A stretch of DNA of 64,000 bases from Gonatopus flavifemur (Eukaryota; Arthropoda; Insecta; Hymenoptera; Dryinidae): NCBI GenBank assembly GCA_018340375.1, contig JAFFJZ010000002.1, positions 14,960,001 through 15,024,000 of the forward strand, read 5' to 3'. The notes below the pieces were generated by a model, which was not told the DNA's origin, searched no databases, and saw nothing but the letters and a program-made list of their open reading frames with translations. How positions within the stretch are numbered: the first letter of the stretch is position 1; each line of letters opens with the position of its first letter. Both the position numbers and the translations under genes were made by a program. Shown in pieces: positions 1 to 64,000 of this stretch.

Positions 1-76
1 TGAGAGTAATGTGAGGATCTAAAATAGATGCCATATGAATCCTTCGTGATATTCATGAGGAAACACACTGTCTCGA

Positions 77-262
77 TATTGTCGAAGTTTCAATCGTTTA
101 TGGAAACGAATGATTAATTGAGTAAATCTCGCAGTACATTATTCACATGATATGTCTAGTTCCAAGGAATTAATCGAAGAGAATAAATTACGATCATTCA
201 TCAGATTTCGTGAGTTTAAATTATAAATTCGTTTTTAAAAACGATTCAAACTTCGAAAACAT
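77..262. mobile_element. Family D MITE, copy 1 (hAT-like foldback)
   Basis: Non-coding foldback element. Its left end is a diverged form of the family D terminus (TATGTTGCTGAAGTTTGAAT) and its right end is the inverted match (ACGATTCAAACTTCGAAAAC followed by AT). Six other copies lie in the window, several with 8-bp target duplications. Here the flanks TGTCTCGA and TGGTCTTA match only loosely, so this copy is probably old. The 8-bp duplication suggests mobilisation by a hAT-type (possibly P-type) transposase. Confidence 0.6.
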
Positions 263-1446
263 TGGTCTTATATGTATTTGACTTCCCTCGAGAACAAAGA
301 AACAATAAAAAAAACTAATTTAATGCTCTGAGAATCCCTGACATGAATTATTCTTCTCTATATAAAACAATTCTCCTTGCACTTATTTTTCGAAAACTGT
401 TGACACAGGTATTTGAATGTTTATACAGAATATTTAAGGTTCCAATAATGTGAATATTCTCAGAGTATTCCAAATAAAACTCGTATAATTAGAAAAAATA
501 TTTTCGAATTACTTCAGACAAGCTTATATATAAGATCGAAGATTATATAACAACCTTGAAGACGTATAGCTCATGTAAAGTGATTTCAACCATTATTCCT
601 TTCCCTTGGTGGAGGATTTTTCTTCACCAAGAGTAACATCAATGCGATGGGGGAGAGAAATGAATGAGATGGACAGATTATCAAGAACGTGGGAAGGAAA
701 AGTTGATGTAAGAGTGACAGGGTGACTTAAAAGTAGGGTAGATAGGATAGAATAGTAGGGAGAGAGATAAAGAGAGAGGAAGAAGGAGAAGAAGAAGAAG
801 AAAAAGACATAAGAGGGAGGTAGAATTCATGTGATCGGCTGGGCGTAAAATTATTCCTGAGATCAGAACTTATGATTCCTGCTGGCTACAGTCGTGACCA
901 TAGCAACGACACAGTTGATATGGAAATTAATAAGCAGTTGGAAAGCACAGAGTTTTTAAGATATTCTCTCTATTTCTCTCAACATTATTCTTCTCTTCGT
1001 TCATTGTAGCGTATCAGAAACAGAGCAAACTGAGCAATGATTCGTTTAATATCCTATCGTCAATACTTCCTGGTGTGGACGTAGGAACCTTGTAGAAATC
1101 ACTTTAGTCAGTCTCTAAACCTTGAAAATCTTTACCAGACCAGGTCCATGATGTTCGTCAAAATTCAAGCTATCAAATCAAACAGAGTGACAAATGATTG
1201 AATAAATATGCAGTTTTGCCTGGAGCGAAGAATATATATTAACAGGGGAAGGAAGTACGCCAGTATTCTATGTTCAAAATCCATTTAATCCTCGACTCAA
1301 TGGAGCGTAAAGAATGGAATATTCACAATATGACATTTGATATTTTTTAAAACTCTAAAAATTCAATATAAACAAGAACAAAGAAATAGAAAAAATAAAT
1401 ATTAACTCCCCTTGCATCGAGTTTTTCTCAAGTATACCGTTATAAG
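263..1446. other. No gene seen; AT-rich spacer with purine tract
   Basis: I see no coding region. The only low-complexity feature is a GA-rich tract at about 760-806 (GAGAGAGATAAAGAGAGAGG followed by GAA repeats). Everything else is unassigned AT-rich DNA. Confidence 0.5.
760..806 (+). repeat. GA/GAA purine microsatellite
   Basis: A run of GAGAGA passes into GAAGAAGAAG, an imperfect purine-rich simple repeat of about 47 bases. It sits in an otherwise AT-rich spacer with no gene nearby. Confidence 0.7.
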
Positions 1447-1659
1447 TATGTTGCAGAAGTTTGAATCATTTATTGAAACGAGTTGTTCATCGAATAACGA
1501 AATACTCAGCTGTCAAGGACCTAAATCCTTTCAATACATCCTTTAAACGATGTTTTCAGTTCCAAGAAATTGAATCAGAAAGATCACCGGTGATTCATCA
1601 GACTTTGAGAGTTTGAATTTTCGTTTCGTTTTTATCAACGATTCATAGTTCAAAAAAAT
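1447..1659 (+). mobile_element. Family D MITE, copy 2
   Basis: Starts TATGTTGCAGAAGTTTGAAT and ends with the decayed inverted terminus ATTCATAGTTCAAAAAAAT. The flanks GTTATAAG (1439-1446) and ATTATAAG (1660-1667) form an 8-bp target duplication with one mismatch. The body carries the family-typical segments AAACGATGTTTTCAGTTCCA and CATCAGACTTTGAGAGTTTG. It is non-coding and non-autonomous. Confidence 0.75.
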
Positions 1660-2416
1660 ATTATAAGTCTCGTAAATGACTAGGGAATGTCTGCTAGGGT
1701 AGATCGGGCTCTAGATTTGAATCTAACCCAATTCAAAATATAGAAGGGATAAGCTCTAGTAGGAATGCTCGACATCGTCATTGACGAGTTTTGTAACGCT
1801 TAAGGGGTTATACTACCCAGGCGCTATAAAAAATGACCGTTTTTCCAGGAATTTTTTTCTCAGAAACTAATCAATGTATCAAAAGGAAACTTTGTGACTT
1901 TATTACACATATTTTGAGGTATGCAAAAGTATTTTTCATTTGGAAATTTAATTCGAAATGGCGCCTTGGCAGCAGGTCAATTGCAGCTGTCACTTTTTTG
2001 AGGAGCGAATTGGCGTGCAGCATGACTCTCTCCAAATAGCATCTAGAGCAAAAATGGAAAAGGCTCGTTGATCTACATTAGTTTTGCTAGGGAAGTACTC
2101 ACGATTATGAATTTTTATTCAAAATTCGCAAATTGGCGCGAGGTTGAACTTTTTTTTTCATTTTTCGACAAAAATCTGACATTAAACTGTCAATAACTTT
2201 GTTATTTCGCCATCCATGGTGAAAATTGTCGGTACTTTCTTGGAGAATTCATCTGAGAAGTTACAGTTGAAATTTCAAGTGAATTGGACGAAAATTGTGC
2301 GAGTTACGTTGCACGTCATTTTTTAAAATGTAGTTTTGAGAAAAACGCGTTGAAACTTTGATAATGCGATTACTATAAGAAAAATCCGAAATATCGGTTT
2401 GGCAATGTGTTTACCT

Positions 2417-3420
2417 TCAGTCAGCTATCCCAGCATCATAAAACTGGCCCTCCAAGCATTGATTTTGCTCTTCTACTACTTTTCTTAAGGATATAAGCTC
2501 CTTCCGAGCGCTTTTTCGATTTTCCGAGGCTCAACGGTTTGCGGCTTTCATTCGAAGTTCATCAGTTTCCATGACAAAATCATATAGTTCAGAACTAATC
2601 GTCAGCTGAAGTATGCTCGAGACATCCAAAAATCTCCGAAAACCGTTGTTGTACAGTATGGCAGCAACGTTAGCAGCAATGTCAACTACTGATTTACCAC
2701 TGGAAATTGTTTTTGGCGCAATACTCCAAGCGACGGCGTTGAGGCTTTCATTGGCATTTTGAGTGAAACCTCCAAGCAGTGATGCCAGATTCGAGAACAA
2801 AACCATATTAACTCACCCCATTGATCGCTTCACTTTTCTCCCACCATGCGGTATAAGTCGGGCGAGCGAGAGAGTGATAGTTACTCTTTCCCTGTTGCTC
2901 ACCCGACTTATTCCGCATGGTGGGAGAAAGAGGAAGCGGTCGATGGAGAGGGTAAAAAAGCGGTCTCGGTCTCGAATCTGGCATCCCTGCCTCCAAGGCA
3001 TCGGGAGAGTGAATCATATTTAGTCAAGTCCTCGTATATTTTTTGAACAGTATCGAACATTGATATAACCGGTTTATGCTCATAAAATTCAAGAGTATGC
3101 GAAGCTTTTGCTCTTTGCCAAAAACACCAAGAATTTTCTCCTACTGGACACTTTTCATGTTGAGGCTTCTCATCTGTGGATATTTTATGGTACAGAGTAG
3201 CATAGATTTATTTTCGCATGTTTTCCACTGAATCTGTATTTCGACGTATAGCGAGGCCATAGTAGATCCTTAATTCATCGATCAACGTTCCTGTCAACTC
3301 GCCACGACTTCCAAGATTTTTTACTTCTTCTTTTACATTACGCAGTCTCGTTCCGATCTTTTTTCGGACGTGTCCGATACATTCTTTCTTAGTAACAGCA
3401 AAATCACCACTCAAAACGCC
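2417..3420 (-). pseudogene. Decayed Mutator/Kolobok-like transposase, C-terminal part
   Basis: Minus-strand reading frame resembling the C-terminal region of a transposase-like family common in insect genomes. It contains KECIGHVRKK...GTRLRN near the upstream end, then LTGTLIDELRIYYGLAIRR, then CPVGENSWCFWQRAKA, then TQNANESLN, and finally a short acidic C-terminus ending GIAD at about 2417. It is broken by in-frame stops (at 3208-3210 and 2531-2533) and by a 213-bp hAT MITE at 2777-2989. The reading frame is continuous on both sides of the MITE once the insertion and one 8-bp duplication are discounted. The N-terminal half is absent, because the element's own end lies about 180 bp upstream. 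It is non-functional. The family call rests on recalled motif resemblance, not on a search. Confidence 0.7.
2777..2989. mobile_element. hAT MITE, copy 1, inside the transposase
   Basis: A 213-bp palindromic element with ends CAGTGATGCCAGATTCGAG and CTCGAATCTGGCATCCCTG. It has a perfect 8-bp target duplication, CCTCCAAG (2769-2776 and 2990-2997). CAG-starting termini with 8-bp duplications are the hallmark of hAT elements. A second copy lies at 13575-13785. Short open frames across it on both strands are artefacts of the palindrome. Confidence 0.9.
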
Positions 3421-3837
3421 ATATTCGTAAAAGTGGAATTTCTAAACGGTCAAGAACTCTCGAAAACACCTCGTTAAAAGTACCTTGTTGAATTTTCTTG
3501 GCTAAGATAGTGTTTGCATATCAATCTTGGATAGTTAAAGCATCATTTTAGCCAAAAAACAAATCGAAAACAAAAATTTGCTGGGTAGTATAACCCCTCA
3601 ACTAGTCAAAAACTAGACGCTTGCAGGTGTCTCGTAGGGTTCTGGTGAGGTACTTGCAAGTGTCTAGTATCTGGCTAGTTATACGTTACAAAACTCGTCA
3701 ATAACTAGAGCATTTCTACTCGGGAGTAAGATCAGAATTTTGATCGATCATTTATAGTTATATCAGTATAGATCTCAAGTTAATTTCTGTTACCGATACA
3801 AATTTTATCTCCAATTCACTCATACTCACTCATACTC

Positions 3838-3890
3838 ATATACTACCCAGCGAATTTTTGTTTTCGATTTGTTTTTTGGCTCAAATGCTC
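3838..3890 (-). repeat. Inverted solo end of the TTAA element
   Basis: The stretch ATACTACCCAGCGAATTTTT then GTTTTCGATTTGTTTTTTGG is the inverted copy of 3551-3592, the right end of the 1804-3597 element. It lacks the outermost GGGGTTAT. It sits about 240 bp outside that element, so it is a separate fragment or a rearrangement. Confidence 0.7.
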
Positions 3891-6427
3891 AACTCATTCC
3901 ATCTCAACAATCCGTTCGCTTTTAGCCTGATTTTTTTTTCCATTTAAGAATAATACTCAGTATTTGCATCAAACGTCACCCTACATTGTCGAAAATTCAG
4001 CGCGAAAAACGAAACTACCCGACATTCTCAATCGATTGTTTTGAATTCAATATTCAATCCAAAATCCTTAGTAAATTGTCTTCGATGTGAAACTCACAAT
4101 TACAAAATTGATCTAATCCTCCCTTTATACGTGAAACTTGAGAATAAATGTATGCCGTCGCTATGAAATAATAGGTAGATTCGATTACTTAAATAAAAAA
4201 TAGTAATATAAAAAAGTCCATTGTGGATGAATTCATACGATACAGGGAATCGCTAAAATCTGCATATTATCTTCACAGGGCCTAATTATTTGACGTTAAG
4301 AGTAGAATAAAAAAGAAGCCCTCGAACCAGTTGTCTCTTCAAGCAGTTGCTTATCAAGGTAAATAAGTAATTGTTTATGATGCCAGAGGCATAGACATTG
4401 GATGTGTTGCATGTTTTTGTTCAATGCATCCTCATTTAATTAGCTAATGACTGGAATGACTCCAGGCGATCCCATGGAAGTTGAGAATCCAAAAAGGACG
4501 TACGTTCAATAATTTCTCTTTCCCTACTAAGTGAAAGATTATAAAGTTTCCACAGAGTTTTCGATCCACATTTTGAGGACATTTTATGTTAACTATAATT
4601 CTATATAAATCGAACAAGAGAATATTCTCTCTTATGATTATAAATGTTATGGAGAATTTTTTATTCTTCATTGTCATACCGACGTGATCGCCTGAAAAAT
4701 TGGATTCAATAAAGAGAAGAAATAGAGATTTACTCCCAAAATACTTGATATCATCGGATTGAAGCAACATTTGTATAAGTATTCTTCATGAATTTGGTTC
4801 AAACAAACATCCCCCTAGAACGAAAAATGAAGTATCAGATTTTACACGAACCCTTTAAATTTAAACCACTCTTCATTCCGAATTCAAACATATTTTTCAA
4901 ATGAGCCATACTTTTCATTGCAAAGTTTTACTATGATTCTATAATTTTCAACATGATTTTATATTGAATTCAACGCTGCAACGATAAAAATCAATGACAG
5001 AGGGATACATAAAAAAACTTCATGGCTGTGAAACATCTTTTACGTTATCGAGCAGAATACCATGGCTCTGACAAAAAATGAAGCACTGCAATGTCAAAAA
5101 GCTCAACTAAGATTTATGACAAACCTCACTATCATTCTTTTTCCTCAAAGCTTTTTCCTTGTTTTAAAATCCGAAGAAGTTTTTCTCGACCCAAGTTTTG
5201 AAGCAAAAGTTGTTCGGCCGAGATATGTGGGATGAAAAGCAGAAAAGCATTGATAATATCGTGAAACATGTGAATCCTTATGAACACCATAAATTATGAA
5301 ACTGATTATTTATGCACAAATGAAAGATATATGATTCACATGAAGGGACATTTATGAGTATATTAAAAGAATGTGTTGGTATAGTAATAAAGGATGTGAA
5401 ACATCCCTTTTATGAATTCTTGTAAATAGTTATTTAAACGAATACAAAATCAACGAATGAAATTCACTATGGTGATTTGATTAACTTTCATCGAGGGAAT
5501 ATTAATTCTCAATTTCACGTACATATGATATGTTATACTACATCCAAAATATGTGCTTGTGTGTGCGTACTTGCCGAGAATGTTCCTGCCATAATTATAT
5601 TCGATATTCCGAGTTCACAGGATCATTTTGAAACAATTATACAGAGATTTTTTCCTGCTTCATTGAATAAAGTAATTAAAATGTCAAGAATATATATTAC
5701 ATCGTACATATTTTTTTCTATTTTTTTTTTCATTTTGACGATCAAAAAATTTTAAACCAGACATCTTCTTTCATGTGGATGGTATTTGATTACCGATTCA
5801 TCACATCACTTTTGTGCCATTGGTAGTCAACTTCACGAGTCGTGGCTGGAAATTTTCATGTCTCAAACTTGGCCACCCTAAATCAGGAACAATGTTGAAA
5901 TGGGGTTGGCCCACTTTCCATATTCATGATTCGTCTAAAACTCACTCACTTCCTCCTTTCGTTGCTTATACTTTATCATGAAATATTCAACAATAACGAT
6001 CAAACCAGTCACTGTGCTATGGATTTTTTGACGCATTAAATTACTTATTCATCTAATATTATGTTCATAGTTAAATATCTTTATACATGTGCACATGCTA
6101 TCTATTCGAGTATGTTGGAAATGAAATAGTGCATATTAATTCTTAGCTTATCATACGTGAAGGGTTGATGATATCGATATGTATTTTTCTAGGCATGAGA
6201 ATATGAAAGGCATCATTTTATTATTGCCTACACGGGAAGATGAATGAGCTGTGAGATGAACAATCAATTTTTCATCTCCATCAGTTGAATTCGGGCTGAT
6301 ATATGTTGTTGGAAAATTAACTGTCCTGTGGATGTTGAAGTATTTAGCAATGATACCTGAAATTTAGCTAATGAAGTTGGAAATTCTTTTCCTTGTACCA
6401 CCAATAGTTCAAAACAAGTAAACACAA
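3891..6427. other. No gene seen; AT-rich spacer
   Basis: No coding similarity, terminal repeat or target duplication was recognised here. Short open frames (for example 5477-5755) end in low-complexity phenylalanine/isoleucine-rich sequence and look like chance. Confidence 0.45.
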
Positions 6428-6701
6428 CCCACTGAGCATTTCCGTTAGAACCTTGCATTAACATTGCATCGATGTCGATGCGATCTTGAAAGTACCTGTT
6501 ATGAGAATTACAACAGTAATATTACAACATCCAATCACAAGTAAATTGCAGCAATGTTACGTTGTCAGGTGATATTTCAACGATATTTTTGCAAGTTACT
6601 TTTGTAATATTGCATTTGTAAATTGAAAGACAAGTACTTTCAAGATCGCATCGATATCTCTGCAATGTTAATGCAAGGTTCTAACGGAGATGCTCAGTGG
6701 G
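6428..6701. mobile_element. Foldback MITE with ~70-bp inverted arms
   Basis: Ends CCCACTGAGCATTTCCGTTA and, inverted, TAACGGAGATGCTCAGTGGG. The arms extend about 70 bp (AACCTTGCATTAACATTGCA and its complement). Both flanks carry AA, which would fit a 2-bp target duplication but is weak evidence in AT-rich DNA. There is no coding capacity. Confidence 0.65.
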
Positions 6702-6811
6702 AATCAACATGGAATGAGGAATTTGTGGGGAAAGGTTGATCCCTCGATGCGGAAGCTGGTGCCCCTTCATTTGTGGTTTCGGAAACTTCATCAAGTGGAT
6801 ACGAGCTTATC

Positions 6812-7045
6812 ATCAAAGCACTGTTTTTTTTGTGGTCAAATTACTCGAAACTGAATTTATGAAATGATCTGAAATTTCCAGGGATGATTCTTTGAGACCT
6901 TATCTTGGTGGCTGAAGAGCCCGAATTTTGAATTCCGGAAAAAAAAATTATTCCCGAAAGTTCTAAAGAATCATCCCTGAAAATTCCAGATCATTTTGTG
7001 AGTTGAGTTTCCAGTAATTTGATCAAGAAAAACCGTGCTCGGTCG
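6812..7045. repeat. Inverted repeat / hairpin
   Basis: The left arm contains GGTCAAATTACTCGAAACTG and CCAGGGATGATTCTTT. The right arm contains AAAGAATCATCCCTG and CCAGTAATTTGATCAAG. The arms are about 90 bp with several mismatches. It is probably an old MITE; the boundaries are not resolved. Confidence 0.55.
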
Positions 7046-7170
7046 GTGAGTTCGTATCCTCTTAAGAGGACCAAAGCATACGGAAGTGGGGGAGAGGAAA
7101 AGTCAAATTTTGCGCGAACTTTCCTCACAAGGTACGTAATTAATACAAATTTGAAGTGAATAATAATTAA

Positions 7171-7772
7171 TTACGTCCTTGGGATTGCGCACTGCAACAC
7201 ACTACGAATTTCCAAATGATTTCTAAAGTCTGAAGAATAAAATTATGAAATTTGTCAACATTTAGAGGTTGAAATTTCACAATTTAATTTTTAGCTTTCA
7301 CAAATCATTCCCTGCTAAAAATTTCCCTTAGAAAACGATAAAATTCTTCCTATCGGTTTCAATGTGGTTCCTGAAACTGGATCCCTCGATACTGTATCGT
7401 GGATTTACGATAGAATCTTATCGATTCTTATCGTATTCTATAGGATTGAGGATGTATGTATCTGGTTTTATCGTGAAATTCCCATAGAAAAGGTATTAAT
7501 TATTTGGAAAAATATAACCTGTTTCCTTTCAAATAAGTCGCACATCTTCCATAGGAATTTCACAATGAAACCAGATACATACCTCTTAAATCCTATAGGA
7601 TACGATAAGAATCGATAGAATTACATCGTAAATCCACGATACAGCATCGGGAATTCCAGTTTCAGAAACCACATTGAAACCGATAGGAGGAATTTCATCG
7701 TTTTCTAAGGGAAATTTTTAGCAGAGTTGGGAAATTTGAAGTGCGTGGCAGTGCGCAATCCCAAGTACGTAA
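7171..7772. repeat. Outer inverted repeat enclosing a hairpin
   Basis: TTACGTCCTTGGGATTGCGC on the left pairs with GCGCAATCCCAAGTACGTAA on the right, about 550 bp apart. A second, longer hairpin (7312-7724) sits inside. This suggests one foldback element inserted in another, but no target duplication is clear. Confidence 0.55.
7312..7724. repeat. Long hairpin with ~180-bp arms
   Basis: The left arm begins CTGCTAAAAATTTCCCTTAG and the right arm ends with its complement. The two arms stay alignable for about 180 bp through GGTTTCAATGTGGTT, CGATACTGTATCGTGGATTT and ATGTATCTGGTTTTATCGTG, around a loop near 7490-7545. It has no coding function. Transcription would give a long imperfect dsRNA stem. 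Confidence 0.7.
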
Positions 7773-8246
7773 TTCATCATCATTTACTTTGAATTTATAT
7801 TATTTCCCCTCCTCCACTTCTCCATGCTCTAGTCCCATCAATGTATTCAACAATTACAATTGTAATCATCATTATACGGCACTACAGGGTAATTTCCTTT
7901 CTTCACTCTAACTCGTGGTGAGATTGTAGTGATCATGAAGGGTTATCGCCTTTGAAACCGAGTTAAATTGAGGATATTCAATGGAAATTCAATACATTTG
8001 AATGAATCATTCCCTGTTGCGAAGGTTTCATTAAATTTCACCAATCAATGGGTTTTAAAAAACATTTTTCAACAGGGTATGGAAATTGAAGAAATCGCTT
8101 CTAAGATCAGCTACAGCAGCAGCTTCTCAGAGGAAACTATCCACTGATTATAAAAACAGATGGCTGAAATTGTCCTTTCTGACCCGTAATTCTCAATGAG
8201 CTGAAGGAGTTTCCAAAGGAGTGGTTCAATAAGACAAAGAAATTAA

Positions 8247-8476
8247 CCCTGTAGAAAAATTCCTTCTGGAAATTCAGAAAATGTGTGACTGTAACTTTTC
8301 CCAGTCACTTTCTTCTGAATTTTCAAAAAACTTTTGTTGAATTTCCAGGAATATGACTGGATTCTCAGAATAAGCTCCGAAATTCAGTAAAATTTATCTG
8401 AAATTTCAGAAGAAAAATGGTAGTAGAGAATCATAATCACATTTTCTGAATTTTCAGAAGGAAATTCTTTACAGTG
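8247..8476. mobile_element. Foldback MITE, family F (CACTGTA ends)
   Basis: Left end CCCTGTAGAAAAATTCCTTC, right end the complement of CACTGTAAAGAATTTCCTTC. The arms pair for about 40 bp. The termini resemble other CACTG elements here (15566, 37605), with the left C-A-C mutated to C-C-C. The flanking dinucleotides AA and AG differ, so no duplication is claimed. Confidence 0.6.
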
Positions 8477-10447
8477 AGGATACTTGAACACCTGGGCCTA
8501 GTTTTGAGCTATCAGGAACGTGTACAGCGAGGTTCCGAAACTAGCGAAAATTACGTTCCGGGGTGGAGAAAGGCAGAGATACTTGTAGGCATTGTTGTGT
8601 TTTTGTTCCGTTCGAGAAGTGCCAGACTCATCTAACTGAGGGAAATTCCCTCGGCTTTGATTGTTTGGGGGAGAGAGGCATTCCCTTCCATAAACCGTTT
8701 AGAAAAATTTTCTGAGAGGTGGGCTGCTAAAATTTGGTCAAGAGGGTGATGGAGCCTTTGGTAACCTCTGAGCGAAGCAAGTCGGCCAGTTCAAATGGTA
8801 TTTCTTCCACCATACTACACTGAATTTCCATATGAAGTTTGATTCTCGAGTTGTTTTCACTTCCAAACCAGGCTGATCCGGCTATACAACAAGGAAGGAA
8901 TTCAGGGGAGGAAAGATATCTTCAAAAAATAGTGAATTTCTTTGACATACGTGGCACAGTCCCTCCCGATACGTGGAATAGTCAATTATATCACGTCGCA
9001 TTTGGATTTGTAGGCACATTAAATTTAAATTCTGTGATGGGAATCGCAGAAATTGCTAATCCTCATAAAGATTTACAAAGGGACCAAGTTGCATTACAGT
9101 TTGTAATGCTTTACATTACTTGATCAGTGAATCGCGTAGCTCGTTCTACTGGAAACATATTAAAAACATTTATCATCGATATATCAAATAATGAACTCCA
9201 CTACATGTGTTTCAAAGAGGCACTTTTATGCGTGCACTCAAGACGATAGAGAAACTGGTTGACAGATTCCCAAACCTTGAAGTATCCATCTTTGAAGTTT
9301 GTAGACCTCTTTATGAGTTGATTTTCAAATAATTTTGAACAAAAGAACATCACTCCATTGTATGAAGCTGAGTACCAAGCTATAAATTTCCCTCCCTTCA
9401 AATTGGGCCATCAAAGGCCCATCCAACTTGGGTCAGATCGCACCAACTAAAGAATCACATTTTTAACTGGTTATGCAATCATATCCTTCTCATGAAACAT
9501 TTCTAGAATGTTTCATCCGTAATATTGTGAATAATATTCCATAATCAATATAAAAAATAACACAACCTGGTGATGATTAAAAATTCCCATACACGAGAGA
9601 ACAAAAAGCAGCGCGATGAATGTCAATGAGGATTTCTTTCCCAAATTTCAACTTCCCATCTCTCAAATAAGATTACAATGCTTTTGCCGGAATATCAATT
9701 TCAAAGCATGAAATAATTCTCTTTTCTCCATCGTTCCTTCAATGTCCATAGCCGTACCAATATTTTGATTAAATTCACCGAACAATGAAATGAATTTCCT
9801 CCAAAATGATGAGTGAGCGATGGAGATATGACACTCGAATGAATTTGTAAGTTTGAAAGTTGAATTCTTCATCTCCATGATTCGACTTGAGGTTCTTTGA
9901 GAGAGTGTGAGTGAAGATGAGATATAATTACGAGGTTGATTAACGTGACTTTAGAAGCCACGAGTTCACATCGGAGATCGTAATTAACTTGGTGGTTGAC
10001 ATCAAAACAGATTAGTACTTACCCTTCTGCATGACTGGACACTGGAAAATTAGCCGAATCTTCCTCCCCAAATTATGAATCGGAAATAGGACGAGAATTG
10101 CGGATTTCATCCAAACGGATGCTTCAACTTCATCGCGTTCAGACGTTTTGAAGAAAAATATTAGAAACGGAATTCCTCTCGAAACTATCATTCGATCAGC
10201 GAATTCTCTCCTAATGTACTTCAGTTGTTTAATTTCTTCCATTGAAAGCATCGAATAGAAGAGAATTAGAGCAATATGCGGAATAGAAAATTTATTTGTT
10301 CATATGAAAACACCGGGCTTTAACTTTAGAGCATTTGTATTCACATGCATGAAAAATGAATTATATGCTTATTTTTTAAACAAAGAACATTAACCTACAC
10401 ACGTGAAACGTGAAATTGGGTATTTTGAATCGAAGATGAAAAGTGTT
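8477..10447. other. No recognised feature; one orphan open frame
   Basis: There are no terminal repeats or recognised proteins. An open frame at about 8839-9123 (94 codons, with PPDTWNSQLYHVAFGF) matches no family I know. It has no supporting start context or splice signals, so it is left uncalled. Confidence 0.4.
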
Positions 10448-10664
10448 TCTTGAAAAACCGAGTTCATTGATATTCAGAAAAATTACTGTCAATTTAGGAA
10501 AAGAGAATTTACCATAATTTGATAGTTTCACTAGGAGAAATAACAATAAAACGATCAACCTTTGATATTTCCGGTAAACTTACTACGAATATTTTTCAGA
10601 GATCTTCTTTCTGCCTAAATTGACAGTCATTTTTCTAAATATTAATAGACTCGGTTTTTCCATG
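10448..10664. repeat. Inverted repeat, ~58-bp arms
   Basis: CTTGAAAAACCGAGTTCATT...ACTGTCAATTTAGG on the left pairs with CCTAAATTGACAGTCATTTT...GACTCGGTTTTTCCATG on the right. It is likely a degenerate MITE; its ends are not resolved. Confidence 0.55.
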
Positions 10665-11342
10665 TACATGTTCATCTAAAAATCTACAACTAAAAAGGGT
10701 ATTTAGGGTTTCAAAAATATTGTGAAAATCTTGCACGATGAATTGATCTTGAATCAGTGAAATAGCACTTGGAACCTTGTCATAGTGAGATCACGAGTTG
10801 GTTAACCTGTCCGCAATATTGTTGCTAATAATTCTAACGTGTGTAGAGATTCAGCAAACAGTTAATTTCCTGCCTTGGTTGCAATGCTCATTAACAGTGT
10901 GAATGTAATCCTAAATGTGGAACGTTGTATTGTGTCCCGCTATTTCCAGGCAGGAAGTTAATAATTACATACAAAATGATGGATCCAATATGATAAATCA
11001 ATACAATTTCTCTGAAACTTCCTATTGAAGGCTTCCAGAAGATTTGGCAAAAATTTCGATCCTTCCTTGGTGATCTATGTTTTGAGTGGAATTGAATGTT
11101 TTGATCGTTTTTGTTGAAATATAACGAGGGATTTTCGAAATAATTTTTCATGTAAGATATCGGTATCGTGATGTAATCATCTTCCACAAGTAACACGATC
11201 AGTATCCTAATTAATATCCTAATATAAAGGGTGAAGAATTCTTCAAAGTTTAGCGTTTTTGATCAAAGCTTGAATATTTTTTTCCAACGTCGAGACAAAC
11301 GTTGCACAGTGTGGCCGATTTATACTGAATCGACAAAAATTT

Positions 11343-11809
11343 GTGACGCGCGAGTTCTCGGATGATTTCAATGAACTCAACGGGGTTATATTCATAATGG
11401 GTCAAACCAACTTATGAGACACCGCAAATTAGAATTATATATGAAGATACGAATTATGGGTTCATTGAAATCGGTTAAGAACTCGCGCAACCCCAAATTT
11501 TCGAAGAAAATCCTAAACAGCTTGGATTTGATACATTGACAGGTATCAATTCCAAGTGGCATCGACAATGTGGAGTTTTATTGGCTTCGAGTGTGATTCT
11601 TGACTGCATGGGGAATGAAATTTCACGAGGTTCGGTCAATTCTTTATACTTTCACCGCTGTAATGAATCCTGAAAACATTCAAAATTTCGATGTATGCAG
11701 AAATATATATATATGGGAATTTCAATTTGCGGTATCTCATAAGTTAGTTTGATCGATGATAAGTGAAACCCCGTTGAGTTCATTAAAATCGGTCGAGAAC
11801 TCGCGCTTG
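11343..11809. repeat. Inverted repeat with ~98-bp arms and an extra copy of one end
   Basis: The left arm carries CGCGAGTTCTCGGATGATTT and ACTTATGAGACACCGCAAAT. The right arm carries the complements (ATTTGCGGTATCTCATAAGT and GGTCGAGAACTCGCG). A further copy of the tip, TCGGTTAAGAACTCGCGC, lies between the arms near 11473-11490. Confidence 0.6.
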
Positions 11810-11916
11810 TTTGTTGAGTGAATGAAAAAATGATCAAAAAGTCGAATTGAGAAGTGTGTAATGATATATTCCCAGAACTCCTCAACATTCTGGGAATATA
11901 TTACTGAATCTTCCTT

Positions 11917-12105
11917 CACTGAGAAAACTCTTCAGCTGAAGTAACTAAGAACAACATCAAGGATAAAATTGAGGTTGCTTGAACTAAAACATGATTTGTT
12001 ACAACAAAATTCTTCAGTCAAATGGACTATAATTAAACTGATGTTCAGTTGAGTTCGTATTTCACTAAAATTTTTAGTCACCACAACTAAACAGTTTTTT
12101 CAGTG
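11917..12105. mobile_element. CACTG MITE, 2-bp TT duplication
   Basis: 189 bp. Left end CACTGAGAAAACTCTTCAGC, right end the complement of CACTGAAAAAACTGTTTAGT. It is flanked by TT on both sides, and the flanks also share the longer string TTCCTT. The internal ends resemble the element at 31053-31252. CACTG termini point to a CACTA-like (CMC) transposase as the mobiliser. Confidence 0.7.
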
Positions 12106-13018
12106 TTCCTTTCAATTCCAAATTCAATCTTTAAATCCCAAAATGATCCCTATAAATGAGTACTCAAATGAATTTTCTGATCCACATTTTTGGCAATTAG
12201 AATATTAATTACGCCAATTAGTATCTTCTGTATATTATACCCTGTCCTTTTCACCCCCTGAACACAATAAGCACTTTACGATTCAAATTCGACTGTCTGC
12301 TCCCTACGTGTTGCGTTTGACTCTGCTTTCTAAAACAGATATGAAAAAAATATCCTGACCACTTCTTTTTCCATCAAGAGCTTACGTAATTTATGTACCG
12401 CCTTATATTGATCCAGGTCAGAGACCGTATAGAAGTCGAGCGGAAATGCAATATAGGCGATTCTTACATTTAAATGAAGAAAAGACATGAGATCATCTAG
12501 GAATTTCCATTAAGATTCTTATTCTCGTATCATTGAATTTTTGCAAAGACATTTCGAGTGACGAATCTACAGCAAACAATTATATCCGACAATGAACATT
12601 CGGGAATTGAATTCAAATTATGTAAAAATTCTATTGCAAAGTTTCAATTAGTAGGAATCCTAATTTAAGGTTGGAGTTTAGCTCGAAAATCAGAGTTAAT
12701 TGTAACCAAATTAATTCTGAATTTAGAAATTCATTCAAGCCTTTCAATTCAATTTGAATTAGGAAAAAGTCTTTGATTTATTCAAGGTTTGAAGAATCTG
12801 TCGAAACGTGTCTTGGAATTATTTCAATTGATAGATTAAAAATGTTAAAACCTCTGCACATAGCTCATTTCAAAACTGTTCACTCTTTCCACCAGCGCTT
12901 TTTGAAATCTCATGAAAATAAGTAATATTCCTAAATTGGGAATTGGCAATTGATAATTCCGCATTAGACATAACTGATCATGATTCAATGACAGGGTATT
13001 TTCTATTGAATATCCATG
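12106..13018. other. No feature recognised
   Basis: AT-rich spacer without open frames, terminal repeats or recognised similarity. Confidence 0.4.
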
Positions 13019-13234
13019 CACCCAGAAAAATGATTTACTTGAATATGAACCTACTAGACATTTCATTGCATCCAGTAAATTTTTACTTGATTTGAGGAAA
13101 TTTTATTTGAAATGACTAAATTTTTTATTTGATACAATTAAAATTGTATTAGGTTCATATTCAAATAGAAATTCAGTTGATTCAAACAAAATTCATTGAT
13201 TCCAAAAGAATCCAAGTATAAAATTTTCTAGGTA
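13019..13234. mobile_element. CACCC/CACTG-type MITE, TG duplication
   Basis: 216 bp. Left end CACCCAGAAAAATGATTTAC; right end TATAAAATTTTCTAGGTA, an imperfect inverted match. The arms continue through GAATATGAACCTA and TAGGTTCATATTC. TG flanks both sides (13017-13018 and 13235-13236). It belongs to the CAC-ended, 2-bp-duplication class of this window. Confidence 0.55.
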
Positions 13235-13574
13235 TGGATCACCTGTAAATCTTCGCAATAAGCCCATATATTCTCTACGATGCACTGAAAAACAAGAGTG
13301 TGCAGAGAACAGCAATATAGTTGGTTCAGACGCAGCAATAACGCTGGATACGTCCAACTGAAACTCACCGTTGACTCAACTACATGCAGTTGAATCGACT
13401 GCAATCCATGTCAGTTTGATAGTATATTCGTTAACTCAACTATGGTATCCATCTGTTTTAACCCTTAACGGCCACACTTCACTCAGGCCACATAACGGCG
13501 GCATGGAGTAACCTCATTACCCCACGCTGAAAAACCCGGTGGACAAGATGTGTAGGTGTTTTGAGACTTTTAAC

Positions 13575-13785
13575 CAGTGATGCCAGATTCGAGACCGAGA
13601 CCGCTCTTACCCTCTCCATCGACCGCTTCCCCTTTCTCCCACCATGCGGAACAAGTTGGGTGAGCGAGAGAGTGATAGTCACTCTTTCTATGTCGTTCAC
13701 CCGTCTTATTCTGCATGGTGGGAGAAAGGGGAAGCGATCAATGGGGTGAGTAAACACGGTCTCTGTCTCGAATCTGGCATCACTG
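13575..13785. mobile_element. hAT MITE, copy 2
   Basis: 211 bp with ends CAGTGATGCCAGATTCGAG and CTCGAATCTGGCATCACTG. The perfect 8-bp target duplication is CTTTTAAC (13567-13574 and 13786-13793). Nearly palindromic and clearly the same family as 2777-2989. The apparent open frames on both strands here are palindrome artefacts. Confidence 0.92.
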
Positions 13786-14199
13786 CTTTTAACTAATTGT
13801 GTTATGTTCGTTGACTAGTTCTTCAATATTTAATTTCTAGATGGCTTTTTTTGCAAAAAAATGCGCTCCTCCGCCATTTTACAATATTAATGACTGAAAC
13901 TCCAGGGTCGTCCGCACAATATATACCACTACCACAAAAAAACTAACAGTATCCACCAATTATTCAAAAAGTATATTTATTTTACAAAATTATTGGAAAG
14001 AAAACTGAAAAAAATCACAAATCATGGAATTGGCTTCTTCTTGCGTTTTATCAGATTTCAAATACATATTAGGAACGTGAAAATACTATGTATTGAAGTC
14101 ACACTTCACACATGTCTGTCACCGGCATGCCAAAAGTGGACCACAGTGGGCAAAAAACTCCAAAAAGTGATCAAAACTACTAACCACTCACCGATTTGT

Positions 14200-14600
14200 T
14201 CAGAAACTCGGCACTCGGGGGTTTTCGAGGTTGCTGATTACGAATTTGAAGTAAAAAATGGCGGATCCAATATGGCGGACTGAAATTGTGAATCAACTGG
14301 TTTCGCTTGAAATTCGCTGAGAGGAGGTTGAATCTGGAGTGAAAAATGATTAATTGAAAATGGCGGATCCAATATGGCGGACTCACATTGCAAAATCAGC
14401 TAGATTCGCTTGAAATTTGCTGTGAGGGGATTTGTGGGATCGCTGATTACGAATCAGGAGTGAAAAATGATGAATTCAAAATGGCGAATCCAATATGGCG
14501 GACTGAAATTGCAAAATCAGTTGGATTCGCTTGAAATTTGCTGTGAGGGGGTTTTTGGGGTCGCTGACTATGAATCTGAAGTCGAAAATGAAGATTCGAA
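14200..14600 (+). repeat. Degenerate tandem repeat, ~100-125-bp unit, 3-4 copies
   Basis: The core TGGCGGATCCAATATGGCGG recurs at 14259, 14361 and, with one change, 14482. It is followed each time by a GATTCGCTTGAAATT-type segment and GCTGATTACGAAT-type sequence. Spacings are 102 and 121 bp. It lies inside the 13462-17227 element and has no coding role. Confidence 0.75.
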
Positions 14601-15387
14601 TTACACTGTTAGAAATGTTTGTGAATGACATAACCATTCATCTACATTCCCGTATGGAAATATTTCGCTGAAAAATGTCTGCAAAACTATGAAAAATCTC
14701 TGAAAAAAAATGAAAAAACTCTGAGAAACTCTGACAAACTCTGAGAATCTCTGAAATTTTGATGAGAAATCTAATATTTTTGGGACATTCTTTACAGACT
14801 TTTTTCAGACCTTTTTCAGAGTTTCTCAGAGTTTTTTCATACTTTTTCAGAGGAATAGTAACGGAATTGCAATCTGAAAAAACTCTGAAAGAACTCTAAT
14901 AAATTGTTGACATTTTTCTGATTATTGAAAAATCCTGAAATTCAATAAATACATTCATATGCCGTATTCAAATATCTTGTGTGAAAAAGTGTTTGAAAAT
15001 TTTTTAATTCTTTTCTAAAAGTCAGAAAAATGTTAGCAATCCATCAGAGTTTTGTCAGAGTTTTTTCAGAGTGCAATTTCGCTACTATTCCTCTGAAAAA
15101 GAATGAAAAAACTCTGAGAAACTTTGAAAAAAGTCTGAAAAAAGTCTGTGAAGGATGTCCCAAAAATATTAGATTTCTCATCAAAATTTCAGAGTTTCTC
15201 AGAGTTTGTCAGAGTTTCTCAGAATTTTTTAATTTGTTTCAGAGATTTTTCATATTTTTACATACATTTTTCAGCGAAATATCTCCATACGGGTATGTAC
15301 ATGAAATTTGATACCTGTATCCTGAGCCAACTTCACTTTATTGATTGACAATGCAATCGACAATCAGATGTTATCAAATTCAAAGTA

Positions 15388-15555
15388 CGGCGAGTAAAAA
15401 AAGTCCGTGTCCGTTCCAACGGAAAGTTCCTTGATATTTTGTCGTTATTTGTAAAATGCTCAGATCTCACTTTCATTGATTGAGTACAGAACGAGTTTCC
15501 AAAATTCCAAAAATATTTCCGTTGGAACGGACACGGACTTTTTTTTTACTCACTG
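15388..15555. mobile_element. Tc1/mariner-type MITE, TA duplication
   Basis: 168 bp. Left end CGGCGAGTAAAAAAAGTCCG, right end the complement of CAGTGAGTAAAAAAAAAGTC. Both continue into GTGTCCGTTCCAACGGAAA and its inverted copy. It is flanked by TA at 15386-15387 and 15556-15557. The TA target and CAGTG-like tip suggest Tc1/mariner mobilisation. Confidence 0.75.
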
Positions 15556-15565
15556 TACAAATGTA

Positions 15566-15792
15566 CACTGTGAAAAATTTGTTTGTGGATTCACAAAAAA
15601 ATTTGGCAGTTTTTTATACAAACATTTTTTTAGTAGATTTCCAAACAAAATTTGAAAAAAAACCAAACATTCTTGTTAATCAATAAAAAGTTTTGATTCT
15701 CTTCAAATTTTGTTTGAAAATCCACTAAAAAAATGTTTGTCCAAAAAACTGCCAGAGTTTTTTGTGAAATCACAAAAAAATTTTTTACAGTT
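15566..15792. mobile_element. CACTG MITE, TA duplication
   Basis: 227 bp. Left end CACTGTGAAAAATTTGTTTG, right end the complement of AACTGTAAAAAATTTTTTTG (terminal C changed). The arms pair through GGCAGTTTTTTATACAAACA and TGTTTGTCCAAAAAACTGCC. TA flanks both sides. It lies 10 bp from the Tc1-type MITE, inside the 14604-15852 element. Confidence 0.7.
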
Positions 15793-15865
15793 TATATGAA
15801 AAAAAATTTCAAATCTGGTACATGAAATTTAACACAGATAATTCTAACAGTGTAGTGTTGGATTT

Positions 15866-16522
15866 CCCACACAACACCACAGTCCCAAACATCTTCAAAA
15901 GAACTCCTGTAAAAAAATTCCTTATGAATTCGATTCGATGAATCCACAAATAACTCATAAAGGGTACAATAAATTCCAAAAGAAGCCAGAAAGCATTTCA
16001 TATGAATGATGAGCCAAGTTCATGGAGAGTCCTCAATGACTTCATGAAGTATTTTAAAAGGAGGGTTGTTATTTCAGTGAAAGATGAATGCCTGGGAGTA
16101 TTCTTCTTTCAATCCAAAAAAGCTTTTCTTGAGTCCCCTGTGAAAAGGGTTCTAAGGAACTCATTAATAGTTCATAAATACTTCATAAATTAATGGATAA
16201 AAAGAATCTTGGGTTTAATAAATGTGAAAATATTCATTTCATTCAAGTTTCAAGCGCGTACCGTATGAAATCCTTACATGATCTCTTTATGCAATCTTTT
16301 TGGATCAATCATGAGCAATTTTTCCTTTTATTTTTATTATTGAAGAACTCTTTTGGGCGAGGGAAAGGATTCCCCCAGTGCTTTATTCTGAACTGACATA
16401 CGGGGGGAGTTCAAGAATTCTTATTGAATTTGTTTGGATGAATTAGAGTATTCATAAAGGATTCTTTGTGGAATGAGAGGAATTCATTAGGAATTATTTC
16501 TGAAATCTGTGTGCGGTGTGGG
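15866..16522. mobile_element. Element with short GTGTGGG terminal inverted repeats
   Basis: The ends CCCACACAACACCACAG and CTGTGTGCGGTGTGGG are imperfect inverted repeats. The interior holds many partly palindromic runs of the TTCATAAATAC/GAATTCTT type. No target duplication is secure. It lies inside the piggyBac-like element. Confidence 0.45.
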
Positions 16523-17030
16523 ATAATATTATTTAAAACTAAAACTATTGTTATCCATAACGGGCATCGCGATGCATCGGCTGTGTTTACGTTTTCTGAG
16601 TCTCTTAAGATCAGTTCAAAAAGAGAGCGACCAAACCTGCAACTTCCTGCAGCTAAATGAGATTGAGTCTGTTTCTATACATCATAAAGAAATATTCTAC
16701 GTTGGAATTAGCGAGTCACAAAGAGGCACAAATGTTCTGGAACTTGATGAAATCCTAAAACATTGAAATCTGACGATTATATACCTCCTCCTTCCACAGA
16801 TGCTGTCTGAAAAATCGAGGAAAATCATTTTCTAGCTTATTATATCACATTTCGACGAGAAAATTCAAGCCTGTTCATTTTCCTTGAATAATACTGAAAA
16901 ACATTGCAAATGAAGTTAAGGCAAATTTTGAGCATTTTTAACGTTTTTTCATATTCAACGATCCCCCACTGTCCTTCAATCAATTTTCACTCATTGATAC
17001 TCATGGCATGTCTTTGTTAGCTCATAAAGA

Positions 17031-17054
17031 ACATATATATATATATATATATAC
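17031..17054 (+). repeat. (AT)n microsatellite
   Basis: About ten AT dinucleotides in a row. Confidence 0.9.
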
Positions 17055-17288
17055 AACTCACTAAACTGGGGGAAATACTTTAAAACATTCAATTTTGCAC
17101 AGTTTTCCACGCTTTTGGTCCACTGTGCGGCAGGAGCTGTTTGTTGTATTTATTTGAAAGGTTTGAGACCTCTCATTCCATTTTTTTAAGCCTGGAGTAA
17201 CTAGTCACCCCGTGTGGCTGTTAAGGGTTGAAGAAAACCCCTAACGACAAGATGTAATTGATTTTGGACGGAATTTTTTTTCAGTGTG

Positions 17289-17525
17289 CACTGAGAGAAA
17301 TAATGATTAATATCAAGAATTTCAATTCATGAATACTGCCAAGAATACAAATTCTTGATTATTATATATATATATTATTGCCCAAAAAAAAATTTCCTTG
17401 AATCGAAAAATTTTTTTTTTTTTTTAAAAAATTTTTTTTAATATAATAACTTATTAAAAATCATTTTTTTTTTTTATTCTAATTAATATTAAAATTCTTG
17501 ATATTAATCATTATTTCTCTCAGTG
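17289..17525. mobile_element. CACTG MITE, TG duplication, abutting another
   Basis: 237 bp. Ends CACTGAGAGAAATAATGATT and AATCATTATTTCTCTCAGTG form near-perfect inverted repeats of about 30 bp around an A/T-homopolymer core. TG lies on both sides (17287-17288 and 17526-17527). The left TG is also the right duplication of the element ending at 17286, so the two insertions are back to back. Confidence 0.85.
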
Positions 17526-18434
17526 TGGGCTGAGAATGATAATTTCAATAATCTCAAAATATTTTGTATAAATCAAGCAAACTTCTCTCGTATATGGCAT
17601 TGGATTGGAAATTTTGGAGAACTATCAAATACGGGTCATTCTAATATTGTTTCATTCACCAAAAATTCCCAATAGAAAAGTAATCAAATGGATTTCCGTG
17701 AAGCGCAATATAGGGATAACTGTAATGAATTCATCTCGAATCTCAATTATATATTAGGTGAATTCAAGTTCGAAGACATACTGCTACAAGGTGGAGGATC
17801 ATATCGTGTGAAACACAGTAGGAATTTTGTCCGTGAAAGTTGATATAAGCAGTAGGGATAACTCATATATGTGAGAACCGACAGAATGAATATAGTGGAT
17901 ATAAGAAATCCATCGTCTTCAAAACTCAATAGGCTATTTCCCATCCATGACACAGGGATCCTCTAAGATAAACTCTTGGCACGTCTTCATTAGTCTTTTC
18001 GTCTGTTTACGCTTCGGACTATGTTCACGGAATAGATCTTCTCTTATTGCGGGTCAAAAATAACAAACGATCGGATGTGCAGAGTACAGTACCCACGTAA
18101 TAATATTTTTCTTTAAGATCCTCACGTGTATGGTGTCCTCTCAATTCATGTGTTTGATCTCGCTCTGCTGTTTCTTAATGACCAACATCGAATTAATTAT
18201 GTAATGGGATAGTGTGAGAATGCGAGTATGTTTACTATAATACGAATGAGAACCCCTCACGACGTGCAGTGGGGAATTTTGTTGAATTATTATTAGATCA
18301 AAATTAACTGCCGATTTCAATAATTATTATTTCGCAATACTTTGAGGCATTTCTAATTCAATTTCTTACGACAATTTTATGGTAATGTTCATCCCAGCAT
18401 TACAAAAATGTCAATGGAAGGTGAGAGGAGCGTG
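17526..18434. other. No feature recognised
   Basis: AT-rich sequence without recognised genes, terminal repeats or duplications. Confidence 0.4.
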
Positions 18435-18467
18435 ATGATGTACAGGGGTGCCCAAGTCACGGTACAA

Positions 18468-18686
18468 TGCCCTGGTTAAAAGAATCCATTACTTCTGACA
18501 AATGAAATTAAATGAGATTTGGCCAGAACATTGTCCGAGAATCAGTGAGATTTGGCGAGAATCGACTGTTCTTCCTGACCAAATCTCATTGACATTTGCT
18601 GGATGAGATTCGGCCAGAACATTGTCCAAGTTCAACTGTAATTTAGTGAGATTTGGCGAGAATCAATGGTTTTTTTTAAACCAGGG
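18468..18686. mobile_element. Family G element inserted near the hAT left end
   Basis: Left end TGCCCTGGTTAAAAGAATCC; right end GGTTTTTTTTAAACCAGGG in inverse. The flanks share GGTACAA (7 bp exact), consistent with a 7-8-bp target duplication. The interior is two related units around GAGATTTGGCCAGAACATTG and AGTGAGATTTGGCGAGAATC. A diverged copy lies at about 58030-58175. Confidence 0.6.
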
Positions 18687-19070
18687 TGGTACAACTTGCA
18701 CCATGGGAATTTTTTATAGCGGGGAATTTGAGAATTGTTCATTAAAAGTAATCACAACAAGAAAAATCGTATACCCAGATCATCCTCATTCATTTGAATC
18801 AAATCAAATACAAACCTAATAGATTTGTACTTGATAAAAATGATTTTATTAAGATACTTAGATTTGTACTTGATATTTTCACTTTTGTTTGTATTTAAAC
18901 GAAGAATGCGTTCTATTCTACATAACACACAACGTTTCAGTGATGTTTCGGAATATTGCTGCAATGTTACAAATGTCTTGGTTATGTCGTAGTGATATTT
19001 CAAGACATTACCAAGACATTCTATACTATGTGGGATTCCAATGAAAATTTACTTGTTTCAAATGAAATTT

Positions 19071-19710
19071 GATGTTGCAGTAGTTTGAATTGTTTATTGA
19101 AACTAATTATCCACATGGCACAAAGACTTCTAAAAGTCATCTTGCAAATGATCATGATAATAGACATCTGATGTGATTCTAAAATATATATTATGCAACG
19201 CGTCCACGGGCTCCGAGTTTAGGGGGTTTGTGCCCTTCCCCTCAAACAATTTGTTAGAAGGGTAGAGCTCCTTCAAATTTGGAGAAAAGTAGCGGACCAA
19301 TTCCATTCCTCCTGTAGAAATTCCATAAACTTTTGCCTACAATAGAGAAAATGTTCCTCAACCCTTTTTCCCCAATAATCTTTATAACTTGGTGTCCAAG
19401 AGCACGGAAGAACAATTCAAGAACTTCGTTGTTCTTCAAGAATAACAGCGGAGTTCTCAAATTGTCCTGATTGTGTTGCAAGAGATATATTTAAAAATAC
19501 TATAAGTTTGGTTTAGGAATGTTTTTCTGCAAGAACGTTGGTGCTATAGCAGAGTTGCCGGAAGATCCTGAATTTCAAGGGGATCAACTAATCACGGACT
19601 TGAATTGATTAGAATAACCAATAAAAAAATTTGTAAATGATGTTTTCAGTTCAATAGAATTGATTAGGAACAGGAATGTCGATTATTCAACAATTTTCGT
19701 TCGATTGGAT
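19071..19710. repeat. Fragmented family D copy
   Basis: ATGTTGCAGTAGTTTGAATT at 19072 matches the family D left end. AAATGATGTTTTCAGTTCAA near 19638 matches the family D interior. About 450 bp of unrelated sequence lies between, so this looks like a D copy split by a later insertion whose ends I could not define. The right terminus is missing. Confidence 0.4.
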
Positions 19711-20130
19711 TTTCTCTGAGCCATTTCCTCGGAGAATCGACAATCAATATTACTACCAAATTGAAAATATTATGCTTTATACAACACCATATATTTAGAT
19801 ATTAATAAATATAATGCAGAAACATAATGTATAGATATTATTCAAAACTCATGTAAGCCTATGAAAATTTTCCAGTGGAGAAGGGCCTTTTTTTGCTTGG
19901 TAACTGAAGGGGGATTCCCACACCATTTATTATAGGGGGGATGGGCACCCCTGATGATGTATTTGTGATTCACTGTCTATCCAGGGAAGAAGTTTTATGA
20001 ATCTTAGAAAATTTATTCGAAGAATTCTCAGACTTTTTTGTGGATTCGATTGTGAGTGATTTTCATCACATTCTCTCGAGAAAGAGTCCCCTTCGTATTC
20101 ATGTCTCGTCAAGGAACTGTGACGGATATA

Positions 20131-20380
20131 CTCTTCAAATCCAAAACAGTGACAAATCACGCGTTTCACTCCACTAAGTCTGAAAAGTGAGCCAATCCGA
20201 TTCGTGTGAACCTTTACTCTTTTGGAGTGAAAAATTCACTCCAGAATTGAAGTGGTTGTGAGTTTCCAACCTCAAACATTAGACTGTCACTCGACAAGAG
20301 TGGAAATTTTACTCGACATTTCGGCAAGCTCACTTTTAGCTGGCTAAAGAGTGAAATCTTACTCTAAAAATTTTAGAGAG
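20131..20380 (-). mobile_element. Family H element, copy 1
   Basis: The ends are degenerate CTCT(C/T)AAAT and TTTTAGAGAG. The body carries the family H string of ACTC/GAGT motifs (TTTTGGAGTGAAAAATTCAC, GGCAAGCTCACTTTTAGCTG, GAGTGAAATCTTACTC). Other copies at 26127, 32613 and 51996 suggest a TA target. Here the left flank is TA and the right flank AT. Confidence 0.6.
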
Positions 20381-20542
20381 ATTAGATCTGAAGGGATCCG
20401 AAGAGAATCTGATAGGATTCTAAGTGCGCATCAAGTATCTCCAATAGTTAACGCAACACGGCACTGTTTTTCCGACTACTCTCCTGAATCCGAACATTTT
20501 GTATTTCAAGATAAAAATTTTTCGCACGTATTTGTATTTACT

Positions 20543-21035
20543 CAATGAAAATTTTCCCCCTCAACATTTCAAACGTTCATTATGTCCTCTGAATCATATC
20601 AGAAAGTATGTTGCTGAAGTTTGAATCGTTTATCGAAACGAATAAGTGCTCGAATAACACACTATCCAGCTATTAGAGACCAAAAATCTTGCGGTACATT
20701 CTTTAAATGTTTTTTTCCACTTCCAAGGAGTTAATTCGAAGTAAAAAATAACGATTGTTCATCAGATTTTGTGAGTTTCAAATTTCAGTTCGTGTCTATA
20801 AACGATTCAAACTTCAAGAACATTCAGAAAGTTCTCTGGTTCGTCGATTTCTGAAATCTTTTTGATGCCTTTTTTGTGAGTTCTGGAAGTTAACTTAGAT
20901 TACTCTCTGATAACTTCCAGAACTCATAAAAAACGCATGAAAAAGATTTCAGAAATCGATGAATTGGAGAACTTTCTGACATCATTTAGAGAACATAATG
21001 AATGTTTGAAATGTTGAGGGGAAAAATGTTCACTG
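20543..21035. mobile_element. Foldback element interrupted by family D copy 3
   Basis: The left arm (CAATGAAAATTTTCCCCCTC, AACATTTCAAACGTTCATTA) and the right arm (complements, ending near CAGTGAACATTTTTCCCC) pair for about 115 bp per arm once the D insertion is removed. The loop is near ACTTAGATTACTCTC. The right arm gives the uninterrupted sequence at the D insertion point. No target duplication for this host element is clear. Confidence 0.7.
20607..20823 (+). mobile_element. Family D MITE, copy 3, perfect 8-bp duplication
   Basis: 217 bp from TATGTTGCTGAAGTTTGAAT to CTTCAAGAACAT. TCAGAAAG is duplicated exactly (20599-20606 and 20824-20831). The right arm of the host foldback holds the complementary unoccupied site with a single TCAGAAAG, confirming the duplication. 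Confidence 0.9.
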
Positions 21036-21204
21036 GATGATGAACAAGGGCGACAAGTGAATAACTATGTAGTGTGTATATTGCAAGTGAATTTGATTCA
21101 TTCGCATAAGTATTTAAGTAATCGATCGAACAAGTATCAGGCGGTCGGATACACGGTAAAAAGTTAAACTTACTTCCATCCTGAAAATTAGTTGATTTTA
21201 ACAT

Positions 21205-21286
21205 GCAACCAAAACTAGCCTTGTTTTGATCAAAGTCTGCACCGAAAACAAATGCCGACACAATGGAAAAGACTGAATGTCAGTCA
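21205..21286 (+). repeat. Dispersed repeat, copy 1
   Basis: AACCAAAACTAGCCTTGTTT, CACCGAAAACAAATGC and GACACAATGGAAAA recur in the same order at 26965-27044. This is a diverged direct copy of about 80 bp of unknown origin. Confidence 0.6.
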
Positions 21287-24200
21287 TGTTTTCAAGTTGG
21301 ATGCAACCACATTCATTCGAACTTTTTATCGTGTAGTGGGGATGGTGGCTGGAAACCGTTGCCTTTGCGTTACATCTAATGCAGAACCCAGGTGACTGAT
21401 TCAAATGAATTTGGCTCTGCTATATGAATACACATTCCCAGATAGCATGCAAACTTGTCCTGAGCTCATCAAGACACAAGTCGTTGGGTTGTTTTTAGCT
21501 TGCAATGACAACCTTGTTAACTTATTGCCAGAGTTCTAGTAAGGCTACATCCTTGTCGCATGTCAATATCGGTAAACTTACCTTACTTACTAGCCTTGTG
21601 GCAAGGTTGAATCGATATCTAATTCATTCCTCGGATCTCCAAAACACCACGAGCCAAGAAGATCAATTTTAGATGAATTTTTATCCAACGAACGTTCAAT
21701 AAAAATGTTGATGTCTATAGCATTGTCAACTGTTGGATTCTCCAAGGTCTGGAAGCCCCGTTTGATGGTATCTTAGGATTCGTAGATCTATGGGAAAAAT
21801 CTATCGGTTGGCAACCATACCCACTTTGTATGTTTCCACCCCTTCAGAGTGTGATCTGACCGAGATAAAAACAATATATGTCTCTCAGAATCGTGAATAA
21901 TGTTTGAAAATCACAACAAAACTGGCACCGGACACCCCCTAGAGTTCTATTCTACTTCCTTGATTCAATGAAATTTGATTATAGATTCCATATTTCCCAC
22001 ACGGATCAACAATCCTTTCCAATATTGTCAATTGAAAATGATTGAAAGTGATATATTTTTCACACATTTTGTTTCATGGTCCCTGTGTTACTCTTTCTCA
22101 AGCATCATTTTTCACGCACGTTGTTCTATTCACGGGCAATACATCCCTATTCTTCACAAAATTCATCATCAATTAACTTTTGGTATTGAAATACCATCAT
22201 GATTCCCCTGCGACTAAAATCCTCTGGAAAACTTTCCATCTTTGTGACCTTTTTGACATATGTTACCGATATTGGCGTTGGCTTATATGAATAGATTCCT
22301 GCACAGTTTAATGGAATACTTTAGCCAAAACCATTTGTGACAGCGAGGCGCGTACGAGAAACGAGCCAATAAAAGGCAGTCGCCTCGCTTTCTTTAAGTA
22401 ATCGCTTTCCACGAATGGCAGAGTCGTCTGGTTGCCGTTTTGCGACGATTCGAAGGGTGAAAGTTTATTTGACGAAAGTATCACACACGTACTCTTCTCG
22501 TGTACGCTTATAAACATTCGAAATGCATATGTATCCAGCTTTCAAACACGTGCAGACATTTTTAGGGCTTTCATGTAACTCGATTTAACGCAATTCCGCG
22601 TGGAACGTTCGTCTTGGATATTACGAATTGTGCTTCAATATTTATTTTACGCTCTCATTATCAATTTGTGTATTCAGATGATGAGGATATTCGTTTATAT
22701 TATATGAACTTCATGCTTCTGAAAATAAATTCCCACCAATAGAAAAGGATTGAGCTCTCCTAGATTGAAGATAATAATTTATGTCTAGCAATTCAGTGAT
22801 TTTACTTTATATATAGCATCGTTTCCTTGTAAATGTGATAGTTGAGTTATACTGGAAATTATGATTCAGAAATATCGTTGCTCAAATGTCTGCAAGTGAA
22901 CGATGTTACATAAAAAGGAAGTGGGTGAATTACTCCAATCGATAAATGATCCTGAAACTGACATCCTCAATCGAATTGGAGAGTCACGTGTTTCTTATAT
23001 CTGTTACTAACTCTCCTACAAATTATTGAACCTTTATGACTTTTATTTTTTTCACATTACCCACGTATTCATACGATTCTTTTACGAATATCGTATGGGG
23101 CAGAATTGATCTTCTACGACTGGATACGCTCATAAATCATACCCCCGTCTCAATTCATATTTATTACATCATTTGGGGAAAAGAGGGGATTGTCGAATAA
23201 CTTTAATGTTCCTTCGAATCTGGAGTAAAGTCGTATTTAGACGATTTAAATATTCCGTCCAAACGGATTAACTGTCAACGTGGAAAAATTTTCATATTCA
23301 TATACAATTTATACATCAATGTATATAAATTTTATATAAATTATATTGAATTCTATAAAAGTTACGTATGATTTTGTATGAGATTCTGTTATCCATCTCG
23401 CAGAATATATTGCGGTAGACTGGGTACGGTTGTGACATTACGAATGACTGACGATGGGATTGTGAAAGCTCAGATCACCTGACGAGAGAGGGAGCGTTCT
23501 CGCATGCAGAAAATTGTGTATTAATTGTTTATGTCATATTATAAATGCTCAGAACATCAGGAAGAACTTTTGAAATTTTGTGACTGAAACTAAGTATTCA
23601 ATGCTGAACTATATTCCATGGTTTTCCATTAGTGTACATGCTATGCATATTTGTGTTACTTTTCAACAACAGCAGGACATGAGAGAATGAATAAATCATG
23701 GTTTTGTTTTACGAACCTTCCCCATTGTTGTGAAAACTGCGATAACTTTGAGAAAAATTGACTGGGGATGATTGTAACACGTTTCCTGACCTCATACATG
23801 CATCCTACTTTTATAGTACATTGATTACTTCATTTAATTTCATTTTGTGGATGCCTCGTTCGCAAAAACGCGTATCGAGAACACACTCAAAGAAAAATCT
23901 GGTTTGCATAACCAGGTAACGTAGTTATTTTTTACTCCAACCATTCTATCTAGTTGTTACAACCAGATTCACGTGACTTTGTCTTGTTTTCTTACTTATC
24001 ATAATCAGATTTCAGGTCACTGCAACTATAAATCCTCAATCATGCAAGGATGGGTGCTATGACCACGTCGCTTTTTTCTCAGGGCAGGAGAACACGACAT
24101 AACCTCTTACATGTTACCTCCCCATACAACAAACTTGCTGTGCAATCGTTGCTCTTACGTTGTTGATCAAGTCTTCGTAAAGTTGCTGGGAATTTGCTAC

Positions 24201-24872
24201 GGATGTTATTGAGAGTTTCATGAAACCAAGCAACTTCCCAGCAACACGATAACAACTCAAGCTAAAATCCTAGATTTACAGCATATTGTTGCGCATTTGG
24301 GGACGCAACGTTCCTGAAAATTGCTTCAAACTGTTGTTGTACGTTTTCAACAATTTGCTATATATTTGCTCAGCATTTCGCTGTTAGGGTCTTCATGTTC
24401 ATTCTATTGTAACTTAATATATGAGATAACGGATCTCAACTGTGATTGTTTTTCAATAAATCCTATTTTTTATCGATTTTTGAATCTTTTTCATAAGTCT
24501 CATATCCGACCCCACCTCCTCCCAGACAGCACAACTAGTTCTCAAACAGTTCTTGGAGAATACCATTTGAATGCCACACTTTTTGCGAGAATTCTTTAAG
24601 AATACGCACAATCATTCATTTGAATCCAATAATCATTCCAAAAGTATGCCCGTTTTGTCAGTAAAAATGAAAACATATAGAAGTTCAGATAGAACACGTA
24701 ATCTGCCCAAAAGAAATCATAATGCATCTACATCTGAATTCATCAAGTGTGAATAAATCACACCAGAAAACAGGCATTCTGGACTTTCTCATAATTCAAT
24801 GAACCTTTGTAATTAAATATCAAGTCTTCTGCAAATTTCCTATCGAAAAAGATGGAGATCACAGAGTTTTTT
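21287..24872. other. No gene seen; AT-rich spacer
   Basis: I recognise no protein. There are short inverted runs (for example AGTTGCTGGGAATTTGCTAC against AGCAACTTCCCAGCAACACG near 24180-24250) but no convincing element boundaries. The stretch near 22330-22500 is somewhat richer in G+C without a recognisable product. Confidence 0.4.
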
Positions 24873-25422
24873 CCACCGTTTTCTATAAGGGATTTTCCAC
24901 ATTCGATACAATCGATTAGTTCTTCTATACATGAAAGACCGTTTGTACGAATGCATATTGACAATCAATATTCACATATTTTAAGTTAATAAATAATTTA
25001 CTCCATCATCCACGAACAATCCATGAATTTTCACACACTTTTCGAGAATTGTTCGTGGATGATGCACGGAAAGAATAATTTAGCTGCAGCACCTAAGTGG
25101 CTAGCACGGACATGTACAGCCATTAAATTAGCTCCTGTAGCTAAATTTTAGCTGTTATAGCAAAAAAAATTTGCATTTGTAGCTAATTTATTTGCGGTGG
25201 TAGCTAAAATTTAGCTGCGGGAGCTAATTTAATGGCTGTCCGTGTCTGTGCTAGCCATTTAGCTGCTGCAGCTCAATTATTTTTTCCGTGTGGAGTAAAT
25301 TATTTATTAACTCAAAATATGTGAATATTGACTGTAAAAATGCATTCGTACAAACGATCTCTCATGTATGGAAGAACTAATCGATTGTATCGAGTGTGGA
25401 AAATCCCTTATAGAAAACGGTG
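24873..25422. repeat. Snap-back inverted repeat, ~165-bp arms, with a MITE in one arm
   Basis: The left arm runs from CCACCGTTTTCTATAAGG (24873) to about 25037 and is matched almost base for base by the right arm ending at 25422. The spacer near CCATGAATTTTCACACACTT is about 20 bp. The right arm is interrupted by the 226-bp element at 25065-25290. The open frames on the two arms are mirror images of each other and are not genes. Confidence 0.85.
25065..25290. mobile_element. Family C MITE (CACGG ends), copy 1, TG duplication
   Basis: 226 bp. Left end CACGGAAAGAATAATTTAGC, right end GCTCAATTATTTTTTCCGTG. It is rich in TAGCTGCAGC/AGCTAAATT motifs and nearly palindromic. TG is duplicated at both ends. 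The opposite arm of the host hairpin shows a single GATGGAG at the insertion point, which proves the 2-bp duplication. A second copy lies at 40883-41107. Confidence 0.9.
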
Positions 25423-26126
25423 GATCGAGTTACGTCACTTTATTGTATACAAAACTTTAACCTCAAAATCATATGATATGTCATTTATTCTCACATGTTA
25501 TATGTTTCTCGCACCAAAATGAATTACTAACTGATTATTACATTGTGTAATCCACTGCGCTTTATGAGGCACTCTCAAAATCTCGTACACGCACCTATTC
25601 AATCAATTTATAACAGCAAATATACTACTAATTGTATCTTGGACATTACTTTTATTCAAACACTTTTACAAATTCAGAAAGACTCTGATTGAATTCTTGT
25701 TGACCGAAGTTCATGGTCTTCGTTATAAATTCTTTTGGGCAGAACAAGACTGCATTTTGAACCTCCATAAAGATTCATATCCACAGTCATAACGGGTAGT
25801 CTTTACGAATACTTCATGCATTTAACTTCCACATGTATTCATCAAGAACTCTTCAAGAATTCTTTTGATACCCTATGTGTTAATTTAGAATACTTCATGA
25901 ATTCATAACAATGAATTCCATAGGTATTATTCACTCTGAATTCTCTACAAACTCGAAAGGGACTTGTGTGCTGTATGGGGCTCTTACTTCCGTCCTGAGG
26001 TTGTTCTCGGTTGTAACAGTTGAACGGCCATCATGATTATCCCGGTTCTGAACCCTAATTACATTTAGGCGGAACGAATGCATCTACATTTGATAACCAA
26101 ATATATCTGTGCTATTTGAAACACTA
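25423..26126. other. No feature recognised
   Basis: The sequence contains many GAATTCTT/AAGAATTC-like runs near 25690-25960, similar in style to 15866-16522. No ends could be defined. Confidence 0.4.
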
Positions 26127-26645
26127 CTCTCTAAAATTTTTAGAGTGAGATTTCACTCTTTAGGCAGCCAGAAGTGAACTTGTCGAAATTTCGAGTGAAA
26201 TTCCCACTCTTTTAGAGTGGAAGTCTAAGGTTTTACACTGAAAAAAAATGTATTCCAGTCAAATAAATATTTATTTGTCCTGTACCAAAGAAATATTCAT
26301 TAGAATTACCAAAATATTCTTTGGAACCAAAATAATTTATTTGAATTAAATAAATGGTTTTAATCGTTTATTTGATTCCAATAAATTATTTTGGTTCCAA
26401 AGAATATTTTGTTAATTCTAATAAATATTTCTTTGGTACAGGATGAATAAATATTTATTTGACTGGAATAAATTTTTTTTTCAGTGTAGGTAAGAAACTC
26501 TCAGCCACTCCAATTTTGGAGTGAATTTTCCATTCTAAAAGAGTGAGAGTTCACTCGAAACGAGTGAGAATCCCACTCAAAGCGAACTAGCTCACTTCTG
26601 AGACTTGTGGAGCAGTTGATTTTTCACTCTTTCAGATTTAGAGAG
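26127..26645 (+). mobile_element. Family H element, copy 2, interrupted by a CACTG MITE
   Basis: Ends CTCTCTAAAATTTTTAGAGT and TCTTTCAGATTTAGAGAG, flanked by TA on both sides. The body has the H-family alternation of ACTC and GAGT, with CAGCCAGAAGTGAACTTGTC near the left. The insertion 26236-26486 splits it. Copy 3 (51996-52269) gives the uninterrupted sequence at that point. Confidence 0.8.
26236..26486. mobile_element. CACTG MITE, near-perfect full-length hairpin, TA duplication
   Basis: 251 bp. Left end CACTGAAAAAAAATGTATTC, right end GACTGGAATAAATTTTTTTT then TCAGTG. The two halves pair over almost the whole length (for example CCTGTACCAAAGAAATATTC and its complement). TA flanks at 26234-26235 and 26487-26488. 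Comparison with the H copy at 51996 shows a single-copy target, confirming the 2-bp duplication. Confidence 0.92.
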
Positions 26646-26964
26646 TATCTAGCTTTCATTTGATTGCAGTAATACATTTTCACAAGAGGTTGAAGTCAAA
26701 ATGTTACAACCATCCCCAGTCTACCCTAAAATCCAGTAAGACATTTGTGAAACATGTTTCTTGGAACTCTCAAATAATCATCTCTTATTGTACTGTAGCA
26801 GAAATTATTCTAGAAATTCTCTAGGTTATTATAGGGCCTCTCCAGGGCTAGCAAGACCCTCGCGAGGCCAAAAGAATGACCAGAGTGATTTTCATCAGGA
26901 TATAGCACTTCGATCACTGTAAACTCACATTCATTCTGAATGTGACCTGATGGTAGGATGCAGC

Positions 26965-27044
26965 CAAAACTAGCCCTGTTTCATCCGAAAGTGAGCACCG
27001 AAAACAAATGCTGACACAATGAAAAAGGCTGAATTCCAGTCAAT
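26965..27044 (+). repeat. Dispersed repeat, copy 2
   Basis: Diverged direct copy of 21205-21286 (GCCAAAACTAGCCCTG, CACCGAAAACAAATGC, GACACAATGAAAAA). No ends or function are apparent. Confidence 0.6.
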
Positions 27045-27667
27045 TTTTGACTCCCACAACCCTATTCAGAAACCATTATATCATGTTTTTAAGAGTCCTA
27101 AATATGCAACTCCTCGAAAATGCTTGAAAATCAGTGAATTTCACTCAAATTGTGGTGGACGAATTAATTCCACAAAAACATTTCTCATTTTCTCTTCTAT
27201 ATTCAATGAATCTCTGTAGTTTCTTCTCGGATTGCTGCAGAAATGAGGGAAATTTTCATACGAACACATTGATTCAAACGGTCGTCATTTCACTCCCTGC
27301 TCGATATAAAAATGTCCTGCTTTTGCCAACGGTGACAATCAATTATAGCTCAGTACAAGACTGCGTGCCAAATCTTGCCAATCAATGTTAATAAAAACAT
27401 GACAAAAGGGTGTACCATTATTAGCATTTAGTGAATTGATTTTGTAAACCCACGATTGTCTTAACCATTCATTCAAGCCTGCGACAAACTATCGCTAACC
27501 CTCGGCTCAATTTGGACTGAATAAAATGGCTAAATTTTACTCCACACTGAGAACCCGATTCCTCAGATTTGAGGGGAATTTCTTTGCCATCATTCTGATA
27601 AATCTTGTTTTCAATGGAAAAGATAGTTCATTACAATGAGAGAATTCTTCATTGAATTAAAATTATA
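27045..27667. other. No feature recognised
   Basis: AT-rich spacer left of the Tc3-like element. The short open frames show no recognisable similarity. Confidence 0.4.
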
Positions 27668-27673
27668 CAGTAG

Positions 27674-27696
27674 TGGAAATTGGTATGAAGGCACTT
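27674..27696 (+). repeat. Tc3-like outer terminal repeat, left
   Basis: TGGAAATTGGTATGAAGGCA plus CTT. It pairs with 29214-29235 at the right end and recurs internally at 27858-27880. Confidence 0.85.
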
Positions 27697-27857
27697 GAAT
27701 TATGAAGAGAAACATAGGTTTGATGTTTATCTAAAATACTCATATGATTGTTTTTGTTTCGAGTGAGTACAATAATCAAGAAAGTCTTACAAAGACTGAG
27801 TCTCGTTGTTTTATTTTGAGGAAATCATGGAATAATTGCAAAATCAGCAATTTAATG

Positions 27858-27880
27858 TGGAAATCGGTATAAAGGCACTT
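27858..27880 (+). repeat. Tc3-like internal repeat, left
   Basis: TGGAAATCGGTATAAAGGCA plus CTT, a direct repeat of the outer motif 184 bp inside. It is inverted at 29029-29052. Confidence 0.85.
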
Positions 27881-28027
27881 CACATCGTGCGAATTCAGGG
27901 AATGTAAAAGATCTCTACTGTCCTCCGTGGTTGCACTAACATCAACACGGGTTTGTTTATAAACATAAATCTCACAGTTGAACGGTAGAAACGCTTTTGT
28001 GAAGAGTAGTAATCAGTTATTGCAAAC

Positions 28028-28973
28028 ATGCCACGTGGTTACCAATTATCGAGTGAGGGAGAAGCAAAAATTAGTGCTCACAAGGAAATGGGTTTATCTA
28101 ATCTGCAAATCGCGAAGAAATGGAACCGTTCGAGTTGTGTGATTGATAATTTTGTGAGATTAGGCTCGAGATACGGGAAAAATGGAAAGTACGGCAGGAA
28201 AAAAAATTGCCTAAGACAGCTGAACGATTAATTTTGCGCATAGCAAAAGCTGGAAATGTGTTTTCTTCACAAATTGTGGCTGACTTGAACTTACCTATTA
28301 CTGCCAGAAAGGTCAGGCAAATTTTATCAAAAGATAAAGATCTGGTTTTCCAGAAACGCTGCAGTAAACCACCTTTAACGGATGCTCATAAGAAAGCCAG
28401 AATAGATTTTGCTCAAAAATACATGTCCTGGACCTCAGAATGGGACCAAGTGATTTTCAGCGATGAAAAAAAATTCAATTTGGATGGGCCAGATGGATTC
28501 CAGTATTATTGGCATGATCTCAGAAAGGAGGAGCAGTTTAGCATGAGCAGAAATTTTGGTAGAGGAAGTGTCATGATCTGGGTGGCATTTCGAGCCACTA
28601 ATAAATCAAATATTGCGTGGTGTCCCACTAGAATGAATTTAGACATGTATATAAAGATATTAGAGACTGAATTAGTGCGTATTCCGTTCATGCGTTCTAA
28701 AAAACGAAAGATTGGTTCAAGCAGAAAAATATCAAAGTCCTCAGCTGGCCAGCAAGAAGTCCAGATTTAAATCCGATTGAAAACCTTTGGGGAGTACTTG
28801 CAACGCGTGTTTATCGAAATAGACGACAGTTTCAAACAGTTACTGAGCTTAAAAATGCGACTCGAGGAGAATGGATGAGGATTTCCGATCAAGAGACAAA
28901 ACCCCTTATCAACACCATCCCTAACAGAATTTTTGAGATAATTAAGAACAATGGAAGTGTAACAAAGTATTAG
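28028..28973 (+). pseudogene. Tc3-like transposase, inactivated
   Basis: DDE-type transposase with an N-terminal helix-turn-helix region starting MPRGYQLSSEGEAKI and continuing to KWNRSSCVIDNF. The catalytic core follows: first Asp in IFSDEKKFNLDGPDG, then GRGSVMIWVAF, and the last acidic part in SWPARSPDLNPIENLWGVL, with the C-terminus ending at 28971-28973. Two lesions are visible. An A8 run at 28199-28206 shifts the frame after GKYGRKK. Near 28688-28700 a deletion and a stop remove the segment that carries the second catalytic Asp in relatives. The start at 28028 lies well inside the left terminal repeats, as expected. It cannot make active enzyme. Confidence 0.9.
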
Positions 28974-29028
28974 GGACATTTATGAAGCCATTCTTATTCT
29001 TATTTGTTACTGATTTTGTAAAAAAAAC

Positions 29029-29052
29029 AAATGCCTTTATACCGATTCCCAT
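29029..29052 (-). repeat. Tc3-like internal repeat, right
   Basis: AAATGCCTTTATACCGATTC plus CCAT, the inverted form of 27858-27880, about 185 bp from the outer right motif. Confidence 0.85.
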
Positions 29053-29243
29053 CAAAAATACAAAAGTTTCTGTTTTTCTCAGTGATTTTCTCAAAATAAT
29101 ATGAAATAATATCACTTTATTATATTTTTTATTCGATAACACTTGAAAGTTGTTAAATATATGACATAAACGTTGTTTGAGAGGAATAAGTTTGTTATTT
29201 ATGCAGGAAATTCAGTGGCTTTATATCAATTTCTACTACTGTA

Positions 29244-31052
29244 TTCGTCGAATTCAAGAAGGAATATATATCTCTGTCTCAAATTGAAAATTTTTTGTTT
29301 CAATCTGATGAAAAATTTTTCCATTGAGAAAAATATTTATCAGAATGGGGGGAAAGAAAATTTTCTTTCAATCTAAAAAATTGGGGTCTCTCAGTGCGTG
29401 GTTTGACAAGAGTTGGGCTCAATCTTGGCTGCGACTGCCGGTCTTGGCCCAAACATGGTTCACTATTTCACCAATTTTAATTCTATGTTGGAAAGAAGGA
29501 TCGACGAAGCATATAATGATGTTATGATTCCACAGTCGCTCCCTCGTGATGTCGAAGTTCGTCCAATCTTGGACTACATGGCGCCATTCTTGAACCATTG
29601 GTCAATTTTCATTTGGGGCAGGACACATGGAACATTTTCCGAAACTTTCAGAAATATTTCTAGCTGATTCTCCAAAGAATATGAGCATATACATGTTGGA
29701 AAATTCATGACCCCATACTTCAAGATTTGAACTGATAAATGACTTTTCGATCGATATATCGGAAATCCGATTCGCTGGCATTTACGCTGGGAATAAAATT
29801 CATTCCGCCGAAAAGCATTGCGAAAGAGTAAGATGCTTCCATCACCGATATTATGGTGATAGCAACAAAAATTTAATTCATAGTTTGAGGTGGAAATTGC
29901 AGGGCTTCGAATCGCCTATTCAAGTGTAGCACATTGCATTCGTAGACCTCCCTAGAGATATCGAACCGCTGCTACACTTTGCCCGTACCGGCCGTTCCTG
30001 TTTAAATATTCATGAACGTCTTTGTAATCGATGTAATATGGATCGGGGCGTGATCTCACGTGTCAGAAAGTAAATGGGCCTGCATTTTCACTGATCGTTG
30101 CTCGCGTTGCCATAACCAGAAAGAGTCACCTGGTGTCTGATTCAAATGTATAATTTCGATCCAAGAATACAGGGAAAATTTATCGAATTCCGAAAGCATG
30201 AGCAGATATCATGATTAACGTCGATACACGTGAAACGATTAATCATAGAATACCTATCGTATCTCTTCCTCCAGTTTCTCGTTTTCCGATTAATTACGCT
30301 CGGGACTATCAAAGTGGAATATTGTTTTTTTTTCGTACAATGGGATCTTGATTCATTGGGGATTCGGGAGATACTTGTGGAATTATTGATGTTTCCACAT
30401 TATGTTGATTTCTCTGTTTCACTCTTCATTCAACTACGGTACTATCACGCGAACACAGATCTTGTAGAAATTTATTTCGGATATTCTTGTTGGCGAATAT
30501 CACACGGGACAACATCAAAAAGAATGAGAGAGGAGATCTTCAAAATTCGGATGTCTTGATTCTTTTTATGATGACGCGATCGACGACCAGTTCGATTCGA
30601 GTTCCAGGTCTTGAAAATTCATTCATTATACTGAAATGAACGGGTATTCCATCCCATAAGCTGCGCATCGAAGGGTCTCTTTGGTTAAGATTCTTAAGAG
30701 AAATTTTTTATTTCTTGACACACTAAGTTTAAAAAAAAAACACTAGAAGATGAAAGCGGGCATAATTTTGGGCGATTGGATGATCTGGAAAGAAGGCCAA
30801 TTATTCCTTGTTGAAATGGCTATCGTAAGAACTAGAATCGTTTTGATTAGTCAGAAATCCCCCGATTTTCATCCGATATAAGATGAAGGTAGGAAATACT
30901 TCAAAAATCGGCTCTCTCGAAAAATGGCCGTCATTTGGTTATTTTTTCAAATCAAAAATATACCCCAGTTCATGCGGTAGCCACTTGGACAAGGGATAAG
31001 TTGCCATTGTTTTTTTTTTCTTAAGATCATTTAGTCGCCCAAAATCATGCCG
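29244..31052. other. No confirmed gene; one orphan open frame
   Basis: Spacer right of the Tc3-like element. The only notable item is the open frame at 29413-29667. Poly-A and poly-T runs occur near 30730 and 31010. Confidence 0.4.
29413..29667 (+). CDS. Unassigned open frame, possible exon remnant
   Basis: I do not recognise this product. The frame reads from about 29413 for 84 codons and contains GPNMVHYFTNFNSMLERRID and PRDVEVRPILDYMAPFLNHW. This composition is more protein-like than other chance frames in the window. It has no ATG at its left edge (the first codon is TTG) and an in-frame stop lies just upstream. If real, it would have to be an internal exon, with the AG at the end of TTTGACAAG as a possible acceptor. 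It may equally be chance. Confidence 0.2.
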   Translation: MGSILAATAGLGPNMVHYFTNFNSMLERRIDEAYNDVMIPQSLPRDVEVRPILDYMAPFLNHWSIFIWGRTHGTFSETFRNISS

Positions 31053-31252
31053 CACTGAAAAAACTGTTTAGTTGTCGTGACTAAAAATTTAATGAAATAC
31101 GACATCAAATAAAAAATTCAGTTGTCGCGACAAAATATTAATTGCTTCAACTAAAGATTTTTGTTGAAACAAACAATATTTCAGTTCAGGCAACTTAAAT
31201 TTGTCATTTGATGTCGTTTTTTGGTTACCGCAACTGAACAGTTTCATCAGTG
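31053..31252. mobile_element. CACTG MITE, CG duplication
   Basis: 200 bp. Left end CACTGAAAAAACTGTTTAGT, right end the complement of CACTGATGAAACTGTTCAGT. The internal arms carry GACATCAAATAAA/TTTGATGTCG. CG lies on both flanks. It is related to the element at 11917-12105. Confidence 0.75.
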
Positions 31253-31631
31253 CGCCGTCATTTTTTGGTGTTGTGGTATTGAAAAATCAGTATGTCAACA
31301 ACAAATGTTTTTGTACTATTTGATCTTCAATAAACATACCTACAAATTTTCAGAACAATATCTATATCTCTTCTATGAAGGAAAATGTTGGAAAAAGAAT
31401 GTTTTTCTGAAAATCTCAGCCAACCTTCAATTTCACCTCGGACTGAAGGTGTAAAATTGAATTTTTCGAATGATGGATACAGAGGTGTGAAAATTATTAG
31501 AATAATTGTTATTTCCAAAATAACTCCAACTTTTGCCTCAGATTATGCATTTATCTGTGAAGTACTATTTTGTCTTATTGATTTGATGTATAGAAAATCC
31601 AAAACTCATTTTATAAAAAAATTCTTTTAGT

Positions 31632-32600
31632 ACCCCGCTCCACTCCCAACTACGCCATAAGGCTGGAGGTGGGGAGGGTCCCGTTGGAGGTGTTCGTTTT
31701 CAAACAGACTCTCAAATGGCTAGAAAGAATCCTTAGCATGCCTGATGATCGCCTTCCAAAAATTTGCTTCAACAAATTGAAGGTACTATCTGATCGCTCG
31801 GGAAGCCTTACAAAACACAATGTAATTTTGCAAATCAAAGATATGTTTACAACAGCAAAAGCTACGAATCTTTGGAACGCTTTATCACTTCCAACAATTC
31901 AAAGGAACAGAAGCATACTTGTGACTGATTTTGCAGAAATATTATACAAAAATGGCTTAAATAGGTTAAAAACCAGTGCATCCCTCCAATTATATCCTCA
32001 TCTATCCTTAATACGGGGACCACAGAAATATCTCAACATCAAAATTAAAACGTACATGAGACAATTATTCGCGCAGGTACGATTGTTTAATGATTATAAC
32101 CCGAGATTTATAATAGGTGAAAATCTATATGTTTTTGAAAACAATCATATCTGTCTACAATGTCTCAACCCAATGTCCAGCAGGCTCTTCCATGTACTAG
32201 TAGAATGTAAACGCTTTGATAACAAAAGAGATAACTTGTTCGAAGAACTTGGATTTCATGCACAAGCGAAAGACGGATGGCTACTTATATTAGTCAATCC
32301 AGATAAATGGCGTATTGCAAAAGTTTACGAATTAATAAAAAATGTATGCGCTCACCTCTAATTAGTAAAAACTGATTATAAAAAGAAAAAAAAAATGTAC
32401 AACGAATGGATACTCGTAAGGACTTTATATGAAATAAGCACGGATACTAACAATATGTATGATTCGCGATAGGAGAAAGTATGTAAGATTTATTAAGTTA
32501 GGCTCAAGTAAATTTAAAGATAATTAACTAAATGTAACTCTTTGTATAGATCTTTTGATCTTGAGCAATAAATTCAATTATATATATGTTGTTGTTATAT
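31632..32600 (+). mobile_element. 5'-truncated LINE fragment with 3' end
   Basis: The 3' portion of a non-LTR retrotransposon. It has coding sequence to 32361, then an AT-rich 3' UTR with AATAAA at 32568 and an AT-rich tail. A family H copy starts at 32613, just beyond. No target duplication was found. The start is placed where the recognisable frame begins. Confidence 0.65.
31633..32361 (+). pseudogene. LINE ORF2 C-terminal region with CCHC-type motif
   Basis: An open frame of more than 230 codons without internal stops. It has the look of the region downstream of the reverse transcriptase in insect LINEs. YAIRLEVGRVPLEVFVFKQT near the start and LPKICFNKLKVLSD follow the usual layout of that region. 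Near the end, CLQCLNPMSSRLFHVLVEC gives the C-x2-C-(n)-H-x4-C zinc-binding pattern found at LINE ORF2 C-termini. The endonuclease and catalytic reverse transcriptase domains are absent, so it is a truncated, inactive fragment. The clade (for example I, Jockey or R1 group) cannot be fixed by eye. Confidence 0.7.
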
Positions 32601-32612
32601 AACATTCTTATA

Positions 32613-32829
32613 CTCTGTAAATCTGGAAGAGTGAAAAATCATGCGTTTCACTCCGCTACTCCGAACTCTCACTCTCTTAGAGTGGAAAATTCACTCTAAA
32701 ATTGGAGTGGCTGTGAGTTTTTAACCTCACATCATACACTTCCTCTCTGAAAGGGTGGGAATTTCACTAGAAATATCGACAAGCTCACTTCTGGCTGCCT
32801 AAAGAGTGAAATCTCACTCTAAAAATTTG
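32613..32829 (-). mobile_element. Family H element, copy 4, truncated right end
   Basis: Begins CTCTGTAAATCTGGAAGAGT after TA. It carries the H motifs GTGAAAAATCATGCGTTTCA and GGTGGGAATTTCACTAG, and stops matching after CACTCTAAAAATTT near 32829. The right terminus is lost. Confidence 0.65.
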
Positions 32830-33553
32830 AATAATTTTAAAATTATGCCAAACTTTGGACACAAAAAAATTCCTTATATTTTCATTTCAGGAACATTGTT
32901 TCCAAATATCAACCATCTCTTTTCAGACATCGTGTACATCTTCTTCGGTGATTCAAAGTATGGTGCACGGAGAAAAAAACTAACATCATCACCTTCAAAA
33001 TATCGGTGACCGAGAATCAATGAATTCGTGATGTCAAGCGTGGCATGTTTGCTTCAATAATCACTTCAACTAAAAGATGAACTGACATTTATGTTTTTTC
33101 GTTCGTTCGACGAGAACATTCTCGTCAGTACACATTCATGTCAGGATGAGCAGTCGCTTAAACCATATTTTACATATTTATTACTGATGCTCCTCCCTTA
33201 TTTACCGTCCCACGAGACAAATCGAGTTTGAACGAGTAGTTCCTTTATGATTCTTACATATTTATAGATCGAGTGCCAAGAGATGGGCCGATAATGGAAG
33301 TGCATTATATATGATAACAAGACGAATAATCGTACTTTATGGGATGTTTTAAATACATCCGATGGTATTTAACCTTCCTTAGTGGAATGCTTTCATAATT
33401 GTTCCTCTTGTTCCACATCAGTTGATGATGATCTTTATGATAAATAGGATTTTATCCCATTTTCGGTCTATATTATGGGAAATTCATTCCAGAATTTCAT
33501 AAATTTATGTGGAAGAAGGCACATGACGAGGAGAAGAAAAAAATTTCAATTTT
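32830..33553. other. No feature recognised
   Basis: AT-rich spacer with no recognisable gene or element. Confidence 0.4.
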
Positions 33554-35060
33554 TATGTTGCGGAAGTTTGAATCGTTTACTGAAACGAATTGGTCATCGA
33601 ATAACGAAACACTCAGCTGTTGAAGACCCGAAATCTTGTAGTACACTTTTTGAATGATTTTTTTAATTCCAAGAATACGAAAAAAAAATGCAGTTTGGAA
33701 ATATAGTAATCTTCAATAGGAAATTGGAGAATATTTGTTGTAATCTGAGGATATTTGTTAGAATCTGAGAGTATTTCTCAAGTTCGACAAAAATTTTTGC
33801 TGAAAAAGCGATTCCGAAAAATCTGCTTTGTTAACCCTTTCACGACCATAAGATAACGGCTGTTTGTAGAGGAGAAGAATGGACATTTTCTTGATCTACA
33901 CCCCACCAAATAGGATGAATCTGTTGCATCAGAATTGTTAGCTCCTGTATTTTATCAGATACCGTACGGTACGTATTTGGGGTTGTCGTCCTGAAAAGAG
34001 GTTTCACCCTCAACTTTCCAAGGTGAATACAAAAGATTTCTGTCATATATTGTTACTGGAATTGTAAACTACAAGAATATTTGGATCGTTTCTTTCGGGT
34101 GCTTTTGAGAAGGACGTTTTATATTAGTATTCTACTAAAAAAATATAAATAAAATGATCATTCTCAAAACTTGATGCATTTATTGAAAAAAAAATCATCG
34201 TGCATACTGGGAATAATGAAAAGACCTTCACCGAATACACTTTTCATGAAAAATTTCGAAACTCATGTCACAACTATGTGCCAGTGGTCCTGAAAGAGCT
34301 AAATTAGCAAAACGATTGGTGTTACAGCAAAAATATTGCTATTTTAGCAAGATATTTGCTAATTCAGTAAAATTTTCTAGCTGTCTGTATATCTAAAATT
34401 CTGGATCGCTGAATGGCAAGCGCTTGGTAAAAGAGAAAGATTTTTGCTGTGATAGCAAATTTTTTGCTAATTCAGCAACAAGTTTTGCCATATCAGCGAA
34501 GTGAATTTTCGAAGGTTGTTGTTTCAGCAACTTTTTTTCTCCAAGTGTAATGAAGATAAAATGGTTCACATTTTTGTTGAATTTTATTTGAAAAAGAATA
34601 AAAATTCATCAATCCCTCATAAAAGATAGAAAAAAATATGAACTGTCCAGAAGTCGCGCATGAAATTTTACAAATTGAATTTCATAAAGTGGAAGTGACA
34701 AAATTTCGAAATTTCATGAATTATTTTGTGAAATTTCATACGCCACTTGTCGAAAATTCATATTTTTTCTATTGTATTATATATGAGTTATTGATAAATT
34801 TTCATTTTTTTCTAGATAACATTCAACAAAAATGTATACCGTCTAATCTTTATTACGAACTCAAGAAATACCCCCAAATTTTAACAAATACTCACAGATT
34901 TTAAGAAATATGCTCCAATTTTCTATTAATGATTACTATATCTCCAAACTGCATTTTTCCCCGTGGAGTTAGTTTGTGGAGATAAACACCGATTATTCAT
35001 CAAATTTTGTGAGTTTGGATTTTCGTTCCGTTTCTATAAACGATTCAAACTTCAACAACA
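33554..35060 (+). mobile_element. Family D MITE, copy 5, split by a CACGG-type element
   Basis: Left part TATGTTGCGGAAGTTTGAAT onward, right part ending AACGATTCAAACTTCAACAA plus CA. TCAATTTT is duplicated exactly on both sides (33546-33553 and 35061-35068). The inner element is 33675-34965. Without it the copy is about 215 bp, the usual family size. Confidence 0.85.
33675..34965. mobile_element. Family B element (CACGG-type), copy 1, GA duplication
   Basis: About 1.29 kb. The right end is AAACTGCATTTTTCCCCGTG; the left end is its decayed inverse near ATACGAAAAAAAAATGCAG. The arms continue about 130 bp (TTTGGAAATATAGTAATCTT and complement). GA flanks both sides. Shared segments with 41163-41813 include CACATTTTTGTTGAATTT. 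The middle (about 34270-34545) holds repeated TTGCTAATTCAGCAA-like motifs that may be a further insertion. Confidence 0.7.
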
Positions 35061-35068
35061 TCAATTTT

Positions 35069-36856
35069 CTGAGAATCCTGGAATCTTTCAAACCCGAAAT
35101 CCATCATCCATTGCATTTTGTAGTGGACAAAATAAATCGTACAATTGGTATCACATCTATTTGATATAGGGAATTCGAAAATCATTCTCATAGTTGTGAT
35201 TTGGGCTCACGATAAATTTATGGTGCAAAATTCTCACTATGCTTATTCTTTCCATGTATGAAAGAGTTGTCAATTATCCAGTTACCGTACCGATATATTC
35301 ACATAGTTCTGATATTTGATTGAAAGAATTTAGATGCGATTAAAATGACTACAAATTAGAACCCTATAATCATTTATACCTGTATAAAGTGCACTAGAAG
35401 AATTTTATTTGAAAAATTATCGTGGAATTCCAGTGATGGAGGGACAAGTAGGAATTTTTGAAAGTATCAATGTGCATTTTGTAAAATTGATAGGAAATAT
35501 CACTTCCAACTGTTTCAAAATCCATCCATTTTCACAGGCTGCACAGTAATTGTTTGAAAAATTTCTACTCGTTTCCTTCGATCACTGGAATTTCACGGTC
35601 ATTTTTACAACAGAATTTTTTTATTGTGATGAAGAGAAATAAATTATACTAAATGCGTGACCATGAAATTTCATAAACAAGTTATCTTCGCTGTAGTCTT
35701 CGCTACATTAAATTAATTCACCTCGAGTTAGCTTACACATTTAATTATCAACCCATGAATATTGAACGAATAAAAGATTAATCGACATATATATGATATA
35801 TTAATATCAATAATTATTATGGAAAATTCTGACGCTCAAGATTTTGATATCTCCTCTAATAATACACGAAAGACCGAAATAATTCCATACAACATCTCTA
35901 TTCATCTCATACAATACGGAACAAAATTTTTCCCTGAATCGGATATGAATAGCTTTTGATGGTAAGATACAAAAATAAACTCTGTAACATCGACACTCCC
36001 TAAATCCAGCTTATCGATGGCGGTATTCTGTAACTTACGCACATACACATGAACACATGCAGACACATACGCACGTACACATATATAAACGTGTTACTAT
36101 GGGCAAGTGGTCTCGTAATCCCAGAAAATCGTCCAGCCTCTCTCGTTTTGTCGTTCCTTTAACGATCTGCGAAGCCGAAAGGCGGTTCTGTCACGTTCAT
36201 CGATCTCCTATCAGTGGGTAACCCTCTTTTTCTCCCTTGGTATTAAGCAGAGGGGAAGAATCACCCTTCCTGTCTCACTTCCTCTCGTTCTTTTTTCTAT
36301 CCTCTCCTGCATTTCATTCCAGATTGTATTAATTCCTTCGTCACTCATCGTTGAAAAAAATCCACGATGCCATCGAAGAACCATGTAAATCATACGATAA
36401 TTTAGTTAGTTTGATTTTCGATGATTTTTAAAAATCAGTGAGTCATGATATCCTGTACACATTTGAAATCAGAATCCGATCATGAAAAGATTCACTAAAG
36501 TTCATAGTCCCGATATAAGGACTCAGCATAAATTCATCCCTAAAGGCACCAAAAGTTATACAGTCACGTATCTGTAATGTTTCTGCAACTTCCTAATGTC
36601 GTCATGAACGTTGCTGTGACATAACTGGAACTTGTTGGCTGTGTCAATACAAACTGATTGATTTATTCGGATTTAATGGATTTCCATTCTGAATTCTTAT
36701 CAGATGGACCGATGCGTTTGATGAAAAAAATTCATTATAAATTGAGATAATTAAATTGATTTTTATGATGAGTGGGAAATGTCAATGAGAATTGATGAAT
36801 GGCATCATTATTCTCAAATTTATTCTCAAAAGCACGTAGGTGACACTCGAACTTAG
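35069..36856. other. No gene; includes CA-rich simple sequence
   Basis: There is no recognised gene. An imperfect ACACAT/GCACGTACACA tract lies at about 36040-36090, followed by a moderately GC-richer patch (36110-36260) without a recognisable product. Confidence 0.4.
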
Positions 36857-37604
36857 CGGTGGCAAAAATTTGTTCCCTTTGATCGTGGTGGCGCTGGTAG
36901 TCGATCCGGTCATTTGGAAGCAGGATTTATAATAAACAAAAATAAATAAGAATTGAAACAGCATTATCAAGAATAATATTCTAACACACACGATTTTCGG
37001 ATTTTTTTTTGCAACGTTTGAAAAAGAATATTATTTTTCATGAAATATTTTTCACATACGGTGTGAGAATCTTTCAAATTACGTCTCAACATTTTTTCCC
37101 CTAATAATTTTATGATTCTTGTCAAGAGACACTTTGAACCAGCTTCACTTCGGTTCAGTTTTATCAAAATTGCACAACGATACAATACACCGCTTCTCTC
37201 GATTACTGCATTTCAATTGACTTTTCAAATTATTTACCACGTTTGCAACTATATACATGTATCCAAAATTTTCTGCAATACATGAAGTCGTAAGTTTTTC
37301 AATTATTATTATCATTTTATTCATTTATTTGTTTATTTATTTTGTTTATACGGGTATAAAAGACCCTTTGGTACATAGAATATACATTATTTGAACCACA
37401 TTATATATATCATGCAGCAAAGCATTAAGCATCATGTTAAGCTCGACTACATGCATCTTATATTACAACAACAGTTAACGTGTATAACTATAGGTGAAAA
37501 GGACAATTAGATATTTAATTTGACAAATAAGAGAAAGAGAATTCCTAAGATCAGAATGAGATGAAAATAATTCAAGCACATCACTGTAAGAATTTGCTAG
37601 GATA

Positions 37605-38706
37605 CACTGTAAAAAAATTTCACCGGAAAATTCCAGTACATGTACTGGAAGTCATTAACCTGTACATGTACCGGAAAATTTCAGCACATTTGTACTGCAA
37701 AAATTCAGTGCAAACGTTATGGAATTTCCGCATCAAAACTGGAAATTTTCTGAGCCTCGGTACTGGAATTTTTCAGTACACGAGCTGGACTTTTCCAGGA
37801 CATGTACTGGAAAATTAATGCTGAAAATATCCATGAAAATTGAAAAAAAATTGCTCACGCAAAGTGATTTTGCAGGGTCCTTGTGTTCCAAGATGATTGA
37901 GAAACTTTTGATCGTTCATTTGGATGGACAGAAACTCATGTCTACCTAACAGGATTTGAACCCACACTTTTCTACCTGCCTACCAACTGAAACCTAAGAC
38001 CTAACCGATGAGCTATAGCGCGACATGTTGGAAGGCCAGCTTGGGTTACTACATATGCTTCATATCTAGAACACAAGAGGATAAGTCTTGGAAAAACCTC
38101 ATATATCAATTTTATTGGCTACAATTACAATTATTATTCAAAATCTCAATCAGGAAATTTTTAATATAAAGACTTGAAATTTTTCCTGCCAGAAATGACG
38201 AAGTCCAATAGAAGTGGAAAATTTTAGTGCAACAGTGATTAAATTCCGTTGCATAGCAACTGGAAAATTCCATCACACGACCTGAAAATTGCAGTTCAAA
38301 ACCTGTATAATTCAATTGCATAGTAACTGGAAAATTCCATCACAAAACCTGAGAATTGCAGTTAAAAACCTGTATAATTCCAGTATACCAACGATTAGGT
38401 TTTTTTTTCTAAATTCCAAATTTTTTCTCAAGTCCTTTTTGAGGGAATATTTTTTTTTGGTGCACAAGAACTATAAAATTGTAGTACGAGCCGGTAAAAT
38501 TTTCGCGAAATCATGGCAAAATTTCAGTACATCATCTCAAACTTGAAAATTCCAGTACAATGACTGAATTTTCAGTTATGCTTGGTAAATTTTCAGTAAC
38601 GTAACAACAAAATCTCTGTACATGTCTGGAATATCCATATTCCAGTACTAGCACTGGAAATTTCCAGTCCAGTTGCACAGTAAATTTCCAGTTTTTTTTT
38701 ACAGTG
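37605..38706. mobile_element. 1.1-kb CACTG element with CCAGTACATG motif array, TA duplication
   Basis: Ends CACTGTAAAAAAATTTCACC and CAGTTTTTTTTTACAGTG, flanked by TA on both sides. The interior is dominated by degenerate repeats of GGAAAATTCCAGTACATGTA-like sequence in both orientations, plus a variant AACTGGAAAATTCCATCACA repeated near 38265 and 38326. A tRNA-like segment lies at 37941-38026. There is no coding capacity. Confidence 0.8.
37941..38026 (-). repeat. tRNA-like (SINE-type) segment with A and B boxes
   Basis: On the minus strand TAGCTCATCGG (A-box-like, 38004-38014) is followed downstream by GGTTCAAATCC (B-box-like, 37951-37961). The intervening stretch is longer than in a normal tRNA, and no acceptor stem pairs, so this is a tRNA-derived relic rather than a tRNA gene. 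Confidence 0.45.
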
Positions 38707-38912
38707 TAGATATCCGATTTACCGGATCAGAATAACCGTATCTCGATTTATAAGGAATTGGATTGAACAATTTAGGGCGCCTCAATAAACGAGAAGGGAC
38801 ATTAAAACGTACAAGTCCAAGCAGTTGAGGGCAGCGAATTTTCCCATTAACAATTTTATACAAAAATGAAAAATCATTGAACAAACGACGTTGTTATTTG
38901 AATGCATACCAA
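38701..38912 (-). pseudogene. LINE reverse transcriptase C-terminal remnant
   Basis: Minus-strand frame with RRLFNDFSFLYKIVNGKIRC then LLGLVRFNVPSRLLR and SRYGYSDPVNRIS. It matches the C-terminal signature seen in many LINE ORF2 proteins (a FLYKL-NG-I segment, an L-F-VPSR segment, then an NY-P--R end). An in-frame stop precedes RRLFND. The last codons run into the CACTG element boundary. It is inactive. Confidence 0.65.
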
Positions 38913-39149
38913 CATACATAAAATAATAAGGTTTGGAAATAATTTTTGAGGTTGACCGCGGATGACACTGTTTTTGTTTATGTTTAATTAGTCGATGAGG
39001 GGAGTCAGGGGCAAAGAGATTGTACGCCGGAATTCACAGTAACGCCATCTGGTCGGGGAACAAATTTTTGCCACTGAATTGTATAGAAACAGTATAGAGT
39101 GTCGTATACATGCTCAAAAGTAGAAGAAATCTATTGGAATATCAGCCCA

Positions 39150-39361
39150 TCCTACTGGAAATGCCAGGCTATCGGTTTTTGTCCCAGGAAAACTGTCAAA
39201 AACTGACGAAAATTCTTCTACCAGGTTTTCACAAATTTGGTAATTTCTGACAAAACCAGGTAGAACTTTTGTCAGTCTTTGACTGGATTTCCTGGGACAA
39301 AAACCGATCGAATCCTGACAACTATTTTTTGTGCGACTTTACCTGGCATTTTCAGCAGGGC
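39150..39361. mobile_element. Foldback MITE (CCAGG arms)
   Basis: Outer ends CCTACTGGAAATGCCAGG and CCTGGCATTTTCAGCAGG are inverted repeats. An inner hairpin pairs ATCGGTTTTTGTCCCAGGAA with its complement near 39285-39308, and CTACCAGGTTTTCA with GACAAAACCAGGTAG. The target duplication is not clear. Confidence 0.7.
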
Positions 39362-39438
39362 ATTCATTTAGAAAATCCCATACTGCGGAGATTCAATTCA
39401 TTCTTGTTAGGTTTCAGCTAGGCGAAACATTATCGTGT

Positions 39439-39525
39439 CCCATGTAGAAATTTGAACCAGGGCAGTACCGGGCCTGACTTGGAGAATCTGGGCCAGTACT
39501 GGCCCGGTTTGAAATTCCACATGGG
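39439..39525. mobile_element. 87-bp MITE, GTGT flanks
   Basis: Ends CCCATGTAGAAATTTGAACC and GGTTTGAAATTCCACATGGG. GTGT is present on both sides. It has a GC-rich middle (GGGCCAGTACTGGCCC-like). The tip CCCxxGTAGAAAT is shared with family E and with 59951-60058. Confidence 0.65.
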
Positions 39526-39716
39526 GTGTCATGTCGTTAACGTTTCTGAGCTCTTTGCGAAAATATTCGATTGTGAGAATAATGTTGTTAGCTTCAACAT
39601 TATTTCGATCCGCTTATTCAGGTCGAGAAAGCTGATTGAGAAATGAGTGCTCTAAACAACTCAAAACGACAAAAAAGTACTCAAAAATTGAGAGAAAAAT
39701 TATCAATGATATATAC

Positions 39717-39976
39717 CCTGGTGGGAAAATTTTTTTGAATTTTGCTGAATTTCGTTCACTTTGGACACATTTAGTTTTCATTGAAAATTAGCAAAATCCA
39801 ACTGAATTCAAGAAAATTTCGGTGAAATTCAACGATTTTCCACAAAATTCAACAAATGTTATTGAAATTTGTTGACTTCCATTAAATTTCGTTGAAGTTT
39901 GAGGGTTCTTATAGAATTTTATTGAAATATTGCTGTGCCAAAAGTGAACAAAATTCAAGAAAATTTTTCCGCCAGG
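39717..39976. mobile_element. Foldback MITE (CCTGGTGGGAAAATT ends)
   Basis: Left end CCTGGTGGGAAAATTTTTTT, right end AAAATTTTTCCGCCAGG. The body is repeats of AAATTCAACAAA/TTGTTGAATTT type. The target duplication is not resolved. Confidence 0.6.
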
Positions 39977-40882
39977 TTAATATGTCACACATGAATATCA
40001 ATACAGCCTTTGAAACATTATGTCGTATTTATGAATTTCTACGATCAATTCAAACTGCAGAAACACTTGACTCGACATCAATGTTCAAACATTAAGAATT
40101 GTTTGGAAAAGAAATGTCTGTTCAAATAATTTTTGTTTATCATCATCTCTTCCCATTTTCCAGTCCTGTTCGTGTTTTCACTGATATTCCATTTCTTTGA
40201 GTATTGGATAGATTCGAATAGAAGAGAAGCAGAATGAAAAAAAACAAAAAAGGGAAAAAATGTGAGAAAGTAAGTGGATAGAAGAAACTTCTGGCTTCTT
40301 CCCTCTCCGACAAGAACGACAAATTGATCTTCCTTGCTTCGTGGAGTCACGCAACGTCGCTTAAAACTTCGTGGCTGACCGAATGGATAGTACTAGTTTC
40401 CATCGTTCCTTCGCCACCACCTCACCCCATCCTTTGCCCTTCTTTTCTTATCATTCTTCTCCTCCTTTCGTATAAGTATCCGCAAATATACTTCCAATGT
40501 AAACACTTGACGTAATTGAGAATTCCGTCACCAAAGAAGGCACCATTGAAGGATGGCAGGAAAAAAATTAAGTTACGAAAAAAATACTTTGCTCGTTTGT
40601 CTTGTATCGTGTAACGTTACCAGAAAGATGGAAAGTGCTTTGGAATCTGAAATCATTGAAGATCATGTAATATTGAAGATATTTTTTGCTGCGTGGTGTG
40701 GAATGAGAATGCGATCGATTGTAGTGGAGGTGATGGTATTCCGAATTCGTTTTTCTTATTGAAATACCATTCAGTTTCGGAAGCATTGGTTTTTCTGCTT
40801 TTGATGCATCAAAATTTCCTGATAATCCTAGTGTGATATATATTGTGTTGTATTTCACATCTTTTTGACATTATCTGATTCA
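39977..40882. other. No feature recognised
   Basis: No terminal repeats or recognisable proteins. A CT-rich strip (about 40400-40470) is unassigned. Confidence 0.4.
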
Positions 40883-41107
40883 CACGGAAAAAATAATTTA
40901 GCTGCAGCGGCTAAGTAGCTAGCAAGGACACGGACAGCCATTAAATTGGCTCCTGCAGCTAAATTTTAGCTGTGACAGCAAAAAAATTTGCATTTGTAGT
41001 TAATTTATTTGCGGTAACAGCTGGAATTTAGCTGCAGGAGCTAATTTAATGGCTATCCGTGTCCGTGCTAGCTACTTAGCTGCTGCAGCTAAATTATTTT
41101 TTCCGTG
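40883..41107. mobile_element. Family C MITE, copy 2, CA duplication
   Basis: 225 bp. Left end CACGGAAAAAATAATTTAGC, right end GCTAAATTATTTTTTCCGTG, with CA on both flanks. It is very similar to 25065-25290 and fully palindromic in style (TTAGCTGCTGCAGCTAAAT). Confidence 0.9.
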
Positions 41108-41162
41108 CAGTACTAGGATTTCCAGGGTTAACCGTTTTATTTTTGATCAATCAACTGACGTG

Positions 41163-41813
41163 CACGGAGAAGAATACGGATCGGAAATATAGTAATCTTT
41201 GATAAAAAGGTACCTAGTTGCGGCAACTAAAATTTAGTTGTCCAAGCTGAATTTTAGTGGGCGCAAATAAAAGTCTACTCGTCTGAAATATGAACAGGTT
41301 ATTCAAATGTAAATAAAACATTCAGCTACGACAAATAAAATTGATTTGGTTCAACTGAATTTTTATTTAGAATTGCCAAATTTCCTAGCTGTCTAGTATT
41401 CAACTGAACCCTTTTTCTCAGTGGAAACCTGAGAATATTCCTGAAATTTTCAATAAAGATAAAACGATTCACATTTTTGTTGAATTTGACTTGGAAAAGG
41501 ATGAAATATTATCAATACTGAACAAAAAATAGGAAGAAGTACTATATGAATTTTCCGTAAGTGACGCATGGAGTATTACGAACTGAATAACAAAATTCCT
41601 GAATCTCATTAATCACTTTGTGAAAATTTCATGCGCGACTTTTGAGAGGTTGATATTTTTTCATATCGTTCGTCAAGTATTGATAATTTTTTGTCCTTTT
41701 TCAAGTAAAATTCAACAAAAATGTGAAGCGTTCGATCTTCTTACAAATTCAAGAAATATTCTCACATTTTCTGTTGAAGATTATTATATTTCCGATCTGC
41801 ATTTTTCTCCGTG
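41163..41813. mobile_element. Family B element, copy 2, TG duplication
   Basis: 651 bp. Left end CACGGAGAAGAATACGGATC, right end GATCTGCATTTTTCTCCGTG. The arms pair through CGGAAATATAGTAATCTT. TG lies on both flanks. It shares internal blocks with 33675-34965. An inner region with AACTAAAATTTAGTTG motifs may be a nested MITE. Confidence 0.8.
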
Positions 41814-42479
41814 TGGAAATCACTTTTGAGTGAAGAATTATAATAATTATATACAAGGTACATATGAACTGTATTCAATTATGTATTAAATTATGTGTAA
41901 TTTTTTCATGTGCGTGGATATGGAAGTTTCCATTCTTTTTGTTTTCGCGTAGGAAAAATGAAAGGTATTTGTAAAAAACCCCAAACGAATCTTGTACTGA
42001 CCAAGATACCAACCGGGTGACCTGTGGATTGAAAGTATTCCAATTGAACAATTCTTAAGGATTATTCGTAATGCACAGACAATGAAGTATTATGAATGGG
42101 ATGTTTGAAAAAGAAGAAAATTTCAGACTGTTCCTGAATTATTTCAATCAAATACTTTCTATAGAAACTGGGACAAATATTATAAGAAACATTTCCTACA
42201 AATTTGTCATAAATAAAAACATATTTTTTCACATAATGTCCTAATTTTTCGAAAAAGTTAATAATATTTCTCAGGAATGAGACTTGAGGTATGATATATA
42301 TTTCCCCTAATAAAATCATGATTTCTCCCAATCCCTGTACTGATCAATTCTTTATGAAATTGATTCATTAATTCTGATGTTAAAACTACACTGAGCTTGA
42401 TTGCAATCGCTCCATAAATTGAGAGAAATGATTTGTATCTGTATCTGTCAAGTATCTGTCAAGAAGTAGACTGAAAAAA

Positions 42480-43186
42480 AGCCGTTTCTTTTCATACACC
42501 TGCTCGGCCGTACCGCTACAGGTCACAGTTTTTGATCTAGAACAAAAAACCAAAGATTTTCTTGAAATATATGGTGAAATCTATAGAACATCGTAGGATT
42601 TTTTTGAAAAATGAATTTTAAAAAAAATGGCATCGTTTTGAAGTTGAAGAACCTGTTTTCTCTGAAAAAATCGATCGAAAACCGGCTATAAAATCGGTTC
42701 AACACCAAATATCGAAAAAATCCTACGATGTTCTATAGATAATCATGTTTTCAAGATATAGTAAAAATTTCAAAGCAATCAGTTGAAAATTGGCAGAGTT
42801 ATCGGTACGGCCAACTCCAGAGATATGGTTTTGAGATAAACGCGTTCAAAGTTTCAAGTAGTATGTTTGTAGTGAAATTTTTGTTTAAACAAATGCTCTT
42901 TCAGTCTCTACATAAGATCAGTAGAGACATCTATTACTCAAAATTGAAGGCTTGGAAGTAGAAATTATCGGTAAATTCCATACAAACGAAATTTCAAAAC
43001 TCTTACCGCAAAACCCTAGCGCTCTCTAACTATCGCTTATTTCGCTCCTCCACTATGCGCAAAAAATCGTTATTTTTATAAACTTAAAATATTTTCTCCC
43101 CTATAATCGACATTCCCTATCATTCTTAGATAGCTTAGGAAGTGTTTAAGCCAATAAAAAAAAAAGTCACAAGGTGATATTACCCC
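42480..43186. repeat. Possible one-ended TTAA element with internal hairpin
   Basis: The right edge reads GTGATATTACCCC then TTAA, like the CCCC/TTAA edges of the Kolobok-like elements. GGTTTTGAGATAAACGCGTT (42830) resembles AGTTTTGAGAAAAACGCGTT inside the 1804-3597 element. An internal hairpin pairs CTATAGAACATCGTAGGATT (42581) with its complement at about 42720. I could not find a left GGGG end, so the extent is uncertain. Confidence 0.4.
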
Positions 43187-43259
43187 TTAATGTAATTCAA
43201 CGTAAGCATTAATAAATGTGCAGATATTCCATCGAACTCGTAGGCAATTTCATACGCTT

Positions 43260-43680
43260 ACGTGAGAAGTGCTCATTGGATGTGTTGAAAATTTCCTGCC
43301 AGAGTTAGCAATGGCACAGCCAGCGCCCCAGGACAAGTTTTGGACAGGTGAAACACGATTTGTCAGGGGCCCGGCTTGGACATTTCTCCGTCCCCTCTGC
43401 GCTGCTTCTCCGTTCTGCCAGGTTATATCCACCGCTCCCTTTCTCCTCCCCTAATTCTACGGAGACACAATGTAATTTCATCGGCGACTGTCCAGTATGG
43501 GCTACCATGGACCGGCGCAATGACTATGAGCCAATCGCTTTCACAATTTCTTTCAGAGCGAAATTGAAATTTGAGAAAAACATTGTAAATTCGTTCAATT
43601 TTCATTCCGTTGAAACCTATTCCGGTGGTCCATGGGGAGGCCGGCCTCAGGCTTCTTTCCCATGAACCAGAATTTGTAGG
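43260..43680. other. GC-richer island, unassigned
   Basis: This stretch is clearly richer in G+C than its surroundings (for example CAGCGCCCCAGGACAAG and GGGAGGCCGGCCTCAGGC). Several overlapping open frames on both strands reflect that composition. I recognise no product. It could be a retained host regulatory or exonic piece, or a foreign insertion. Confidence 0.35.
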
Positions 43681-44225
43681 GGAGTTTTTGGGAATTCTAA
43701 TAAGTTACTATCCATCTCGAAAGAACACAAAAACGTCATCTCCAAAAACGTCCACTAGAGGAACTTGAACTTCTATTGGACCTTCCTATTGGTAACGTAT
43801 ATTATCATCTACGGACCGCGTTTTGTCTCTGAAGTATCATGGAATTAACGAGCATAAGGTACTCTGGGGATTGATAATTTGGTGATATTCAAATTTTCCA
43901 ACGTGCCGTTTGTTACATCAGCCACAAAAAAAAGTAATCTGTAAATGAGAGGAAAAATCCCTCTCAATCATAACAGATATTCCACTTCTGTTTTCTTCTT
44001 CAATTGAGAATATTCCTCTACGATTTCGAACAAATGAAAATTCTTTCACCACAAAGACTAAACCTTTCAAATGGAGAGGAATACTTTTGATACCATATAT
44101 TAGAGGGGAAGTTGCATCAAAATGACAGGGATACTCTTATTTGGATATCAATTTTTTTTTGGGTGCCAATATGAGAGAATTCAAGAAAATTATCAGACTT
44201 CACGACTTTTTCGACCAAATCCCTA

Positions 44226-44393
44226 CACAGAAAAAACTAATATAATAAAAATTACAACATTTTCTGGTGAATTAATACAGCTAATGCAATAATTTTCACC
44301 ACATTCGGTAAGAAAGCCTCTGAGACCGTTAATCAGGCAATTATGACATTTAACGAAATAATACTATCTTACTAGACATTATTTTTCTCCGTG
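44226..44393. mobile_element. CAC-ended MITE, TA duplication
   Basis: 168 bp. Left end CACAGAAAAAACTAATATAA, right end TTATTTTTCTCCGTG. TA lies on both flanks. It is related by its right end to the CACGGAGAAAA families. Confidence 0.65.
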
Positions 44394-44566
44394 TAACGGC
44401 ACAACCATCGATGTTGACGTTGCAACTCCGTTGAGAAGAGGTGGATAAAAGGGGAACGTGGATAGAAGGTGGAGGAACAGGTCAGCGACGGAGAAGTGTC
44501 CGCCGATCAGTAGCTTTGCTACACGGGATATTTCGCGGGAAGTTGTAGTGAAAAATTAGAAAAGTG

Positions 44567-44586
44567 CACGGAGAAAAAAGTATTGC
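44567..44586 (+). repeat. Solo CACGGAG end
   Basis: CACGGAGAAAAAAGTATTGC matches the tips of family B-type elements. No right end was found within the next kilobase, so this may be a truncated copy. Confidence 0.4.
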
Positions 44587-44715
44587 TGGCATAACAAGCA
44601 GATCTGTTACTATAGCGCCTACAAGGAAAATTAGCTGAAAGAGCAAGGAAAATGATTGAGGCAACTGAATTTTTTTGCTAACATCAACGGACTTGTCAAG
44701 AGAACTCACGTCTTA

Positions 44716-44838
44716 GGGATCGTCCATAAACTACGTGGTCTTTTTTTCACTTCCTTCTCTATCACACTCTTTATGTCTGAAGTTGGTGCGACAAGGAATG
44801 CAACAAATAAAAAGGCCACGTGGTTTATGGACGATCCC
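44716..44838. mobile_element. 123-bp MITE with TTA duplication (PIF/Harbinger-like)
   Basis: Ends GGGATCGTCCATAAACTACG and CGTGGTTTATGGACGATCCC. TTA is duplicated at 44713-44715 and 44839-44841. A 3-bp TTA target with G-rich tips is typical of PIF/Harbinger elements. The superfamily is inferred. Confidence 0.75.
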
Positions 44839-45183
44839 TTAGCTGGTGGAGTGAATATTTTTGCAAGAACAACAAAAGAGAAAAAGGTTTATGTGTAGTT
44901 CACAATTTCAGATTTTCTTATCGCAAAATAAATATGTATTCCACACGAATTTATTACAAATTCCATGAATATGGTTTGCCAACTATCAGCAAAATTTTTT
45001 ATTCCTCCGAAATATCATTTGTTCGTTATTAGTTGAATATATTCGATTCGAACAAACATTTATTCCTTCATAAGCAAATAACAAGTTTGTAAATATAAAT
45101 GAACCTTTCCCTCAGTGTTAGAACTGAAGTCACTTGAGCCTTGTTAAATGTCATCTTGTTTTATGAATAATATCAAACATAAG

Positions 45184-45622
45184 GGGTAGAGTGAAGATCC
45201 CAAAATGACCCAAGAAAGTTGTTGAATCGAGCGATATTGATTTAATTCCAAGCCGATCGACGTTTCGGATTTATTCAATCCGTTATCAAGGTACGAAAAA
45301 TCGGAGGGTTGAAAAATCGTTGACGAAAAAATTATTGGATGTGGGTAGTTTTCATTATTGGTTGGAAATTGTTTAGGATTTCCACTTTACCCATTATAAT
45401 TCGGTTCCTGTACCAAGCAATTTCCAACCAATAATGAAAGATATTCACATTCGATTGGACAGGTCCGGATGATAATTTTTTCGACAACGACTTTTCAAGT
45501 CTGCGATTTTTGTATCTCGACAACGGATCGAGTCGATCCGAAACGTCGATCAACTTGAAGTTAAATGAATATCGCTCGATCCAATAACTTGCTTGGGTCA
45601 TTTCGAGATCTTCATTCTACCC
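45184..45622. repeat. Inverted repeat carrying two hammerhead-like cores
   Basis: The left arm (GGTAGAGTGAAGATCCCAAA, ATGACCC) and right arm (GGGTCATTTCGAGATCTTCA, TTCTACCC) are inverted. Each holds a short hairpin followed by GAAACGTCGAT: plus strand 45516-45552 (ACGGATCGAGTCGATCCG then AAACGTC), and minus strand 45282-45259 (ACGGATTGAATAAATCCG then AAACGTC). Between them is a smaller hairpin of CAATTTCCAACCAATAATG. A partial direct copy (ATAATTCGGTTCCTGTACCA) follows at 45628. The GAAACGTC context and inverted arms recall Penelope-like retroelement ends, but no reverse transcriptase is present. Confidence 0.55.
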
Positions 45623-45881
45623 ATCATAATTCGGTTCCTGTACCAAGCCATTCCCAACCAATAATAATGTTCATCTAGGATCTAGATGTAGAAAAATGGT
45701 CGTCCAATTGTTATAGTACACCATCTTTTATCGTTTTCTCTAGTCAAACCAAACGACTTCTTTAGTCAATAAGATTCGACTGGATACCATGAATTCTCCT
45801 TGTCAAAGTTCCTCCGCATGGTCTCCGCAGATCACTGGATCCTGTGGAGGAATTCTGAATCATTGTCAATGAATGTATAAA

Positions 45882-45966
45882 CAGGGTGCCAACGGGTCCT
45901 TGAATTCCAACAGAATTCATCAATCACCAATACGAGGAACGGGAAGTCAAGGATGTGGCAACCCTG
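45882..45966. repeat. Short inverted-repeat element with CAGGGT tips
   Basis: 85 bp between CAGGGTGCCAACGGGTCCTT and AGGATGTGGCAACCCTG. The tips resemble hAT ends, but the flanks share no 8-bp duplication. Confidence 0.4.
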
Positions 45967-48416
45967 GGGAGAAGTTCTCTATGTCTCCCAAAGTTCCATA
46001 GGATCCTCGAGAATGACTGCAAATCTGATTACAAAATTCTCTCAACATCCAGAAAATATGTATAGAAAATGAGAATTCAGGAAGGATTATTAATTTGTAC
46101 CTGAAGAACACGTTTTCGAATTCCTCCGTGGCTGAGAAGAGTGAAATCTCTTTGAAATATATATTCTTGATAATATCTTGTATTACGATCATGATTACAG
46201 ATGATAAGTTAGTTTGTTACCCGATAAGGAGATATATTATTGTAATGATATATCAACGCGTTAACGTATCGTTTCCTTCCTGTGCAACAACTGTGTCATA
46301 TCGTCCGTTCAAATAAACCCTGATTTGATCCGCTTATAAATATTTGTATCAATTAGTCATTACATGTAATATATTATTATAGAAGGTATTGAAACTAATT
46401 GCATCGTACTCCCAGATACCTTTGATGGTTTGAACAGGAGAGCATTTGATAATTGGCTCCATATCCTGTATATACTATACATATCGATGCTTTGTAGGAC
46501 CAGGTAAACACAAATACACTCGTATATCCCTTCACCGCTATATATCGAAATTCCCATTACATATCTATACTTTGATTGTGGGAGCAATTAAGTGGACAGT
46601 TATGACAATAGGATCACATTGTTATAGTCCCTTTGATGCATTGATATCATTTCAGTACGGGATTATGATCATTCATTATTACAGCATTAGAACAGGATTA
46701 TGGGAATCACTCTGTTGATCCAACAGTTGAGCGGAAGAATATCATTTCGTGCTTATGATGGAATCTTAGCTTCCACCTGATCTACCCGGAAACTAATTAT
46801 CCTCTTGATTCTTGAACTCGAATACTGAAGGAAGACTGAATATATCGCGATATAAGAAAGATTGTAGATTCATAATTCTACACAGTATACTTCACAATAA
46901 TTCTCATTCATCCTCATGAACCAGAAACAACAGTATATTTCTTATTCGAGAAGTATCTGTCATCAGTTCTTTACTTCAATTTTCTACAAACTTTTTCTTG
47001 TTCACTTCTTTTTGAATGCTATATCTCTTAGTAACATTTTTCCGTTACTTAGCGTCTCTCTTAACCGTTAGCACTCGCAACATTAAGTAAAAGCTCTCAG
47101 TTGCCAAGTGGGCAACAAAACGACAGAAGAAATGAAAACCCAGCCTCCTTCTCATTACTTGGTGTGTCAAGTTTTCAACGAGACTTCGTACACGTAGAGT
47201 GGGAGCCATTTTTCCTCTCTCCCAGTTTTTTTTTCTCATCGCGGTAACAAAGGAATATGATTCAACACCACCTTCAACAAAAATTCACTCCGCAAATTTT
47301 TCTCTCTTTTTCTTCATTTTATTTTTTTAACATTCAACGTGTCACGTCCCTAGTGTCGTTTCACGATTTCATTTTCATGGTTACCTTCATTATTTCGTGT
47401 GTTCCCTACTCATCCAGAAAAATGGAAGAGAACCGTGCCATTGCGGGCGACGAAGTACGACTAGCTCAAGTTGGGGCGTAATCAAAGATTCATTACCTAA
47501 CTTTGAGTAGTGAACGGGAGTTCTTCAACTACATAGGAACGGTGAAGATTGTAATAAAATATTAGAACGGTGCTTGATGAAAATTTGATAAGAAGAATGA
47601 AGAATTCAATTTGTGATACATTTATGTGTGTTATTTATCGTTGCTTGAATCACATTTATTGGATTGGGTGCGATTGTCAATAACGATTTTCACTAGCTGA
47701 TGTTTCCATCAGATACTTCGAACATCGTGTTAGGAGTTGAGAGCAATGTTGAAACCATCCTCCGATACTGATTGTCGCATTTGTGTTGAAATAACTTTCA
47801 TTCTCTTATTAGAAATTGTCGAAACAGAATTTGATGTTGGGAATTGTCGAATTTCAGGACAAAAAAACTACTATTCATAAAGGAAAAGTTTCAACAAAAA
47901 CATGGGTTGTTTTTTGGAGTATTATCGATCAATTGTTCATTCGTATATTTCATTTCTGCACTTGATATCACAGCTTAGACAATACTGTTCCGCGTTTTCA
48001 AACGTCAGTTCCCTTATTGCAATGAGCCCCATTATTTTGCTGGAAGTTTGTGCTTGAATTGATACTCGATATTAATATCTATGATCTCATTACTCACTGA
48101 AACTAAAATTATCAATAATATTCTCAATATTTGGTAACGATCACAAGCTACATAGTCCCATTCCAACGCAAGATCCAAAGCTGTGCAGCTAGTTGTTGAA
48201 TATTAAATGTTTTTCAAATTGTTTGGGGTGGATTCTGAACTTGAAAGGATTCATTCACCAGTAATTTTGAAATTATTGCCACATTCTCGCTCTTTTCACA
48301 CGAACCTTTAATCATCATTCAATCTTCTGAGGGGTTTTACCGATTGAAAAATTTTACTGTGCTCTCAAAAATCCATAAGATTTGTAGACTAGCATTATTT
48401 CATTCGCACAAAAGTA
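45967..48416. other. No feature recognised
   Basis: AT-rich spacer without recognised elements. The short open frames (for example 46446-46718 and 47257-47481) match nothing I know. Confidence 0.4.
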
Positions 48417-48799
48417 CGCGGAGAAAAAGGAGTAGTGATAAGCTACTGAGCGAATGATGTTGGAGTTTAGATGATCGTTATTTATCTTCCCGAATTGACT
48501 CCTTGGAGTTGGAAACATCGTTTAAACAATGCATTGGAAGATGCTTGGTCTTCAACAATTGAGTATCTCGTTATTTGATCACTAATTCGTTTCAATAAAC
48601 GATTCAAACTTCGAACATATAAGCGAATAGTGAAATATGGACAGACCAAACTGCGTAATCATGAGAACTGAATGGTTCAAACGGAATGACGATTCACTTA
48701 GTTAGACTAACGATACGTCTAGATCGAATGACGATCGCATTGATTGTAGGGACTAAATGTTTGGTTCGTCCATATTTTACTGCACCAGTTTTCTCCGTG
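48417..48799. mobile_element. CACGG-type foldback element with family D insertion, TA duplication
   Basis: Left end CGCGGAGAAAAAGGAGTAGT (second base changed), right end GCACCAGTTTTCTCCGTG. TA lies on both flanks. Past the insertion the arms pair through AGTGAAATATGGACAGACCA and its complement near 48760-48783. The D copy 48456-48620 lies in the left arm. Confidence 0.7.
48456..48620 (-). mobile_element. Family D MITE, copy 6, internally shortened
   Basis: The right end TTCAATAAACGATTCAAACT then TCGAACATAT is the inverted D terminus. The left end GATGTTGGAGTTTAG lacks the usual following block. The flanks GAGCGAAT and AAGCGAAT are an 8-bp duplication with one mismatch. Confidence 0.75.
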
Positions 48800-49205
48800 T
48801 AAGAGGAAGTACAAATAAGTGTGTATGAAGACATAATTTTCTGAAAGAGGAAGATTACGAGAGAGTGAGTTTTATGACACCACTTCACTTACCCGTGTAA
48901 TCGGTCCTTCATTTGACTGCTGTCGCGGTGAATGAAGGTTGACTTTATGATGAATCCAGTTCACGTGGGATGTAGTCGACCAAGAAAACTACGTGTATTC
49001 TCAAGCAATAACATCGCAAATGTGTGTTAATTCCCCAAGAATACGCGTCGCCAACGTGGCCTGCGAAGAATCAGCAGCGTGGGTTCCTTTTGACTAGTTG
49101 TGCGTTGGTGCGATGGACAACGTTGTTCGGAAATATTTATCACAGCTTGAATTTTAATGCAATACTATGCTCACAATTCCTATTGAATATTGATTTCTGT
49201 GGATT

Positions 49206-50390
49206 CCCAACAAACACCGGAGGCCTTGAAGACATCTACAAGATATCTTTCGGGAGACATCTTCAAGATATATCGAAATGATATCTTTCACACATCTTTA
49301 AGAAATGTCAGAAACATGTCTTCATCGTATTTTTGGAAGACATCTTTCAGATATCTTGTGAAAGACATCTAGAAGATATATCGAGAAGATATCTTCAAGA
49401 TGTCTTGCCAAATGTACCTTCAAGATCAGCAGTTTTGAGGTTATGAGTACATGATAATATGAATTACACTCAGAATGTTACAATCGAATTGTGAAGGAGA
49501 TGAATTCGTTCATAATTCGAGAGCTCGAATAACTAATGTAAAAACTGATAAATTCGAAGGTTTGCGGAAAGTATGATTTTGTAACCTTGCAATGCCAGCA
49601 GTAAGAGTGAGGAATCTCCGAGTCACAGTATTTTGCGAATTATTGAACTTCTTACGCTGAATTTTATGTACAGCCTTCAAATGAATTTGTAAAATTCTCA
49701 TCCCCACTAATGAATTGCTTTTCAATAACAATGAGATAGAAATAAATTCAAAAGAATATATGATATTCATCAGACACTAACGGTCACTGGATCATGGAAT
49801 CCATTCTTCAATATATTCATTAAACTTTTCAATTTTTAAGAACTGTCAACTTATCTGATATTTGTATACGTGATAACACTTTATTCAAAAGATCATTTTT
49901 ACTCTGAAAATATACACCACTGATATATTCCACCATGTCATATTGATAATTATGAGCACGATCATTGAACTGTCCGCATGGCTCAGGTCTATGAAGCGAA
50001 GGTACGTCGTGAGGTGCCTGGGTTCGAATCCCGCAACTTCACGGATCCGAATTCGAATAAAATGCATAGAAGTGAAATAGGGATAAAAGAAAAGAGAGGA
50101 GGGAGAAGAAGAAAGAGAGGGAAGAATTTTTTTATGAATTCTTAAAGGTATCTTCAAGATATCTACAAGACGTGTAAAAGATATCTACAAGACATTTTTA
50201 AGACTTGATCGAATACGTCTAAAACATATCTTTCGCAAGATCTTTTCGAGATATTTGTAACTTGTTGAAATTTGTTGCATAAGACATCTTCTAGATGTCG
50301 ATAAGATATCTTTACGAAAGTTTTCCAAGACATCTTCCATGATTTTGAAACATCTTTTAGATACTAATAGATATTTTCTTGTTTGTTGGG
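49206..50390. mobile_element. CCCAACAAACA-ended element with AGATATCTT motif arrays
   Basis: Ends CCCAACAAACACCGG and TTCTTGTTTGTTGGG, with TT on both flanks. Dense arrays of palindromic AGACATCTT/AAGATATCTT motifs fill about 49225-49430 and 50145-50370. The unrelated middle (about 49436-50140) includes a tRNA-like segment. It is non-coding. Confidence 0.6.
49972..50050 (+). repeat. tRNA-derived (SINE-type) segment
   Basis: An A-box-like TGGCTCAGGTC near 49979 is followed by a perfect B box GGTTCGAATCC at 50021-50031 with tRNA-like spacing (about 31 bp between boxes). The sequences either side cannot form an acceptor stem, so it is not a functional tRNA. A purine-rich stretch (GAAAAGAGAGGAGGGAGAAG) follows. 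Confidence 0.5.
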
Positions 50391-51126
50391 TTATTTCATA
50401 TCAATTATTTTGTTTGTTCTCTACACTGAGAAAAATTCGCAATAATTAAATTAACAAAATCAAGACAAGTGTATTATTTCAGTTGGAATAACTGAAAAAT
50501 CCGTTATTGTGACTGAAAAAAATGGTTGAATCAACTATAAAGAGCGGTTGTAGTGTTTTTCAATCAACCTGATCGATTGAAATGACTAAAAAATTTTTCT
50601 GAGTTTATTCCGTGGTTTTTATATATTATTGAATTTTCTCGTTTGTTTTAATTCGTCATTTCACTCTCCTGACACTCTCCCAGTTCATCTCGCTTTATTG
50701 CAGAGGACTCGATCGTTCCATTGAATGAAAATAGAAAAAGATGGGAGATTCATTGCTCGAGACTTTTTAACGACTTCTTCGATTCTCCATTCAGAATTTC
50801 TTTATTCATTATTTGGGTGGGAGTTCATGAATTCGATTTTGATTTTGAGTGGTGGATGATCCTTTCTGTAGTTGACATCGATTTTGTATGGGATAAAAAA
50901 TCTCAAGTTCTTTCAATGATGTTAAATCATTGGAATCCTCAGGTTTCCTGAAAATTAAGTGTTATCATGGAATGGTTAGTAATGGTGGTATTAATCAATC
51001 ATTCGTTTAATTTGATCCAATGTGTTATAACAACACTTAGTATACTACAAGGGATACTACAATGTCCTTGGGATATCCTGAGGATGTCTCCAGGAGATCT
51101 GTGTTGTGTAGGTAAACCTCTTCCTT

Positions 51127-51290
51127 CCCTAGTAGAAATGCTCTAGTGATTGACAAGTTTTGTAACGCTTGACTAGCCAAAAACTAGACGCTTGCGAGTG
51201 CCTGGGAGGGTTCTGGTTACTTGCCAGTGTCTAGTTTCTAGCTAGTTAAGCGTTATAAACCTCGTCAATAACTGAACCACCCTTACAAAC
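51127..51290. mobile_element. Family E MITE, copy 2, uninterrupted
   Basis: Left end CCCTAGTAGAAATGCTCTAG, inner arms GTTTTGTAACGCTTGACTAG and CTAGTTAAGCGTTATAAACC, right tip decayed. It provides the unoccupied form of the copy at 1754-3723. Confidence 0.75.
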
Positions 51291-51521
51291 AATGATTACT
51301 GGCATTTTAATGGGTCGTTGAAGGCCCTTTGAAACACCAGCAGTCGTGTTTGCTGAGATTTCTACTTGGGTTTGTATCTTCCTGATACAATTTCATATCA
51401 GGTGATCTACTTGTCCTTTGTCCTTGCAAACGATTTTGTCAGCATATTCTGGTCATCAAGTCGATGTTATGATTATCGATGATGGCCTTGTTATAACTAA
51501 TGATGTAAACTGAAAATCATA

Positions 51522-51771
51522 CATCATGAGAAAAATCGGTAAATTTATCGATAAATTCTCCGGCAATTCAGTTAGCGATTAACCCGAAGAAAAACTCGGA
51601 GGAATTACTGAGATTCCAGCAAATATACGAGAAAATGTGGTGAATGTACCAATTTCTCAGTAATTCTACCGAAAAAGTCGATAAATTTACCCAAAATTTC
51701 CATCCACTGTGATCGGCTTAATTGCTTCCCGAGAAATTTTGGTAAATTTATCGAAATTTTTCTTCACTGTG
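51522..51771. mobile_element. Foldback MITE, TA flanks
   Basis: Left end CATCATGAGAAAAATCGGTA, right end the complement of CACAGTGAAGAAAAATTTCG. The arms share GGTAAATTTATCGA. TA lies on both flanks. It is tentatively placed with the CAC-ended class. Confidence 0.55.
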
Positions 51772-51995
51772 TAGTTCTTGTATATGGATTCTTCATCCCT
51801 ACACGACGAAAAGTATACGTAATGATTACTGAGAAATATCTTAATTTAATGCTAAGTATTCCAAACTTGTGATGAGTGCCATTCAACATCTTCAAGACTG
51901 CAATCAACTGTTTACGTTGTCATGCAAATGATAAATTAACATAGAAATCTGTGTTGCCAGAAAGTTACGAGTGCCAACGGAATCAACCAACCATA

Positions 51996-52269
51996 CTCTC
52001 TCAAATTTTTAGAGTGAGATTCCACTCTTCAGTCAGCCAAAAGTGGGCCTGTCGAAATTTTGAGTGAAATTTCCACTCTTTTAGAGTGATATTCCAAGGT
52101 TTGAGGTTAGAAACTCACAGCCACTCAAATTCTAGAGTGAATTTTGCACTCTAAAAGAGTGAAGGCTCACTCGAAACGAGTGAAAATTCCATTCGGAACG
52201 GACTAACTCACTTCTAAGACTTAGTAGAGTGCGAAACACGTGATTTTTCACTCTTTCAGATTTAGAGAG
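51996..52269 (+). mobile_element. Family H element, copy 3, uninterrupted
   Basis: 274 bp between CTCTCTCAAATTTTTAGAGT and TCTTTCAGATTTAGAGAG, flanked by TA. Near-complete reference copy for family H, with AGGTTTGAGGTTAGAAACTC at the site where copy 2 was interrupted. Confidence 0.85.
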
Positions 52270-52498
52270 TATACGTTTGCATTGAATAGCATGACAAAAG
52301 TCAAATTATGGCTACACAAATACAAATGGTTATTGAATCACAATGTCCCCATTCAATCCTTACTGTAAAGTTGTGATGGAAGCCAGAACGAATTTTACAA
52401 TAATCACTTTCATACACTTTTCTCTGTATATTAGAAATTATGAACCCTTTTCCTAGAATGGAGACATTATGAGAAATTACAAGATTTATGAGGAATGA

Positions 52499-52722
52499 TA
52501 TGTTGCTGGAGTTTGAATCGTTCACTTAAAAACGAATTAATAATCGAATAAGGAAATATTCAGATTCAACCTCATAATAAAATTCAGAATCTTCAGCGCA
52601 TTCTTTAAACGATGTTTTCAATCTCAAAGAGTAATTTGAGAAGATAAATAACGATGGTTTATGAGATCTTATGAGTTTAAATTTCGTTTCGTTCCTATAA
52701 ACGATTCAAACTTTTACAACAT
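52499..52722 (+). mobile_element. Family D MITE, copy 7
   Basis: TATGTTGCTGGAGTTTGAAT to AACGATTCAAACTTTTACAA plus CAT. The flanks AGGAATGA and AGAAATGA are an 8-bp duplication with one mismatch. Confidence 0.85.
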
Positions 52723-53268
52723 AGAAATGATTAACAAATTGGTTGTAAGGAAGACGCTTAATTCCGTGAATTTAGGTTCATTCATATTCTTTCATATCAA
52801 CAGTATACCGATATAATTATGCATCATTATAACTATAAAATCCTACAAGACTTCCCGAATCAATGGGTATAGCTGAGATAAAGCTGATCTGATAAAAGCA
52901 TCGATTTCAGCTCAAGTTACTGAGGCTTTTTCGCTCCTAATGTAAGCACGTGAGAATGACATGGATACTTCAACTTATCGAACTTCACATTAACAATGAA
53001 ATTATGATGGACTGTCTGGTTCATCAATTCCCCTGGAAATATTTTCATGGAGATTTTTTTTCTGAAATTCATTTAACAATTTTGAAGTTTCAATCTCACA
53101 TTTTTTATTACGTTGTTAGAAAAATTCTTAAATTCAATACAAGTCATGAAATTTCAGAATTTTCCATTGAAATTTGAGGAATTGATGATTGAATTCACAA
53201 CCATATCTTATTAAAATTTAGAAGAAAATTCTTAAAATTGAGAATTATATTATCGAAATTAGTGTCAT

Positions 53269-53479
53269 CAGTGATCTCAGAATGCGGGAGCTGTCTGCTC
53301 CCATCATGCCACCCTTGATGACTGTTGGAAGCTTCCCGCACTTCCAAGTGAAATAACAAAGATTACACTGTAATACAGTGTGGTAACTGACCAAAGGGTA
53401 CTTCTTCTTTTCTCAAATTGGGGTAGTCTCCAAAAGATATATCGTGGGGGTCACCAGCTCTCGCATTCTGGGATCACTG
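53269..53479. mobile_element. hAT MITE, perfect 8-bp duplication
   Basis: 211 bp. Ends CAGTGATCTCAGAATGCGGG and TCTCGCATTCTGGGATCACTG minus its first base. AGTGTCAT is exactly duplicated (53261-53268 and 53480-53487). The GC-richer interior is different from the 2777/13575 family despite the shared CAGTGAT tip. Confidence 0.9.
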
Positions 53480-53487
53480 AGTGTCAT

Positions 53488-54764
53488 ATTATGAGATTGA
53501 TTAGATTGTGTTATGTAAAAAGTTTCGGAATATGTTTATAAAACTTGAGAAACAAGAAAACTGCCTGACATATATTTTTTTTAAAAACACCTATTATGAA
53601 AATTTTTGAATTCCACTCTTTCATATCGAATGCACCATGTTGTCCAGTTGTAATTGCAATTAAAGCCTCACATCGGACTTCAATTTGATTATGGAAAAAT
53701 GGAAATCACACATATTATATTTGTCCTGGAAAGCATGGAGACCGTCCAATCTCTTATTAATGCATTAATGATTGAATCGAGTAAAATCGATTAATTCTCT
53801 TAATTTCCTGCTCGCATTCTTTATTCGACAATTAATCCTCAATAAGAAAGAAACAACAATTGCAAGCGGAAAACCAACTTCAGTTGAAGAAGATCTAACG
53901 AATTTCAATAATTATTGCAAAATTCGCAACAGCTAACGACTAGTCAATCTCATAAAACCTATTAAAATACGTAAACGGATATTATAATGTAGTATAACAG
54001 GTTCGAAGGAACATTTTTCATTGTAAAATTCGTATCTTATTTCATTCGATAATGGAATTCTGTAGCCTTCTTCCATCAAGGGAAATAAGTGATGTTCAAT
54101 TGCCTCTTTCTCATTCTTCGCTTGCCATAGTAATAGCGATTTTCATTTCGTGTCATTCAAATTGTTGACCGACATGCTAGATTATTACTGAGGTAACTGG
54201 AATGTTTATCGAACACGGAGAGTCAACTGTCTCGTGAGAGATCATTAACTTTTTTCCTTGCTGACTTTATTTGTCTTGTCTTATACAATGAAGATTATTC
54301 AAATTCCATTCAGTTACTTGAGTCTCACAGACTTTTTCTACTGCAAAACGATTAGAATGAATTTGAACATTCTATTGAATTCATTGATTTTAGAGTTCTC
54401 ATGGGTCTTTAGATTCTAGCAGAATGGAATAAATAATTACACATTTCCCTTGAATAGTACAATCGATGAGTGGAAGATATACTCGAAGATGTGGAACTCA
54501 GGAAGGCAGGTTAATCGAAGTTGACCTGGATTCAGAAGAGATCGGTAGAATATTATTTATTTACTCCTATATATTTTTAATTCAAAGTATGTACTTCAAT
54601 CAAATCGCTCTGACAAGATGACGGAGTGAAAACTTATACATGAATATGAAATTGAATTTCCCTGTCAAGTGTACCCTGGGGGACATAAAATTAGTTAATT
54701 TAATGGAGGAATTGCAATTACATTTTTATAGTTGCATTCTTTGGGAGAATGTTTAGGACTTGTT
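53488..54764. other. No feature recognised
   Basis: AT-rich spacer; no open frames or repeats of note. Confidence 0.4.
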
Positions 54765-55449
54765 TTGAGGGGTTATATCTTCCAAACGCTCTAAAGAAAT
54801 AAGCTTTCTCCAATGATTTTTTGTGAGCATTCCTTCATAATATCAATCGATTGAGCAACTCTTCAGGAGGAAGAAGAATTGTTATCGAAAATTGGTTGCG
54901 AAATGGTGGCTGTAGGAGCGTTTTTCTGGAAACTATGATTTGAAATCAGCGAGCAGCAGAACTCGAAGAGTTTTCATCCGATCGACTTGAAAGTTGAACT
55001 GTAACTTTATCATGTGATTGTCTATTGAAGTACACACGATCATAATTTTAGGAATTTTTCTCGCAAACTGGCGAGACCTTGAACAAAACATTAGAATTTT
55101 CGAAAAAAAATCGACTCTGATTGTTCATAAAAAGAAATCTAGTTGACCATATGTGAAAATCATGTGCACTTCACTAGATCATCACACGATAAATTTACAG
55201 TTCAATTTTCAAGTCGATCGGATGAAAACTCATCGAGTTCTGCTGCTCGTCGATTTCAAACCATAGTTTTCAGGAAAACGCTCCTACAGGTGTCATTTTG
55301 CAACAAATTTTCAATAAAAAAATTTCTTCTCACTCCTGAAGAGTTGCTCAATCGATTGATGAATTGTTCGTTCATGATGATCATGAAGGAATGCTGAAAA
55401 AAAAATTATCGAAAAAAGCTTTTCTTTTTTAGAGCGTTTGGGAGATATC

Positions 55450-56616
55450 ATCATCACGAAGTAATCAGTCTTACGACTGGTTTGATGGAACCCTCCACCC
55501 CTGTCTATTATCCGCCAAACGTTTAATTTCTACATATCTACTGCATCTCTTGTCTTGTACGATTTGCTTCATATAACTTGTTCTAGGTCTACCTTTACCA
55601 GTTTTACCATTCATTTTCCCTTCCAATATTGTTTTCAATAAACTCTCATGCCATAATGTGTGTCCTATGAGATTGCTTCTCCTTTTCACGATGTGTTTCA
55701 GAAGATTTCTTTTTTCATTTATCTGCTCGAGTACTTCTTCATTTTTGACTTTGTCTATCCATTTTATTCTGAGCATCCTCCTATAACACCACATTTCAAA
55801 AGCTTCAAGTCTTCGTTGATCAGTTTTCCCCATTGTCCAAGTTTCGCAACCATATAATGCTGTGCTCCAAACGTAACTTTTCAAGAATTTCTTCCTTACT
55901 CCCAAGCTTATATTTTTTGAGCATAATAACTGTTTCTTTTGGTAAAAAGCCTTTTTCCCTTGTGCTATTCTTGCTCTTATATCTCTTTCGCTTCTGCCGT
56001 TTTCTGTAATTATGCTTCCTAGATATTTGAATTCTTTCACCTGTTCAATTGTCTCGGTATCTATTTTGATTTTTGTTCTTCTAGCTGTTTTCGCTGCTGT
56101 ACACATCATGAATTTTGTTTTGTCTTTATTTATATTCATACAATAGTTTTCCAATAATATTGTTCTCATAGTGTTGAGAATATTTTCTAACTCAGTACTA
56201 CTCGTGGCAAGTATAGCTATGTCATCCGCGAATCTCAACATACTTATATTTTCTCCCTGAATCTGTAATTTCGTTTGAATTTCCTCCTTCACTTCGTTCA
56301 TTGCTTCTTCTATATATAAATTGAAAATCAGTGGCGATAATGAGCATCCTTGTCTCACCCCTCTTCTTATTTGTGCTTCCCCTTCCTGACCCTCTATGTC
56401 TATTATTGCACTTTGATTCTTATATAATTCGTATATTATTCTTCTATCTTTATAATTTATTCCCACCTTCTTCAGGATCGCAAACATCTTCTCCCATTCC
56501 ACATTATCGAAAGCCTCTTGTATATCTACAAAACCTATGTACACAGATTTCTTCAGCGCTATCCTTTTCTCTATCACTGCCCGAAGTGCTAAAATTGCTT
56601 CTCGCGTTCCCCTATT
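55450..56616 (-). mobile_element. 5'-truncated LINE insertion with 12-bp target duplication
   Basis: 1167 bp bounded by TTTGGGAGATAT on both sides (55438-55449 and 56617-56628). It is in minus orientation. The 3' end is a very short TGATGATG tail next to the target duplication rather than poly(A), as in RTE- and CR1-type LINEs with microsatellite tails. It is 5' truncated within the reverse transcriptase, the usual product of incomplete target-primed reverse transcription. Confidence 0.92.
55471..56612 (-). pseudogene. LINE reverse transcriptase, partial, frame open
   Basis: An open frame of about 380 codons. It starts, already within the RT domain, at GTREAILALRAVIEKR and runs to the natural C-terminus VPSNQS. 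Recognisable parts in order: YIGFVDIQEAFDNVEW (first catalytic Asp), GVRQGCSLSPLIFNLYIEEA (palm/finger motif), LRFADDIAIL (FADD catalytic pair), a thumb region with VKEFKYLGSIITENGRSERD, then YGCETWT and LEAFEMWCYRRML. The absence of stops suggests a fairly recent insertion. It cannot be functional alone because the N-terminal endonuclease and start of RT are missing. The layout resembles RTE-like elements, but the clade is not proven. Confidence 0.9.
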
Positions 56617-56638
56617 TTTGGGAGATATAACCCCTTAA

Positions 56639-57720
56639 TAACAGTGAATAATATTCCTCTCAGTGCGATAAATAGTATATAACTATGAGAAAAATTGTCA
56701 CTTGCGAAATAAAAAACAAATTGTGTTCTTTAAACTGAAAAATTGATTACAATTTTATTGACGACAATTGAACAATTCCTTCAACTATTTTTACATCAAC
56801 AATTCATTCAATTTCACAATAAAATATCGGATTCAATAATATAATTCTCAATATTGAGAATTTCCTTCTTAATTTGTATGACATATTTGTGAAATTTCAT
56901 AATTAATATTAAACATGAGAATTATTATCAAATTCAAGAATTTCGTATTTACTTTGAGAATTTCCCAACAATGTAGATATTTGACATTTTTCTTCTCTCG
57001 GAAGATGATTTATGACTACTCATTACTATTCATACGAAGGTTGTCACGTATCCTGACGTGCACCGTGACATACAAATCTTATTATAGATTTTCAATAATC
57101 ATTATCATCATTTGGACAGAATATCTGTCACAATGGTACGATCGTTCGAATCGTATTACGCGAAAGATTTGGCGCAATTTGTCATCAATTGAATCCAACA
57201 AGATGAAATTGCATTGAGAGATGGATAAACACAGCCTTTCCCAATGTTTCTTTTTCTTCCTTTTCTTCTTTCTCCGCTCGCAGTACAGTACCGCGAAGAA
57301 TTATGGCTGCCACAGAAGAGTTGATAAACGATAGACGAACGACTATTGTTTTTACGACGCACTCAGTTGATTCAAGGGGAGCAGCGAGTTATTCTCGTAA
57401 AATGAACAGAGACCCTCCGCCGTCTCATACCCTATCATCGAACGGATAGAATCTACCACATATGCGGTCATACGCTAATGCTCACGAGCGAAGCATTTTC
57501 ATTTATCAACAGATCGCAACACTCATAATGAAGTGTATATTGTAGAGAGTTCATTGAATCATAGTTATATGGTCGCGATTGGGTTTAGTTTCCTGGTCAA
57601 GGTAATAGGATATTCCCTTAACAGTTTTTATATTGAAATTACCTTTTTTTACTTATTTCATCAAAACATTTCATGAGGAATCACTTTGTAAAGACATTAG
57701 GATGAGATAAAAGAAGTAAA
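56639..57720. other. No feature recognised
   Basis: AT-rich spacer. Short open frames (56915-57217) show no similarity I recognise. Confidence 0.4.
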
Positions 57721-57894
57721 AATCGACCGAGATTCGGTTTCGGTTTTCGGTCATTTCCAGCCATAAATCAACTTGGCGGTTTTCGGCTGAAAAATACACT
57801 TTTTTCTAGCCAAAACCGAGAGAAGAAAAACATTCACTCTTGGGAAAGCATTGAAAAGTGAAAATTTGCAACTCATGAATTCTATTGCATTGAT

Positions 57895-58364
57895 CAAGGC
57901 ACATTATAAGGGCCATTTCTTACCAAAAGGTTAGTTCTGAAAGAGAACGATCAGTTCTGAAACGTAAAAACGGTTAGTTCTTAAAAAACGGCCTAATTTT
58001 TGGTGAGTTTTTTTCTTTTTTTTTCATCGAGTATCCAATATTGCCCTTCCTGTGTTGAACAAACCGATTGATTCTCGCCAAATCTGATTGAATCTTGCAC
58101 AATGTTCTGACCAAATCCCATTAAATTTGATTTCGTCACATTCTATGGATTTTTTCAACAAGGGCTGGTACAGAATGAGCCTTTCACCTCATATCAAGGG
58201 GTATTATAGTGAGTTCAGAAACGATATTGATTCTAAGAAAATAAGACTTCATGCCAAGAGTGAAATTAAGGAAGTACTTGTCACACAAATGTTCTTCTTT
58301 TTTTTTTAGAAATCGAGCGTTCACCGTTTTGGTTAGTTCTTAAATTTTCTTAGAATATGCCCTG
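57895..58364. mobile_element. hAT-like element in a tandem array, perfect 8-bp duplication
   Basis: 470 bp. Left end CAAGGCACATTATAAGGGCC, right end the complement of CAGGGCATATTCTAAGAAAA. GCATTGAT is exactly duplicated (57887-57894 and 58365-58372). Sub-terminal GGTTAGTTCTTAAAAAA-type motifs occur near both ends. A family G copy lies inside. Confidence 0.85.
58030..58175 (-). mobile_element. Family G element, copy 2 (diverged)
   Basis: The inverse of 18468-18686: GATTCTCGCCAAATCTGATT, CACAATGTTCTGACCAAATC and a right edge TTTTTTCAACAAGGGC. No target duplication is visible. Confidence 0.5.
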
Positions 58365-58726
58365 GCATTGATTATTAAATCATAGAAGTTCACTTTTCGG
58401 TTTTCAGCGTTGGTTTTCGGCTGAAAAATACACTTTTTCCGGCCAAAACCGAGAAAAAAAACATTCACTTTTAGGGAAGCATTGAAAAGTAAAAATTCGC
58501 CATTCATATATTCTATTGCATTGATTATTAAATTACACAAGTCCACTTTTCGGTTTTCAGCGTTGTTTTTCGGCCGAAAAATACACTTTTTCTCGGCAAA
58601 AACCGAGACAAAAAACATTTACCTTCGGGAAAGCATTGAAAAGTAAAAATTCGCAATTCGTGAATTCTATTGCATTGATTAATCACTTATAGAAGGCCAT
58701 AATGCGGTGGAATAAAGTCTAAAATT

Positions 58727-59410
58727 GAATTGGACATTTCTCATTCAATGCTATTAAATATTCAATCCCGTAAATATTCCTTTTATTTCCTATAAATTGC
58801 ACTGAAAAAAACATTTCATCGAAAATCAATTATATTTTGTTGTTAGGGCAACTGAATATCATAGTCAAGTCAACGAATATACGGCCAGATTGACAGTATA
58901 ATCGTTGACTTGACACCATGTATTCTACTGTTGAATCAACTATATCACCGTTGTCTGTACCCACCTTTTTTTTCAGTGTGGGATGATCGAATAATCCAAT
59001 TGAAACCTCTTGACCAATAAAATAAACAAACTCAAATCAAATTGGATATTCTGGATAGAAACCCAGTAAGTCTTGAATTTTTTACAATTTTCCCATCGGT
59101 TCCGATAGACCGAAATCACCGAAAATTCTGATAAAAATCGATGATTTAATCCGCTGAAAGGAATTCTGAATTCGAATTGGATATTTCTCATTCAATCCTA
59201 TTCAATTTTCAGATCCGTAAATGGTCCTATTATTCCCCATGAATTCGGCTAGTGGAATAATCCGATTAAAACCTACAGACCGATCAAATCTGTACGAACT
59301 CTAATCGAATTGGACATACTTCATAAAAACCGATTGAATTTCCCATTACGTAACATTTCCGATTGGTTCCAATAGCTTTAGGTCATGGGAATTCCCGATA
59401 AGAACCATTT
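58727..59410 (+). repeat. Two-unit tandem duplication, first unit interrupted
   Basis: Unit 1 (58727-59155) and unit 2 (59160-59410) share AATTGGACATTTCTCATTCA-type starts, GAATAATCCxATTxAAACCT and TTTCCxATTACG/CCCATCGGTTCC segments. Unit 1 holds the CACTG MITE 58800-58978; unit 2 shows the unoccupied site. Confidence 0.65.
58800..58978. mobile_element. CACTG MITE, TG duplication, reference for 13283-17286
   Basis: 179 bp. Left end CACTGAAAAAAACATTTCAT, right end ACCTTTTTTTTCAGTG. TG lies on both flanks (58798-58799 and 58979-58980). The inner arms CAAGTCAACGAATATACGG and ATAATCGTTGACTTGAC are inverted. The second tandem unit lacks the element, confirming the 2-bp duplication. Confidence 0.9.
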
Positions 59411-59950
59411 GCCTCATGAAATGGAGAAATTTTCAAACTCTCAATCAGATATCTCTCATACAAACCGATTGATCACTGAAAGTCATATTAATTCCAATAA
59501 AACAAATATTTTTCTATCGGTAAATCCTCGATTCAATCCTATATATTACACGTTCCAATTAATTCCTATTGATCTTGAATCGGTAGTTGAGCCTCTCCGA
59601 TTGACCCTATTCATTCCGATAAATTTTGATTCGGTTTTTATCGGTTTCTATTGGACCTTTTAACCAGAGCATTAAGTAGAGTTGAAACTGATAAAATTTA
59701 ATTAAGGATTATTTATTCTCATAATGGAAAAACATTTTACTTTGACTTGAAATTTGAAAAATACATGTTCTCTCATAATTTCTATCAATCAGATATTGAA
59801 CCTAGTAATATAATGAATAAACCAATCCTCCCAATCAACGAACATAACGACAAAATTGATTTTCTAATACAAATATACAAAATTTGAAGTCACTGGTTCT
59901 TTGAGAATTTGACTGATGTAGGAACATTGAATTTCATATTATAAGTCTCA

Positions 59951-60058
59951 CCCGAGTAGAAATCTCTCCGATTGAAGAGTGGCCGATCTTAGGCCCTGTC
60001 CGTGCCAAGAGCCGTCTAACCAGGGCCTGGAATGGGCGCATTTACATTCCTACCCGGG
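59951..60058. mobile_element. 108-bp GC-rich MITE, TCA duplication
   Basis: Ends CCCGAGTAGAAATCTC and CATTCCTACCCGGG. TCA is found on both flanks. The interior pairs GGCCCTGTCC with GGGCC-type sequence. The tip is shared with family E and 39439-39525. Confidence 0.6.
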
Positions 60059-60182
60059 TCATCGAAGATTGTTTGAGGTTCGAAAAAGTTTTGACTCGAT
60101 CTTCTATGAAAATTGGACTGTTCTAATCTTCTCAGCATATCGATATAATCTCTTGAAATGTGTAATTTTCACTTATTCTATA

Positions 60183-60302
60183 CCCTAGCGTGTATGAACT
60201 CCGGCCCACTCTGGCCTCACTCTAGTCCAGTTTTGGGCCCATATCAGTAGGATGAGGCCCACGCTGAGCCGGTGTAGGTCCCATGGTACACACATGCTAG
60301 GG
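60183..60302. mobile_element. 120-bp MITE, TA duplication
   Basis: Ends CCCTAGCGTGTATGAACTCC and GTACACACATGCTAGGG. TA lies on both flanks. GC-rich interior (GGCCTCACTC, GAGGCCCACG). It fits TA-target (Tc1/mariner-type) mobilisation. Confidence 0.65.
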
Positions 60303-60657
60303 TACGCTTAATCTGTCCTGATTTGGAAATTGACTTTTGAAAAATGATTGAATCTAATGAAATTCTCTTATTTTTGGTCCCGGTTTGGGGTTTCGGCCGA
60401 GAAAAAAATCCCTTTTCGGTTGATCTCTGAAAATAAGACGAGAAATAAGATAACATATAATTTTTCATGGTGGCGTGAGTGATTTCAATACGAGCGCTAA
60501 GCAAATCTGTTTTGACGTGAAAGGGACAAATGATGAATGAGAATATCCACTCTTGTTGATATTTCTATCACTATACCAGTCATATTCTTTCCATGACATA
60601 GGCTGTGCAGGTAAATTTACTATCGGACGTTACAAAAGATTTATTCTAGATGTTATT

Positions 60658-60846
60658 CTTCTGAACCACGATGTAAGAAGAATAGGTGTGTTATCTTCCC
60701 TGTCGGTGTGAACATTCTTTGATGCGGGCTTTGTCCTAGTTCCAATTTCGCCACCAGTTGGCGAAAGTGTCGTGAAGGCCAGATAAATTTTTTTTTTTAA
60801 AAAAAAATCAAGTTTAAATGAAAAAAACTTCCTCTGTAAATGTTAT

Positions 60847-60880
<34 letters not shown>

Positions 60881-61035
60881 ATTTTTTTTTAGTATTTCCA
60901 ACATCTATTATTTTTTTTTTTTTTTTTTTTTTTGAGCTACTCGAATTTTCGTGCAAAAAAAAAATCAAGAACTAAAAAAAAAAAACAACACACACAAAAC
61001 AAACACACCTATTCTTCTTACATCGTGTTCTGAAC
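60658..61035. repeat. Inverted-repeat element with long homopolymer core
   Basis: TGAACCACGATGTAAGAAGA (60662) is mirrored by TCTTCTTACATCGTGTTCTG (61014), with GAATAGGTGTGTT continuing each arm. Between them lie T and A runs of 20 bases or more (about 60861-60892, 60910-60933 and 60955-60990) and a small hairpin TTTCGCCACCAGTTGGCGAAA minus its last base. Confidence 0.6.
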
Positions 61036-61498
61036 TATGCACTAAAATACTGATACATTAAAAGTATTAGCCTGGTAATAGCGATGAGTTTGCTCTCCAA
61101 AGAGCTCCTGTTGAGGAATACACGGAGAACTCTCATGAATTGATGCCGAACTATTATGGATTCGGAGTGATAAACTTCGTGCTGAAATCGTCTGGTGAGA
61201 CAATTCCAACTTGGAGACTTTGAGAGAAGTTTCTTGAAGTGGGAGCTAAAATCGTGTTCAGTGTTTCATATTTGGATCAAATTCATTGCAAGAATTATTT
61301 GGTATTAGGAACTATGTCGAAATTATGATACGATCCAAGGATAAATTCATGCCCCTAGTAGTTCTCTTTATTAGGTCAGTCATTGAGATAATTGAAGAAA
61401 AATATGAATAGTTCTTCTATGCGATTGAAGGACAACTATCGATCGTGATTCCATCTTGGAAATTCTGATGATATATTTTGAGTTATTGTGATTCTTAA

Positions 61499-61700
61499 CC
61501 CTTACGAGGTAACGTCATTTTGGATAGCTCCTACGATTGGCTCCTATGAATGCTATTTACGAACTGAAGTGATGACACTTGGGGAGCTTATAGCCTCCTA
61601 GTGTGCAATTACTTGGGATATAGTCTGCGTACTCTTCCCTTCAAATTAGCAAGAGAAGATTTTGAAAAAGCATGAGCGACCCAACGTTACCTCGTAAGGG
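61499..61700. mobile_element. piggyBac-like MITE, TTAA duplication
   Basis: 202 bp. Ends CCCTTACGAGGTAACGT and ACGTTACCTCGTAAGGG, perfect inverted repeats. TTAA lies on both flanks (61495-61498 and 61701-61704). CCC tip plus TTAA is the piggyBac signature. Confidence 0.88.
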
Positions 61701-62117
61701 TTAAACTTGCCTGTTCCACATGAAGGGAGAGTCCTGTGGTACTGTAAATCCGAATTCGTGAAAAATATTCAAAATCTGAATTTGTGCAATTGGTCAGTAC
61801 CGTCGGTTGGCCAGTATTGCCGGACTCTTCATTGCTGAATTGTTCAGGAATTGAGTGATTGTATGATACAATAATGATTGAAAAACATTGAATAACTTGA
61901 AGCAAAATTCCCGCGATTTTGATCAAACTTTCACAAAAGATTGATCAAAGCTCAGAATTTTTTAGACCATTGGACAAGTATAATAATATTTGTTGAACTT
62001 TTCAAAAGTATCTTGCTGAATAGTGTAAATAATCGATCAGGAACACTCGATCCAAACAATATTGGAACTCATCTGGAATAATCGGAATAATCGGAAGAGA
62101 AAGATCATGGAATGATC

Positions 62118-62289
62118 ACTACAGAAGATAAATAGTAAACTGGTGACAACTACGAATTTCTGTACACCGTCGCTAACAGAGACGAGTAATGGTACCTGTT
62201 TTGGTATACTCAAGTACAATATAGTGGAGGACATCAAGGACTGTGTACAGAAATTCGCAGGTGTCACCAGTTTACTATCTTTTCTAGTG
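62118..62289. mobile_element. CACTA-ended MITE, AT duplication
   Basis: 172 bp. Left end CACTACAGAAGATAAATAGT, right end ACTATCTTTTCTAGTG. The arms pair for about 55 bp through AAACTGGTGAC and GAATTTCTGTACAC. AT lies on both flanks. The literal CACTA tip supports placing the wider CACTG/CACGG set near CACTA elements. Confidence 0.8.
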
Positions 62290-63004
62290 ATATCTAATTT
62301 TAGTCAGGTTTTAAAGGAGTATGCCTGGGCGAGTCCTTGTGAAATATTGGGCAAATCTGATCATGATTCCTAATCAAGATGGTTTATGACATCCAAGAGG
62401 AAGCTAGACGAAACTCTTGAGACATTCACTTCAGTTGAAGTTTCAATAGTATGAACAATATTCGATCATCAAATGTCTCATGATTTTGATGGGGAATTAG
62501 GACAATTTCAGATGAAATGGATTGTATTCGTGCAGAAGTTTAGTCAATGTTCCACGGAAGCTTATTACAAACTATCAGTTTGAATTCCCAACACTTGATT
62601 TTGGAGAACATCAAACCGAGTGAGTAATGCGAATACCAGAGGAAGATTCGATCTTCAATGCATTGAATGGATCAGATTTCATGCATCAACCTACGATATA
62701 TATATATATCAATTATAATATGTTTATGGTACTCTATTACAATGCATGTATTGAAGGACAATGCTCTTGTATCTTTTGTCAAATGTAGAACATTTTCGTT
62801 CAATTCATTGTACGAAGCCTTCAAAGGTGCACCATTTATCTCAAAAGAGGTAAGTAAGATGATGAAAATTGGACAAACATTCTATTCGAGGGGGGAAATA
62901 CAATCAGAACAGCAAAAACCAAGGCATTTTTCATGATTTTTTTTCACCTGGAAGCTTGTAGTTTATTTGAACAGAATTTCGCAGTGGTCATAATACGTTA
63001 TTAA

Positions 63005-63399
63005 CCCTTTGGCCTTTAACCACGAATCTGATTCGTGGTAAAGAATTTGCGTCATAAACAATTCATATGATATGAATTGAATCATTGAATATTCATATAT
63101 TTAACATATCAATAGAACAAGTATTAATTAGAAATTGTTTTTTATTCATTATATACTTTGAAATAATAAATTAATTTTGTCAACAGATCAATTGATTATG
63201 ATTACACCCTAGACGTCTTAAAATTATTATTTTTATCTAAACATTGTTCATTATTCCCTTTTTTTCCTTGAATTCCTTTCGTTGCACTGGAATATGCCAG
63301 TTCAGGTACACGGCTGAACAGTTGAATGGCACGGCGCGCAATCGACTTTCTTGTTCACTATAGCTCACGCAATTGGCAGATATCGTGTAGGCCAAAGGG
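63005..63399. mobile_element. piggyBac-like MITE, TTAA duplication
   Basis: 395 bp. Ends CCCTTTGGCCT and AGGCCAAAGGG. TTAA at 63001-63004 and 63400-63403. A small palindrome CCACGAATCTGATTCGTGG lies just inside the left end. It differs from 61499-61700 except for the CCCTT tip. Confidence 0.82.
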
Positions 63400-63403
63400 T
63401 TAA

Positions 63404-64000
63404 AGTATATTGAGGTACTTTCCTTTTTTGTTTTTCTCAGTAACGAAAACTTTAATACGTTTTTCTCGAAACATGTTTTTCCGAGTTGAAGGAGCTGATA
63501 ACTAAAAAACTGATGATCTGATCGGGATGAGATTTTGGGGTCATCTTCGTTATCATATTAGCTCCTAGTTGAACCAAAAAAATTTGGTACTTTTGAAAAA
63601 TGAAGTACTTTTCTATCGCAAAAATCACTTGAAAAAAGGGGTGGATAATCGATTTTTACCTATTTTGCTTTGCCAAATCGCGAATCTTATATTTTTTCCA
63701 TCTTCTTTGGTTCAACTACGAATTATGAGTGTACTGAAGGTACATTCCTTTTGGTCTTTTTTTTCAGATAAAAATTACGGTCAGCAGAACTCCCGCCGTC
63801 ATTGGACTAGGTGATACTTGAACCCTGTGTAAGGTCGCCATTTTGTGGGAAAAATTACCTTGATATACCTGAATAGTATACTAATAACACTACAAAAGCT
63901 CATTCTATTCAAATATAAACTTCTAGGTGGAAAAAAATCATCAAAAATGCCTTTTTGGGTCATTGTAATTGTATTTCCCCCCTTAACAAACTGTTTTTAT
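63404..64000. other. Unassigned; possible TTAA-bounded right edge
   Basis: CCCCCC at 63977-63982 followed by TTAA recalls the right edges of the GGGG-tipped TTAA elements. CAGTAACGAAAACTTTAATA and TTTTTCTCGAAACATGTTTT resemble sequence inside such elements. No left GGGG end was found in the window. Confidence 0.3.

Follow-up and report, generated by a model that had tools for sequence, protein, structure and literature searches.

Non-coding mobile elements with a shared CAC tip and 2-bp target duplications in a genome rich in Transposase_21 genes

The window (the whole stretch of DNA that was analysed, 64,000 nucleotides) is dense with non-coding mobile elements that have an end sequence in common and whose insertion duplicates exactly 2 bp of target. 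These CAC-tip elements are a known kind of element that is very abundant in this genome. Their tips, inverted at both ends, follow the consensus CAC[T/G]G[A/T]RA[A/G]AA in a profile built on the 84 tips of 42 elements, a set picked for near-CAC tips, and the same selected set displays the CAC..GTG terminal inverted repeats seen in CACTA/EnSpm (CMC) elements. Tip positions 1-11 and a pyrimidine-purine (YR) duplication are common to elements across this profile; tip variants include CACTGA, CACTGT, CACGGA and CACTA, and interiors vary between elements. Element length runs from about 150 bp to 4 kb, often with a foldback structure. Dispersed copies, nested insertions and empty sites were all seen.

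In 15 of the 18 elements listed in the preliminary description, all given here without strand, two tips can be recognized and the same dinucleotide stands on either side. The element at 11917-12105 is flanked by TT, and a longer, 6-bp match of its flanks (TTCCTT) makes the duplication length ambiguous. A 4,004-bp element at 13283-17286 (TG) contains a second at 14604-15852 (TA), in which a third is nested at 15566-15792 (TA); another, at 17289-17525 (TG), adjoins the right end of the 4,004-bp element. Further elements were located at 25065-25290 (TG), within a larger palindrome, 26236-26486 (TA), 31053-31252 (CG), 37605-38706 (TA), 40883-41107 (CA), with tips resembling those of 25065-25290, and 41163-41813 (TG). 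A locus elsewhere, L005:2103-3159, resembles 37605-38706 but has a CA duplication. Within 41163-41813 lies a nested repeat with a decayed left tip (41197-41423), for which relatives were found at 39 more places among the 40 best scored. The remaining elements are at 44226-44393 (TA), 48417-48799 (TA), 58800-58978 (TG), which belongs to a family amplified in the genome, and 62117-62289 (AT), which has CACTA tips and had been started one base too far right, at 62118. Decayed tips among these 15 are AACTG (right end of 15566-15792), CACAG (left end of 44226-44393) and CGCGG (left end of 48417-48799). An element absent from the earlier list was found at 21152-21333 (TA). The three other listed elements have decayed tips and are only plausible: 13019-13234 (TG) and 51522-51771 (TA), with right ends placed by eye at about 13234 and 51771, and 33675-34965 (GA), with a mutated left tip and its right tip at 34965.

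A script found 66 inverted pairs after removal of two L001 duplicates, and 35 of these passed a tip filter that was blind to the flanks. The first elements were already known when the filter was written, and some of the 31 dropped pairs have matching flanks. A 2-bp duplication was present in 10 of 10 flank-blind pairs in the window and in 21 of 25 at other genome loci. This result, 31 of 35, bears out the description of one CAC-tipped class with 2-bp duplications and varied interiors, and together with empty sites it agrees with the short duplication (2-3 bp) typical of CACTA/EnSpm elements. When the boundary was shifted by 1-4 bases, identity fell to 0-3 of 10 in the window and 0-6 of 25 at the other loci. 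Random re-pairing of the flanks gave a mean of 14.7 and a maximum of 24 matches out of 35 in 10,000 shuffles, so that the dinucleotide identity noted earlier holds against both shifted and shuffled boundaries. Duplication lengths of 1 and 3-8 were seen in 0-1 of the same 35 pairs; the longer of these would have contradicted the proposed class. One Markov-3 resample of all the sequence analysed yielded a single pair, compared with 68 real pairs that include mispairings and unrelated palindromes. Among the four non-matching pairs, the mismatch is a single base in each of L033:8639 and L040:3281 and two bases in L043:3703, and L030:1963-2957 is probably a mispairing. In one family with 25 loci, the 2 bp were identical at 20, comprising seven different dinucleotides, and 5 loci were without identity; 11 of the 20 matching pairs are not TA.

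The target is a pyrimidine-purine dinucleotide, with TA preferred, followed by TG, CA and CG. The duplicated dinucleotides in the 42 elements were 27 TA, 7 TG, 4 CA, 2 TT, 1 CG and 1 AT, and the target previously given as mostly TG/TA is thus better described as YR with TA dominant. Genome-wide, CACTGAGAGAAA occurs 9,373 times (63 for a reversed control), and 8,267 of these occurrences (88%) follow a YR dinucleotide, compared with a background of about 23%; the reversed controls gave 19 and 63. Unpaired single tips followed YR in 35 of 45 cases in 200 kb and 22 of 27 in the window, where five permuted motifs gave 0-7 and 0-1, respectively. In the family of 58800-58978, YR precedes all 104 exact copies, and of the 71 rows showing letters 67 have CA. 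This family was dropped as independent evidence of duplication, being nearly confined to one dinucleotide, and its near-uniform CA counts against free target choice.

Empty paralogous sites also agree with a 2-bp duplication, and include sites with CA or TG. For 26236-26486, uninterrupted paralogues were observed at 32806-32663, 52025-52182, 20351-20198, L028 and L011, with GA where the inserted copy has TA. The empty site of 25065-25290 overlaps the element's own flank. Several rows were left out: those overlapping themselves or a neighbour (L033:353, L040, 17289 and 7310), a gapped row (31053), a repetitive one (L038:3526) and partial rows from L025, including the L025 row of 25065.

A genome profile search for Transposase_21, the CACTA/EnSpm transposase domain, returned 136 matches at E<=1, of which 80 were over the cut-off; many of these 80 lie in long open frames of up to 859 amino acids. 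The matched loci include C78:4.741 Mb, C111:2.663 Mb, C218:48.155 Mb and C218:47.753 Mb. The domain was found in 0 of 14 control genomes. None of the 136 matches is on the window's contig, in keeping with the earlier statement that the window holds no autonomous copy; two of the window's 10 open frames were searched with Pfam. A CMC-type transposase is encoded in the genome, but no element combining these tips with a transposase gene was seen in a search that covered 500-800 bp beyond four Transposase_21 genes. Likewise, no CAC..GTG end in the correct orientation was found in the 220-430 bp after three Transposase_21 stop codons. The single tip seen in these stretches, beside the Transposase_21 gene in L051/L052, faces away from the gene and was therefore rejected as the end of that element. 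Other autonomous candidates were also set aside. L034:4108-6221 contains mariner pieces (DDE_3) with their own ends internal (ends placed by eye), a mariner-like gene with CAGGGTGGGG at its ends, judged by eye, occupies L031:1410-2543, and L040:4376-8307 is apparently a spurious pairing across a host gene. Window positions 28150-28770 hold a Tc1-like fragment (HTH_Tnp_Tc3_2, below cut-off). One 22-mer searched in viral contigs gave 0 matches.

The elements, some MITE-like and others longer, are probably CMC-type (CACTA/EnSpm) cut-and-paste DNA transposons that are non-autonomous and are moved in trans by Transposase_21 genes elsewhere. Against this reading count the pairs and loci without identity (4 of 35 and 5 of 25) and the failure to see these tips together with a transposase gene. 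We infer the assignment of these genes to the tip. A CACTA-type DDE transposase supplied by them would recognize the shared tip, excise the element and join its ends to the two strands of a flexible YR step with an offset of 2 bases, and gap repair of the joined target would leave the 2-bp duplication. If, as is probable, the transposase needs little beyond the tip, elements with unlike interiors would share it. The earlier interpretation, one CACTA/CMC-like transposase activity with a very short target, is partly supported.

A rather unlikely alternative is that another lineage with 2-bp duplications (Mirage-like, ESTA-like, PHIS/ISL2EU-like or undescribed) moves these elements and that the Transposase_21 genes move something else. 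The Transposase_21 genes are candidate partners of these tips, and ESTA and some PHIS lineages produce 2-bp duplications (PMC12730594); the abundant and often open Transposase_21 matches argue mildly against this lineage, as does the description of ESTA and PHISTA with TA only, since 15 of the 42 duplications here are not TA. More speculatively, a single lineage of transposases that needs a minimal tip of some 12 bp and accepts a relaxed YR target may have mobilized many otherwise unrelated foldback DNAs in one animal-like genome; if its transposase is not of Transposase_21 type, 2-bp YR duplications would define a CMC-clade lineage that is so far undescribed. We consider this unlikely. An origin from several unrelated transposases whose tips came to resemble each other independently is improbable: differing interiors, variable tips and 80 Transposase_21 loci could suggest multiple sources, but the first 11 tip positions and the YR duplication are common across elements. 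Tc1/mariner MITEs with TA duplications, the non-TA cases being mutation or error, are very improbable. TA is the commonest duplication and remains of mariner/Tc1 elements are common in the sequence examined, but this reading is already contradicted by the 15 elements in which both copies are TG, CA, CG, TT or AT, by the non-TA majority of matching pairs in the 25-locus family and by the empty sites with CA or TG, and the mariner/Tc1 elements observed have different ends. Chance palindromes with coincident flanks are hardly credible, since the shift, shuffle, resample and reversed-pattern controls contradict them, although other inverted repeats are numerous in the window, with 210 pairs listed.

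Elements of this kind abound in a genome of long contigs that is also rich in Transposase_21 genes, so the missing autonomous link is directly testable. For annotation, the tip plus a YR dinucleotide is a simple criterion, and it also sets these elements apart from TA-only mariner MITEs, for which their TA majority could be mistaken.

Transib elements produce 5-bp duplications, and a 5-bp flank match was found in 0 of 35 pairs. Chapaev shares the CAC..GTG termini and the CMC clade, but its duplications are 3-4 bp (TWA for Chapaev3; PMC4079192); a 3- or 4-bp match was also found in 0 of 35 pairs. The CMCT clade is described with CA..TG ends and 2-5 bp duplications, and within it the EnSpm-like ESTA of fungi duplicates 2 bp as here, at TA only rather than YR (PMC12730594). 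Reports on animal CACTA/EnSpm elements (ENS1_Cis, SmTRC1 and Spongebob) also give 2-bp duplications (PMC6004678, PMC1636069, PMC4298943), found for SmTRC1 in 7 of 14 copies (PMC1636069). SmTRC1 is a 4.5-kb coding element whose transposase domain is Transposase_21 (PMC1636069). The first bases of SmTRC1, Spongebob and other TRC elements of animals are CCC (PMC1636069, PMC4298943), whereas the window elements begin CAC and are non-coding, and this CCC start counts against the CACTA-type explanation. Closest by description, rather than by full tips, are the non-coding MITEs CMC-NA_1 and CMC-NA_2 of polydnaviruses and wasps, which like ENS1_Cis have CAC..GTG ends and 2-bp duplications, and which were published in 2018 with no autonomous partner found (PMC6004678). 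Here, by comparison, many families share a single host genome with Transposase_21 genes. The window elements are best read as further members of this CMC-NA-like kind already in print (PMC6004678).

All 18 starts of CAC-ended elements with 2-bp target duplications listed in the preliminary description were inspected. In fifteen elements both tips could be recognised, with the same dinucleotide on either side; the other three, whose ends have decayed, are no more than plausible. One of the starts was wrong by one base. A further CAC-tip element, at 21152-21333, was absent from that list. Counting the three doubtful cases, the 19 elements occupy about 9.9 kb of the 64-kb window. The largest, at 13283-17286 (4,004 bp), shows two-level nesting, with 15566-15792 inside 14604-15852 inside it. 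The interior of the 14604 element (14704-15239) is a palindrome with 229-bp arms of repeated CTCTGA-type units. The genome (636 Mb, 402 contigs) has genes and repeats of insect-like character, possibly those of a parasitoid wasp. In 20 spread 10-kb stretches of it, a stricter automatic pairing that also demanded matching flanks retained 17 elements; together they make up 9.1 kb of the 200 kb, which is a minimum figure. Families were assigned by eye.

Sixty-six inverted pairs (two duplicates from one locus, L001, excluded) were reduced to 35 by a tip filter blind to the flanks and designed once the first elements were already known. Identical 2-bp flanks were found at 10 of 10 such pairs in the window and 21 of 25 elsewhere in the genome. 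Shifting the boundary by 1-4 bases lowered these counts to 0-3 of 10 and 0-6 of 25, and random re-pairing of flanks gave a mean of 14.7 and a maximum of 24 of 35, compared with 31 of 35 observed. The proposed 2-bp duplication is thus upheld; the longer duplications that were to count against it (lengths 3-8), like length 1, matched in 0-1 pairs. In a family reached via a nested repeat near 41200-41423, both tips were present in 25 of 29 further loci, 20 of them flanked by the same 2 bp on both sides, with seven different dinucleotides (TA 9, CA 4, TG 3, also GG, CG, AA and TT); L022 and L027 have flanks in common, so the independent count is 19 of 24. Four of the five mismatched loci are one transition apart, and one shows a transversion.

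The consensus of 84 tips from 42 elements, preselected for matching flanks and near-CAC tips, was CAC[T 0.73, G 0.26]G[A/T][A/G]A[A/G]AA, with the signal fading past position 12; the duplications in this set were TA 27, TG 7, CA 4, TT 2, CG 1 and AT 1. Pyrimidine-purine (YR) steps, about 23% of dinucleotides in the sequence read in this analysis, precede 22 of 27 tips located without any pairing requirement in the window (permuted motifs, 0-1) and 35 of 45 in the 200 kb (five permuted motifs, 0-7). One tip spelling, CACTGAGAGAAA, occurs 9,373 times genome-wide (reversed control, 63) and is preceded by YR at 8,267 (88%; reversed control, 19), counts that include copies duplicated together with their flanks. 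No YR target rule for such elements came up in literature searches limited to open-licence papers.

A 30-base end sequence from the 58800 family is found 104 times without mismatch in the genome, each time after YR; in the 71 copies with letters available, the dinucleotides were CA 67, CG 2 and TA 2. This near-uniform CA counts against free target choice, and the family has more likely been amplified from a single site, perhaps as part of a larger repeat, than inserted independently. When L052, a locus with a gene for Transposase_21 (the Pfam domain of CACTA/EnSpm transposases), was compared with the genome, 36 of the 40 scored places matched the 58800 element at 96-98%.

Empty sites were sought by joining the flanks of up to 55 elements, minus one dinucleotide, and searching the sequence read in this analysis. 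Paralogues across the junction were accepted for nine elements, with gaps away from the junction in some alignments, and in seven the dinucleotide is single and unchanged: CA at L034:4108 and L024:1501; TA at L043:3814, L038:5018, L008:2076 and L019:2022, the last within another CAC-tip family; and TG for window element 25065, a weaker case because the match falls on the opposite strand of the same palindrome and overlaps the flank. The spacing also fits for 26236 (five places, GA for TA) and 58800 (one place, TC for TG), where the paralogues carry another dinucleotide.

Other mobile DNA lies alongside. Within 27545-29396, a Tc1-like relic (about 27670-29241, by eye) with CAGTAGTGG ends and TA flanks seems to be nested in a CAC-tip element flanked by CA and CG. 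The CAC-tip element at L034:4108-6221 (duplication CA) encloses mariner-like pieces (DDE_3 match). A 387-aa open frame at 55474-56634 presumably resembles a retrotransposon reverse transcriptase.

As established here, the elements share tips, a 2-bp duplication and a YR preference, and are dispersed, nested and matched by empty sites. Movement would be of the cut-and-paste type, driven in trans by a CMC-clade DDE transposase, probably with a 2-base stagger at the target. Ten open frames of at least 110 aa occur in the window, and two were compared with Pfam: 28150-28770 matched a Tc1-type domain below cut-off, and 31594-32361 gave no match. Transposase_21 gave 136 matches in the genome (80 over cut-off) and none in any of 14 control genomes; none of the 136 is on the window's contig, in agreement with the earlier view that the window holds no autonomous partner. 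Downstream stretches of four Transposase_21 families were inspected (two copies of one, L051 and L052, and one each of three others). Stop codons follow IPYGCYGD or IPRGCLGD in L051, L054 and L055; no such gene end was recognised in L053. No CAC..GTG end in the right orientation was seen within the 220-430 bp beyond the stops (L051 and L052 by eye). In four copies (99-100% alike) a 58800-family element lies downstream of the gene, oriented away from it. TATA-like boxes beyond the stops (L052:345-600 and L053-L054, by eye) hint that these elements may hold a second gene.

Among known systems, the cited parts of the sources describe a CMCT clade with CA..TG ends and 2-5 bp duplications (PMC12730594), and Chapaev with duplications of 3-4 bp, as against 2 bp in the window elements (PMC4079192). 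Seven of 14 SmTRC1 copies have a 2-bp duplication, but the element opens with CCC rather than CAC (PMC1636069); Spongebob likewise shares the 2 bp but starts with CCC (PMC4298943). The CMC-NA MITEs and ENS1_Cis, as described in PMC6004678, have both CAC..GTG ends and a 2-bp duplication in common with the window elements. The window elements therefore belong to a known kind, since the defining features are already present in these MITEs, reported in 2018.
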